A DNA stretch of 64,000 nucleotides from Cordylochernes scorpioides (Eukaryota; Arthropoda; Arachnida; Pseudoscorpiones; Chernetidae): NCBI GenBank assembly GCA_030710605.1, contig CP092874.1:20530611-20594610 (forward strand). The letters are read 5' to 3'. A program made the translations under genes and the position numbers. The first letter of the stretch is position 1. Each line of letters opens with the position of its first letter. Below, piece by piece: positions 1-64,000 of the stretch. Under the pieces are notes generated by a model, which was not told where the DNA came from, ran no database searches, and saw only the letters and a program-made list of their open reading frames with translations.

Positions 1-1140
1 CTGTTTTACTTCTGTCAATCAATAATAAATTCTTTCCAGGAAAAACCGCCAAAGAAGACCACGGCTATATTCCTTGATATGACCTCAGCTTTTGATCGAG
101 TGTGGAGGGAGAAATTACGTGTAAAGCTGCACAACATCGGAGTAAGAGAAAAACCTTAATCTGGATTACAGACTTCTTAAGGGGAAGAAGGTTAAAGGTT
201 CGGGTCAATGGAGAATTTTCCAAGGAAGGAAGAACATGGGCTGGTGTAACTCAGGGATCTGTGCTCAGTCCTCTACTCTATCTGCTATATATTAACGACA
301 TCTATCCTTACCTCACTGAAGACACAAAGGTTGTCTGTTATGCAGATGATATAGCCATATGGCACACAAGTAGCAGCATAGAAAAATCGTAAAAAATACT
401 GAACACATCAATGAGAGGACTGGAGAAGTGGGCAATGGAACTCCAAATGACCATAAACCCAATAAAACCAAACCTATGCGTCTTCTCCACTCACAGAGAA
501 AAAGGCATAAATATAACAAAAAAATAAGCATAAACAAACAAATGATTGATAAAATTAGAAATCCATAATACCTAGGTGTGATACTGCAGTCCTGGATCTT
601 TCCAGTTGGTCTCGAGGACCACGCCATCACCATCTCCTAAGCGGCAAAGTACGCGATCTACGTATTCATCGTAGATCGCAAAATGCGTGGTGTCGCTGGA
701 GACCCACTGGCGATTCTCCACAAACTCTGCAGCGCTGGAAGAGGCGCCATATTCATTGTACATATTGTATATAATGCATATTATCTTTTTTTAATAGTGC
801 AGACTGTGCATGTATTGACAAGATGTCAACAAAATTATTTTAATTATTATTGATGAGGAATTGGAATTTTCAGAACACATAATTAGCACCTCAAATAGAA
901 CTATCAGAAAACTAAACATTCTGAGAAGGCTATCTGAGAATTCTCAGAACAACATATACCACCTTAATAAGGCCGATAATGGAATATGCAACACCGGTCT
1001 GGGCTCCCTCAAGCTCATCACTAAAAGTAAGACTAGACAGTGTTCAAGCAAATGCGGCCAAAATAATCACTGGTGCTGTTTCATCCACCAACAATGAGAA
1101 AATTCAGAGAGAATGTGTTCTAGACCTACTCGCTCGAAAG
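1..1140 (+). pseudogene. Decayed jockey-like LINE reverse transcriptase fragment (cut by window edge)
   Basis: Conceptual translation shows RT motif A (FLDMTSAFDRVW, about 76-108), then after a frameshift near 140-160 the motif B block (GVTQGSVLSPLLYLLYINDI, about 244-303) and the motif C ADD box (YADDIAIW, about 340-362). Downstream pieces read as the usual post-RT region: YLGVI near 570-585, resuming as DEELEFSEHI near 851-880, then a block like an RIxPxMEYATPVWAP stretch near 950-1010. At least three frameshifts or stops break it. A foreign segment of about 265 bp (about 586-850) splits the YLGVI/DEELEF reading. The 5' part lies outside the window and the 3' end is cut at about 1141 by the next LINE. 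Clade assignment (jockey group) is inferred from motif style only. Confidence 0.8.
572..763 (-). other. Unidentified exon-like ORF inside an insertion in the LINE
   Basis: The segment about 586-850 interrupts the LINE RT remnant. On the minus strand it carries a 63-codon open frame beginning MYNEYGASSSAAEF and containing FVENRQWVSSDTTHFAIYDE. Its composition is ordinary for a globular protein and more GC-rich than the surroundings. I do not recognise the family. The frame runs a few codons past a CTGCAG at about 585-590 into LINE sequence, so the true end is probably near 590. It may be a captured host exon, part of an unrecognised transposon, or a chance ORF. No clear target-site duplication was seen round the insertion. 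Confidence 0.3.
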
Positions 1141-1141
1141 C

Positions 1142-2571
1142 AGAAGACAAAATAAAAACAACTTGGATCGGCACTTCGGAAACGAGGAACCAAAGGACGA
1201 GATCTCTCTGACCACTTGTGGTTTGGTAGATCCGCCCTTTTCTGAGAATGAGGTGAAACTGACGGCTTTCAAGTTCGGGAAAAGGAAATCTCCTGGTCCC
1301 GAAGGGATCGATAACACGGTCGTGAAAGCCCTGGTAAGGATGCACCCATCGCTTCTTTCCAGGTTATTCAATAGGTGCCTGGACACTGGTACTTTTCCTG
1401 AGGCATGGAAGGTTGCCCGAGTAGTGCTTCTCGAAAGGTCTGGTAGAAAGGGTAATTCTCCTAATGATTATCGTATGCTTTCTTTACAAGCGTGTCTAGG
1501 TAAGGTCCTGGATAGCCTACTAGCTCAGCGACTGAAGCACTGGCTAGAAAGTAATGAGCTCCTTTCCTCTTTCCAACATGGTTTTAGGGAAGGGAAGTCC
1601 ACAACCACAGCTCTGAACGAGGTGTTAGAGGGGGTTGAGATGGGCTTAAATAAGGGTGCTTGGGTTCTTTTCGTGGCCCTGAACATTGATGGCGCGTTCA
1701 ACTCCATGAACTGGAACAAGCTGATGAGAAATTTGATGGACATGGGTTGTCCTGATAATTTGTGCAGCTTGGTTCGTGACTTCCTGAGGGATAGACGGAT
1801 TAGCCTCAGTTTTGGTGGGCGGAAGTTGGAAAGAAAGTGTGCTAGGGGTTGCCCCCAGGGCTCTTGCTGCGGACCTATTCTGTGGAATATCCTGGTAAAC
1901 ACCGTTTTCCAGGAGGAGCTCCCTGAGGGAGCCAGGCTGGTTCTCTATGCTGACGACCAGTTCCTCATTGTTGAGGCTGCTTCGAGAGCGAAGGCTGAGA
2001 AGTGTGTTGAAACTTCTCTCCAAATTCTCTCGAACTGGGCCCATGACTCTGGCCTTAAGTTCAATGTCTCCAAAACTAAAGCCCTCAGCTTTAAGCCTAG
2101 GGACATAAGAACTAAAAGGAAAGGGATCAAATGGGAACACAAGCCGGCTATCGGGATCGAAGGACGGAGGGTAGCGTTGGTCAATAGGATGACCATCCTG
2201 GGGGTGGTCATTGATGACAAGATGGGTTGGCAATACCAGGCGGAGGAGATGGTGGCGAGAGGCAGGGAGGCGTTGTGCAGGCCTGTCCTGGTTGGCTCTC
2301 AACAGGGGGGGGGGGAGAGAAGGAGGGTACTATTTTTTGGAACCTCTGCCTCTCCTGTGTCGAGCCAATCCTGCTATATGCTTCCAGGGCTTGGTGTCGC
2401 CGAAGCAGGGATCAGAAGGTGGAAACAACTCTAGAGAGAGTGCAGAGGACAGCGGCACTCAGAATCACAGGGGGATATCGCACTACCAGCAGTGAGGCCT
2501 TATTGGTCCTCGCTGGTCTTATTCCCCTGGCGTTGAAACTAGAGGAGGAGACCATCAGACAGAAGATCTAA
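1142..2571 (+). pseudogene. R1-like LINE: reverse transcriptase, broken
   Basis: An open frame from about 1163 to 2300 encodes a LINE RT: KSPGPEGIDNTVVK (RT0/1), HGFREGKSTTTAL, VALNIDGAFNSMNW (motif A, first Asp conserved), RGCPQGSCCGPILWNI (motif B, in the style of the R1 group), LVLYADDQFLIV (motif C) and a thumb region ending LNRMTILGVVIDDKMGW. An 8-G run at about 2306-2314 shifts the frame; the continuation (FWNLCLSCVEPILLYAS, LERVQRTAALRITGGYRTTS) ends in a TAA at 2569-2571. The upstream APE-type endonuclease is absent, so this copy is 5'-truncated and begins at about 1142 directly inside the preceding LINE. It is not expected to be functional. Confidence 0.85.
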
Positions 2572-3575
2572 GAGAACAGGGAAGATGCCCTGGGACTTGA
2601 AGCGGGTGCCCTGGAATGGAAGAGGGACCCAAGAAAGCCTCCGCAGTGGTTGCCAAAGTGGAATTGGAGTCCTGGAGAGCCGACAGGGAATGGCACGGAG
2701 GTTTTCACTGATGGGAGTTAGTCTGGAACCAATACTGGAGCTGGGGTAGTGATTTTCACTAATGGAGAGCTGATCTTCCAAGAAAGTTTAACACTCAGAG
2801 TGGACGAATTGGTCTTTTCAGCCGAGCTGGTTGCGATCAGGGTAGCCCGCAGAGTGTGTGCCGAGAAGAACTTCAGCCCGGACCGCCTCTATTCAGATTG
2901 TATGTCGGCCCTCGTCGCCATCAATCTGGAGAAAGGGCAACTCGCGCATCAAATAATCCAGGAGCTGGAGATGATGACGCGGGCTCCGGAGCTCCCTTGG
3001 TTTAGGAGACACAGCCTCATCGAAGGTAATGAGTTCTCAGACAGGATCTCTAAGGCAGGATGCTTAAAAGGTAGATCACTGAGGACCACAGTGACCAAGA
3101 AAGAAGTTTATAGGAGGATCAGGGGGCACGTCCTGGACTTATGTTTGGACAGATGGAGGAACATTGTGAAGGGCCGAGAGTTATTCAATGGGGTAACAAC
3201 ACCTAAGTACCTCTGTAAGGTAATGTCCCACAAACTCATTAGGGTAGTTCGGGACATGGGCTCTTCCCCAAGTCTCCACAGATTTGAAATTAAGAGCAAT
3301 CCTGATTGCGTCTGTGGAGAAAGGGATGTGAATGCACGCCACTACGTCTTGGATCGTCCAAGGGTAGTGGGTGTGCAGGAAGAGAGAAGGAGGGCGAGGG
3401 GCGCGATCGAGAGTGAGCTGCTGAGAAATCACAGCAAGCTTCTTGAGAAAGCCCACGACGTGGCAGCTGAGCTTTTCCTCAGCTGTGAGTGAACAGAGTC
3501 GACCGGGGTCTGCCTCCCCGCGGTCCCTGCTGGACACAGTAGATAGTTTCCTATTTTGCTGTGATTAAAGGCCAC
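2572..3575 (+). pseudogene. R1-like LINE: RNase H and C-terminal zinc-knuckle region
   Basis: This continues the same element. It starts with FTDGS, the first RNase H Asp, at about 2707-2721, followed by an in-frame TAG, then GAGVVIFTNGELI, the Glu block FSAELVAIRVA, the second Asp block YSDCMSALVAI and the C-terminal WFRRHSLIEGNEFSDRISK. A CxC..H..(C) region follows (CVCGERDVNARHYVLDRP); the last Cys of the usual CCHC is replaced by Asp. The ORF ends at 3492, and about 80 bp of 3' UTR runs to the junction with the next, opposite-strand LINE at about 3575. RNase H downstream of RT is a property of the I/R1/LOA group of LINEs. Confidence 0.8.
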
Positions 3576-4323
3576 CGGTATAGAAATCCTTCCAGACACG
3601 TTGTCTGGGAGGTGGTGTTTCAAGGTACAATGTCCAATCACTAGCTTGGATACCGTTACTTGGCTTATGAGTTGAACAGAATAGCAGCGAAGGCATGCTT
3701 CGCATGCCGGCTTGTGGACCGAAAGGTCTGGGTGGCCATCTGCTTCTAGGGTGTACCAACTGTGCTTAGGTGGGATCCTCCAGTTCTTGTTTATTTTGGC
3801 TACTGTTTCTATTTCTTTAAAAGTAAGTTTATTTTTCTGTAGCAAGGGTTCTTTTGTGCCTTTTTTCGCTAGCGCATCAGCAGCTTCATTGCCTTCAATG
3901 CTAACATGTAAGAGTATCCATTGAAGGTGAATTTTTGAGGTATTGAGAGTTTTTGGAGATAACCAATTATGTTCCTGCTTACTTTGTCTCTAAGTTCCCC
4001 TGTGTGACTCAAGTGTTGTATGGCACTTCTACTATCAGTAAGAATCCATATATCGTGATGTTTAATGTTTCTGATGGATTTTAAGACTTCATAGATGGCT
4101 ATAAGTTCTGATCTGAAGACTGAGCAAAATTCTGGGTTTCTTCTGTTTATTTTCTCAATGCCATTTGTGGTTTTAATGAGAGAGCCACTGCCAGTGTGTC
4201 CCAACTCATCTCTGCTACCATCGGTATAGATAGTTATTGCATTTTTAGGAATTTTATTAATTATTTCTAATGATAATTGTTTTAAGTATTCTGGATTTTG
4301 GTATTGTCTGTTGGTGGTTTCAT
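3575..4323 (-). pseudogene. I-like LINE: RNase H and 3' end, decayed
   Basis: Minus-strand remnants downstream of an RT. An RNase H-like open segment (3869-4204) contains EFCSVFRSELIAIYEVL (Glu block) and DIWILTDSRSAIQHL (Asp block). A further segment (about 3575-3845) beginning LLQKNKLTFKEIETVAKI continues towards the C-terminus with stops and frameshifts. It belongs to the same element as the RT and endonuclease pieces up to about 6870. The 3' end meets the opposite-strand R1-like LINE tail near 3575. Confidence 0.7.
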
Positions 4324-5866
4324 TTAAAGTGGCATTAAAAATAACATTTTGTTAGTGGTTCGCATGGGGATATTTTTTTCAGCTAAATAATATTTTTCCA
4401 CTTTATATTTTAAAAATCCATTTCTTTTGGCCAGGTGGAGAGGGCCTTCTTTTTTGAGTCTTAGATTGGATTCCCAATTAAGTATGTAATTGAAAGTTCT
4501 GTGTTTGTTTTCATAACTCTTGATTTTGTTTATATATTTTGGCAGATTGTAGCTTATTCTATTCTTTAAGGGCATAATGTCTGCCTCGTAAAGTAAAATA
4601 TCATTAGGGCAGGGTTTTCGAAGACCTGTAATAATTCTAGCTGCACTTAGTTGTATCCTTTCCAGTGATTTTAGATTTGTTTCAGATGCTGTACCATAGA
4701 TTTGATATCCATATTCCAGGATAGGTCTCATTAGAGATGTGTAAGTTAATTTTATTGTTGTTGCTTCAGCTCCCCACTCTTCCTGAAATATATTTCAAGA
4801 TTTTTAGTCGGTCTCTTCCTTTTCTAACAACTCCTTCAATATGCTTACTGGAGTTGATTTCTGGATCCAGGGTGTAGCCGAGATATTTAGGATGTTTATT
4901 ATATTGCAATTGTTGTTCTTTCAGAATAATATTTGGTCTTATTTTGTATCGTTTCTTATCGGTAGTAAAAGGACAGGTTTCAGATTTTTGGGGGTTAAAT
5001 TCTAATTTATGTTTATTAGCAAATTTTTCTAGGTGGAGAAGAGTCTTGTTAAATCTCTTTCAGCTTTTTTTCCAGTTAGTGCTGCTGCTCCATAGAATAA
5101 TGTCATCAGCGAAAAGTCCAATATTGGTTTTATGTGAATTTTTTTTTCTATGCCTGCAATAAATAGGGTGAAGAGAGTTGGGTTAAGGACTGATCCTTGT
5201 GGTAATCCTTGGTACAATTTGAAGGTTTTAGATAGAGTGCCATTATATTTGATCCTGATTTATATATTTTTAAGAGAATCTTTTATCCAAGTGATAGCTT
5301 TTCCATCAATTTTGAAATGTTTGTATAATTTTGTAATTAACTTGTTTTTCCATACCCCTTATCAAAAGCTTGTGTAAGGTCTAAAAAGCTGCTATGGTGT
5401 GGTTAGTTGGTTTTTCGTTTTGTGCATCTTTTACCTTTTGTGTGAAAAATAAGAGTTGGTCTATTGTCCCATGTCCTTTCCTAAATCCATATTGTTCTTC
5501 TGGTAAGAGATTTCTTGTGTCGGGGTGGTAGGTGAGTCGTCTGAGTATAATTTTTTCCATTAATTTGCAGCAAATATTTGTTAGGGAGATAGGTCGGTAG
5601 TTTTTTGGGTCATCAGCAGATTTGTCAAGTTTTTTAATGGGAATTATTGTTGCATTTTTACAGTCTTGAGGCAATTTTCCAGTTTTCCAGGAGTTATTGA
5701 AAATATTAAGAAGTCTTTCTTTGCCAATTTTGCCCAAGTTTGATATCATTTGGCCATGGATTCCATCTGGCCCAGGAGTCTTGTTTAGGTCAGTGTTTTC
5801 TAATGCATAAGCTAGCTCTTTCATATTGATTTTTTTCATGGAAAATATTATGAGTGCTGGTGACAT
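4324..5866 (-). pseudogene. I-like LINE: reverse transcriptase, decayed
   Basis: Read on the minus strand from 5866 downwards: LNKTPGPDGIHGQMISN, NATIIPIKKLDKSADDPKNYRPISL, EEQYGFRKGHGTIDQLL (fingers). Motif A is damaged around 5380-5390. Motif B (GLPQGSVLNPTLFTLFI) is at about 5170-5215 and a degraded ADD region near 5100. The post-RT segment 4324-4731 begins MRPILEYGYQIYGTASE and includes LERIQLSAARIITGLRKP. Several frameshifts separate the pieces. Order and motifs match I-group LINEs. Inactive. Confidence 0.8.
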
Positions 5867-6510
5867 TTTTTACAGTCATGAATAATCTTTCGGGCCTTTT
5901 TTCAACCTTGATTTTACTACTTATTTGATATGAATTACCTAAAAGATTGGCAGCAATTTTGTCATTAGTTGCTGGTGTACCATCTGTATTCTTAATCATA
6001 TTTGTGTTTTCAGTTTGTGGCTGGACTCTGTCAATTTATTTTGCCCAATTCCACAGTTTTGTATTTGGGTTTCTTGGGTTCAGGTTTTCACAAGTTTGTT
6101 TCCATTTTTCCCTTTTCACATTTACGCATAATCTTTTTTTATTTTTGCAATCACAATGTTCATTTCAGTTCTACAATATTTTTGGTTTTAGGTGCACTTT
6201 TTTGTAGTTCATTTCTTTTAGTTATAAGTCTTTGAATATTTTTTGCCTGGTGTGTATAATTTGGAATCCATTTCTTAATATTACCTCTTGGTATTGAAAC
6301 TTTGGCTGCTTTAATAATGGTGTTTTAGAAAGATATCATATTAGCCTTTTTGAAGTTCCAGAATTTTTCTTAATTGAGCTAGTTTTGGTCTTGGTGCTAA
6401 TTTCTATCAAATTAGGCAAATGATCACTTCCAAAACTTTTTAATATTTTCTATTTGCATTTGTGGAAAATGTCAGGATAGTAAAAACTTATATCAAGGGC
6501 TTGTGCAGTA

Positions 6511-6870
6511 TTATAGCTTGTAGGAATGATGGGTAGGATTCCCATCATTTAAGCACATGAAGGCATTGTCGTCAAATATGTTTGATAGTATTTTGCCGCT
6601 TGGGTTTGGCGTAGAACATCCCCATAGTTGATGTTTGGCATTAAGGTCACCTACAATAATAGTGTTGTCTGTAAGAAATTGAGCCATTGTTCCATCGTCA
6701 ATAAATGTATTGTTTGGAGGGTGATATATATTGTATATATGGATGGCTTTGTTTTGATTGAGGTAGACTTTGATACCTTGGGCTTCGAGGTCTAATGTGT
6801 TTGTAATATTAACGGCTATGTCCTCATAGTACAAATTCTTGATTAAAATTGCTAGGCCACGCCCTTCAAC
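6511..6870 (-). pseudogene. I-like LINE: C-terminal half of the APE-type endonuclease
   Basis: The minus-strand frame shows VEGRGLAILIKNLYYEDIAV, then AIHIYNIYHPPNNTF and the diagnostic IIVGDLNAKHQLWGC (about 6610-6670). This is the GDxNA/H block of endonuclease/exonuclease/phosphatase-fold nucleases carried by non-LTR retrotransposons. The N-terminal half is missing: homology stops at about 6870, where an opposite-strand RNase H fragment begins. The 5867-6510 stretch between this and the RT is the degraded linker of the same element. Confidence 0.75.
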
Positions 6871-7650
6871 AGCATATACAGATGGATCTTCAGACCTTAC
6901 CCTGAGTAATGGAGGGGCCGGAATTAACATAATACTGCAAGATGGAACAAACATCAAAATCAAAGAAGGAGCAGGACAGATTTCGTCAAACTTCACTTGT
7001 GAACTGACAGCTATCTGGAAAGCCCTTGATGTATGCCTTAACCAACCATCCCTGCATCAAGCAGAAGGAATTTTAATATACAGCGACTCCATATCCGCTC
7101 TAGAAGAAATTCAGAAGGGCAATACTAAAATCACACAGAAAATACACTCGTTACTTACCCAACTGGAACCATTGGAGAATAACTGCATTCTACAATGAAT
7201 CCCTGCCCATGCTGGGATCAGGGGTAATGAAATGGCATTCGAATTGGCAAAGGAAGCCAGAAAGTTGAGCCAAAGGAAAGAACAAATGTCATTATTTGAC
7301 GCTGATTCTTTGTCCAAATACAAGATAATTAAACGAAAAAATAAGAAAAGATCAAAATGCGAAGTAAACTCTGAGAGAAAAATGACAAAAACTATAACAA
7401 GACTTAGAACAAAACACTATAAAGGAATGACAATACATCCAGATGGCACAAGAACCTATAGGGCATGCAACAATTGTCCTGGTGTGGAACTTACACCTAC
7501 CCACATATTCTTATAGCCAGCAATGGCCGCAGCCTTGCAAAAATTAGACATAGACCCTGAGCAGCAGCTTTACACACCTAAGATAGTGGACATTGCTGCT
7601 GCTGTGATGGAGATACATGGATACATCTGAGGCTCTTTATTGGACACGAC
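6868..7650 (+). pseudogene. LINE RNase H plus C-terminal cysteine region, 3' fragment
   Basis: Translation shows TAYTDGSSD (first RNase H Asp), NFTCELTAIWKALDVC (Glu), ILIYSDSISALEEIQ (second Asp), a premature TGA at 7196-7198, then IPAHAGIRGNEMAFELAKEA (the HxGxxGNExAD-like block). After that comes a basic linker and a degraded cysteine region (ACNNCPGVELTPTHIF). Sequence related to a 3' ORF end continues to about 7650 (an LDIDPEQQLYTPKIVDIAA-like stretch after the stop at 7516). It is a separate element from the flanking I-like LINE because it lies on the other strand and shares an abrupt junction at about 6868. Confidence 0.75.
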
Positions 7651-8214
7651 AAGAACAACGGCATTCCAGAGTAAAATAAATTATCAGAGATAGATACATA
7701 TTTTTCAAATGAATTAAAATAAATATAATCGATACTGAGTGAGAGTTGAATTAAAAATATTAGAAATTTATTATCTTCGGAAACAAACCGTATCTAAAAT
7801 ATCAATTTTCTTTTTGCTACATGTCTTAATTTGCATTTACCTATTTTACATATCTCTGATTGTATTTGAAAATCGTTAACCAATTCTTCATACTTTTGGC
7901 GAAGTGGTGTTTTATTAATTTGTTATTTGGTATTATTAGGGTTCTTTCCTGGTATTCAAAAAGGAAAAATACATGCCGATCAGTTATATTTTTCAATTTA
8001 TCAAACAATTTGGCCGCTGAATCTCTGATTCTGATAGAGCGCCATCTGGCGAATAAAATTGTAACTAAAATCAATTTCGAATTTTTCATTATTTGCCATA
8101 AAAAATCCCATTGCATCCTGAACACAATGGTGTTTACCGCATTGCTCTAGCGCAAATATTCGCGGAGTTATTAATTTTTAAAATAGTGCGGGACTTTTGG
8201 ATCACCCTGTATAT
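7651..8214. other. Gene-free stretch ending in a mariner-like terminal motif
   Basis: AT-rich and without a supported ORF. The right end, about 8163-8212, read on the minus strand, begins TATACAGGGTGATCCAAAAG. That start is typical of terminal inverted repeats of Tc1/mariner-type elements and MITEs in arthropods. I did not find the matching left terminal repeat, so the element is truncated or its other end has diverged. Confidence 0.4.
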
Positions 8215-8541
8215 AGTCGTGTAAAATATTTTCCACGACACTAAAAAAGGACTGTTTCTGTAAGTATGAGATGAATCATTCGGGAACAATACAATTTCTA
8301 ATGGATCGTTTTCAGCTTTAAACGATGTTATTGAAGTGTGCTGATGTTGTCTGGGGTTATACTCAGCAGTAAATCAGACACCTCTTTCGGCAGGAAGTAA
8401 TTCTTTGTTTTTTTTTTCAATGTTTCGGTGAATGTAATAATTTTCTTCTGAATGAAGTGTCAAATTGCTACTGGATACTTATAATATGGTCTTTCTACTC
8501 TATATTTCGTACTGAAATAACGATTATACGACATATATATA

Positions 8542-8773
8542 TTATCAAATTATAAAACTATTTTTGAGGCGTATTATTCTTTCTATAAAAGGAAGTTCCA
8601 AAAATGCAATATAACAGCGGTATGGTAGATTAAACTGGCGAAACCGCTGGGAGGGTTCACCACTGATGAGCCAGGCCCTCCCTTTAATTTTTTCATCGCA
8701 GTAAGGACAGTAGAAATTGTTTTATTTTAAAAAAAGAATAATACGCCTCAAAAATAGTTTTATAATTTGATAA
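8542..8773. mobile_element. MITE with 41-bp perfect terminal inverted repeats and the pseudoknot module
   Basis: Bases 8542-8582 and 8733-8773 are perfect reverse complements (41 bp). The 150-bp interior holds one copy of the structured module at 8635-8682, with CTGGC/GCCAG and GGGAGGG/CCCTCCC pairing segments. There is no coding capacity. No convincing target-site duplication was seen. Related terminal sequence recurs, diverged, near 13165-13205, 14741-14775 and 41280-41310. Confidence 0.8.
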
Positions 8774-8798
8774 CAGATGGCGCTCTAGTATATCGTAA

Positions 8799-10580
8799 CA
8801 TTATAGTTCTAATAAAAGACACAATTTGATATTTGCGGAAGAGCGATTGCTCGAAGCATATTATATATTTATAATTATATTTAATTCTGCTGTCCTAAAA
8901 GCTTATGTCCATAGTTCTTCTAAAATACCCATTCCAAGATTCTTACAACGGTCACCTATAAAAGGAAGTTCCAAAAAAAGAAGAAGACCAACTAAACATA
9001 ACTTATAATCACCAAAAAGAAAGAATTCTCACAGTGACGACACCAAATGAAGTCAAGGAAGTGATTGAATACTTAGCTAACCACAAAGCTCCTGGCCATG
9101 ACAATATCACTCCGAAAATGGCCAAGAATCTTCCCATCAAATGGATTGTATTTCTAGCTGGAGTTTTCAACGCCGCGCTGCACTTGTGTTACTACCCCAA
9201 AGTCTGGAAGCATGCTATCATAATTCCAATTCCAAAAAAAATCCGCTAAATCCCCTGAAGATCTAAGACCTATCAGCCTCCTCCCCACCATCGGCAAAAT
9301 TTACGAAAGAATTATTTTACGTAGACTTCAGAGGTACTTGGACAACTCTAACTTCATTATCCCGCAGCAATTCGGATTTAGAAGGGGGCATTCAACAACT
9401 CACCAACTCATTGCAGTTATGGACTACATCCAGATAAGAAGATCCCACAAGGAAGTGGTAGGTGCAGTCTTTCTAGATTTTGCGAAAGCATTTGATAAAG
9501 TTTGGCATAATGGCCTTATAAAGAAACTCACAAAACACCAGTTTCCAAATGACATTATACATTTTATGCAGAATTATCTACAGGGCAGGACATTTTCAGT
9601 CAAGCAAGGAAATTTTATAACTGAACCAAAGCCAATCCAGACTGGAGTACCTCAAGGCTCTATCCTCGGACCCTACCTTTTCAATATTTACATTAATGAC
9701 ATCCCACTGCACTCTAAATGTAAACTTAAGCTCTTCGCAGATGACACAGCAATTTTATTTAACTCTAAATCAGTCAACCTATTGGTTACTCAGCTTCAGA
9801 ATTACCTAAATGACATAATCAAATGGTGCGATGAGTGGAAACTAGACATTAACCCAACTAAGACTCAAGCAATAGTTTTTCCCCCAAGAGATAACAAAAA
9901 ATTCAAGCCACAAACCAACTTGACAGTAAACTCAAGCACTATTAGTTGGGCCGACCATGCCAAGTATCTTGGTGTCACTTTGGATTCGAAATTAAAATTT
10001 AACCTACATGTCCAAAACACCATAAGAAAGGCAAAGATAGCCAAAATAGCTCTATCAAGCCTGCTTAATTTTAAAAGTAATTTAACAACAAAGCATAAAT
10101 TCACGTTGTACAAAACCTGTATTCTACCCATCATCACGTACGCACTACCAGTCTGGGGCAAATATATCACACCTACGGATAAAAAAAGAATAGATGCCTT
10201 CATAAGGATTTGCTTACGAACCACTATAGGAGCCCCATTCAATCTTTCAAACAAAATTCTCAAAGAAGATCTCAACCAGCCTAATATAGAAGAGATTTAT
10301 CAAGACTCTGCGACAAGACTATTCTCGCAATTTCAAAAATCATCAAATCCAACTATACAAGAAATTGTTCAAAATCAAGGTGACCTCAGCCACCGAATCC
10401 GACGACCTGGACCCAATGGCTAGCTGACAGCCAAACACCCAACAACTGCCCTCCTGTAAGGTTCGGGGGGCCACTCCAGCATTACAACTCGCCATGTGTA
10501 AATAATCTGGACAAGGTGACTCGCGAGCTGTGCTCGAATGTAACACCTGTAAATTGAGATGAAATAAAAAAAAAAAAAAA
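8799..10580 (+). mobile_element. 5'-truncated jockey-like LINE with poly(A) and target-site duplication
   Basis: The element ends in an A-run at 10566-10580. It is bracketed by a duplicated target of about 24 bp, starting AGATGGCGCTCTAGTA, at 8775-8798 and 10580-10603 with one mismatch. The 5' end lacks the endonuclease, as usual for target-primed insertions that abort early. The first 180 bp (8799-8975) is not recognisable LINE sequence and may be a pre-existing repeat or transduced DNA. The RT ORF is described separately. Confidence 0.7.
9034..10423 (+). pseudogene. Jockey-like LINE reverse transcriptase with one frameshift
   Basis: The frame opening at 9034 gives the RT start (NHKAPGHDNITPKMAKNL, HAIIIPIPKK). 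It slips by one base in an A8 run at about 9234-9241 and continues as SPEDLRPISLLPTIGKIY into the 9338-10423 frame. That frame carries QQFGFRRGHSTTHQL, VFLDFAKAFDKVWHNGL (motif A, Asp), QTGVPQGSILGPYLFNIYIN (motif B), KLFADDTAILF (motif C, ADD) and AKYLGVTLDSKLKF (thumb), ending in a RAKIAKIAL.../ITYALPVWG region. No RNase H follows. One homopolymer slip is the only lesion seen in about 460 codons, so this is a young insertion or the slip is a sequencing error. Upstream APE domain absent. Confidence 0.85.
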
Positions 10581-10603
10581 GATGGCGCTCTAGTACATCG
10601 TAA

Positions 10604-11469
10604 TATATATATTATATAAATTTAAAAAAAAAATAGATTTCTGTTGTATTTTTGATCATCTTGAGGATTAAGCTATGGAGTTATTTGTTGGTTCTTTTTA
10701 GTACTAAATGGTATTGGTGATGCAGTCGTAGCAAAATCTTGAAGGTACGAGTATAATACTAAAAATAGTTTTGATCAGAGATTTCTCTAATTGAACTAAA
10801 GGAATATATAAAAAACATGGTTTGATAAAAGAACTGCCTGGCTTAAGGCGTAAGAATAAAAAATGAAAAACTCATTTACATAATGTACAAAAGTTTTGAG
10901 CCAGCCATCGGGATTCAACAACAACGAGTTTTTATAGGGGAAGCATGACTTCTGGCGGTCGATTTAACAGAGTATTTGGATCTATGAAATATAATTTTAA
11001 ATATAATAATATTTTAATATAACATATGTATATAATATACCAAAGGTGTCACCACTCCCTTTAAAAATGTATTAAATCAATATATTGTGGGTCATCACCC
11101 AAGTACAGACCGTAAAAGTTGATGATAAGGAATGAGCACAGTTTGAACACATTCAAACAAGAAGTCAACCTGTATAACATGGCTTCAGCCTTTGGCCCTC
11201 ATCAGTATAGCTTCAATTACATAACATCCTATGAGGAAAGTCGTGAACTCGGTCAAATTGGTCTATGAAGATCATCCTCCCGTAACTTTATATTGTAGAC
11301 ATGTGATGCACTTACAGTAAAAGCTGTCGCTAACTACCCACCATGATTATCATGGCCTGTACCACGTATACTTAAGATATTTTTTTAAATGGTGTGTTGA
11401 CATCACCTCCTATAGGGAGTCACCATATATATATAGAGGATGTGTTAAGACGGGAGTATGTCGTTACAG
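10604..11469. other. Gene-free upstream intron sequence with a degenerate repeat
   Basis: AT-rich with no supported coding region. Around 11040-11225 lies a diverged repeat whose minus strand contains a degenerate hammerhead-like core (CTGATGA at 11205-11199, stem II, then GAAG). The rest up to 11469 is presumably the intron upstream of the eag exon and ends in an acceptor (TTACAG, 11464-11469). Confidence 0.5.
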
Positions 11470-11703
11470 CGGACTGCAGTTTCTTGCTGGCCAACGCCCA
11501 GATCGTCGACTTCCCCATCGTGTACTGCTCCGAGTCCTTCTGCAAGATCTCCGGCTACGGCCGTGCCGAGGTGATGCAGAAGTCGTGCCGTTGCACCTTC
11601 ATGCACGGCGAGATGACGGACCCGGCCACGGTGGACAAGCTCGACCGGGCACTGGACAACCACTACGTAGACCAGGCCGAGATCCTGCTCTACAAGAAGA
11701 ATA
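11470..11703 (+). CDS. eag: Ether-a-go-go (EAG/KCNH) potassium channel, PAS-domain exon
   Basis: A single 234-bp internal exon (78 codons, phase 1 at both ends) in GC-rich sequence with GC-rich third positions, unlike the AT-rich surroundings. It encodes DCSFLLANAQIVDFPIVYCS, then FCKISGYGRAEVMQKSC and AEILLYKKN. This is the N-terminal EAG-type PAS domain that binds the C-terminal cyclic-nucleotide-binding-homology domain and tunes deactivation of EAG-family voltage-gated K+ channels in the plasma membrane. The acceptor is TTACAG at 11464-11469 and the donor ATA|GTAAGT at 11703/11704. The first split codon is compatible with the Pro that precedes this block in insect EAG (recalled). The IVDFPIVYC and MQKSCRC stretches favour EAG over ERG or ELK. 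No other channel exon was found in the window, so both flanking introns are long or extend outside it. The 11394-11469 and 11704-12026 parts of the open frame are intron. Confidence 0.92.
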
Positions 11704-11705
11704 GT

Positions 11706-11770
11706 AAGTCTCTACATGTGTCTACATGTGTCTACATGTGTCTACATGTCTCTACATGTGTCTACACATC
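11706..11770. repeat. 10-bp tandem repeat directly after the eag splice donor
   Basis: About five to six copies of TCTACATGTG begin two bases past the GT of the donor. The unit contains a near-palindrome (CTACATGTG). It lies wholly in the intron. Confidence 0.85.
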
Positions 11771-11820
11771 ACGTCTACCTCTCTACCTCCCGGAAAACAC
11801 CTATTTACCTCACTCTAATA

Positions 11821-11875
11821 TACAACAACAACAAAAAGGCTTTTATCAGGGTCCATTGCCCTGTATGGATTCGCT
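11821..11875 (-). repeat. Short (TTG)n-tailed retroelement 3' fragment
   Basis: On the minus strand it reads GGGCAATGGACCCTG, then a run ending AAAAGCCTTTTTGTTGTTG. It matches the haplotype-A-specific insertion at 14876-14977 in its AAAGGCTTTTT(GTT)n end and GGGTC..GACCC-type hairpin. It is probably the 3' end of a SINE or LINE with a TTG microsatellite tail. Family not recognised. Confidence 0.5.
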
Positions 11876-12204
11876 ATACAACAACAAAATAATACAGTAT
11901 TTTTTTCCTCCCTTTCCCCATGTGTACGTGAGCCTTTGTTTGAAAAAGGGATTTATTTACACATCTGTTCTAAAACTTTCCTCACTATCTCTTTTTTTGT
12001 ATGAATCTATTTACAATGATCTGTAGAAATTATAAAAGTTCTATTGCTATATTTTTCTTTTCTGAAATAGTACTCAGCGTCTTCAGTGGGTTGCTAAATC
12101 TCCGGAAGGTGTTTTTAAGAGTTTTTTTCTCTTTCTTCACCTAAATATTTGCACTATATATACGGTTTATAACAAATTCAGTCGAATATAATAGTAACGC
12201 GGTC

Positions 12205-12290
12205 TGAAGACTAAAATGGCCTAACCGCTGGGAAAATTCACCACTGATCAGCCATTCTATTTCTCTTTCCATTTTTGTTCATTACAGTAT
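12205..12290 (+). repeat. Diverged copy of the structured MITE module
   Basis: It keeps CCGCTGGGA, TTCACCACTGAT and CAGCC in the same order and spacing as the module at 8635-8682. The CTGATGAG core is changed to CTGATCAG and the CCCTCCC arm is lost. Confidence 0.6.
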
Positions 12291-12299
12291 ACAGTCTGT

Positions 12300-12512
12300 A
12301 TACACTCTTGGACAAAACTTAAGGAAGTTGTACCTTTTAGTATGTATATCGGGATTGAGACAATAACTCTGAAAGATATTACAGTGACCTTTATTGAAGC
12401 GACACTAGATAACCAAATGTGAACAAAATTGCCTCTGTCTCCTTAAAAAAAAAAAAAAAGACGACCGACGATATCAAAGACTTTACATTTCCTTAAGTTT
12501 TGTCTACATGAG
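12300..12512 (-). mobile_element. Single-unit Tc1/mariner-type MITE (monomer of the 122-bp satellite)
   Basis: Both ends carry the same inverted terminal sequence: ACAAAACTTAAGGAAGT at about 12313-12330 and its complement (CTTAAGTTTTGT) at about 12491-12503. Between them lie one copy of the sequence that forms the 122-bp satellite unit elsewhere, and a spacer with an A-run (about 12447-12461). TIRs starting in TACACTC with a TA junction and no coding capacity fit a non-autonomous Tc1/mariner element. Confidence 0.75.
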
Positions 12513-13218
12513 GGTAACTAGCTTTTATTCATATATTTAAAAAGAAAAAATGGTATCGTTAAAAATACATATAATTATCAGCGATAGAAGAAGCTAAGTT
12601 AAAGTTGATATTTAAAACGTTCTCCCAAAACAAATGACTCGTCTATGGGCAATCTCCAGACAACGGTAATGTCTACTCTACACACTCTAGCCACATTCTG
12701 AACTCATTCCTTTACAGTTATTCATCGATGAAATTCCTTGAAAATTTTAAGGAATTCATGGTAAAAGCTATTTAGAAAAGACGCATTTAAGTATACAAAC
12801 ATTTTAAAAGTTTTTATAACCAAGAACATAATTGCATATTTACAAATGAATGCAGCAAACTGATTTATTCCATCAATGTCTAAATTATCTTTCGACTTAA
12901 ATATGATCGGAAATATAAATTATTTATTATAATTTAATTTTCCATCTATCAATAAAAAATTTGTTATTTTGGCGATAGTATAATTATTCTCTAAGAAACA
13001 TATTCCCCCATATGGGCAATCTTCAGACAACGGTAATTTTACGCTACACTCTCTAGCCACATTCTTAACTCACTCCTTTACATTTCTTTCGATTGAAATA
13101 TTGACGGATTCTGTTCCTATAAAAAGCAAAGATTGGAAGGTTGCAGTAAAAGACAGTAGAAAATTGTTTTATTTCGAAAAGAACCATACGCTTCAAAAAT
13201 AATTTAAATCAATTAAGA
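12513..13218. other. Gene-free, AT-rich, diverged copy of the block-start repeat
   Basis: No coding region supported. About 12750-12965 resembles, with divergence, the sequence that opens both haplotype blocks (14340-14590 and 40895-41120), so that opening sequence is itself an interspersed repeat. Confidence 0.5.
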
Positions 13219-14040
13219 CAGCTGTTGCTGAGACCCCATCTTCTGCCGTAGCTACCTGTCTCTCTCTCACTTATGCAACTCTCTTGGTTATATGCAATTA
13301 TGACATTAGACTATGTAAATATGTAATATACACACACAACGTTTCGGTGACTTTGAGACACCTTTATTAACGGATTTTTGTAGTTTGGAATCCTGGCTTC
13401 TCTAGCAATAGTGGCGATAGAGTCAAGATATAGCAGCATATGGTTGTGTCATTGTTACCTTATGTGAATGTAATGACGAACTTATAACATGAGAAATGGC
13501 TTCACGCATGCACCGAGCTGATTGGTTACCTCTGATGATGCTGAGATGCAAGAGAGAGCCAATCAGCGAACATCGGTACTATATATACAGACCAATATGC
13601 AAAATTGATTATGGTCAACTATATTAGAGAGTGATAGCAACATGGTTCTAACGATATTTAAAAAAAAAAAACATTATTTTATTTTTAACAAATATTTTAA
13701 ATGCAAATGTTACATGATTATTAAAATGCAAAGATAAAATCTGAGCAGGCTGAGGACTTATAAAAAACAGCTATTTAAATGGCTATCTACATTTTAAACC
13801 ATTCCCTTTATATAGAGCAGAAGGGAGGGAGGGGGGGGTGAGATTGAGCTCTCAGGAAACAAAAAGGGATACTCCTCCAAGCGGATTAAAGGATTAAATT
13901 GCAGCAGGTCTTGTGTAAACATTCCGACAGCTGTTGCTGAGACCCCATCTTCTGCCGTAGCTACCTGTCTCTCGCCCTTATGCAACTCTCTTGGCTATAT
14001 GCAATTATGGCATTATAATATGTAAATATGTAATATACAT
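13219..14040. repeat. Pair of about 115-bp direct repeats with a promoter-like interior
   Basis: Bases about 13219-13340 and 13927-14040 are direct repeats (by eye over 90 percent alike) sharing GACAGCTGTTGCTGAGACCC and ATGCAACTCTCTTGG. Between them are a CCAAT-type inverted pair (GCTGATTGG 13517-13525, CCAATCAGC 13559-13567) and TATATATA at 13580-13587, spaced like a CCAAT/TATA promoter. A small terminal-repeat retroelement (TRIM-like) would look like this, but no TG..CA ends or primer-binding site were identified. Confidence 0.45.
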
Positions 14041-14650
14041 TAGCCTTACATCTAGTGTTTAATGTTCAAATATTTTTCCCTCTAATTCTTAAGAACAATT
14101 TCCCATAAGAATTTCTACTATGAGGCTTTAAAAATTAATGAAAATTTGATGATTGAGGAATATACTAAGTTGATAAAGAAATAGATCCTTTTCAATCATT
14201 TTAACATATGGCGTGTTGAGAAAGTGCGAGGTCCGAAAGCTCTCAATTAAAAAAAAATATTTTAAAAGAATTAATTTTGCACAGTAATTTATGTTATCAC
14301 AATAGAATATAAATATTTTGAAAACGTCTGGTTCATCCGTGGAAATTTTAAGGAATTCATGGTGAGGCTATTTAGAAAAGATGCATTTAAGTATACAAAT
14401 TTTTAAAAAGTTTTTTAGAACCAAGAACATAATTGCATATTTACCAATGGACGCAGCGAAACTGATTTATTCCATCGATGTCTAAAATATCTTTTGAGTT
14501 AAATATGATGCATTGACGTGCACGCCATCTGTGTGTTCGTAAATATAAACTATTTATTATAATTTCAATTGGCATCTATCAATAAAATTTGTATTATGAT
14601 GCACTAGCGCGTCATCTGTTATGATGTAATCTACCATCTGGTAGATATAA

Positions 14651-14698
14651 CTGGCGAAACCGCTGGGAGGGTTCACCACTGATGAGCCAGGCCCTCCC
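14651..14698 (+). repeat. Structured MITE module, allele A
   Basis: CTGGC (14651-14655) can pair with GCCAG (about 14686-14690), and GGGAGGG with CCCTCCC (14692-14698). The two helices interleave as an H-type pseudoknot. The allelic copy in haplotype B is at 41186-41233. Confidence 0.7.
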
Positions 14699-14875
14699 AT
14701 TAATTTTTCCATTGCAGTAAGGACAGTAGAAATTGTTTATTTTCAAAAAGAATCTTACGCGTCTAAAATAGTTTCGAATAAAAATTGTTGTAATTATTAT
14801 TTTAGGCAATAGTATATATTATACCCTAAGAAACATATTGCCAAAATATTTAAATTTATAGCGAGGCCGTTTCTT

Positions 14876-14977
14876 CAACAACAACAACAACAAAAAGCCT
14901 TTATTTAGGGTCACTGACCCTATACAGGATTCACCAGAGGTATGCATAAGAACAAAGCAGTGAGACAAAGGAAACAA
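14876..14977 (-). mobile_element. 102-bp (TTG)n-tailed retro-fragment, present only in haplotype A
   Basis: It is flanked by a 9-bp target-site duplication CCGTTTCTT (14867-14875 and 14978-14986). Haplotype B has a single CCGTTTCTT at about 41402-41410 and no insert. On the minus strand it ends AATAAAGGCTTTTTGTTG with more GTT repeats, a short-retroelement tail. Confidence 0.85.
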
Positions 14978-15332
14978 CCGTTTCTTTTAAAAGTAAAACA
15001 AATAAAATAAAGCTTATATGTCCATAGTTTGCTAAGATACCATAACCGGTATTCCATCCTTTATTGCCACATATATAAGCAGAATCATTCAATACAGTAT
15101 TAGAGCTCAAAAAAAAAAAAAGGTTCAGGTGAAAACATCGTTTCAGATTTAAACGGGCTTTCTAACGTTTATTTTCGATTCGGATGAAAAAGTGAATTGT
15201 GTTCATCGAAACGTTTGGGAAAATAAAATATTTCTTTCTGGTCAAGATTTCTTCATTTTACTGGCGAATTGGAAGTGTCGTGGCCAGGCTGCATCAATAA
15301 CTTCAATAAGATCTGTTTAAATTTGCATATAC

Positions 15333-15735
15333 ATTCATAAATGAAACTTAAGGAAGTGGAAAGTCTTTGATATCGCCGGTCGTCTATTATCATTATTTTT
15401 TTTTTTTAAGGAGACTGAGGAACATTTGTTCACATTTGGTTATATCATGTGTCTTCAATAAAGGTCACTGTAATATCATTCAGACTTATTGTCCCGATAT
15501 AGATGATAAAAGGTACAACTTCCTTAAGTTTTGTCTATGAGTGTATATACACTTGGTTATCTCGTGTCTTCAATAAAGGTCACTGTAATATCATTCAGAG
15601 TTATTGTCCCAATATACATGCTAAAAGGTACAACTTCCTTAAGTTTTGTCCATGAGTATCTTTCAGAGTTATTGTCTGAATCCCGATATACATGCTAAAA
15701 GGTACAACTTATTTAAGTTTTGTCCATTAGGGTAT
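15333..15735 (+). repeat. MITE-derived satellite array, about three units
   Basis: It starts with the left MITE end (AAACTTAAGGAAGTGG) and spacer, then repeats of the unit running from TTGGTTATCTCGTGT through AATAAAGGTCACTGTAATAT to CTTCCTTAAGTTTTGTC. Units are partly truncated. Its haplotype B counterpart is 41757-42265. Confidence 0.75.
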
Positions 15736-17035
15736 CTTTCAGAGTTATTGCATGAATTTGAGTGTACCTAAATAGAAAGTCATCTCTAAAGGAAGATTAC
15801 CAAAAAGCAATAGGAAACAAAAAAAATCAAATAAACAAAATCTACCTTACGTTTCTGTAGTCGCTTTAGAAAAAAAGACAGCGTTGGTTCTGGTAGACAA
15901 TAGGCACAAAATTGCTATCGATTTTTTTACCTACCTATCGCTTTATTATGTTCCACTTCACTAATAAGCATCTCTACACAAAGAAAGTTTCAACATTAAA
16001 AAAACTCTCAAATTAAAAAACTTGTTCCAATTAATGTTAAAGGATCTCTGGATTAAAAAAAATCCTCGCGTGGAGATTCTTAACAAAAGACTGAATATTT
16101 TACAAACCCTGCGGTCAATTTTTAATTTCTTTACACTTTTTTTTTTTATTGTTTTATTCTTCAAAATTGAAAATTGGGATTTTAAAACAATTGAGAAGTT
16201 ACTTTTATTTCTGTGAAATATCTTCTTTTTTTTTTAAATAAAGAATTTTTTATTTAATTCTCTCTGTGATAGTGTTCAGTTTCAATTTTAGGGTTAGCGC
16301 CTTTAATTAGAATCGATGTTGGGGGATATAGAAAAAAAATGGTTACAGGGTTGCCAAATTATAATTTGAAAAGATTGATTTCCTCCCCCTCTGTGAATAA
16401 TAAATTCACAGAACGTTGCTTTTGTCTTCTTCTCAGCTTACGCATCATCATAATCATCATTTTTGTTTAGAAACCGGAGAGAGAGAGAGGGAAGACCGAA
16501 AAAAAAATTGTTAAATCTAATTTTAATTTATCGTTTTACCATTAACATAGATTTTTATAATTACAACGCCTTCTCTGAATCGATATTGTTTTATTATATT
16601 TTGACCAGAATTAACTCTCTCTATCATTAGCCAGCCATTATATATTATAATGTTCAACATATATTTGGTTGAAAAATATTCATTTTTTTTAAGTCATTGT
16701 GTATGTGTGTGTTACTCGTGTTAAATTAATTATCTTTTTTAAATAAAAAAATCAACGAGAATAGTTGATATTTATTCCGATAGATGGCGCAAGCCATCAG
16801 CAACTTTCAGTTGCACGATAAGATGATGCTTTTTTCTTAATAAAATATCTTTTTTTTAGTTGTATTATTGAGTGACTCTGCAACAATGGTGCATTAAACA
16901 AATAGTATAAAAGTGGAATTATACTGGAATCAGTTTTCCCTAAAACTCCATAACCCTTATTCCATTATTCAGTCTAGTATATAAGTAGAATCGTCCAATA
17001 CAGTATTAAAGCTTCAAAACGGCAGTCTGATTAAA
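15736..17035. other. Gene-free stretch, haplotype A
   Basis: AT-rich intronic or intergenic DNA with long T and A runs and no supported ORF. About 16760-16840 contains one arm of a MITE (ATTCCGATAGATGGCGC) that is complete as an inverted pair at 47261-47430. Confidence 0.5.
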
Positions 17036-17094
17036 CTGGCGACACGCCGCAGGGAGGGTTCCCCACTGATGAGCCAAGCCATCCTATTTTTCAT
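17036..17094 (+). repeat. Structured MITE module, diverged
   Basis: CTGGCGACACGCCG, GGGAGGG, then CCCCACTGATGAGCC. The right arm has changed to CCATCC, which weakens the second helix. The allelic copy is at about 43585-43635. Confidence 0.6.
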
Positions 17095-17879
17095 CCCAGT
17101 AAGGATAATAGAAAGGTTGTTTTATTTGGTTTTAAAAGAAACATTCTTTCTTTATATGGTTAATTTTTACTTATATTTAAAAATAATCTTCTTTCTTATC
17201 TCCACTCAAATCACACTAAGGTATCAAGCTTGTAAAGCTTTTTGATGGTGTCTGCCGGGAAAGAGTAGAGCTCATCAATGGATGAGTCAATACAGATTGT
17301 TTTTTAAAAATAATAAATTCAAAGAGTGTTAGGCTAATGACCGAAGATTGGAACTCCTGGGAATGGAATAGATAATGTAGAACACTGAGACGGCTGTGTT
17401 GTGGGGACTTCATATGACATCGGGGAACACGACATATTTATTTAGAGTTGTATTCAAAATTCTAAGTTATTTATGCGAATTTTATTTCTAAAATAAACAA
17501 TAATTATACTTCCCTTACTGAAAATGGTCTACCATTGAACCTTCACAGCGGTTTCGCCAGTTTAAATAACCATACCACGCTAATATTATATTGGACTGTT
17601 TTGCTCATGTAACACGCTTTAATGGGGAATTTCTGGTGAAGGTATTTAATCAAACAATGGACGTAATCCTTAAGGAGAGAAATACAGAAGAAATATATTC
17701 AAATATTGTAAATTTGTGCCAGAAAGTGTGTCCTAATATTAATGATTTATCAGTTACAGAGACATACATGGTGCAATATTCCACATTTCCCTCCAGTTCT
17801 CAATAGTTTCAGTAAATACCTTCAACAAGAATTCCTCTTTAGAGCCGGCTATATAAACTAAATTGTCAAAAAAGAATAG

Positions 17880-18475
17880 ATTCAAAATCATCGCATTTAT
17901 ATCACATTCATAAACAAAACTTAAGGAAGTGAGAAGTATTTGATACGCCGGTCGTTTCTTTCTTTCTTTATTATTATTTTTTTTAGGAGACAGAGGTTGT
18001 TCGCATTTGGTTATCTCGTTTATCTTCAATAAAGGTCACTGTAATATCTTTCTGTGTTATTGTCTGAATCCAGATATACATGCTAAAAGGTACAACTTCC
18101 TTAAGTTTTGTCCAGGAGTGTATATACACTTGGTTATCTCGTGTGTCTTCAATAAAGGTCACTGTAATATATTTCAGAGTTATTGTCCCGATATACATGG
18201 TAAAAGGTACAACTTCCTTAAGTTTTGTCCATGAGTGTATATACACTCAGTTATATCGTGTGTCTTCAATAAAGGTCACTGTAATATATTTCAGAGTTAT
18301 TGTCCCAATATACATGGTAAAAGGTACAACTTCCTTAAGTTTTGTCCATGAGTGTATATACACTCAGTTATATCGTGTGTCTTCAATAAAGGTCACTGTA
18401 ATATATTTCAGAGTTATTGTCCCAATATACATGGTAAAAGGTACAACTTCCTTAAGTTTTATCCATGAGTGCACA
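17880..18475 (+). repeat. MITE-derived satellite array, about four units (haplotype A)
   Basis: Left MITE end at about 17892-17910, a spacer, then about four head-to-tail units of roughly 120 bp ending at a CTTCCTTAAGTTTT near 18446-18460. The allelic locus in haplotype B (44468-44690) has a single unit, so unit number is polymorphic. Confidence 0.85.
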
Positions 18476-19875
18476 GCTCTGTCACCGTTGTAGAGTCCGC
18501 ATGAAGTTGACCAGCTATAGAACTCAGTACACAGTAATGTTATAACAGTATATTGTAAAGAGACAAGTTGTGAGAGAGTAAAAACCTGGGCAAGTTTGAC
18601 GTATGGCAGATAAGCTGCCCACCGCAGGAAGCTGATAAGCCGACGTGATAACACTAATTAGCATACCACGGTTCTCTCCATCAGGAATTCTGGATCACCA
18701 TTGATTCACTCCTGTGAATTGTAACAATGGGGGACGCTAGAACAATCTCTACATCCCACACCGCGGTTCCTTATTGTGGATTTAAAACCTATCTCCTGGT
18801 AGTGTCTTGTACACAAAACCCATCTCCTATATTCTTCTTTAAACTCGATGTGGCTGTGATATAATGGAACGTCAAATCCCCATTGCGTACCGCTCTCCTT
18901 ATCCATAGCTTTGCTAACTTTTGTTTCACTTCTTTAAAAACAACTCATAATGTTTTAATTGTAGACAATCATCATGTTCGCGGGGAACAGGCTATGATAA
19001 TCATGGTGTGGATTAGTTAGAGACTGCCTTTACTGTAAGTACACCACCAGTCTACACATTTGAAAAACAGTTCGACTTTTGCACTTACAAATATAATACA
19101 AATGAAAACACCAAAGCGGGAATGTTTCTTTTTCACAAATAAATCAAACTTCTACTGTCCTTACTGCGATGAAAAAATATTGGGAGGGCTTGGTTTATCA
19201 TTGGTGAACCCTTCCAGTGGTTTCGTCAATTTAATCTATCAGACCGCTTCTTTAGAGCTCTAATACTGTATTGGTCCACAGAGAGACCATTTGACAAATA
19301 ACACAATTTTATTGACAGCTTGTCAATACTAGTAAACATTCACAGTCTCCGCACTTATTATATTTAATTAATATATAGTGGGAAAAAAGATAGTGGCAAA
19401 GATAAATAATACTAAAATTAGGTTTAATGATTGTTTACTCAAAATGTTTAATTGTGTTCATTGTTTATTTATTAATGACGGTATACCTCTCGTGTTAGGG
19501 GGGATGATACATCATTACGTTTTTAATCGCTATTTTTAATCATTAAAACGTCGTAAGCCTACTTTTTTATTTAACAGCCTTACACCATTTTGTGTAACAC
19601 GAATACAATTTTTTATTCCTGTGAAAAATAGACCCGTTGGCCAGTTAGAGTTTTTTTTTTCTCAACGTTTTGACAAAAATCTTTTGTCTAGGTCAGGAGA
19701 AATAAATAAAAAATAAAGCATTTAGCAAAACGTTATAAATTGTTCTGAGGTTATCGAATCGTTGAGAAAATAAATAAAAACTCTAACTGGCCGAAATGTC
19801 TATTTTTCACAGAAATATGAATACCGGCCAAGCAACCTCTATTTTCATGACAAATATAATTGTTAATCAATTAAA

Positions 19876-19921
<46 letters not shown>
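18476..19921. other. Gene-free stretch, haplotype A, with a slow-evolving part and a (TA)n run
   Basis: 18550-19060 is nearly identical to 44815-45300 in haplotype B, but short ORFs there (18706-18906, -) are in different frames in the two alleles. 19085-19262 is a minus-strand MITE carrying the structured module (19170-19235). 19877-19926 is (TA)n, the boundary of the Penelope-like insertion. Confidence 0.6.
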
Positions 19922-19929
<8 letters not shown>

Positions 19930-21623
19930 TAGAAACTATATAACAAAATTATAACAGTGATTCTAATTTTAAAACTTAAGGAGCAAACTGATAATAATGA
20001 TAACTTATATCAATTAGATTTGATTAGATTAGCAAGCTAAATCTAAATTAATTATAATAATAAATAGTTATTTAATTTTATAGTCCAGTTTTGTATTAAG
20101 ATTATCTTCACTATTATGATCATTTAAATTCAAATTATAAAATTTGTAAAATGTTATTAATTTGTAGATAGAGAGAGAGAAAAAAAAAATTCTTTACTTC
20201 TAATACATCCTCAAGTTAATTATATATTTATAATTAATAACAATAAAAATTAACAACGTAACGTCTATTACATCGGCTTTTACACGTCATTTAGACATAC
20301 TCTAATCCTATATATAGAATAATCGAAGAGAGAATATATATAATAGTTAGAAAAAAGAGAGAAAGACAGAACCATGCACTTTTAATCAAACTAATAATAA
20401 GGAAAAAAAAATTTTTGTAAAGAAGGTAGATAAGATTGTTAGTATATATATATATATTTTTATGATTTTATATTTTATCCTTTTTTTTTTTAAAGATTTT
20501 TAAAGGTTTTTTTATTTTATAATATGATTATAAATAGTTGTATTTAGTAATATATCTATAGTATGAATTAACATTTGTTATAAGTTTGGATATTATGTTT
20601 TGAAACCCTAATGGTAGACCAGACATACACAAAAAACTTCAAATTGAAATAAATTGGAAAAAGAGATCTGCTGGACCGGGGATCTTCAGATAAAAGTCCA
20701 ACGACATTTCACCCCTTCTTTATTATGTCATAGATCTCTTTTAAACCGGATTTTATGTGTTAATATTAAGTTGTTTCAGTGAAATATTTAAATGAACATA
20801 TATAACAGATACAAGTGTTAACAAATTCAAACTGTAAACCTACCTCGACCGCGGCGTCCTCCATTGTGAATATCTATTTCTGGCTGACACATGTTGCGGG
20901 AGGGGAATGTCCCCCCACATTTCAAATTTAGACCATTTATTCAGAATTTTTTTGAACAACAAGAAAATTAAAGAAGAAAGGAAAAATAGTTAATGGAAGA
21001 AAGCTGAATTTCATAATCTTTACAGCTAGTTATATCAAAATAACTGATTCAACACTTATTCATCTTTTAATATTCCTTTAAAAAGGCAAATTATAAGAGT
21101 TTAATAAAGCTATTAATTGTGCAAATTCATCTTTATTTAACTTCCATTTTCCTCCCCAGAAATTGGAGATTAAATAAAATGAACTTTATACTATAACACT
21201 TTAAAAATCTTGTGAGAATATCTTTTAATCAGTTATTTAATCAAAGTTTAATTAACTGTTAAAGATTATAAATTTGTATTAGTTAATATTAAGAGAAATT
21301 ATAGAAAGTTGAATTTATAAATGGATATTTCCATTTATTTTTTTTAAATATTTTATAATTGATATACTGTTGAAATATTTTACTTGTTTGATACTAAATT
21401 TGTTTTTAATAAATTCCATGTTTAAATTTTTAACATCTTCTATGAAATTATCTAATATATTATTTATTCTATAAAATCTTAGAAACTGACCATAATATAT
21501 ACCTTTACAGCAATTTAATGATATATTAGAATTCATATTACAGTATTTTATAATATTGAAATTATAATTACTCTTTTTATTATAAACTCTAACAGCACTA
21601 TTTGTAAGGTCTATATTCAAGTC
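19922..21623 (-). repeat. Penelope-like element: 3' pseudo-LTR copy (direct repeat 1)
   Basis: These 1.7 kb, read on the minus strand, hold the last part of the RT ORF and the 3' UTR of copy A. They are repeated almost base for base, in the same orientation, at 24183-25883. Such partial tandem repeats flanking the unique part are known for Penelope-like elements and are called pseudo-LTRs. Confidence 0.9.
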
Positions 21624-23750
21624 TAAAAAGTTAACTTTTTTGTTTCTATAAATTTTTTCATTGTTCTTAAGTTTCAAGTATTTAGGATATATTTCAGGTA
21701 TTAATTTTTTAAACTGTGGATTATTAAATATTATTATGTCATCTACATATCGGAATATTTGCCAATTAATATTATTTTGTAGAAAGTATTCTCTTTCGTA
21801 CCAGAACAATATTAGATTTGCTAATAACGGACTAGAAGAGGTTCCCATGGGAACGCCTTCTGATTGAATATATATTTTATTTTTAAATTCTATATAGTTA
21901 AAATTTAAAAATGTTTCCAGTAGAGTTTTTGCTGTTTTAAGATCTAATTTAAATGTTTTATATCTGTTATGAATAATTTTAATGTAGAAAGTTTTATCAT
22001 TAATGAATTCATTAAATAAATTGGTTATTTTATTATTTAGATCTCTTAAATTTATTTTAGAATATAGGTCCTCAAAGTCAAATGTGTGTACTGTTTCAAT
22101 GTTTGTCCAATTGTTCATTAAATAATTAATGATTTTTTTATTTGAGTCGATAAATTTATAATTATATTTATTAGTTAATTTATTTATAATAAATTGTAGT
22201 GTTGAAGCTAATTGTATATCAATATTTTTTATGACTGAATTTATACCAGATGTGATTGTTCTGAAAGAAATAGGTTTTTTGTGTAGTTTAGGAATTATAT
22301 AGAACTTTGGTATGTTTGGATTTTTGTGGTTATTATAAATTTTTAGTGAATTTTCAACATTTTTGATGTCTTTTTTGATTTTTGTGCCTGTAGTTCTAGC
22401 AAAAGTGTATTTATGATTATTATCAATTTCCTTTTTTAGTATATCGTGGTATAGATTTTTACAAATTAAAGATAAATTATTGGAACATTTATCTATAGGA
22501 GTGATAATATAGTCCTTCTGTAAATTAATTATATTTTCTTTAATAGAAGGAATGTCTGAATTGGGTTTTGTGTATTTAAGTGTATTATTATAATAATTTA
22601 TAATTTCCTTTTTATTATTATGTTTCCATTCCAGAAAAGTAAATTCTGGAATACTGTATTTTATACTAGTTTTATTTATGAAAATATCTATATCTTTTAA
22701 TATAGATTTAATTGTATTATTATAATTGTGTTTAATTTGAGGTATATATTTATACCCTTTATTTAAAATTTCTTGATATTCTGGATTTAAAAAAGAAAAA
22801 TTGCTAGTTAATATATGACCTGAGAACTTATATTTATCAATATAGTTGTTGCAATTACATTTAATTTTTTTAAAATTTGCCAAATTATTAATAAATTGGT
22901 TATAATTGCAAACTAAATTACCTATATTTTTATTGTATCTCCAGATTGTTTTGAAATTTAAATTTTTTATAGGGAAAAGATTATTGATGATTTGGTTATT
23001 AAAAATATCATTAAATTTAATATGATTAAATAAATTGTTATTAAATTTAATGATAATATTAATGTTATTAGTAGCTTGTTTAATTTTTCTGTATTTAAAG
23101 ATGTCGTGTGTGATATCTATTAATCTGTTAGTCAGATTATGAATTTTAATATATTCTATGAGTTTGATAAATTTATTATTATTTAGTTTAAATAATGTTT
23201 TAATAAATTTATCGACGAAGTTGTTAGTGTACATTTGTTTTGGGTCCAGTAATTCTTCAAATTCAATGTAACCTAATTTATTTGTAGTTTTACCTCTAGT
23301 TTTATTAGGTTTAGTTTTAAATTCATTTTTTTTGTATTTGCAACTGATTTCATAGGTTGAAATTTCTTCTGTTTGTGGTTTGTATGTGTAGTTTAATTCG
23401 TCGTTAAGTCCATAAGGGAATAATGTGTTGTGTTTATAAATGTAGTTGTTTTCTAATAATAGTCGTTGTTTTTTGTTTTGACATATGTCTAGTATTTCTA
23501 TCTTAAAGTTGTTAAAAGTATGTAATTGATTGTGTTCTTTCATATATATATTACCAATTGATTTTTTAGCGTGGTTTCTATGTAGGTTTATTCGTATATT
23601 TAATGGATTACAAGTTTGTCCTATATATGATAGTTGACAAATTTGGCATGTTAATTTATAAATAGTATTCACTAATTTACAACTAGTTGTTTGAAAAGTG
23701 TCATGGTTCTTAAGAGAGGGACAAGTTTGACAATTTTTTCTTAGGCAATT
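21315..23750 (-). CDS. Penelope-like (Naiad-type) GIY-YIG endonuclease plus reverse transcriptase
   Basis: One open frame of 811 codons from 23750 down to 21315. Numbering from 23750: a Cys-rich lead (CLRKNCQTCP, residues 2-11), then the GIY-YIG nuclease with IYKLTCQIC and SYIGQT (about 30-46), Arg53 in LNIRINLHRNH and a likely catalytic Glu100 in LLLENNYIYKHN. The RT follows: PKLHKKPISFRTI (about 487-500), motif A TFDFEDLYSKI (Asp558), motif B EGVPMGTSSSPLLANL (Met635), motif C YVDD (668-671) and KVNFLDLNI. The YVDD box and PK.HK block are Penelope-like rather than LINE. An N-terminal GIY-YIG is the permuted order of Naiad/Chlamys-type elements. There is no ATG near the start; a stop codon lies three codons upstream of the AAG|AAT acceptor-like junction at 23751/23750, so the start is probably supplied by splicing. 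An 8-T instead of 9-T run at about 21339 shifts the last dozen codons relative to the other copies. Confidence 0.92.
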   Translation of the reverse strand, partial: NCLRKNCQTCPSLKNHDTFQTTSCKLVNTIYKLTCQICQLSYIGQTCNPLNIRINLHRNHAKKSIGNIYMKEHNQLHTFNNFKIEILDICQNKKQRLLLENNYIYKHNTLFPYGLNDELNYTYKPQTEEISTYEISCKYKKNEFKTKPNKTRGKTTNKLGYIEFEELLDPKQMYTNNFVDKFIKTLFKLNNNKFIKLIEYIKIHNLTNRLIDITHDIFKYRKIKQATNNINIIIKFNNNLFNHIKFNDIFNNQIINNLFPIKNLNFKTIWRYNKNIGNLVCNYNQFINNLANFKKIKCNCNNYIDKYKFSGHILTSNFSFLNPEYQEILNKGYKYIPQIKHNYNNTIKSILKDIDIFINKTSIKYSIPEFTFLEWKHNNKKEIINYYNNTLKYTKPNSDIPSIKENIINLQKDYIITPIDKCSNNLSLICKNLYHDILKKEIDNNHKYTFARTTGTKIKKDIKNVENSLKIYNNHKNPNIPKFYIIPKLHKKPISFRTITSGINSVIKNIDIQLASTLQFIINKLTNKYNYKFIDSNKKIINYLMNNWTNIETVHTFDFEDLYSKINLRDLNNKITNLFNEFINDKTFYIKIIHNRYKTFKLDLKTAKTLLETFLNFNYIEFKNKIYIQSEGVPMGTSSSPLLANLILFWYEREYFLQNNINWQIFRYVDDIIIFNNPQFKKLIPEIYPKYLKLKNNEKIYRNKKVNFLDLNIDLTNSAVRVYNKKSNYNFNIIKYCNMNSNISLNCCKGIYYGQFLRFYRINNILDNFIEDVKNLNMEFIKNKFSIKQVKYFNSISIIKYLKKINGNIHL

Positions 23751-24182
23751 CTTAGCGAGTTTAAATTAACATAAAAGAGGTGCTAACACTAATATGTTTG
23801 TAGTTTTTTTTAGTTTTTTTAGTTTGTTATTCTTATGAATTTTTAAGTATATTTTTCTTAATTGTTTTTGTGGTGATAAAATTTGTAATAAATTGAATAA
23901 TTAATCTATAAATATATAGATATTACTGTTTGTTATCTGTTATATTTTTAAGAATAACTAATAAAAAAAACATCTTTAAACTAACTATACAATGAAAAAA
24001 ACAAAAGTTCTGAAGTTATTTTTTCTAGAATTACTTTTATAATTTACTTTTTAATAATCAAACAATGAAAGATAATTAAAATTTGTATGAAGATTTATTT
24101 ATATTAGAATATCTAATATAATTTAATTTGTATATTATGTTATATATAAAAGATATATCATAGAGCAAGCTCATATGAATTA
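23751..24182 (-). other. Penelope-like copy A: 5' region between pseudo-LTR and ORF
   Basis: AT-rich, with no ORF, between the upstream pseudo-LTR (24183-25883) and the coding region. It ends at a splice-acceptor-like AAG at 23753-23751, in phase with the ORF, preceded by a weak pyrimidine tract. Confidence 0.6.
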
Positions 24183-25883
24183 ATATAGTGTAGAAACTAT
24201 ATAACAAAATTATAACAGTGATTCTAATTTTAAAACTTAAGGAGCAAACTGATAATAATGATAACTTATATCAATTAGATTTGATTAGATTAGCAAGCTA
24301 AATCTAAATTAATTATAATAATAAATAGTTATTTAATTTTATAGTCCAGTTTTGTATTAAGATTATCTTCACTATTATGATCATTTAAATTCAAATTATA
24401 AAATTTGTAAAATGTTATTAATTTGTAGATAGAGAGAGAAAAAAAAATTCTTTACTTCTAATACATCCTCAAGTTAATTATATATTTATAATTAATAACA
24501 ATAAAAATTAACAACGTAACGTCTATTACATCGGCTTTTACACGTCATTTAGACATACTCTAATCCTATATATAGAATAATCGAAGAGAGAATATATATA
24601 ATAGTTAGAAAAAAGAGAGAAAGACAGAACCATGCACTTTTAATCAAACTAATAATAAGGAAAAAAAAAATTTTTGTAAAGAAGGTAGATAAGATTGTTA
24701 GTATATATATATATATTTTTATGATTTTATATTTTATCCTTTTTTTTTTTTAAGATTTTTAAAGGTTTTTTTATTTTATAATATGATTATAAATAGTTGT
24801 ATTTAGTAATATATCTATAGTATGAATTAACATTTGTTATAAGTTTGGATATTATGTTTTGAAACCCTAATGGTAGACCAGACATACACAAAAAACTTTA
24901 AATTGAAATAAATTGGAAAAAGAGATCTGCTGGACCGGGGATCTTCAGATAAAAGTCCAACGACATTTCACCCCTTCTTTATTATGTCATAGATCTCTTT
25001 TAAACCGGATTTTATGTGTTAATATTAAGTTGTTTCAGTGAAATATTTAAATGAACATATATAACAGATACAAGTGTTAACAAATTCAAACTGTAAACCT
25101 ACCTCGACCGCGGCGTCCTCCATTGTGAATATCTATTTCTGGCTGACACATGTTGCGGGAGGGGAATGTCCCCCCACATTTCAAATTTAGACCATTTATT
25201 CAGAATTTTTTTGAACAACAAGAAAATTAAAGAAGAAAGGAAAAATAGTTAATGGAAGAAAGCTGAATTTCATAATCTTTACAGCTAGTTATATCAAAAT
25301 AACTGATTCAACACTTATTCATCTTTTAATATTCCTTTAAAAAGGCAAATTATAAGAGTTTAATAAAGCTATTAATTGTGCAAATTCATCTTTATTTAAC
25401 TTCCATTTTCCTCCCCAGAAATTGGAGATTAAATAAAATGAACTTTATACTATAACACTTTAAAAATCTTGTGAGAATATCTTTTAATCAGTTATTTAAT
25501 CAAAGTTTAATTAACTGTTAAAGATTATAAATTTGTATTAGTTAATATTAAGAGAAATTATAGAAAGTTGAATTTATAAATGGATATTTCCATTTATTTT
25601 TTTTTAAATATTTTATAATTGATATACTGTTGAAATATTTTACTTGTTTGATACTAAATTTGTTTTTAATAAATTCCATGTTTAAATTTTTAACATCTTC
25701 TATGAAATTATCTAATATATTATTTATTCTATAAAATCTTAGAAACTGACCATAATATATACCTTTACAGCAATTTAATGATATATTAGAATTCATATTA
25801 CAGTATTTTATAATATTGAAATTATAATTACTCTTTTTATTATAAACTCTAACAGCACTATTTGTAAGGTCTATATTCAAGTC
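24183..25883 (-). repeat. Penelope-like element: 5' pseudo-LTR, partial copy B (direct repeat 2)
   Basis: It repeats 19922-21623 in the same orientation with only scattered differences. It contains a C-terminal RT fragment (ORF tail 25886-25548, from FFDLNIDLTNSAVRV to the stop), then the 3' UTR with a GC-richer patch at about 25080-25180. That patch holds the ATG exon described separately. It abuts copy A at 24182/24183 and the inverted copy C at 25883/25884. Confidence 0.9.
25103..25123 (-). CDS. Candidate first coding exon of the Penelope-like element (7 codons)
   Basis: On the minus strand ATG (25123-25121) opens MEDAAVE and is followed at once by the donor GAG|GTAGGT (25103/25102). The exon ends in phase 0. 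The acceptor-like site at 23751 also joins in phase 0 with residue 1 of the large ORF (NCLRKNC...). The predicted intron is 1352 bp. Introns in pseudo-LTRs are known in Penelope; use of this one is inference. The same ATG exon is also present in the other copies (about 20840-20863 minus; 28494-28514 plus). Confidence 0.45.
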
Positions 25884-28070
25884 AAAAAACAACGACTATT
25901 ATTAGAAAACAACTACATTTATAAACACAACACATTATTCCCTTATGGACTTAACGACGAATTAAACTACACATACAAACCACAAACAGAAGAAATTTCA
26001 ACCTATGAAATCAGTTGCAAATACAAAAAAAATGAATTTAAAACTAAACCTAATAAAACTAGAGGTAAAACTACAAATAAATTAGATTACATTGAATTTG
26101 AAGAATTACTGGACCCAAAACAAATGTACACTAACAACTTCGTCGATAAATATATTAAAACATTATTTAAACTAAATAATAATAAATTTATCAAACTCAT
26201 AGAATATATTAAAATTCATAATCTGACTAACAGATTAATAGATATCACACACGACATCTTTAAATACAGAAAAATTAAACAAGCTACTAATAACATTAAT
26301 ATTATCATTAAATTTAATAACAATTTATTTAATCATATTAAATTTAATGATATTTTTAATAACCAAATCATCAATAATCTTTTCCCTATAAAAAATTTAA
26401 ATTTCAAAACAATCTGGAGATACAATAAAAATATAGGTAATTTAGTTTGCAATTATAACCAATTTATTAATAATTTGGCAAATTTTAAAAAAATTAAATG
26501 TAATTGCAACAACTATATTGATAAATATAAGTTCTCAGGTCATATATTAACTAGCAATTTTTCTTTTTTAAATCCAGAATATCAAGAAATTTTAAATAAA
26601 GGGTATAAATATATACCTCAAATTAAACACAATTATAATAATACAATTAAATCTATATTAAAAGATATAGATATTTTCATAAATAAAACTAGTATAAAAT
26701 ACAGTATTCCAGAATTTACTTTCCTGGAATGGAAACATAATATTAAAAAGGAAATTATAAATTATTATAATAATACACTTAAATACACAAAACCCAATTC
26801 AGACATTCCTTCTATTAAAGAAAATATAATTAATTTACAGAAGGACTATATTATCACTCCTATAGATAAATGTTCCAATAATTTATCTTTAATTTGTAAA
26901 AATCTATACCACGATATACTAAAAAAGGAAATTGATAATAATCATAAATACACTTTTGCTAGAACTACAGGCACAAAAATCAAAAAAGACATCAAAAATG
27001 TTGAAAATTCACAAAAAATTTATAATAACCACAAAAATCCAAACATACCAAAGTTCTATATAATTCCTAAACTACACAAAAAACCTATTTCTTTCAGAAC
27101 AATCACATCTGGTATAAATTCAGTCATAAAAAATATTGATATACAATTAGCTTCAACACTACAATTTATTATAAATAAATTAACTCATAAATATAATTAT
27201 AAATTTATCGACTCAAATAAAAAAATCATTAATTATTTAATGAACAATTGGACAAACATTGAAACAGTACACACATTTGACTTTGAGGACCTATATTCTA
27301 AAATAAATTTAAGAGATCTAAATAATAAAATAACCAATTTATTTAATGAATTCATTAATGACAAAACTTTCTACATTAAAATTATTCATAACAGATATAA
27401 AACATTTAAATTAGATCTTAAAACAGCAAAAACTCTACTGGAAACATTTTTAAATTTTAACTATATAGAATTTAAAAATAAAATATATATTCAATCAGAA
27501 GGCGTTCCCATGGGAACCTCTTCTAGTCCGTTATTAGCAAATCTAATATTGTTCTGGTACGAAAGAGAATACTTTCTACAAAATAATATTAATTGGCAAA
27601 TATTCCGATATGTAGATGACATAATAATATTTAATAATCCACAGTTTAAAAAATTAATACCTGAAATATATCCTAAATACTTGAAACTTAAGAACAATGA
27701 AAAAATTTATAGAAACAAAAAAGTTAACTTTTTAGACTTGAATATAGACCTTACAAATAGTGCTGTTAGAGTTTATAATAAAAAGAGTAATTATAATTTC
27801 AATATTATAAAATACTGTAATATGAATTCTAATATATCATTAAATTGCTGTAAAGGTATATATTATGGTCAGTTTCTAAGATTTTATAGAATAAATAATA
27901 TATTAGATAATTTCATAGAAGATGTTAAAAATTTAAACATGGAATTTATTAAAAACAAATTTAGTATCAAACAAGTAAAATATTTCAACAGTATATCAAT
28001 TATAAAATATTTTAAAAAAAATAAATGGAAATATCCATTTATAAATTCAACTTTCTATAATTTCTCTTAA
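25884..28070 (+). pseudogene. Penelope-like copy C: inverted, 5'-truncated RT ORF, otherwise intact
   Basis: It opens in frame at the junction with KKQRLLLENNYIYK, i.e. from about residue 93 of copy A. The GIY-YIG core and Cys-rich lead are missing, but all RT motifs are present (TFDFEDLYSKI, EGVPMGTSSSP, YVDD). The frame is open for 728 codons to 28070 with no internal stop. Differences from copy A are few (for instance KHNIKKE versus KHNNKKE). It retains the 21-residue C-terminus (ending FINSTFYNFS) that copy A has lost by a one-base slip. Confidence 0.9.
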
Positions 28071-29300
28071 TATTAACTAATACAAATTTATAATCTTTAA
28101 CAGTTAATTAAACTTTGATTAAATAACTGATTAAAGGATATTCTCACAAGATTTTTAAAGTGTTATAGTATAAAGTTCATTTTATTTAATCTCCAATTTC
28201 TGGGGAGGAAAATGGAAGTTAAATAAAGATGAATTTGCACAATTAATAGCTTTATTAAACTCTTATAATTTGCCTTTTTAAAGGAATATTAAAAGATGAA
28301 TAAGTGTTGAATCAGTTATTTTGATATAACTAGCTGTAAAGATTATGAAATTCAGCTTTCTTCCATTAACTATTTTTCCTTTCTTCTTTAATTTTCTTGT
28401 TGTTCAAAAAAATTCTGAATAAATGGTCTAAATTTGAAATGTGGGGGGACATTCCCCTCCCGCAACATGTGTCAGCCAGAAATAGATATTCACAATGGAG
28501 GACGCCGCGGTCGAGGTAGGTTTACAGTTTGAATTTGTTAACACTTGTATCTGTTATATATGTTCATTTAAATATTTCACTGAAACAACTTAATATTAAC
28601 ACATAAAATCCTGTTTAAAAGAGATCTATGACATAATAAAGAAGGGGTGAAATGTCGTTGGACTTTTATCTGAAGATCCCCGGTCCAGCAGATCTCTTTT
28701 TCCAATTTATTTCAATTTAAAGTTTTTTGTGTATGTCTGGTCTACCATTAGGGTTTCAAAACATAATATCCAAACTTATAACAAATGTTAATTCATACTA
28801 TAGATATATTACTGAATACAACTATTTATAATCATATTATAAAATAAAAAAACCTTTAAAAATCTTTAAAAAAAAAAAGGATAAAATATAAAATCATAAA
28901 AATATATATATATATACTAACAATCTTATCTACCTTCTTTACAAATTTTTTTTTTTTCCTTATTATTAGTTTGATTAAAAGTGCATGGTTCTGTCTTTCT
29001 CTCTTTTTTCTAACTATTATATATATTCTCTCTTCGATTATTCTATATATAGGATTAGAGTATGTCTAAATGACGTGTAAAAGCCGATGTAATAGACGTT
29101 ACGTTGTTAATTTTTATTGTTATTAATTATAAATATATAATTAACTTGAGGATGTATTAGAAGTAAAGATTTTTTTTTTCTCTCTCTATCTACAAATTAA
29201 TAACATTTTACAAATTTTATAATTTGAATTTAAATGATCATAATAGTGAAGATAATCTTAATACAAAACTGGACTATAAAATTAAATAACTATTTATTAT

Positions 29301-29303
<3 letters not shown>
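28071..29303 (+). repeat. Penelope-like copy C: 3' UTR / inverted pseudo-LTR
   Basis: Reverse complement of 20060-21314. It includes the GC-rich patch (28440-28520) with the ATG exon. It ends at 29303, about 140 bp short of the terminus seen in copies A and B, where (TA)n begins. Confidence 0.85.
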
Positions 29304-29382
<79 letters not shown>

Positions 29383-29385
29383 TTA
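29304..29385. repeat. (TA)n microsatellite at the right edge of the Penelope-like insertion
   Basis: Mirrors the (TA)n at 19877-19926. Haplotype B has only a short TA stretch at the empty site (about 46125-46150), so the cluster inserted into, or was resolved within, a TA repeat. Confidence 0.8.
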
Positions 29386-29469
29386 TATATACATATTATC
29401 TTCATGTGTTTAAAATTCATTAATAAAAGCCCACATCAGCATTTATCTTTATTTAGTTCTAAAATTCCC

Positions 29470-29854
29470 CGACAGAGGGCAGGCAGGTCTAATTATCACC
29501 ACAGCTATCCAGTCACTAAATAATAAATACAGAAAGGACTGAATTTCAATAATTCAAAACACAACTGGAAGAGGGGCAAAAGGAAGACCTCGAATTATCG
29601 ACGCAATTTATGCATACGATTTGCATAATGGAGCGCGTGCGCAATCGATCGGTCGTTTGGGAAAGAATTCATTAATTTGGAAACAGACGATGAATAAATA
29701 AGAGAACTGCAGACGCGGTCGGTAACACGAGAGGTCGTCGACTGTCCTTGGTCCACTCACGTTGGTCTTGACCCCCTCTAACACTGCAGACGAACTCCCA
29801 CATTATCTTATGGCGCTAATTACTTTTTCCGCCATCTTGTTGGGAAATGTACGG
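29470..29854. promoter_or_regulatory. Slow-evolving noncoding block, allele A
   Basis: By eye only three small differences in about 385 bp from 46224-46609, whereas neighbouring DNA differs by several percent plus many indels. It contains an octamer ATTTGCAT (29619-29626), GCGCGTGCGC, and CCGCCATCTTG (29829-29839), which fits the YY1 consensus. It has no MITE-like repeats and no plausible ORF. A regulatory role is inference. Confidence 0.4.
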
Positions 29855-29954
29855 NNNNNNNNNNNNNNNNNNNNNNNNNNNNNNNNNNNNNNNNNNNNNN
29901 NNNNNNNNNNNNNNNNNNNNNNNNNNNNNNNNNNNNNNNNNNNNNNNNNNNNNN
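29855..29954. other. 100-N scaffold gap
   Basis: Exactly 100 N, the default spacer for a gap of unknown size. Confidence 0.99.
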
Positions 29955-31104
29955 ATTAATATCTCTATATATAAATAAATGTCACATCTCCCGTCAAAAT
30001 ATACGTCAAAGCTCTAAGACGCCACATTGACCATCGTCGCTATAAATGGCTTCTAGTTTTGACAGCTATTTTGACGGAAGAGGTGACTATTATTTTTATA
30101 GATGCATATCCTCCCGACAAAATTTATCTATAAAATCAAAGCCCTGGACTGAAGAGGGACATTAGCCTGAAACCATAGTCTTCAGGTGGAAGATTTTCCA
30201 AATCTGGTGTTGTGGCTTTGTCACCGACCCGAGGCCGCTAGCTTGCGGCGACGGTCAATAGATGGTATCTAGTTTTGACGTTTATTTCGACCAGAGAGGC
30301 GACCTTATATACATATATCAATATATAAATAAATATAAAGCATATATTGGATCTAAATTTATTAAACAGCCAATATTTCTAGGGGCAACACGCCTCTCTT
30401 TATCAAGGCTTTGATTTAAACTAAATCACGTGTGATCCACTCATGCTATACAAGATCAAAGTAAGAAACTATCTGATGGAATTTTCACTGTATATAAATA
30501 TATTTATAATTGTTATATTTAATAATAATAATAATAATTAAAAGAGTATATAATTAAATAACCATTTGATTAAATAAAAATGAAGATACTGATAAATATA
30601 TCAATAGGTTTGTGTGATCTATGGTTAGCAGTCGTGGCCACCGAAATGTTTAAGCACACATGGAAAATAAAAGATAACTTCAAATTAAGACATCATTTCT
30701 GACAAAGATGAGAAGGGACCCCAGATATGTATGTCCACTTACTTCACACTGGAACTCTAAACAAACTGTCTCTCCTCGCAATACGTCGGGTTTTAAAAGG
30801 CGAATGGGTTCTGAAGTCGTACCGGTTTTGACGAATTATATCCTTCTGGGATATATTCCATTTTGAACACTGAAACCCCCTGAGTCAAACTTTTAAGTTC
30901 CCAGATTTTCCATTGTCAGCTACTTCTATCATTCCTTATTGCAATTTTATGTATACCCTTTTTTGTGTATGCAAAAATGTAATGCCTCGATAAAGGTTGG
31001 CGTTCAGCCAACCGAATTATTGGCAAATAAATCTTTTATTCAATCCAATATATGACTATTTTACTATCTGATGATTTAAGCATGGATTGATCTATTTTTA
31101 TAAA

Positions 31105-31809
31105 TCTATATATATAATTGAATGTCTGTCTGTCTGTACTCTATAGATTCAAAAACCATACATCCAATCGCCGTGAAATTTTGGGATATTATTAGGTATA
31201 TCCCCGGGAAGGGTTTCGAAAAATAACTTCTTGAATATCTTGAATATCCTTAGAGTTATTTGCAGATTTGTAGATTTAACTCGCAAGCAGCGCCCCTTAG
31301 CGGGGGATAACAAGTTTTTTTATCTATAAGTTTTATTATCACTAAGTTTATTATCTTAAAGATTATTTATCAAAAGTAAGATTTTCTACCTATTAATTGC
31401 GCACAAGTCAAAGATAGTTTTATCATTTATCTACAATATATATATTGGGAGAATAGATAAAATGATGATTTTGTAATGTAGAAAATTAGGAAAGACAAAA
31501 TTCAGGATGACACGGCAATTTATTTGAGACAAGAATAATGATACAATTCCAAGGCAAGATACTATTCCTTTAACTTCCAATTACCGAGGGAACCAATTAA
31601 TATTGATTTTATTCAACTTATCGAGTATTTTTCAAGGGACCGGGAAAAAATGTTCACTTTATCGAGAGATTCAAATTTACGAGTTTCAAATAATCAAAAT
31701 ATATCTTTCTTTTTTTTTATATAAGTTTATAGAGAATTGTTTTAACAAATGTTCGTTAGACAAACCTTTACTCGGGTAAAAACCGGGCGAAACCGGGTAC
31801 ATCCGCTAG
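31105..31809 (+). mobile_element. Non-autonomous Helitron
   Basis: Starts TCTATATATATAATTGAATG after a host A (31104) and ends with a GC hairpin (about ACCGGGCGAAACCGGGT, 31782-31798), a short spacer and CTAG (31806-31809) before a host T. The A|TC...CTAG|T ends and the terminal hairpin are the Helitron signature. It has no Rep/helicase ORF. The allelic copy is 57298-57984 on the other strand. Confidence 0.85.
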
Positions 31810-32594
31810 TATATATATAAAATTAAAAAGGCATATATTGGATCAAAATATCATTTACAGTATTTTACCAATATTTCAGTTGGCTGAACGCCAACCTTTA
31901 TCAAGGTGTTATAACATATTTAATGTGTGTCAACAACAAACTCAGCGCCACATTACGTCAACAGAATTAAGTTTAAAAAAAAGAATATTTTGTTATATTC
32001 AAGGGGAAGGGAAAATTTTGATATATAAATTTATATAATGGGCAAAATAAATTTTGTAAAATATATATATATAGGACTTCAAACAATTTTACATATTAGA
32101 CTTCAATATATTTATTGTGATCGTTGTAAAAATAAAAGAGGAAGAAGAGCTACCATTATTTCCAAATCCCATATTTTATGACATGGCGGGGGAGTCTTAT
32201 TCCATTTTACAGATTAAAGTTTTGGATTAAGGAAAGACGATAAAAATACGGTAATATGGGAGAGTCTTTGGGTTATTTCGGTAAGCTTATATTCCCTCAT
32301 ATAAAAAGAGGAGCTCATGAGATTAATTTTAATATAAAGGTTATTTTATGTGGATTTTTTCTGTTTATTTTTAAGTGAAATTAAGGTTGATCTACTGGGA
32401 GCGTCTTAATAAAGAGATATAATAAACCATGTAAACAGAGGTCACTTCTTTAAGCGGTCACCTGTCTATAGCGGCCAACTTGTTAAATGTCCGTCATCTA
32501 TTCTATGAAAGCGTTCCAAGCGTCACCTCTACGACAATGGTGACATCTCTTGTCTATTCTCTTTACCCCATAGGGTACTCTGGCTTTTCACAGC

Positions 32595-32800
32595 GATTAA
32601 TTTACACTCATGGACAAACCTAAGGGAGTTTTACCTTTTACCATGTATATATCGGGATTTAGACAATAACTCTGAAAGATATTACAGTGATCTTTAATTA
32701 AGATACACGAGATAACCAAGTGTGAACAAAATTGCTTCTGTCTCCTTCAAAAGAAAAACAAAAAAACACAGACGACCGTCGAAATCAAAGATTTCCAACA
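32595..32800 (-). mobile_element. Single-unit Tc1/mariner-type MITE, allele A
   Basis: Starts ACACTCATGGACAAACCTAA and carries one unit of the 122-bp satellite sequence, then a spacer with the CAGACGACCGTCGA motif. The terminal repeat is degraded at the far end. Its allele is at about 56060-56262. Confidence 0.7.
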
Positions 32801-32988
32801 AAAGAAGCTCCATTAAAGATTACTACACGGAGTTGGCTTTCATGCTTCAGGATTAAGTTAAAACTAATATTTGAATTCATGACACAGATATCCCATCTAT
32901 ATGAGGAGTATAATTAATTTGTATAGTAGTGGCGTCTATCTTGGCGTCAATTATCACAAATTAACACAAATCAATAACGCGCCATCTA

Positions 32989-33394
32989 TACATATAAAAT
33001 GAAAGGATTTAAAAGCACGAATGTTTCTTTTATACATAATACAAACTTCCACTGCCCTTACTGCGATGAAAAAATATATTGGGAGGGCTTGGCTCATCAG
33101 TGGTGAACCCTCCCAGCGGTCTACTGTCCTATAAGCTTATGTCAATAGTTTTCTTGAGAACGATTTCTAAGATTCCATCCTTCAGTGCTGCGTATATAAG
33201 CAGAATCGTCCAATACAGTATTAGAGCTCTAAGAAGCGGTCTGGTGGATTAAATTGGCGAAACCGCTGGGAGGGTTCACCACTGATGAGCCAAGCCCTCC
33301 CAATATATTTTTTCATCGAAGTAAGGGCAGTAGAAATTTGTAATATGTATAAAAGAAACATTCGTGCTTTTTAATCCTTTCATTTTATATGTAT
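32989..33394. mobile_element. Palindromic MITE with about 130-bp arms, each carrying the structured module
   Basis: The left arm (32989-33120) and right arm (33265-33394) are inverted copies. The arms contain the module at 33081-33120 (-) and 33255-33302 (+). In the right arm TTGGC pairs with GCCAA, where other copies have CTGGC with GCCAG. The unique centre is about 145 bp. The allele is at 55473-55873. Confidence 0.8.
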
Positions 33395-33489
33395 ATCAGA
33401 AGTTAAATGGTTCCTTTATCAACCAGGATACAGTGAGATGTTTTATAAATTACCCGATGCACAGTAAAACTGAATTATCACCTACAGAG

Positions 33490-34915
33490 AGATATGATCC
33501 ATATAACAAGCAGTATATGATGAAATAATCCATATAACAACTGGAATATAGTGAAATAATCCATATAACAACTGGAAAATAGTGGAATAATCCATATAAC
33601 AACTGGAAAATAGTGAAATAATCCATATACCAACTGGAATATAGTGAAATAATCCATATAACAAGCAGTATATGATGAAATAATCCATATGCCAAGCAGT
33701 ATATGATGAAATAATCCATATAACAAGCAGTATATGATGAAATAATCCATATAACAAGCAGTATAGAATAAATAATCCATATAACAAGCAGTATATGATG
33801 ACATAATCCATATACCAAGCAATATATGATGAAATAATCCATATAACAAGCAGTATATGATGAAATAATCCATATACCAAGCAGTATAGATTAAATAATC
33901 CATATAACAAGCAGTATATGATGAAATAATCCATATGCCAAGCAGTATATGATGAAATAATCCATATGCCAAGCAGTATATGATGAAATAATTCATATAC
34001 CAAGCAGTATATGATGAAATAATCCATATACCAAGCAGTATATGATGAAATAATCCATATACCAAGCAGTATATGATGAAATAATCCATATAACAAGCAG
34101 TATATGATGAAATAATCCATATAACAAGCAGTATATGATGAAATAATCCATATAACAATCAGTAAATGATGAAATAATCCATATACCAACTGGAATATAG
34201 TGAAATAATCCATATAACAAGCAGTATATGATGAAATAATCCATATTCTAACCAGTACATGTCAAATGATCCATATACCAAGAAGTATATGATGAAATGA
34301 TCCATATAACAAGCAGTATATGATGAAATAATCCATATAACAACCTCTATATGATGTAATAATCCATATAACAAGCAGTATATGATGAAATAATCCATAT
34401 ACCAAGCAGTATATGATGAAATAATCTATATAACAACTGGAATACAGTGAAATAATCCATATAACAACTGGAATACAGTGAAATAATCCATATAACAAGC
34501 AGTATATGATGAAATAATCCATATACCAAGCAGTATATGATGAAATAATCCATATAACAAGCAGTATATGATGAAATAATCCATATAACAAGCAGTATAT
34601 GATGAAATAATCCATATACCAAGCAGTATATGATGAAATAATCCATATACCAAGCAGTATATAGTGAAATACTCCATATACCAAGCAGTATATAGTGAAA
34701 TAATCCATATAACAAGCAGTATATGATGAAATAATCCATATAACAAGCAGTATATGATGAAATAATCCATATACCAAGCAGTATATGATGAAATAACCTA
34801 TATACCAAGCAGTATATGATGAAATAATCCATATAACAAGCAGTATATGGTAGAATAATCCATATAACAAGCAGTAATGATGAAATAATCCATATTCCAA
34901 GCAATATATGGTGAC
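33490..34915 (-). repeat. 31-bp minisatellite, about 46 units (haplotype A)
   Basis: Unit close to ATGAAATAATCCATATAACA followed by AGCAGTATATG, with CTGGAATATAG variants. The minus strand has no stop codon in any frame of the unit, so long overlapping hydrophobic ORFs (YGLFHHILLVIWIIS-type) appear in all three frames. They are by-products of the repeat. The allele at 52075-55345 is about twice as long. Confidence 0.95.
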
Positions 34916-35290
34916 ACAAAAGATCCCGGAACCAGCCAGATGAACGGACCAGGTACACAGCAACAGGTGTTTAGATCGATGCCTCAAGTGCCCCTGAATT
35001 ATTTAGAATCCCTCGCTCCTCTCTCTAAAATTGGATCCTCCTAAGATAATGCACCCATCTGCCACCAGGCGGAGCCCACATCACCCTAATTACGACCTGA
35101 TGGAGGCATTCTCTTCCTTGATGTCTCTGGCGTGCCTATTTGCATATCTTCCTCACCATCTTCACCTCTGCAATTACATCACCAAGAGCATCATCATTTA
35201 GGGTCTTTCGGTAGTTTAAAAGCATCTTACTTACTTAGAAATCGAAACTTCGCTATTGGGCCATTCAAACTAATCTAGCTACTGCATACA
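34912..35290. promoter_or_regulatory. Slow-evolving, repeat-free block, allele A
   Basis: Nearly identical by eye to the reverse complement of 51706-52079, with a handful of substitutions and no indels over about 260 bp, between two fast-evolving repeats. It includes CTATTTGCATATC (octamer-like, about 35138) and CAGGCGGAGCC. No ORF. Function unknown. Confidence 0.35.
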
Positions 35291-36125
35291 CTCAGGGGCA
35301 CATCTTAAGGAAGTCTTTGATGTCGCCGGTTGAATATATTTTTAAAGAGACAGAGGAAATTTTGTTCACACTTGGTTATCTCGTATATCTTAAATAAAGG
35401 TCACTAAAATATCTTTCAGAGTTATTGTCTGAATCCCTATATACATGGTGAAAGGTACAACTTCCTTAAGTTTTGTCTATGAGTGTATATACACTTGGTT
35501 ATCTCGTGTATCTTCAATAAAGGTTATCTCGTATGTCTTCACTAAAGGTCGCTGTAATATCTTTCAGAGTTATTGTCTGAATCCCGATATACATGTTAAA
35601 AGGTACAACTTCCTTAAGTTTTGTCCATGAGTTTATATTCACTTGGTTATCTCGTGTGTCTTCAATAAAAGTCACTGTAATATCTTTCAGGGTTATTGTC
35701 TGAATCCCGATATACATGGTAAAAGGTACAACTTCCTTAATTTTTGTCTATGAGTGTATATACACTTGGTTATCTCGAGTGTCTTCAATAAAGGTCACTG
35801 TAATATCTTTCAGAGTTATTGTCTGAATCCCGATATACATGTAAAAAGTACAACTTCCTTAAGTTTTGTCCATGAGTGTATATACACTTGGTTATCTCGT
35901 ATGTCTTCAATAAAGGTCACTGTAATATATTTCAGAGTTATTGTCTGAATCCCGATATACATGTAAAAAGTACAACTTCCTTAAGTTTTGTCCATGAGTG
36001 TATATACACTTGGTTATCTCGTATGTCTTCAATACAGGTCACTGTAATATCTTTCAGAGTTATTGTCTGAATCCCGATATACATGGTAAAAGGTACAATT
36101 TCCTCAAGATTTGTCCAGGAGAGTA
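35285..36125 (+). repeat. MITE-derived satellite array, about six units (haplotype A)
   Basis: Left MITE end at about 35288-35310, spacer, then head-to-tail units of about 122 bp, one shortened by an internal deletion near 35515-35530. Allelic array: 50990-51710. Confidence 0.85.
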
Positions 36126-36639
36126 CATATTTGCATAGCCGGAATATTAACATATTGTCATACGACGGAGAATTTATCAGACATCTAATTAGATATTTAA
36201 ATTCTGAATGAAGATTCTATTTTACCATTTCAAAATAAAACATAATATTTTCTCCCTCGAACAAAAGTTAAGAATGTGCTTGAATTTTGGAAGCCTTGTG
36301 TGTGCATAGAGTTACCTTGGTGTTACAAGAACCAGTTTAACTTGAGCCCAAACCACAAAGAAAACGTTGATGTAGTTTGAAATTATAAAATAGAAGAAAT
36401 CTTCAAGATGTCGGTTCCCCCTCCACTTCAAGTTAACAGGAGACATAGCTATAGTATTGGTTTATTGGGGAACCTTTTCCTTTCTCTCTATAACCTCTAA
36501 AGAATTATCTCTTAAAATTTATCTGGAATACACATGATACAATACATGATAATCATTGTGGGTAGTTAGCGATTGTTTTTACTAAAATGTGCACCACATA
36601 TTTACATATATAGGGAGCAGTTCAACTTTTACATATACA

Positions 36640-36842
36640 CTCATGGACAAAACTTGAGGAAAAGTTTCATATTTTAACCATAAACCATTCCTTATTTACT
36701 TAAATAACGGCGGATTTACCATAGATGTAAATTATAACGTTCTCTCTCCTTTTTAAAAATGAATAAAAAATATAATTAAAAATATAATAATAATAAATAC
36801 ACGTTAAAAGGTACAACTTCCTTAAGTTTTGTTCATGTGTTT
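36640..36842. mobile_element. Second MITE type with the same Tc1-like terminal repeats
   Basis: Begins ACACTCATGGACAAAACTTG and ends CTTCCTTAAGTTTTGTTCA, but the interior is unrelated to the 122-bp unit. Hence at least two MITE families share these ends. Allele at about 50270-50480. Confidence 0.7.
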
Positions 36843-37160
36843 ATAATAGCTAGGATTTGAACTGTACAATTGTAATAATGATGGTCGTATGTCCCTAAGA
36901 TACGGTATAAAGGTTGACGTTCTTTATTCAAATCTAGTATAGTATCATATTCAGTCTGCGCGTTATGTAACAGAGATGTTCGAGAAATGCTTCGTTTTGA
37001 TGCAAATTTTGAAATGGACAGATACCATATTTTGGTCTACATAATGTTACGACGCTTTTCAGCCGTCGTTGTTTGTGTATAAGGTTTCTAAATAACAAGG
37101 GGGGTTCTATGTAGATAGAGCTGAGCATTAGTACTGTATCACCAGTAGCTGCTAGAAGAA

Positions 37161-37421
37161 TTAAGGATTAGATGTCTCTAATGTCTGCCACCAGAAGGAT
37201 CTTCCTCGCCAACAGCCGTCCAGGTAAGACAAACTTCTCTGGTACCTTCTTCCAGGATCATCCACATGGCCATACCCCCGGAGACAACTGTCCGCTTCCT
37301 CTTGTACCACCGATGTCACTAGACTCTCTATTCTCCCGCCTGTCTCTTTCTCAACTGACCTCTTTCTTGTTAATCCCATCCCCAACAATTTCATAGGAAT
37401 GGGAGCGGTCAGATGACACAA
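37161..37421 (-). CDS. Small conserved ORF, allele A (unidentified)
   Basis: The frame runs to a stop at 37161-37163 and ends RRYQRSLSYLDGCWRGRSFW plus WQTLETSNP. Haplotype B (49703-49942, +) keeps the same frame and stop. The two alleles differ by 21 nt of indels that preserve frame (about 15 and 6 nt) and their last 33 codons are identical. The first true ATG is about 10 codons in (MKLLGMGL). I recognise no domain. It may be a short gene, a terminal exon or chance. Confidence 0.35.
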   Translation of the reverse strand: MCHLTAPIPMKLLGMGLTRKRSVEKETGGRIESLVTSVVQEEADSCLRGYGHVDDPGRRYQRSLSYLDGCWRGRSFWWQTLETSNP

Positions 37422-38153
37422 TAAATACTTCCCGTAGAGAGCCAGCGTAACTTATCTCTATATGCAATTAGGTAACTATATGTAACAGTGTTGTAGTCTC
37501 ACTAGTTGTTGCACCAATCTTATATATATGATAATGAACACTAGAAGAGTTACCGAAAAGTGTTTTAAAAACTTATATGCAAATAATGAAACTATAAAAA
37601 CGAAATTAAATTATCTTTTTAAACAAGGAAGTAACGTTATATTCCTACAAAAGAAAATACAACATAAAGTTGTATACATAAAGGATGATATCCATGTACC
37701 AAAATAGGTATCTTTCCCTTTAATTATGTACATAAACAATCCATTTTTTTTATCATCCCATAGGTTGGCTTTTTGTCTCAATGTGGCAAAACTGGTGTTG
37801 TAGCATATTCCTTATCTCACCACCGCACTGTTTTTTTATTGGAATGATAAGCGTGATGCATTGTTGTATAATGCATAATTAAAGGGAGAGGTGCCTGGTA
37901 CATACAAGAATAAAACTCCGGTGATATAGTGAAAGTATGCAAACCAGAAAAAAACGTCATCGTCACCTATTCATAAACTATGTTTACCTTCGATATCAAA
38001 TCACAAGAGAGATATGCAAATATTTTTTCCAGGAACAAGATATGTAATGCTTTATATCAGAGACAACGAGGTTCGGCTGCTCCCCTGAGACGTATCGTCT
38101 GCTATAAAGTCGGGAATGTTTTCTTCCATTGGCCAACCGTGAACGTCGTACCA

Positions 38154-38477
38154 TTAATATATACAGTTATCTCAGCGTCATAATCAATTCTTTCTTAATC
38201 AATTCTGTCACCGTTTGTTTTGTGAATGGAATAAACACCCAAATATGGTCATTTCTCATAACCATCGGTGGTTCAGTGGTAGAATACTCGCCTGCCACGC
38301 GGGCGACCCGGGTTCGATTCCCGGCAGATGCATTTTTTTTTTTACAATTTTAAAAACTCATTTATATATTGTACAAGAATGACATCCACGGCGCCAATTT
38401 ATAATTGTAACGAATAGTATTTGAATAAAAGCATTTAATCGGGTAAAACCCGGGCGTTGCCCGGGTCATTCGGCTAG
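38154..38477 (+). mobile_element. Helitron-like insertion carrying a tRNA gene, haplotype A only
   Basis: The 3' end is textbook: a 7-bp hairpin CCCGGGC-GTT-GCCCGGG (38449-38465), 8 nt, then CTAG (38474-38477) before host T. Comparison with the empty allele (about 48952-48958) places the left edge after the A at 38153. The 5' start TTAATATATACAG is not the usual TC, so the 5' end may be diverged or the insertion composite. It carries a tRNA-Gly-like gene. Confidence 0.75.
38262..38332 (+). tRNA. tRNA-Gly(GCC), possibly a pseudogene
   Basis: 71 nt with an intact A box (GGTTCAGTGGTAGAA), anticodon stem-loop CTCGC-CTGCCAC-GCGGG with anticodon GCC, T arm CCGGG-TTCGATT-CCCGG and an oligo-T terminator directly after. 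The acceptor stem has two mismatches (5' CCATCGG against 3' CAGATGC; the usual arthropod gene has GCATCGG/CCGATGC). It may therefore be a decaying copy. It sits inside the Helitron insertion and is absent from haplotype B. Confidence 0.85.
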
Positions 38478-38534
38478 TTGTAATATAAAATGGAAAAATC
38501 CCAATGCAATATTACAGCGGTATGGTAGATTAAA

Positions 38535-38610
38535 CTGGCGAAACCGCTGGGAGAGTCCACCTGGAAACCATGATTTCGAGCTATGGCCCTCTTCAGTTCA
38601 GGGCTGGCTT
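38535..38610 (-). ncRNA. Hammerhead-like motif next to a truncated MITE module (allele A)
   Basis: The minus strand reads CTGAAGA (38596-38590), a GGGC-CATA-GCTC stem II, GAAA (38577-38574), then ATCATGGT and a stem I strand. CUGANGA and GAAA are the invariant hammerhead core blocks. The allele at 48834-48880 has lost the G of GAAA. Confidence 0.45.
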
Positions 38611-39382
38611 TTATTCATGAGAGATCCACAAGGGATCTGATGAGATCTTCATAATCTGCTAAAGAGTTGTTTAACTGTAAAAGTAACTAGACCAAATCTC
38701 TGGGCAAAATATAGATGCAAATTTTGCAGGGAGGATAATCATCGATAAAAAAAAAGAAATGTCGCCTCTTCTGTCAAAATGGACGTCAAAACTAGACTCC
38801 ATTTATTAGTAAATCTTTGTCTCTTTAAATCTTTTGTACATATTTACATAGACAGATTTTCATCTCTCGTTTCCTAACACACAGAAGATATTCTTTTTCT
38901 CACAACTTTTCGTTCTCTTTCTTCAAAACTTTCCAGCAAACTTTGCATATTTCCCATATGTACATAATAACTTCGATACTGCTCAAGTTTAGCGAAGTGT
39001 TTTCACCAGAATTTTTAGAGAAAATAAACTGTAATTTATAAAAGTTATATGTTTAACTTGCAAATGTTTTGTTTCTGATTTTACATGTCGTTATAGAACT
39101 TTATATATTTTATTAGAAAACTTTTTGTGAAATTAAGAACTATAGTTTTTGTTTTCTATTTCAAACCATCGGAATAATTTGATCGCATTTATATTAGAAT
39201 TCACACAACACTGTATTATGTTTATAATATGATGCACCAGCACGCCATGATCCACAAAGGATCAAATAAAATCCTAACAAACTTCCAAAGAGATGTTTAG
39301 CTGGCTAAGTGGCTAAGTTAAATCAATGGCCAAAATATAGATAGGAATTTTAACGAGAGGCAAATATATGTGTGTGTGTGTG

Positions 39383-39612
39383 TAAAACGACATGTGAAAA
39401 TTATCCCGCATGTGTTTCTTTTGAACGAAAAATCAAAATTTATTTAAAGGAGAAATAACGATTATTTCTGACCTTATTTATCATTACTCTTTACAATTCA
39501 TCCTTTCATATCTCATCCCTAAGGTTATAAATAATCGTTATTTCTCCTTAAAATAAATTATGATTTTTCGTTCAAAAGAAACACATGCGGGATAATTTTC
39601 ACATGTCGTTTT
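39383..39612. mobile_element. Palindromic MITE, allele A
   Basis: Two arms of about 95 bp, near-perfect inverted copies, starting GTAAAACGACATGTGAAAAT and ending with its complement. The centre is about 45 bp. Allele at 47782-48016. A related copy with a shorter left arm sits at 39914-40095 and a fragment at about 60310-60440. Confidence 0.85.
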
Positions 39613-39913
39613 ACAATCACAAGCCGCATTATATTGTATTATAAATGTATGCTGTATCAAACTAAGCTAGATGTAAGGTGATAACGTACCATATATACAT
39701 AAGATATGGAAGCATTAAAACACAAGGGTTTCTTTTTTAAATATAAAACAAACTTCTACTGTCCTTACTGCAATGAAAAAATATTGGGAGGGCTTGGCTC
39801 ATCAGTGGTGAACCCTCCCAGCGGTTTCGCCGCTTATATTTAAAAAGAAACACTTGTGCTTTAATGCTTCTATTTCTTAAGCTAGATGTGTTTGACCAAA
39901 CTATAGAAAATGT

Positions 39914-40095
39914 AGAACGACATTTGAAAATTATTCCGCATATTTTTCTTACCGTTTATCATTACTCTTCACAATTCATCCTTTCATACTTCATCCCTAA
40001 GGTTAGAAATAATCGTTATTTCTCTATTGAATAAATTTCGATTTTTCGTTTAAAAGAAACACATGCGGAATAATTTTCAAATGTCGTTCTACAAT
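39914..40095. mobile_element. MITE present only in haplotype A at a site occupied by another MITE in B
   Basis: Inverted ends TAGAACGACATTTGAAAAT and its complement. The flanks CTATAGAAAATG / ATAGAAAATGTATTTG match haplotype B either side of about 47250-47500, where the unrelated MITE 47261-47430 sits instead. Confidence 0.6.
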
Positions 40096-40794
40096 CATAA
40101 GCCGCATTAAATTGTATTATAGAAAATGTATTTGTTTATTTTTTACACGGTGATTATTTTCAATATATAAATAGTATTATCTATGGGGAGGGGAACCATG
40201 GCATTATTTTTATCACCAAAATCCACAATGGATTGTCCAATTTGACTAAGGAAGCATCTTAAAATCAGACTTTTGGCTACCGATTGATCATTTACCTTTG
40301 AGGAGGGACACCAGTTTTAGATCTGATTCATCTTTAATTATATTGTAGCGTAGAAATCAAGTCTTTGTATATCTGGAGATGTGAAAGTATTTATTGATGA
40401 TGTCACCACGACCAGTCGACAAATATTAACAAATTAACCAAACTATCTATAGCTAGAGAATATCGAGCAAGCAAGCTAGGTAACTAAATGATGATTTAGA
40501 AAATAATAAATCTGTTTCCAAATATTCTCATTGAATAATTAAATTAAATAATAAATTATTTCTTCGCCACAATATGTAAATCTCAATCATAGAGTGTGCG
40601 TGTTTGAATATATGGCTTTAATGTAAATTTTAATTAAGTTGAAAAATTATATATAATGAAAAAAAAAATCAGAGATAAATGTTATTTATTTAAAAAAAAC
40701 TATAAATATTTAACAACTAAAGTTAATGTCCTAATTGAAAAAAAAAAAACAAAAACAAAGATTTTCAGTGACCTCATTCGAATAATATTTGACC
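40096..40794. other. Gene-free stretch, allele A
   Basis: AT-rich with homopolymer A runs at about 40659-40750; reverse complement of 46610-47220. No coding region supported. Confidence 0.6.
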
Positions 40795-40894
40795 NNNNNN
40801 NNNNNNNNNNNNNNNNNNNNNNNNNNNNNNNNNNNNNNNNNNNNNNNNNNNNNNNNNNNNNNNNNNNNNNNNNNNNNNNNNNNNNNNNNNNNNN
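40795..40894. other. 100-N scaffold gap
   Basis: Exactly 100 N. Confidence 0.99.
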
Positions 40895-41185
40895 ATAAAA
40901 GATGCATTTAAGTATACAAACTTTTAAAAAGTTTTTTAGAACCAAGAACATAATTGCATATTTACAAATGGATGCAGCGAAACTGATTTATTCCATCAAC
41001 GTCTGTTTTCCTAAATTATCTTTTGACTTAAATATGATGCATTGACGTGCACGCCATCTGTGTGTGTGTGATCGTAAATATAAACTATTTATTATAATTT
41101 CAATTTGCATCTATCAATAAAATTTGTATTATGATGCACTAGCGCGCCATCTGCTATGATGTTATCTACCATCTGGTATATTAAA

Positions 41186-41233
41186 CTGGCAAAACCGCTG
41201 GGAGGGTTCACCACTGATGAGCCAGGCCCTCCT
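41186..41233 (+). repeat. Structured MITE module, allele B
   Basis: CTGGC/GCCAG is retained, GAAA is changed to AAAA, and the second helix ends CCCTCCT. Allelic to 14651-14698. Confidence 0.65.
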
Positions 41234-41756
41234 ATTAATTTTTCCATTGCAGTAAGGGCAGTAGAAATTGTTTAATTTAAAAAAGAATCTTACGCGTCTA
41301 TAATAATTTCGAATAAAATTTGTTGTAACCATTATTTTATGCAATAGTAAATAGTATACCCTAAGAAACAAATTGCCAAAATATTAAATTTGATAGCGAG
41401 GCCGTTTCTTTTAAAAGTAAAATAAAAAAAAATAAAGCTTATATGTCCATAGTTTGCTAAGATACCGTAACCGGTATTCCATTCTTCATTGCCACATAAA
41501 TAGGTAGAATCATCCAATACAGTATTAGAGCTCAAAAAAAAAAAAAGTTCAGGTGAAAACATCGTTTCAGATTTAAACGGGCTTTACTAACGTTTATTTT
41601 CGATTCGGATGAAAAAGTGAATTGTGTTCATCGAAACGTTTGGGAAAATAAAATATTTCCTTCTGGTCAAGATTTCTTTATTTTACTGGCGATTTGGAAG
41701 TGTCGTGGCCAGGCTGCATCAATAACTTCAATAAGATCTGTTTTAATTTGCATATA

Positions 41757-42265
41757 CATTCATAGATGAAACTTAAGGAAGTGGAAAGTGATATCGCCGG
41801 GGGGGTCGTCTATTATTATTATTATTTTTTTTTTTAAGGAGACTGAGGAACATTTGTTCACATTTGGTTATATCATGTGTCTTCAATAAAGGTCACTGTA
41901 ATATCTTTCAGAGTTATTGTCCTGATATACATGATAAAAGGTACAACTTCCTTAAGTTTTGTCCATGAGTGTATATACACTTGGTTATCTCGTGTCTTCA
42001 ATAAAGGTCACTGTAATATCTTTCAGAGTTATTGTCCCGATATACATGATAAAAGGTACAACTTCCTTAAGTTTTGTCCATGAGTGTATATACACTTGGT
42101 TATCTCGTGTGTTTTCAATAAAGGCCACTGTAATATCACTCAGAGTTATTGTCCCGATATACATGATAAAAGGTACAACTTCCTTAAGTTTTGTCCATGA
42201 GTATCTTTCAGAGTTATTGTCCGAATCCCGATATACATGGTAAAAGGTACAGCTTATTTAAGTTT
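41757..42265 (+). repeat. MITE-derived satellite array, allele B
   Basis: Left end (AAACTTAAGGAAGTGG), spacer, then about four units, the last truncated, of the 122-bp type. Allelic to 15333-15735, with one more full unit. Confidence 0.8.
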
Positions 42266-44467
42266 TGTCCATTAGGTTATCTTTCAGAGTTATTGTATGA
42301 ATTTGAGTGTACCTAAATAGAAAGTCATCTCTGAAGGAATAATACCAAAAAGCAATAGGAGACAAAAAAAATTCAAATAAATAAGAATCTATCTTACGTT
42401 TCTGTAGTCGCTTTAGAAAAAAGACAGCGTTGGTTCTGGTAGACAATTGGCACAAAATTGCTATCGATTTTTTTACCTACCTATCGCTTTATTATGTTCC
42501 ACTTCACTAATAAGCATCTCTACACAAAGAAAGTTTCAACATAAATAAAAAACTCTCAAATTAAAAAACTTGTTCCAATTAATGTTAAAGGATCTCTGGA
42601 TTAAAAAAATCTTCGCGTGGAGATTCCTAACAAAGGACTGAATATTTTACAAACCCTGCGGTCAATTTTTAATTTCTTTACACTTTTTTTTTATTGTTTT
42701 ATTCCCTAAAATTGAAAATTGGGATTTTAAAACAATTGGGAAGTTACTTTTATTTCTGTGAAATATCTTTTTTTTTTTAAATAAAGATTTTTTTTTTTTA
42801 ATTCTCTCTGTGATAGTGTTCAGTTTCAATTTTAGGGTTAGCGCCTTTAATTAGAATCGATGTTGGGGGATATAGAAAAAAAATGGTTACAGGGTTGCCA
42901 AATTATAATTTGAAAAGATTGATTTCCCTCCCTCTGTGAATAATAAATTCACAGAACGTTGCTTTTGTCTTCTTCTCAGCTTACGCATCATCATAATCAT
43001 CATTTTTGTTTAGAAACCAGAGAGAGAGAGGGAAGACCGAAAAAAATTGTTAAATCTAATTTTAATTTATCGTTTTACCATTAACATAGATTTTTATAAT
43101 TACAACGCCTTCTCTGAATCGATATTGTTTTATTATATTTTGACCAGAATTAACTCTCTCTCTATCATTAGCCAGCCATTATATATTATAATGTTCAACA
43201 TATATTTGGTTAAAAAAAATATTTTTATTTTTTTCAAAAAGTCATTGTGTGTGTGTTACTCGTGTTAAATTAATTATCTTTTTTTAAATAAAAAAATCAA
43301 CGAGAATAGTTGATATTTATTCCGATAGATGGCGCAATCCATCAGCAACTTTCGGTTTCACGATAAGAAGATACTTTTTTCTTAATAAAATATCTTTTTT
43401 TTAGTTGTATTATTGAGTGACTGCAACAATGGTGCATTAAACAAATAGTACAAAAGTGAAATTATACTGGGATCGGTTTTCCCTAAAATTCCACAACTCT
43501 TATTCCATTCTTCAGTCTTAATATATAAGTAGAATCATCCAATACAGTATTAGAGCTTCAAAAAGGCAATCTGTTAGATTAAACTGGCGACACACCGCAG
43601 GGAGGGTTCCCCACTGATGAGCAAGCCATCCTACTATTTTTCATTCCAGTAAGAATAGTAGAAAGGTCTTTTTTTTTTTTTTGTTTTAAAAGAAAAATTC
43701 TTTCTTTATATGGTTAATTTTTACTTATATTTAAAAATAATCTTCTTCTTTCTTATCTCCACTCAATCACACTAAGGTATCAAGCTTGTAAAGCTTTTTG
43801 ATGGTGTCTGCCTGGAAAGAGTAGAGCTCATCAATGGATGAGTCAATACAGATTTTTTTTAATAATAAATTCAAAGAGTGTTAGGCTAATGACCGAAGAT
43901 TGGAACTCCTGGGAATGGAATAGATAACGTAGAACACTGAGACGGCTGTGTTGTGGGGACTTCATATGACATCGGGGAACATGACGTATTTATAGAGCGT
44001 TGTATTCAAAATTCTAAGTTATTTGCGCGAATTTTATTTCGAAAATAAATAATTATTTATACTTCCCTTACTGAAAATTGTCTACCATTAAACCTTCCCA
44101 GCGGTTTCGCCAGTTTAAATCACCATACCACGCTAATATTGTATTGGACTGTTTTGCTCATGTAGCACGCTTTAATGGGGAATTCTTGGTGTGAAGGTAT
44201 TTAACAAACTATGGACGTAATCCTTAAGGAGAGAAAGACAGAAGAAATATATTCAAATATTGTAAATAGATTTGTGCCAGAAAGTGTGTCCGAATATTCA
44301 TTATTTATCAGTTACAGAGACATACATGGAGCAATATTCCACATTTCCCTCCAGAGTTCTCAATAGTTTCAGTAAATACCTTCAACAAGAATTCCTCTTT
44401 AGAGCCGGCTATATAAACTAAATTGTCAAAAAAGAATAGATTCAAAATCATCGCATTTATATCACAC
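42266..44467. other. Gene-free stretch, haplotype B
   Basis: Parallel to 15770-17880. It contains the diverged structured module at about 43585-43635 and a partial one at about 44095-44120. No supported ORF. Confidence 0.55.
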
Positions 44468-44690
44468 TCATAGAAAAAAACTTAAGGAAGTGGAAATTCT
44501 TTGATGTCGCCAGTCGTCCAATATATATATATATATATATTTTTTTTTTTGAAGGAAAGAGAGATAATTTTGTTCACACTTGGTTATCTCGTGTGTCTTC
44601 AATAAAGGTCACTGTGATATCTTTCAGAGTTATTGTCCCGATATACATGGTGGAAGGTACAACTTCCTTAAGTTTTATCCATGAGTGTGC
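44468..44690 (+). mobile_element. Single-unit Tc1/mariner-type MITE, allele B
   Basis: Complete MITE: left end at about 44468-44495, a (TA)n/T-run spacer, one unit, right end CTTCCTTAAGTTTT at about 44665-44679. The haplotype A allele has about four tandem units. Confidence 0.8.
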
Positions 44691-46223
44691 AGCTCTGTCA
44701 CAGTTGTAGAGTCCGCATGAAGTTGACCAGCGGGTCTCCAGCTAGAGATCTCAGTACACAATAACATTATTGTGTACTGAGATGTTATAACACTGTGGTG
44801 AAGAGACAAGTTGTGAGAGAGTAAAAACCTGGGCAAGTTTGACGTATGGCAGATAAGCTGCCCACCGCAGGAAGCTGATAAGCCGACGCGATAACACTAA
44901 TTAGCATACCACGGTTCTCTCCATCAGGAATTCTGGATCACCATTGATTCACACCTGTGTATTGTAACAATGGGGGACGCTAGAACAATCTCTACATCCC
45001 ACACCGCGGTTCCTTATTGTGGATTTAAAACCTAACTCCTGGTGGTGTCTTGTCCACAAAAACCTATCTCCTATATTCTCTTTTAAACTCGATGTGGCTG
45101 TGATATAATGGAACGTCAAATCCCCATTGCGTACCGCTCTCCTTATCCATAGCTTTTCTAACTTTTGTTTCACTTCTTTAAAAACAACTCATAATGTTTT
45201 AATTGTAGACAATCATCATGTTCGCGGGGAACAGGCTATGATAATCATGGTGTGGATTAGTTAGAGACTGCCTTTACTGTAAGTACACCACCAGTCTACA
45301 CATTTGAAAAACAGTTCGACTTTTGCACTTACAATTATAATACAAATGAAAACACCAAAGCGGGAATGTTTCTTTTTCACAAATAAATCAAACTTCTACT
45401 GTCCTTACTGCGATGAAAAAAATATTGGGAGGGCTTGGTTCATCATTGGTGAACCCTCCTAGCGGTTTCGGAAATTTAATCTAGCAGACCGCTTCTTTAG
45501 AGCTCTAATACTGTATTGGTCCACAGAGAGACCATTTGACAAATAACACAATTTTATTGACAGCTTGTCAATACTAGTAAACATTCACAGTCTCCGCACT
45601 TAATGTATTTAATTAATATATAGTGGGGAAAAAGATAGTGGCAAAGATAAATAATACTATAATTAGGTTTAATGATTGTTTACTCAAAATGTTTAATTGT
45701 GTTCATTGTTTATTTATTAATAATGGTTTACCTCTCGTGTTAGGGAGGGATACATCATTATGTTTTTAATCGCTATTTTATTTCATTAAAACGTCGTAAG
45801 CCTACTTTTTAAATTAACAGCCTTACACCATTTTGTGTAACACAAATACAATTTTTTTTCTGTGAAAAATAGACACTTCGGTCAGTTAGAGTTTTTTTTT
45901 ATTTTTCTCAACGTTTTGACAAAAATCTCTTGTTTTCGTCAGGAGAAATAAATAAAAATAAAGCATTTGGCAAAACGTTATAAATTGTTCTGAGGTTATC
46001 GAAACGTTGAGAAAAAACTTAAACTGGCCGAAATGTCTATTTTCACAGAAATATGAATACCGGCCAGGCAACCTCTATTTTCAGGATAATTATATCTTGT
46101 TTTTTTTAATCAATTAAAACACACATCTATATATCATCATATATATACATATTATCTTCATGTGTTTAAAATTCATTAATAAAAGAACATCCGCATTTAT
46201 CTTTATTTAGTTCTAAAATTTCC
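44691..46223. other. Gene-free stretch, haplotype B, including the empty Penelope-like site
   Basis: 44815-45300 is nearly identical to 18550-19060. 45355-45500 is a minus-strand MITE with the structured module (45426-45470). The site corresponding to the 9.4-kb insertion is at about 46125-46150, a short TA-rich stretch. Confidence 0.6.
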
Positions 46224-46609
46224 CGACAGAGGGCAGGCAGGTCTAATTATCACCACAGCTATCCAGTCACTAAATAATAAATACAGAAATGACTGAATTT
46301 CAATAATTCAAAACACAACTGGAAGAGGGGCAAAAGGAAGACCTCGAATTATCGACGCAATTTATGCATACGATTTGCATAATGGAGCGCGTGCGCAATC
46401 GATCGGTCGTTTGGGAAAGAATTCATTAATTTGGAAACAGACGATGAATAAATAAGAGAACTGCAGACGCGGTCGGTAACACGAGAGGTCGTCGACTGTC
46501 CTTGGTCCACTCACGTTGGTCTTGACCCCCTCTAACACACTGCAGACGAACTCCCACATTATCTTATGGCGCTAATTACTTTTCCGCCATCTTGTTGGGA
46601 AATGTACGG
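46224..46609. promoter_or_regulatory. Slow-evolving noncoding block, allele B
   Basis: Matches 29470-29854 with about three small differences. The octamer ATTTGCAT is at 46373-46380 and the YY1-like CCGCCATCTTG at 46584-46594. Confidence 0.4.
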
Positions 46610-47260
46610 GGTCAAATATTATTCGAATGAGGTCACTGAAAATCTTTGTTTTTTTTTTTTTTCAATTAGGACGTTAACTTTAGTTATTAAGTATTTATAG
46701 TTTTTTTTATAAATACTATTTATCTCTGATTTCTTTTTCATTATATATAATTTTTCAACTTAATTAAAATTTACATTAAAGCCATATATTCAAACACGCA
46801 CACTCTATGATTGAGATTTACATATTGTGGCGAAGAAAAAATTTATTATTTAATTTAATTATTCAATGAGAATATTTGGAAACAGCTTTATTATTTTCTA
46901 AATCATCATTTAGTTACCTAGCTTGCTTGCTCGATATTCTCTAGCTGTAGATAGTTTGGTTAATAATTGTCGACTTGTCGTGCTGATGTCATCAATAAAT
47001 ACTTTCACATCTTCAGATATACAAAGACTTGATTTCTACACTACAATATAATTAAAGATGAATCAGATCTAAAACTGGTGGTTCTCCTCAAAGGTGATGA
47101 TCCATCGGTAGCCAAAGTCTGATTGTAAGATGCTTCCTTAGTCCAATTGGCCAATCCATTGTGGATTTTAATTGTAAAAATAAGTTCCCCTCCCCACAGG
47201 TAATACTATTTATATATTGATAATAATCATCGTTAAAAAAATAAACAATATATTTTCTAT

Positions 47261-47430
47261 ATTATGAAAAAGGCATCTCCTTATCGTGTAACTGAAAGGT
47301 GCTGATGGCTTGCACCATCTATCGGAATAAATATCAACTATTCTCTTTCATAACTATCAACTTATTCCGATAGATGGCGCAAACCATCACCAAATTTCAG
47401 TTTCACGATAAGGAGATGCCTTTTTCATAA
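47261..47430. mobile_element. Palindromic MITE, haplotype B only at this site
   Basis: Arms ATTATGAAAAAGGCATCTCC and its complement. Each arm carries the ATTCCGATAGATGGCGC segment also seen at 16780, 43320 and 59540. Confidence 0.8.
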
Positions 47431-47539
47431 TTTATGAACCTTATCCCAGTACAATATCACATTTGTACTATTTAAAAAAAAAAAACATTTTCTATAGTTT
47501 TGTCAAAAACATCTAGATTAAGAAATGGAAGCATTAAAG

Positions 47540-47700
47540 TACGAGTGTTTCTTTTTAAATATAAGCGGCGAAACCGCTGGGAGGGTTCACCACTGATGAG
47601 CCAAGCCCTCCCAATATTTTTTCATCGCAGTAAGGATAGTAGAAGTTTGTTTTATGTTTAAAAAAGAAACCCTTGTGTTTTAATGCTTCCATATATTATG
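47540..47700 (+). repeat. MITE with structured module, allele B
   Basis: Module at 47565-47612 (GGCGAAACCGCTGGGAGGG ... GATGAGCCAAGCCCTCCC). Flanked by inverted arms around AAAGAAACCCTTGTG. Allelic to 39715-39880. Confidence 0.7.
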
Positions 47701-47781
47701 TATAGATGGAATGTTATCTCCTTACATCTAGCTTTGTTTGATACACATACATTTATAATACAATATAATGCGGCTTGTGAT

Positions 47782-48016
47782 TGTAAAACGACATTTGAAA
47801 ATTATCCCGCATGTGTTTCTTTTGAACGAAAAAATAGAAATTTATTTTAAAGGAGAAATAATGATTATTTCTAACCTTAGGGATGAAGTATGATAGGATG
47901 AATTGTGAAGAGTAATGATAAATAAGGTTAGAAATAATCGTTATTTCTCATCAAAATAAATTTTGATTTTTCGTTCAAAAGAAACACATGTGGGATAATT
48001 TTCACATGTCGTTTTT
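47782..48016. mobile_element. Palindromic MITE, allele B
   Basis: Allelic to 39383-39612: the arms read TGTAAAACGACATTTGAAAA and complement, with the central stem-loop reading CTAACCTTAGGGATGAA. Confidence 0.8.
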
Positions 48017-48833
48017 TACACACACACATATATTTGTCTCTCGTCAAAATTCCTATCTATATTTTGGTCATTGATTTAACTTATCCACTTAGCCAGCTAA
48101 ACATCTTTTTGGAAGTTTGTTAGGATTTTATTTGATCCTTTGTGGATCATGGCGTGCTGGTGCATCATATTATAAACATAATACAGTGTTGTGTGAATTC
48201 TAATATAAATACGATCAAATTATTCCGATGGTTTGAAATAGAAAACAAAAACTATAGTTCTTAATTTCACAAAAAGTTTTCTAATAAAATATATAAAGTT
48301 CTATAACGACATGTAAATTCAGAAACAAAACATTTGCAAGTTAAACATATAACTTTTATAAATTACAGTTTATTTTCTCTAAAAAAAGTTACATTTGCAT
48401 AAAGCAGTTCGGTGAACCAACAGAAGAAAAAAATCTGGTGAAAACACTTCGCTAAACTTGAGCAGTTATCGAAGTTATTATGTACATATGGGAAATATGC
48501 AAAGTTTGCTGGAAAGTTTTAAAGAAAGAGAACGAAAAGTTGTAAGAAAAGAATCTCTTGTGTGTGTTGGGAAACGAGAGATGAAAATCTGTCTATGTAA
48601 ATATGTACAAAAGATTTAAAGAGACAAAAAATTACTAATAGATGGAGTCTAGTTTTGGTGTCTATTTTGACAGGAAAGGCGACCTTCATTTTTTATCGAT
48701 AATTATCCTCCCTGCAAAATTTCCATCTATATTTTGGCCAGAGATTTGGTCTAGTTACTTTTACAGTTAAACAACTCTTTAGCAGATTATGAAGATCTCA
48801 TCAGATCCCTTGTGGATCTCATGAAAAAAAGCC

Positions 48834-48880
48834 AGCCCTGAACTGAAGAGGGCCATAGCCCTAAATCATGGTTTCCATGT
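48834..48880 (+). ncRNA. Degenerate hammerhead-like motif, allele B
   Basis: CTGAAGA (48843-48849), GGGCCATAGCCC as stem II, then TAAATCATGGTTTCC where GAAA is expected. One core base has changed compared with the allele at 38596-38565 (-). Confidence 0.4.
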
Positions 48881-49702
48881 GGACTATCCCAGCGGTTTCG
48901 CCAGTTTAATCTACCATACCGCTGTAATTTTGCATTTTCCTCCATTTTATATTCCAATAGTACGAACTTCCCAGTTGGCCAATGGTAGTAAACATTCCCG
49001 GCTTGACAGCAGACGATATGTCTCAGTGGAGCAGTCGAACCTCGTTGTCTCTGATATAAAACATTACATATCTGGGTCCTGGAAAAAATATTTGCATATT
49101 TCTCCAGTAATTTGATATCAATGGTAAACGTACTTTATGAATAGCTGACGATGACGTTTTTTTCTGGTTTGCATATTTTCACTATATCACCGGAGTTTTA
49201 TTCTTGTATGTACCAAAAGAGGCACCTCTCCCTTTAATTATGCATTACAACAATGCATCATGCTTATCATTCCAGTAAAAAGAAATAGTGCGGTGGTGAG
49301 ATAAGGAATGTGCTACAACACCAGTTTTGGCAAATAAAGATAAAAAGCCAACCACCAGCCAAATGATAAACATAAGGGATTGTTTATGTACATAATAAAA
49401 GGTAAGATACCTATTTTGGTGCATGAATATCATCCTTTATGTATACAACTTTATGTTGTATTTTCTTTTGTAGGAATATAACGTTACTTCCTTGTTTAAA
49501 AAGATCATTTAATTTCGTTTTTATAGTTTCCTTATTTGCATATAGGTTTTTAAATCACTTTTCTGTAATTCTTTTCGTGTTCATTATCATTTATATAAGA
49601 TTGGTGCAACAACTAGTGGCACTACAACACTGTTACATATAGTTACCTAATTGCATATACTCGTATAGATAAGTTACGCTGGCTCTCTACGAGAAGTATT
49701 TA

Positions 49703-49942
49703 TTGTGCCATCTGACCGCTCCCATTCCTATGAACTTGTGGACCATGGGATTAAAAAGAAAGGGGTCAGCTGAGGAAGAGATAGACGGGATAATAAACAG
49801 TCTGTTAACATCGGCGGAAAGTTGTTTCCGGGAGTTTGTGGATGATCCTGGAAGAAGGTACCAGAGAAGTTTGTCTTACCTGGACGGCTGTTGGCGAGGA
49901 AGATCCTTCTGGTGGCAGACATTAGAGACATCTAATCCTTAA
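49703..49942 (+). CDS. Small conserved ORF, allele B (unidentified)
   Basis: 79 codons if opened at the non-ATG TTG at 49703, or from ATG at about 49730 (MNLWTMGLKRKG). The last 33 codons are identical to the haplotype A allele (37161-37421, -). In-frame indels of about 15 and 6 nt separate the alleles in the middle. There is no recognised domain. Trp/Arg-rich C-terminus (DGCWRGRSFWWQ). Confidence 0.35.
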   Translation: MCHLTAPIPMNLWTMGLKRKGSAEEEIDGIINSLLTSAESCFREFVDDPGRRYQRSLSYLDGCWRGRSFWWQTLETSNP

Positions 49943-50269
49943 TTCTTCTAGCAGCTACTGGTGATACAGTACTAATGCTCAGCTCTATCTACATAGAACC
50001 CCCCTTGTTATTTAGAAGCCTTATACGCAAACAACGACCGCTGAAAAACCTCGTAACATTATATAGACCAAAATATGATATCTGTCCATTTTTAAAATTT
50101 GCATAAAAACGAGGCATTTCTCGAACATTTCTGTTACATAACGCGCAGACTGAATATGGTACTATACTGGATTTGAATAAAGAACGTCAACCTTTATACC
50201 GTATCTTAGGGACATACGACCATCATTATTACAATTGTACAGTACAAATCCTAACCATTATAAACTCAT

Positions 50270-50480
50270 GAACAAAACTTAAGGAAGTTGTACCTTTTAA
50301 CGTGTATTTATTATTATTATATTTTTAATTATATTTTTTATTCATTTTTAAATAGGAGAGAGAAGGTTCGAATTTACATATATGGGAAATCCGCCGTTAT
50401 ATAAGCAAATAAGGAGTGGTTTATGGTAAAAAAATATGAAACTTTTCCTCAGGTTTTGTCCATGAGTGTATATGTAAAAG
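50270..50480. mobile_element. Second MITE type with Tc1-like ends, allele B
   Basis: Starts with ACAAAACTTAAGGAAGTTG at about 50273 and ends at about 50472 with TTTTGTCCATGAGTGTA. Interior matches 36640-36842. Confidence 0.7.
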
Positions 50481-50989
50481 TTGAACTGCTCCCTATATAT
50501 GTAAATATGTGATGCACATTTTAGTAAAAGCAATCGCTAACTACCCACAATGATTATCATGTATTGTATCATGTGTATTCCAGATAAATTTTTTGAAATG
50601 ATTCTTTAGAGGCTATAAAGAAAGGTAAAGGTTCCCCAATAAACCAATACTTATCTATAGCTATGTCTCCTGTTAACTTGAAGTGGAGGGGGAACCGACA
50701 TCTTGAAGATTTCTTCTATTTTATAATTTTTAATTGCATCAACGTTTTCTTTGTGTTTGGGCTAAAGTTAAACTGGTTCTTGTAACACCAAGATAACTAC
50801 ATGCACACACAAGACTTCCACAAACTTCAATAACATTCTTAACTTTCGTTCGAAGGAGAAAATATTCTGTTTTATTTTGAAATGGTAAAATAGAATCTTC
50901 ATTCATAATTTAAATATCTAATTAGATGTCTGATAAATTCTCTGTCGTATGACAATATGTTAATATTCCGGCTATGCAAATATGTACTC

Positions 50990-51710
50990 TCCTGGTCAAA
51001 CTTAAGGAAGTTATACCTTTTATAATGTATTTCGGGACAATAATTCTGTGAAAGATATTACAGTGACCTTTATTGGAGACACACGAGATAACCAAGTGTA
51101 TATACACTCATGGATAAAACTTAAGGAAGTTGTACCTTTTAGCATGTATATATCGGGATTCAGACAATTACTCTGAAAGATATTACAGTGACCTTTATTG
51201 GAGGCACATGAGATAACCAAGTGTATATACACTCATAGACAAGACTTAAGGAAGTTGTACCTTTTAGCATGTATATCGGGATTCAGACAATTACTCTGAA
51301 AGATATTACAGTGACCTTTATTGAAGACATACGAGATAACATTGTTATTATAGAAGACACACGAGATAACCAAGTGTTTATACACTCATAGACAAAACTT
51401 AAGGAAGTTGTACCTTTTACCATGTATATCGGGATTCAGACAATTACTCTGAAAGATATTACAGTGACCTTTATTGAAGACACACGAGATAACCAAGTGT
51501 ATATACACTCATAGACAAAACTTAAGGAAGTTGTAATTTTTAGCATGTATATCGGGATTCAGACAATAACTCTGAAAGATATTATAGTGACTTTTATTGA
51601 AGATATACGAGATAACCAAGTGTGAACAAAATTTGCTCTGTCTCTTTTAGAAAATATACAACCGGTGACATCAAAGACTTCCTTAAGTTGTGCCCATGAG
51701 TGTATGCAGT
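50990..51710 (-). repeat. MITE-derived satellite array, allele B
   Basis: About five to six units of about 122 bp in reverse orientation, then the spacer (ACCGGTGACATCAAAGACTT) and left end at about 51700. Allelic to 35285-36125. Confidence 0.85.
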
Positions 51711-52079
51711 AGCTAGATTAGTTTGAATGGCCCAATAGCGAAGTTTCGATTTCTAAGTAAGTAAGATGCTTTTAAACTACCGGAAGACCCTAAATGATGA
51801 TGCTCTTGGTGATGTAATTGCAGAGGTGAAGATGGTGAGGAAGATATGCAAATAGGCACGCCAGAGACATCAAGGAAGAGAATGCCTCCATCAGGTCGTT
51901 ATTAGGGTGATGTGGGCTCCGCCTGGTGGCAGATAGGTGCATTATCTTGGGAGGATCCAATTTTAGAGAGAGGAGCGAGGGATTCTAAATAATTCAGGGG
52001 CACTTGAGGCATCGATCTAAACACCTGTTGCTGTGTACCTGGTCTGTTCATCTGGCTGGTTCCGGGATCTCTTGTGTCA
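51706..52079. promoter_or_regulatory. Slow-evolving, repeat-free block, allele B
   Basis: Reverse complement of 34912-35290 with very few differences. Octamer-like ATATGCAAATAGG at about 51845. Confidence 0.35.
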
Positions 52080-55000
52080 CCATATACTGCTTGGTATATA
52101 GTTTATTTCATCATATACTGCTTGTTATATGGATTATTTCATCATATACTGCTTGTTATATGGATTATTTCATCATATACTGCTTGGTATATAGTTTATT
52201 TCACCATATCCTGCTTGTTATATGGATTATTTCATCATATACTGCTTGTTATATGGATTATTTCATCATATACTGCTTGGTATATAGTTTATTTCATCAT
52301 ATACTGCTTGGTATATGGATTATTTCATCATATACTGCTTGTTATATGGATTACTTCATCATATACTGCTTGGTATATAGTTTATTTCATCATATACTGC
52401 TTGGTATATGGATTATTTCATCATATACTGCTTGCCATATGGATCATTTCATCATATACTGCTTGTTATATGGATTATTTCATCATATACTGCTTGGTAT
52501 ATGGATTATTTCATCATATACTGCTTGTTATATGGATTATTCCATCATATACTGATTGTTATATGGATTATTTCATCATATACTGCTTGTTATATGGATT
52601 ATTACATCATATAGAGGTTGTTATATGGATTATTTCATCATATACTGCCTGTTATATGGATCATTTCATCATATACTGCTTGTTATATGGATTATTACAT
52701 CATATACTTCTTGGTATATGGATCATTTGACATGTACTGGTTAGAATATGGATTATTTCATCATATACTGCTTGTTATATGGATTATTTCATCATATACT
52801 GCTTGTTATATGGATCATTTCATCATATACTTCTTGGTATATGGATCATTTGACATGTACTGGTTAGAATATGGATTATTTCATCATATACTGCTTGTTA
52901 TATGGATTATTTCATCATATACTGCTTGTTATATGGATTATTACATCATATAGAGGTTGTTATATGGATTATTTAATCATATACTGCTTGGAATATGGAT
53001 TATTTCATCATATACTGCTTGTTATATGGATTATTTCATCATATACTGCTTGGAATATGGATTATTTCATCATATACTGCTTGGTATATGGATTATTTCA
53101 TCATATACTGCTTGGAATATGGATTATTTCATCATATACTGCTTGGTATATGGATTATTTCATCATATACTGATTGTTATATGGATTATTTCATCATATA
53201 GAGGTTGTTATATGGATTATTTCATCATATACTGCTTGTTATATGGATCATTTCATCATATACTTCTTGGTATATGGATCATTTGACATGTACTGGTTAG
53301 AATATGGATTATTTCATCATATACTGCTTGTTATATGGATTATTTCATCATATACTTCTTGGTATATGGATCATTTGACATGTACTGGTTAGAATATGGA
53401 TTATTTCATCATATACTGCTTGTTATATGGATTATTTCACTATATTCCAGTTGTTATATGGATTATTTCATCATATACTGCTTGGTATATGGATTATTTC
53501 ACTATATTTAGTTGTTATATGGATTATTTCACTATATTTAGTTGTTATATGGATTATTTCACTATATTCCAGTTGGTATATGGATTATTTCACTATATTC
53601 CAGTTGTTATATGGATTATTTCACTATATTCCAGTTGTTATATGGATTATTTCACTATATTCCAGTTGTTATATGGATTATTTCACTATATTCCAGTTGT
53701 TATATGGATTATTTCACTATATTCCAGTTGTTATATGGATTATTTCATCATATACTGCTTGTTATATGGATTATTTCATCATATACTGCTTGTTATATGG
53801 ATTATTTAATCATATACTGCTTGTTATATGGATTATTTCACTGTATTCCAGTTGTTATATGGATTATTTCATCATATACTGCTTGTTATATGGATTATTT
53901 CACTATATTCCAGTTGTTATATGGATTATTTCACTATATTCTGCTTGTTATATGGATTATTTCACTATTTTCCAGTTGTTATATGGATTATTTCATCATA
54001 TACTGCTTGTTATATGGATTATTTCACAATATTCCAGTTGTTATATGGATTATTTCACTGTATTCCAGTTGTTATATGGATTATTTCATCATATACTGCT
54101 TGTTATATGGATTATTTCACTATATTCCAGTTGTTATATGGATTATTTCACTATATACTGCTTGTTATATGGATTATTTCACTATTTTCCAGTTGTTATA
54201 TGGATTATTTCATCATATACTGCTTGTTATATGGATTATTTCACTATATTACAGTTGTTATATGGATTATTTCACTGTATTCCTGTTGGTATATGGATTA
54301 TTTCACTGTCTTCCTGTTGGTATATGGATTATTTCACTATATACTGCTTGTTATAAGGATTATATCACTGTCTTCCTGTTGGTATATGGATTATTTCATC
54401 ATAAACTGCTTGTTATAAGGATTATATCACTGTCTTCCTGTTGGTATATGGATTATTTCATCATAAACTGCTTGTTATAAGGATTATATCACTGTCTTCC
54501 TGTTGGTATATGGATTATTTCATCATAAACTGCTTGTTATAAGGATTATATCACTGTCTTCCTGTTGGTATATGGATTATTTCATCATAAACTGCTTGTT
54601 ATAAGGATTATATCACTGTCTTCCTGTTGGTATATGGATTATTTCACTATATACTGCTTGTTATAAGGATTATATCACTGTCTTCCTGTTGGTATATGGA
54701 TTATTTCATCATAAACTGCTTGTTATAAGGATTATATCACTGTCTTCCTGTTGGTATATGGATTATTTCATCATAAACTGCTTGTTATAAGGATTATATC
54801 ACTGTCTTCCTGTTGGTATATGGATTATTTCATCATAAACTGCTTGTTATAAGGATTATATCACTGTCTTCCTGTTGGTATATGGATTATTTCATCATAA
54901 ACTGCTTGTTATAAGGATTATATCACTGTCTTCCAGTTGTTATATGGTGTTGGGAAAAGAATGTTATTTTTCTTATAGATTTATATTTTTTTAAATATAT

Positions 55001-55345
55001 GTAAATTTAATCCATTATAAGAAACATATTTGCCATATATAAATATTTATATGTATATATATTCGTGACAAAAAATAAAGTAGTTGACTGGTTTGAGTCG
55101 TGTGGTTTCTCGGCCCGCTCTCGAGAGGTCTACGCCTTGGTTGATACCTGCCTTAGACACTTCCGCGGATTTGACTTCTTGGGAATCGCTCTTCTCTACC
55201 TTTGAGATTCCACGGATTTTTTCCTCCCCGGGACCAGAATAAGAGACTTCGGGCGTCTGGGCAAAATAGAGCCTGGGCGCTGCGCCGCTGAACGCGACAT
55301 ATGGATTATTTCACTATATTACAGTTGTTATATGGATTATTTCAC
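52075..55345 (+). repeat. 31-bp minisatellite, about 94 units, interrupted by a solo LTR (haplotype B)
   Basis: Unit close to ATATGGATTATTTCATCATA plus TACTGCTTGTT, with blocks of an ACTATATTCCAG variant (about 53430-54000). 54341-54930 is a 62-bp higher-order repeat (two alternating 31-mers, about nine copies) that is not seen in haplotype A. All three plus-strand frames are open through most of it, giving spurious ORFs up to about 310 codons. Confidence 0.95.
54948..55299. mobile_element. 352-bp solo LTR inserted in the minisatellite (haplotype B only)
   Basis: Begins TGTTGGGAAAAG and ends GAACGCGACA (TG...CA). Flanked by a 5-bp target-site duplication TATGG (54943-54947, 55300-55304). Contains AATAAAG at about 55072 and a GC-rich 3' half. 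TGTTGGG starts and 5-bp duplications are common in BEL/Pao LTRs; that assignment is tentative. No internal retrotransposon sequence. Confidence 0.85.
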
Positions 55346-55472
55346 TGTCTTCCTGTTGGTATATGGATCATATCTCTCTGTAGGTGATAATTCAGTTTTA
55401 CTGTGTATCGGGTAATTTATAAAACATCTCACTGTATCCTGGCTGATAAAGGGACCATTTAACTGTGATATA

Positions 55473-55873
55473 CTATAAAATGAAAGGATTTAAAAGCACG
55501 AATGTTTCTTTTATACATATTACAAATTTCTACTGTCCTTACTGCGATGAAAAAATATATTGGGAGGGCTTGGCTCATCAGTGGTGAACCCTCCCAGCGG
55601 TTTCGCCAATTTAATCCACCAGACAGCTTCTCCGAGCTCTAATACTGTATTGGACGATTCTGCTTATATACGCAGTACTGAAGGATGGAATCTCAGAAAT
55701 GGTTCTCAAGAAAACTATGGACATAAGCTTATAGGACGGTAGACCGCTGGGAGGGTTCACTACTGATGAGCCAAGCCCTCCCAATATATTTTTTCAGCGC
55801 AGTAAGGGCAGTGGAAGTTTGTATTATGTATAAAAGAAACATTCGTGCTTTTAAATCCTTTCATTTTATATGT
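55473..55873. mobile_element. Palindromic MITE with paired structured modules, allele B
   Basis: Arms of about 130 bp with modules at 55560-55607 (-) and 55745-55785 (+). Allelic to 32989-33394. Confidence 0.8.
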
Positions 55874-56059
55874 ATAGATGGCGCGTTATTGCTTTGTGTT
55901 AATTTGTGATAGTTGTTTTATTAATAGACTCCACTACTATACAAATTAATTATACTCCTCATATAGATGGGATATTTGTGTCATGAATTCAAATATTAGT
56001 TTTAACTTAATCTTGAAACATGAAAGCCAACTCCGTGTAGTAATCTTTAATGGAGCTTC

Positions 56060-56262
56060 TTTTGTTGTAAATCTTTGATTTTGACGGTCGTCTATGTTTT
56101 TTGTTTGTTTGTTTTTCTTTCGAAGGAGACAGAAGTAATTTTGTTTACGCTTGATTATCTCGTGTATCTTCAATAAAGATCACTTTAATAGCTTTCAGAG
56201 TTATTGTCCCGATATATACATGGTAAAAGGTAAAACTCCCTTAAGTTTTGTCCATGAGTGTA
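56060..56262 (+). mobile_element. Single-unit Tc1/mariner-type MITE, allele B
   Basis: Allelic to 32595-32800. Right end TTAAGTTTTGTCCATGAGTG at about 56241-56260. Confidence 0.7.
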
Positions 56263-56447
56263 AATTAATCGCTGTGAAATGCTATAGTACTCAATGAGTG
56301 AAGAGAATAGCCAATAGATGTCGCCATTGTCGTAGAGGTGACGTTTGGAACGCTTTCATAGAATAGATGACGGACATTTAACAAGTTGACCGCTATAGAC
56401 AGGTGACCGGCTTAAAGAAGTGACCTCTGTTTACAGGGTTTATTATA

Positions 56448-56715
56448 CAAGGTATGATTAGATAATTCGGGGAATTAGTCAAAAAAAAATTCTGAAAGAG
56501 TTTTCGAAAAATAAAAATATCCATCATAATCACGAGACCTCGTTCTACTAGAAAATATTCATATCTTTTCGAAATCTCAAATAATAATAATTTTATAAAC
56601 ATTTTTTAAAGAAATGAAACAAAGGCGCGGCGTATTTTTTACAATGGATCTTAAAAGTGAACAAATATATGCATAAATTAGGCCAAAAATTAAGAAAAAT
56701 GGCGTCAGAAACTTG
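56448..56715. mobile_element. 268-bp insertion with TATA target-site duplication (haplotype B only)
   Basis: Starts CAAGGTATG and ends ...ACTTG, with TATA at 56444-56447 and 56716-56719. Haplotype A has a single TATA at the empty site (about 32419). Terminal inversion is only CAAG/CTTG. No coding capacity. Class unclear. Confidence 0.7.
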
Positions 56716-57196
56716 TATATCTCTATTGAGACGTTCCCGGTAGATCACCCATAATTTCACTTAAAATAAACAGAAAAAATCCCACATAAAATAACCTTTA
56801 TATTAAAATTAATCTCATGAGGGCTCCCTCTTTTTATATGAGGGAATATAAGCTTCCCGAAATAACCCAAAGACTCTCCCATATTCCCGTATTTTTATCG
56901 TCTTTCCTTAATCCAAAACTTTAATCTGTAAAATGGAATAAGTCTCCCCCCGCCATGTCATAAAATATGGGATTTGGAAATAATGGTAGCTCTTCTTCCT
57001 CTTTTATTTTTACAACGATCACAATAAATATATTGAAGTCTAATATGTAAAATTGTTTGAAGTTCTATATATATTTTACAAAATTTATTTTGTCCATTAT
57101 ATAAATTTATATATCAAAAATTTCCCTTCCCCTTGAATATAACAAAATATTCTTAAAACTTAATTCTGTTGACACACATTAAATATGTTATAACAC

Positions 57197-57240
57197 CTTG
57201 ATAAAGGTTGGCGTTCAGCCAACTGAAATATTGGTAAAAT
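57197..57240 (+). repeat. TTGATAAAG / GTTGGC-GCCAAC stem-loop motif
   Basis: A 6-bp perfect stem (GTTGGC, loop GTTCA, GCCAAC) lies between TTGATAAAG and TGAAATATTGG, near a TAAAAT end. Relatives occur at about 30380-30410, 30990-31030, 31880-31910, 58060-58110 and 58681-58725. The layout resembles a hammerhead (CTGATGA-stem II-GAAA) in which the core has decayed. Confidence 0.5.
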
Positions 57241-57297
57241 AAATTATATTTTGATCCAATATATGCCTTTTTAATTTTATATATATACTAGCGAATG

Positions 57298-57984
57298 TAC
57301 CCGGCTTCGCCCGGTTTTTACCCGAGTAAAGGTTTGTCTAACGAACATTTGTTAAAACAATTCTCTATAAACTTATAAAAAAAGAAAGATATATTTTGAT
57401 AATTTGAAACTCGTAAATTTGAATCTCTCGATAAAGTGAACATTTTTTCCCGGTCCCTTGAAAAATACTCGATAAGTTGAATAAAATCAATATTAATTGG
57501 TTCCCTCGGTAATTGGAAGTTAAAGGAATAGTATCTTGCCTTGGAATTGTATCATTATTCTTGTCTCAAATAAATTGCCGTGTCATCCTGAATTTTGTCT
57601 TTCCTAATTTTCTACATTACAAAATCATCATTTTATCTATTCTCCCAATATATATATTGTAGATAAATGATAAAATTATCTTTGACTTGTGCGCAATTAA
57701 TAGGTAGATAATCTTACTTTTGATAAATTATCTTTAAGATAATAAACTTAGTGATAATAAAACTTATAGATAAAAAAAAACTTGTTATCCCCCGCTAGGG
57801 GGCGCTGCTTGCGAGTTAAATCTACAAATCTGCAAATAACTCTAAGGATATTCAAGATATTCATGAAATTATTTTTCGAAAACCTTCCCGGGTATATACC
57901 TAATAATATCCCAAAATTTCACGGCGATTGGATGTATGGTTTTTGAATCTATAGAGTACAGACATTCAATTATATATATATAGA
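57298..57984 (-). mobile_element. Non-autonomous Helitron, allele B
   Basis: On the minus strand it starts TCTATATATATATAATTGAA (57984) and ends with hairpin ACCGGGCGAAGCCGGGT and CTAG (57301-57298). Allelic to 31105-31809. Confidence 0.85.
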
Positions 57985-58779
57985 TTTATAAAAATAGATC
58001 AATCCAAACTTAAATCATCAGATAGTAAAATAGGCATATATTGGATTGAATAAAAGATTTATTTGCCAATATTTCAGTTGGCTGAATGCCAACCTTTATC
58101 GAGGCATTACATTTTTTGCATACACAAAAAAGGGCATACATAAAATTGCAATAAGGAATGATAGAAGTAGCTGACAATGGAAAATCTGGAAACTTAAAAG
58201 TTTGACTCAGGGGGTTTCAGTGTTCAAAATGGAATATATCCCAGAAAGATATAATTCGTCAAAACCGGTACGACGTCAGAACCCTTCGCCTTTTAAAACC
58301 CGACGTATTGTGTGGAGAGACAGTTTTTTTAGAGTTCCTGTGTGAAGTGAAAGGACATACACATCTGGGGGGCCCTTTTTCTCTTTGTCAGAAATGATGT
58401 CTTAATTTGAAGTTATCTTTTCCCTGTAGGCTTAAACATTTCGGTGGCCACGACTGCTAACTTTAGATCACACAAACCTATTGATATATTTATCAGTATC
58501 TTCATTTATTTAATCAAATGGTTATTTAATTATATACTCTTTTAATTATTATTATTATTATTATTATTAAATATAACAATTATAAATATATTTTATATAC
58601 CGTGAAAATTCCATCAGATAGTTTCTTACTTTGATCTTGTATAGCATGAGTGGATCAGACGTGATTTAGTTTAAATCAAAAGCCTTGATAAAGAGAGGCG
58701 TGTTGCCCCTAGAAATATTGGCTGTTTAATAAATTTAGATCCAATATATGCTTTATATTTATTTATATATTGATATATG

Positions 58780-59050
58780 TGTAGGATGGTTGTTGATGTG
58801 CTGTGTTGGTGTGGCTTGTGGAAAGGCTGCTGATAAAATTATAATTAAAATTAATTTATTTAAAGCAAGAAATTATAAAGAGAAAAGAAGCAACGGTTGA
58901 AATAACGGCCGCCGCACTAGCCTTGTTGTTTACCGCTAAGTGGCCAGCGTCTCTGATGACGTTCCACGCGCATGCGTAGTGAAGTGTTGACGCCCGCCGA
59001 TGCCGAGGCCGTCTTAGTTCGGCTCGCTGAAGCAAAGTGTAGTCGCCACA
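58780..59050. mobile_element. 271-bp solo LTR-like insertion (haplotype B only)
   Basis: Begins TGTAGGATGG and ends GTCGCCACA. TATG is duplicated at 58776-58779 and 59051-59054, and haplotype A has one TATG at the empty site (about 30311-30319 on the other strand). The 3' half is CpG-rich. TG...CA ends and a 4-bp duplication fit an LTR. Confidence 0.7.
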
Positions 59051-59188
59051 TATGTATATATAAGGTCGCCTCTCGGGTCAAAATAAACGTCAAAACTAGA
59101 TACCATCTATTGACCGTCACCACAAACTAGCGGCCTCGGGTCGGTGACAAAGCCAACAACACCAGCTTTGGAAAATCTTCACCCTGGA

Positions 59189-59222
59189 GACCATGGTTTC
59201 AGGCTAATATCCCTCTTCAGGC
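59189..59222 (-). ncRNA. Hammerhead-like motif, CUGAAGA type
   Basis: The minus strand reads CTGAAGA (59220-59214), a GGG...CCT stem II, GAAA (59200-59197), the self-complementary ACCATGGT and C before the expected cleavage point, then TCCAGGG as stem I strand. Allele at 30149-30185 (+), where CCATGG has become CCATAG. Confidence 0.5.
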
Positions 59223-59416
59223 CAGAGCTTTGCTTTTATAGATAAATTTTGTCGGGAGGATATTCATCTATAAAAATAATAGTCACCTCTCCCGTCAAAA
59301 TAGCCGTCAAAACTAGAAGCCATCTATTGCGGTGATAGTCAATAGATGGTGTCTTAGAGCTTTGACGTATATTTTGACGGGAGAGGTGCACTTTATACAT
59401 AGAGAGAGAGATTAAT

Positions 59417-59640
59417 ATCATCATCTTAGAATTCCCTCTATCCCCTGAAGATGAGCTAACGTTTGAAAGCTTGCCATTTTAACTTAATAAATAAATTATG
59501 AAATAGGTATCTCCTTATCGTGCAACTAAAATTTTCTGATGGCTTGCGCCATCTATCGGAATAAATATCAACTATTCTCGTTGATTTTTAATTATTCCAG
59601 AAATGGCCAAATACCCATTCTTGATTAATCAAGAAAAGCT
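59417..59640. other. Unique sequence resuming after the bubble; MITE arm
   Basis: Up to 59490 nothing is recognisable apart from a CCTGAAGATGAGCTAACG motif. 59505-59590 is one arm of the ATTCCGATAGATGGCGC-type MITE. Confidence 0.5.
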
Positions 59641-59690
59641 AACCACGGACGCGTTTCGGGCTGTTGGCCCTCATCAGCGTGGTGCAAGCT
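59636..59690 (-). ncRNA. Hammerhead ribozyme, canonical core
   Basis: Minus strand: stem I 5' strand ACCACG (59683-59678), CTGATGA (59677-59671), stem II GGGC-CAACA-GCCC (59670-59658), GAAA (59657-59654), the very short self-complementary stem III ACGCGT, the cleavage triplet GTC (59650-59648), and stem I 3' strand CGTGGT (59647-59642) perfectly complementary to the 5' strand. All invariant hammerhead positions are present. The near-absent stem III matches the minimal type I ribozymes known from Penelope-like elements and retrozymes, which are thought to act as dimers. Confidence 0.8.
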
Positions 59691-59789
59691 GTACCTCAAC
59701 GACCAAAATATTGTGTTGCAATTATCCCGATTGATAAATTATGTTAATAGAGGAAATAAAACCATCACACACAATCACAGATTTTCTTT

Positions 59790-60040
59790 TTTTTTTAAAT
59801 AAGTCAAAATCTCTACTCATCTTACTGCGATGAAACTATTTTTGGGAAGGGCTTGGCTCATCAATGGTGAACCCTCCCAGCGGTTTTGCCAATTCAATCT
59901 ACCAGACCACTTTTTAGAGATCTAATACTGTATTGGACGATTCTGCTTTTATATGAGACAGTAAAATATCTTAGTGATGGTATTTAAGCAAACTATAGAC
60001 ATAAGGTTTTAGGACAGTAGATTTACATTTAAATATTTGC
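59790..60040 (-). repeat. MITE with structured module
   Basis: The minus strand carries TTGGC / GCCAA pairing segments, GGGAGGG and CCCTTCCC (about 59839-59895). The flank to 60030 resembles the centre of the palindromic MITE (GTATTGGACGATTCTGCTT). Confidence 0.65.
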
Positions 60041-60560
60041 ATCGAGCAAAGCTTTTCCGCAAACAATAAGGACAAGGCCAGTGTTAGGCATAAATCAATA
60101 ATAAGGCAATAACGCGCCATCTATATATATAGGAAATAAAACCACCAATTATATATGGCGTGATATTGCCATGTAATATGTAAATATGAATTGATCTCTC
60201 TCCACATACGATTACCTTTCTGCATATATATATATGATATACCATATATGCAAATATGTTCCCGCAAATATATCTCAATAAGACACTTTTTTTTTCCATT
60301 CATCATTACTCTTCATAATTCACCCTTTCATATCTCATCCAAAAAGGTTAGAAATGGTCAATATTTCACCTTGAAATAAATTTTGATTTTTCGTTGAAAA
60401 GAAACTCATGCGGTGTAACTTCAAGTGACGTTTTACAATCACAGGCCGCAGTGTATTATATTGTATTATAGAGTGTACAAAAAAATATTAAATGGAGAAT
60501 AAAGTTCAGTAAACAAGTATGCGAATAAGTAATATGAATTGGGTTACTTGAAGAGAGAGC
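60041..60560. other. Gene-free stretch with MITE fragment
   Basis: AT-rich. 60310-60440 is a partial copy of the palindromic MITE seen at 39383. No ORF supported. Confidence 0.5.
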
Positions 60561-60563
60561 CGA

Positions 60564-61377
60564 TACACTCATGGACAAAACATAAGAAAGTGGAAAGTAT
60601 TTGATGTCGCCGATCGTCTTTTAAAAATTTTTTAATGAGACAGAGGCAATTTTGTTCACACTTGGTTATCTTGTGTGTCTTCAATAAAGGTCACTGTAAT
60701 ATCTTATTGTCCCGATACACAGGCAAAAAGGTACAACTTCCTTGAGTTTTGTCCATGAGTGTATATATACTTGGTTATCTCGTGTGTCTTCAATAAAGGT
60801 CACTGCAATATCTTTCAGAGTTATTGTCATAATCCCGATATACATGCTAGAAGGTACAACCTTCTTAAGTTTTGTCCATGAGTGTATATACACTTGGTTA
60901 TCTCGTGTGTCTTCAATAAAGGTCACTGTAATATCTTTCAGAGTTATTGTCTGAATCCCGATATACATGGTAAAAGGTACAACTTCCTTAAGTTTTGTCC
61001 ATGAGTGTATATACACTTGGTTATCTCGTGTATCTTCAATAAAGTTCACTGTAATATTTTTCAGAGTTATTGTCTCAATTCCGATATATGCTAAAAGGTA
61101 CAACTTCCTTAAGTTTTGTCCATGAGTGTATATACACTTGGTTATCTCGTATGTCTTCAATAAAGGTCACTGTAATATCTTTCAGAGTTATTGTCTGAAT
61201 CCCGATATATATGTTAAAAGGTACAACTTCCTTAAATTTTGTCCATGAGTGTATATACACTTGGTTATCTCGTATGTCTTCAATAAAGGTCACTGTAATA
61301 TCTTTCAGAGTTATTGTCTGAATCCAGATATATATGTTAAAAGGTACAACTTCCTTAAATTTCGTCCATGAGTGTAA
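60564..61377 (+). repeat. MITE-derived satellite array, about six units
   Basis: Left MITE end ACACTCATGGACAAAACATA at 60566, spacer with TTGATGTCGCCGATCGTC, then six head-to-tail units, each ending TTTTGTCCATGAGTGTATA. It lies outside the haplotype bubble, so it shows the family is dispersed. Confidence 0.88.
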
Positions 61378-61732
61378 ATACACACGAAGTAACAATGCCT
61401 CTATTTACACGGAAGATTAAATCTACGCTGTAAATATATCCTAGGAGTAAAGTCCATTTCAAATACTGTACACACTCTGGTCTCACAAATAATTCTATCT
61501 CCTATAGCCACTAGCAAAATTTCTGAAAATTTGCATACTTTTTACTACTACTAAGACAAGTAAATGATCAAATTTCTGAAATCATAATTAGAATGTAATT
61601 GCATATATAAAAATAGTTTTGTTTATCCATCCAAGGGTATTTAAATAACATCCTAGTGTTTCATTAATTGAAGTTATCTTGTGTTTTGTTCTCATTTTTT
61701 ATTGTTATTAAGATCATCTTTAATCTGTAGAA
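61378..61732. other. Gene-free stretch
   Basis: AT-rich. No supported feature before the transposase remnant. Confidence 0.5.
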
Positions 61733-62455
61733 TGCCAAGGCAGATAAAGGAGCGTCATACGAACAAATTTCTGATTTTACAAGAGACAGAATCATAGGCC
61801 TTAGAGAAGTTGGAATTTCAACTATATAAATTACTATGAAAGAAGGCTATAAATAAAGTACTGTTGTAAAGATTTGGTCTCAGTGGTCAGAGGAAAAGTT
61901 CAAGAAAACCTGGCTCAGGTCGTCCTAGAGTAACAACAGAGAGAAGATAGGAGGATTTGAAGGATGATTGTAGTAGACAGGACAACAACTGAACCAATGA
62001 TACAAACAGCTTTACATGTGCAGAATGAATCTGGACTATCTCTGAACACCATTAATAACTGTCTTATCAAAGCAGAACTCCGTAGACACCAGCCTTTATT
62101 AAGAATTCCACTCTCTTCCAGACACAGAAGCTCAGCTGGTGTGAAGAGAGATTTCTTTGAGCTTAAGAATGGCATTCTGTCATTTTTTTTTCTGATGAAT
62201 CCAGATTCAGTTTCCAGAATCCAGATTCATGACGGCGGGTTACATGTTAGACCCCAAGAAAGAACTTATACATCAAGAACCCCTGGCTTCATGGTATGGG
62301 GTGGCATCAGCTATGAATGTAGGAACCATTTATTCAAGGCACTGCTGATCTATACATTACAGATGTGTTATAACCTGTTGTGTTACCATTTCTTGAGCAG
62401 ACTTGCCATTCGACTTATACTTGTCTCAATCCAACAGTCAACAAATATATAACTG
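61733..62455 (+). pseudogene. Tc1-like transposase, decayed
   Basis: The first ATG (61733) gives MPRQ, and shifting frames recover FTRDRIIGLREVGIST (paired-type DNA-binding domain) and SGRPRVTT-like and GRED/DRTTTEPMIQ-like linker segments. From 61964 the frame shows TALHVQNESGLSLNTINNCL, a damaged FSDESRF block (FFFLMNPDSVSRIQIHDGG, Asp catalytic region), RPQERTYTSRTPGFMVWGGI and SYECRNHLF. The third catalytic residue region is not recognisable. Several frameshifts; non-functional. Tc1/mariner transposases cut at TA sites, and this could be a relative of the enzyme that moved the MITEs here, but terminal repeats were not matched. Confidence 0.8.
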
Positions 62456-63106
62456 GATGAATACAATGATGTTTGATCAAGGTCTTTGGTTTATATAAAT
62501 TCTACAAGGCCGCAGTCACCGTTCGGAGGAGATCAATAGAATCGCCGAATGTCGTGGTCCATTTGGATGAGGAAAGCGAAGACTAGAACGCGGCTGATTC
62601 CACACTTACCTTTTCAATGATACGCTGACGTATGCATGGAGTGGCCATTGGACATACATCGGACCTGGAAGCTGGGTTCTGCGCTGCCTGGAGTATAGAG
62701 GTTCTATCTATGCTTCCTTCCTTTGGTAAATCTGTATAAGACCGATGGTCTTAATAAAGTTGTGAGTATGACTATAATGTTATTTTACAAGAAAATATAA
62801 TGAAAGGATAATATTTATTTACCAAAAAAGGTGGGTCTTCCTTTAATTATGCATTAGTACAATGCATTATATTTTTAAAAAAATTTACTACTAGTGATAA
62901 GAAATGAGCCAACACATAACACCAGTTTCAGGAAATTTAGACAAAAAAGCCATCCTGTATTGATGAGGGCCAGAGCAGAAAACCAAAGGTATACAGGTTG
63001 TTCGCTTTTTGTCTGAATTTTCCAAAACTGATGTTACGGCTCTTCCTTTATCATTACTAGTACAAATATTTTACTAGGGGTTATATACATAATGCCTCGT
63101 TCTTAT
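62456..63106. other. Gene-free stretch with a retroelement-like tail and a hammerhead-like motif
   Basis: 62500-62780 is GC-richer and ends GACCGATGGTCTTAATAAAG TTG, a hairpin plus AATAAA as in many retroelement 3' ends. Its family is unknown. 62948-62997 is described separately. Confidence 0.45.
62954..62997 (+). ncRNA. Hammerhead-like motif with one core change
   Basis: Stem I CCTGTA (62954-62959) pairs perfectly with TACAGG (62992-62997). The core is TTGATGA instead of CTGATGA, followed by GGGCCAGAGCA, GAAA and a stem III ACC-AAA-GGT. A related, more decayed copy is at 11169-11210 (-). Confidence 0.5.
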
Positions 63107-63286
63107 GTGCGGCTCCGGATATCTAAGGGCATCACAGACCTGTTATTGCTCTGTTTCGTGCGCCTGTCCCTCTAAGAAGACCCGCTCACGGTACAAAGGA
63201 CCGTAGGTCTATTTGGTAGGCTAGAGTCTCGTTCGTTATCGGAATTAACTAGACAAATCGTTCCACCAACTAAGAACGGCTATGCA
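63107..63286 (-). rRNA. 18S rRNA fragment
   Basis: The minus strand reads from GCATAGCCGTTCTTAGTTGG through CGATAACGAACGAGACTCTAG to AGAGGGACAGGCGC and GCAATAACAGGTCTGTGATG, then CCCTTAGATATCCGGAGCCG. These are universally conserved blocks of the 3' major domain of eukaryotic small-subunit rRNA. Only about 180 bp is present, with a few substitutions in conserved positions, so it is a dispersed pseudogene fragment and not an rDNA unit. Confidence 0.88.
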
Positions 63287-63316
63287 CGCTGCATGCATTG
63301 TTCTTATCTATCTATC

Positions 63317-63480
63317 TATATATATAAAAATGAATGTATGTCTGTCTGTCCTTTATGCCTGACCAAACCACTCATTGGAACGCCATGAAACTTTGGGAAG
63401 TTATTTAGTATAGTACTGGGAAGGTTTCTAGCAAATAAAATTTTAAAAATAACTTTTCGCCTAAAAATAATCAAGATTAA
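63317..63480 (+). mobile_element. Helitron 5' end, truncated
   Basis: TCTATATATATAAAAATGAA followed by TGTCTGTCTGTCC matches the 5' end of the Helitron at 31105. Similarity continues through GGAACGCCATGAAACTTTGG to about 63450, then is lost. No matching CTAG end in the window. Confidence 0.65.
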
Positions 63481-63688
63481 GATTAACTTTATTAACATCA
63501 TGAAACGCGATATCCCAAACTCAGGGATATTTGCGCCAATACATTTCACTGCATTACAGCAATTCGGCTATATACAATCCTGTTCAATTCATTATTTTAC
63601 ATAAATTAACTAAAGAAAATTGTCCAAAGAGAAAAACAAACAACAAAGCAAAACACACAGAGCAAGCATCGCAGTTCTTTTTTTTTTT

Positions 63689-64000
63689 CTAAGATTCCTT
63701 CTCTTTTTTCCAATTCAAGAGAAAGTTGTATATGTATTTACAAAATTGATCAAAATTTTTATACTTTTCTTTTTTGTCTACAAATTCATCAAGCTGTCGA
63801 ATACGACCAAATCTATTTTCCCTAAAATCCCGGAAAATTGGGCACTCCAGAAGTAGATGTCTCGCGTCTTGAATTTCACCTCCGCAGAAGCATCCTGGTT
63901 CCTTCACGGCGCCGATAGTTGCCAAAAATTTCCCAAAATTGCCATGATCTGTAATGAATTGGATATTATAAAAATTTGGACGGAAAAATCTTGGAATTCC
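63689..64000 (-). pseudogene. LINE C-terminal zinc-knuckle region (cut by window edge)
   Basis: Open on the minus strand from the window edge: GIPRFFRPNFYNIQFITDHG, NFGKFLATIGAVKE, then CFCGGEIQDARHLLLECP, a CxC-x7-H-x4-C knuckle found after the RNase H or RT of R1/I-group LINEs. It ends with a stop at 63689-63691. The upstream part lies beyond 64000, so whether the element is intact cannot be judged. Confidence 0.75.

Follow-up and report, generated by a model that had tools for sequence, protein, structure and literature searches.

An apparent duplication with inversion in the Cordylochernes scorpioides assembly is very probably a false duplication of two interleaved haplotypes

The window considered here, a stretch of 64,000 nucleotides from contig CP092874.1 of the pseudoscorpion Cordylochernes scorpioides (assembly GCA_030710605.1), contains two versions of the same sequence, one of them partly in reverse. 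Was this locus duplicated and inverted in the animal, or did the arrangement arise when the assembly was made? It is very probably a false (heterotype) duplication created by assembly and scaffolding and not by biology, and the whole window, not just 14374-59416, is part of two interleaved haplotypes, X and Y. The contigs are given below in window coordinates, with negative numbers upstream of the window.

-96992 to -50797, upstream of the window: contig c1 (haplotype Y), reversed in the tiling
-50696 to 29854, plus strand: contig c2 (haplotype X), which starts about 50.7 kb upstream and occupies 1-29854 of the window, up to a 100-N gap
14374 to 29854, plus strand: first part of copy A (haplotype X), colinear with 40895-46609
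29855 to 29954: scaffold gap between c2 and c3, exactly 100 N
29955 to 40794, minus strand: contig c3, the second part of copy A (haplotype X), placed in reverse
40795 to 40894: scaffold gap between c3 and c4, exactly 100 N
40895 to 64000, plus strand: contig c4 (haplotype Y), which extends beyond the window and whose first base succeeds the reverse complement of c1
From 93270, downstream of the window: contig c5 (haplotype X)

Copy A is defined as 14374-29854 joined to 29955-40794 in reverse complement, and copy B as 40895-59416. The original prediction held that 14374-29854 parallels 40895-46609, that 29955-40794 is the reverse complement of 46610-59416, and that both gaps are exactly 100 N, all of which was borne out. 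BLAST gave plus-strand matches of 14376-19911 to 40897-46155 and of 29369-29854 to 46125-46609, and 29955-40794 in reverse aligns with 46610-59416 over its full length. As also predicted, the end of c2 and the reversed c3 are continuous when aligned across the junction of 46609 and 46610, without a gap or overlap of even one base.

The parallel ends at 14374 and 59416 only within the window. Comparison of 100 kb upstream and 100 kb downstream shows that contig c1 is the reverse complement of sequence reaching base 14373, that c2 crosses from 14373 to 14374 without a break, and that the sequence from 59417 onward is found again in c5. Two tilings were thus directly observed: X consists of c2, reversed c3 and c5, and Y of reversed c1 and c4. 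All three joins tested (c2 to reversed c3, reversed c3 to c5, reversed c1 to c4) are exact to the base with nothing lost. The switch positions are equally direct observations, with all four changes of copy or orientation among c1 to c5 lying on runs of N. The junction of c5 and c6 looks similar, but the match there is mixed with a tandem array. In total the interleaving spans about 219 kb, and two of the five contigs (c1 and c3) are reversed.

These flanks decide against a single bubble at 14374-59416 that has one flipped contig and is bordered by unique sequence. The 64-kb window taken by itself agrees with this explanation, but reversed c1 is the partner of the sequence left of 14374 and c5 that of the sequence right of 59416, and the explanation is left with next to no probability. 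The prediction of a haplotype bubble was therefore right in that the copies act as haplotypes and one contig is flipped, and wrong in taking the bubble as single and in letting unique sequence resume at 59416. Reversing 29955-40794 alone would not repair the scaffold, because two haplotypes are interleaved over the longer distance.

The rival history, in which the segment was genuinely duplicated in tandem and one part was then genuinely inverted, has in its favour that the copies adjoin and that their divergence of about 5% would suit an old duplication. Substitutions in three parts of the A/B alignment amount to 210 of 4880 (4.3%), 289 of 5126 (5.6%) and 135 of 3416 (4.0%), and divergence over the whole pair is 6.2% in the BLAST chain when tandem arrays are counted. 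Such a history would have to place each change of copy or orientation on an N run and yet leave pieces that tile to the exact base at three joins. Moreover, the left flank has its second copy inverted and beyond its outer end, an arrangement that a single tandem duplication cannot yield, and the same pairing of highly conserved genes is seen on other scaffolds. Tandem duplication with inversion was rejected on these four grounds and is considered very improbable.

When 14374-16374 was searched genome-wide, long matches were found at copies A and B only, so that two places were observed directly for this one 2-kb piece. The same search also returned a widespread family of units of about 115 bp and short scattered hits; its match counts are lower bounds. 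The share of the paired stretches that could be aligned is 47.5-64.2% in X and 66.6-72.7% in Y. This is much divergence for alleles and speaks against the haplotype explanation.

Outside 14374-59416, one exon within the window is also paired:

11430 to 11702, plus strand: contains, at about 11460-11702, the PAS-domain exon of a potassium channel of the EAG (KCNH1/KCNH5) type; best PDB matches KCNH1, E 2.9e-27

The twin of this exon is inverted, in c1 upstream of the window. The two copies have two differences in the exon, both synonymous, and a 2-base indel directly before it. Elsewhere in the assembly, PRPF8 occurs in exactly two copies, both on scaffold C8, 94 kb apart and in opposite orientation; over 1898 codons they differ at 68 synonymous and no non-synonymous codons. 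Pairing is likewise seen for two TCP-1 chaperonin genes, each within a single scaffold: the copies of one are inverted and about 104-114 kb apart, those of the other direct and about 143-163 kb apart. The two pairs have 24 and 3 synonymous and 0 and 1 non-synonymous differences, respectively, in the true-frame stretches, which brings the sum over the three pairs to 95 synonymous and 1 non-synonymous. A synonymous excess was also sought in small frames across the region, where only short frames were found. A search of the assembly for COX1 gave a single degraded copy, on C3.

Same-scaffold pairs were present at three of 12 conserved gene loci counted (PRPF8 and the two TCP-1 genes), a count from which TCP-1 hits scoring under 90 bits were excluded; of these, one lies on C17 and five, all to the first exon, on C15, some of them closely spaced. 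The other nine loci are unpaired, and the fault is thus patchy. Divergence also varies between loci, as the chaperonin pair on C6 differs by only 0.7%.

This unevenness bears on whether the interleaved sequences are homologues of different origin, as in an F1 hybrid, a hybrid clone or an allopolyploid, and not alleles of an outbred diploid. The artefact would be the same and only the biology different. Some 5% substitution and poor alignability between the copies would fit such an origin, but divergence ranges from 0.7% in the C6 pair to 4-6% here, and most counted gene loci are single, which is not expected of a uniform hybrid. Different origin is therefore regarded as improbable.

Two interleaved haplotypes are supported by the switches on N runs, the exact tiling, the continuation of both copies past the bubble on both sides, the two genomic places of 14374-16374, the synonymous-only twin of the EAG exon and the PRPF8 and TCP-1 pairs. 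The copies are probably alleles of one individual. Parental haplotypes of one locus, about 5% different and with many insertions, probably led the assembler to retain both, and contigs of both were probably then ordered into one scaffold, alternating, partly reversed and with N gaps between them. Each haplotype would once have been continuous, because no base is missing at the three checkable joins, and presumably came apart either through misjoin correction or at nodes of the assembly graph. Reduced read depth would be expected across the whole window.

The copies also differ by six presence/absence insertions, three in each, all of which had been predicted and were seen. They are listed here with other repeats that differ between X and Y.

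14867 to 14977: X-only 111-bp insertion flanked by a perfect repeat of 9 bp
38156 to 38479: X-only 324-bp insertion, with a gene for tRNA-Gly at 38262-38332
19880 to 29396: X-only Penelope-like element compound (the 9.5-kb insertion), set in a run of (TA)n, with about 9.46 kb lacking in Y
54952 to 55298: Y-only 347-bp insertion at the border of the 31-bp array
56446 to 56715: Y-only 270-bp insertion
58780 to 59056: Y-only 277-bp insertion
33497 to 34914: 31-bp minisatellite in X, 45.9 copies
52077 to 54925: 31-bp minisatellite in Y, 92.1 copies
1 to 8209: part of an 11.4-kb X-only block with retroelement reverse transcriptase frames

Target-site duplications or defined ends had been predicted as well, and a clean target-site duplication, 9 bp and in register, is found in the 111-bp insertion only. 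The 324-bp and 277-bp insertions have A+T-rich flank matches of 6-7 bp that are two bases out of register, the 270-bp insertion has a flank match of 4 bp only, and the 347-bp insertion has a 6-bp match ten bases out; none is readable around the Penelope-like element in its (TA)n run. Further pieces of the repeat in the 324-bp insertion lie nearby. In the chain of c2 with reversed c1, the interval from -3191 to 8210 has 11,400 bases in X and none in Y, and RVT_1 matches lie within this block at 1124-2431 and 5384-5869.

Of the three X-only insertions, the largest is a Penelope-like retroelement, young and with a GIY-YIG domain at the N terminus. The BLAST pieces stop at 19911 and restart at 29369, both reaching Y at 46125-46155, and the element between them is built as follows.

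19927 to 24184, minus strand: longest unit, 22% G+C
21315 to 23765, minus strand: frame of 816 amino acids with an N-terminal GIY-YIG endonuclease domain, then a telomerase-like reverse transcriptase
24185 to 25889, minus strand: 5'-truncated direct copy in partial tandem (24183-25889 is 99.5% identical to 19922-21629)
25873 to 29303, plus strand: inverted partial copy with a frame of 762 amino acids, sharing 99.4% identity with 20054-23486 in reverse complement

The assembly contains at least 55 near-identical copies. A Pfam search with the 816-residue protein gave no domain up to E 10. Its GIY-YIG columns align with those of seven relatives having a Pfam-listed GIY-YIG, above cut-off in three and below it in four; the alignment used seven of ten relatives and omitted three that covered 35-38% of the protein. 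Alignment and structural model together place a CX4CXXC motif upstream, GIY-YIG at about 33-111 and the reverse transcriptase at about 420-720. In a Foldseek search of PDB with the model, the best 16 of 748 matches were telomerase catalytic subunits, with TM-scores by query of only 0.28-0.38 at a mean model pLDDT of 68.5; the reverse transcriptase is predicted from the model to be of the telomerase kind. Hammerhead ribozymes are common though not universal in Penelope-like repeats, and no Rfam match to one was found in the element up to E 5. They are mentioned for Penelope-like elements in the sections considered of one report (PMC11167929).

A further possibility, rather unlikely, is that an individual with such extreme haplotypes (about 5% substitutions, a quarter to half unalignable) was itself a hybrid or was drawn from an animal population among the most polymorphic, and that the N-terminal GIY-YIG Penelope-like element is still spreading and so on one homologue only.

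Taken at face value, the chromosome-scale scaffold doubles an ion-channel exon, PRPF8 and chaperonin genes, and it invents inversions and false tandem duplications. The warning in the original prediction that gene, tRNA and copy-number statements from this scaffold would be wrong is supported. The fault extends past the bubble at 14374-59416 and to other scaffolds, and the assembly should be purged or phased before work on gene families, synteny or copy number.

Penelope-like retroelements of the Naiad/Chlamys type have a GIY-YIG domain N-terminal to the reverse transcriptase and a C-rich motif upstream, and such elements were reportedly described by Craig et al. in 2021. The element here has this pattern by domain order, and resembles the type in the endonuclease preceding a telomerase-like reverse transcriptase and in the partial tandem and inverted copies. 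It is very A+T-rich (22% G+C) and has at least 55 near-identical copies in the assembly, features that may set it apart from the published families.

The sections considered of a report on Adineta vaga (PMC3846280) describe Penelope with a full copy and a 5'-truncated copy in partial tandem and inverted partial copies at one end, a Penelope-borne insertion in one allele only and 5% divergence between some alleles. The partial tandem, the inverted partial copy, the insertion in one copy only and the divergence of about 5% are alike here, whereas the direct repeat of 1.7 kb and the inverted one of 3.4 kb compare with pseudo-LTRs of about 180-220 bp in that report.

The kind of error is ordinary and already known. 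In the sections considered of Rhie et al. 2021 (PMC8081667), heterotype false duplications are diverged parental haplotypes assembled as separate contigs and both kept in the primary assembly; they may be mistaken for duplications of exons, genes or segments and are commoner with higher heterozygosity. The locus here agrees in having copies at the haplotype level on separate contigs of one primary scaffold, with divergence at the allelic level, switches at gaps and duplication of conserved genes elsewhere. Unlike the case set out in those sections, it has a lossless tiling, an alternation over about 219 kb, and c1 and c3 of five contigs in reverse.

The doubling of sequence in the window (scaffold C12, bases 20530611-20594610, in an assembly of 2.62 Gb and 24 scaffolds) is most probably an assembly error of a known kind. 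The original prediction read 14374-59416 as a single haplotype bubble with one contig flipped, and its sequence claims are correct. Both gaps are 100 N, 14374-29854 is colinear with 40895-46609 except for a 9.5-kb insertion, and 46610-59416 is the reverse complement of 29955-40794. When that contig is reversed and placed after 29854, the join crosses 46609|46610 with 0 bases lost. The six insertion differences, three per copy, are also present, but a clean target-site duplication (9 bp) was seen in the 111-bp insertion alone. Substitution between copy A (14374-29854 plus reversed 29955-40794) and copy B (40895-59416) was 4.3% (210/4880), 5.6% (289/5126) and 4.0% (135/3416) in three parts, and 6.2% over 13,241 bases when measured on a BLAST chain that takes in the tandem arrays.

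The predicted extent was too small, because contigs c1 and c5, paired with c2 and c4 respectively, carry the error past 14374 and 59416. The gap-bounded contigs found with 100 kb examined on either side of the window are, in scaffold order (negative positions are upstream of it):

-96992 to -50797, c1
-50696 to 29854, c2
29955-40794, c3
from 40895, c4
from 93270, c5
after c5, c6

Reversed c2, from about -50692 to 14373, is colinear with c1 with 4.8% substitution over 30,288 aligned bases (3.4-6.5% across five parts), and c5 is colinear with c4 to the right of 59417 with 5.3% over 18,190 aligned bases. When c4 is placed after reversed c1, the join crosses 14373|14374 with no base missing, and c5 placed after reversed c3 does the same at 59416|59417. 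This colinearity of the flanks and the zero-base joins give two paths, X (c2, reversed c3, c5) and Y (reversed c1, c4), whose phase follows from the way they are built: the c1/c4 join lies inside the span of c2, and both joins of X lie inside that of c4. Read in scaffold order, c1 to c5 switch back and forth between the two paths, and one locus, with a length of about 120 kb along X and 92 kb along Y, takes about 219 kb of scaffold (-96992 to 122102). Abutment without loss of a base implies that the pieces were once continuous; they may have been cut by the scaffolder's misjoin correction, or might be neighbouring edges of the assembly graph.

The copies are most probably alleles. If the A/B and flank copies were a true duplication, copy and orientation would not be expected to switch only at runs of N, nor would the partner of the left flank be expected on the far side of that flank. 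A genome-wide search with 14374-16374 gave A and B as the long matches; the remaining rows came either from a family of repeats, with units of about 115 bp, spread over many scaffolds or from short scattered matches (46-126 bases) elsewhere in the query. Beyond the predicted bubble, the KCNH1-type channel exon near 11460-11702 differs from its c1 twin at two sites, both synonymous, and the sequence preceding it by a 2-base indel and many differences. Together with the eukaryotic SSU rRNA fragment and the types of retroelement present, this exon suggests that the DNA is animal.

Several repeats and other features were seen in the region. Arrays of about 115-125 bp units, which look related to one another, and further features are:

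15432-15757, array, found again on many scaffolds
18010-18471, array
35374-36129, array
41860-42296, array
50998-51623, array
60710-61383, array
33497-34914, 31-bp minisatellite, 46 copies in one haplotype
52077-54925, the same minisatellite, 92 copies in the other
38156-38479, 324-bp insertion in one haplotype with a tRNA-Gly (54 bits); pieces of its repeat lie elsewhere in the 264-kb region, one of them including the tRNA portion
1-8209, retroelement reverse transcriptase frames, within an 11.4-kb block absent from the other haplotype
63005-63364, minus strand, eukaryotic SSU rRNA fragment (90 bits, model positions 1178-1607)

The largest X-only insertion (19912-29368, within a (TA)n run) holds a Penelope-like element, presumably of the Naiad/Chlamys type. 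Its main unit is 4.26 kb long, on the minus strand and 22% G+C; alongside it lie a direct copy truncated at the 5' end (1.7 kb) and an inverted copy (3.4 kb), with mutual identity of 99.4-99.5%. The 816-aa frame has a GIY-YIG motif followed by a reverse transcriptase, and Pfam alone found no domain in it. A public protein search gave ten relatives, the seven best with 24-33% identity over 65-98% of the frame, and the first 16 of 748 Foldseek matches of the predicted model were telomerase catalytic subunits with modest TM-scores. The frame as read has no methionine ahead of the endonuclease, so the protein may start in an upstream exon. At least 55 copies occur in the assembly (a lower bound, from 34,784 first-look candidates); all 55 scored matches have 99-100% protein-level identity, 38 list no internal stop, and in 54 the frame stays open for 810-828 residues. 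Some may themselves be haplotype doubles. The number and identity of the copies, together with absence from Y, indicate a recent burst. The partial tandem and inverted arrangement resembles the Penelope structure outlined in published work (PMC3846280); Naiad and Chlamys appear, as names only, in a classification table (PMC10941475).

Three conserved families were searched in the whole assembly. PRPF8 (PF08083) occurs in exactly two places, both on C8, 94 kb apart in opposite orientation, with 68 synonymous and 0 non-synonymous differences in 1898 codons and 41/662 bases differing outside the frame. The gene lies in a single frame that stays open for more than 2,300 codons and seems to be free of introns there. 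CRM1_C has two loci (C2 and C12), neither paired. Cpn60_TCP1 has nine loci where an exon scores 90 bits or more; lower-scoring matches, one on C17 and five on C15, are excluded from that count. Two of the nine are same-scaffold pairs, compared in true frames chosen by our reading:

C2, 3.73/3.84 Mb, inverted: 82/2802 bases differ; 24 synonymous, 0 non-synonymous in four true-frame stretches
C6, 94.50/94.66 Mb, direct: 21/2990 bases differ; 3 synonymous, 1 non-synonymous in true-frame stretches

Across the families 3/12 gene loci are paired and 9/12 are not, thus the fault recurs yet is patchy.

The finding is of low interest for biology and of moderate interest for users of the present assembly. 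The error matches the class of heterotype false duplication, which is set out with tests for it in the account of Rhie et al. (PMC8081667).
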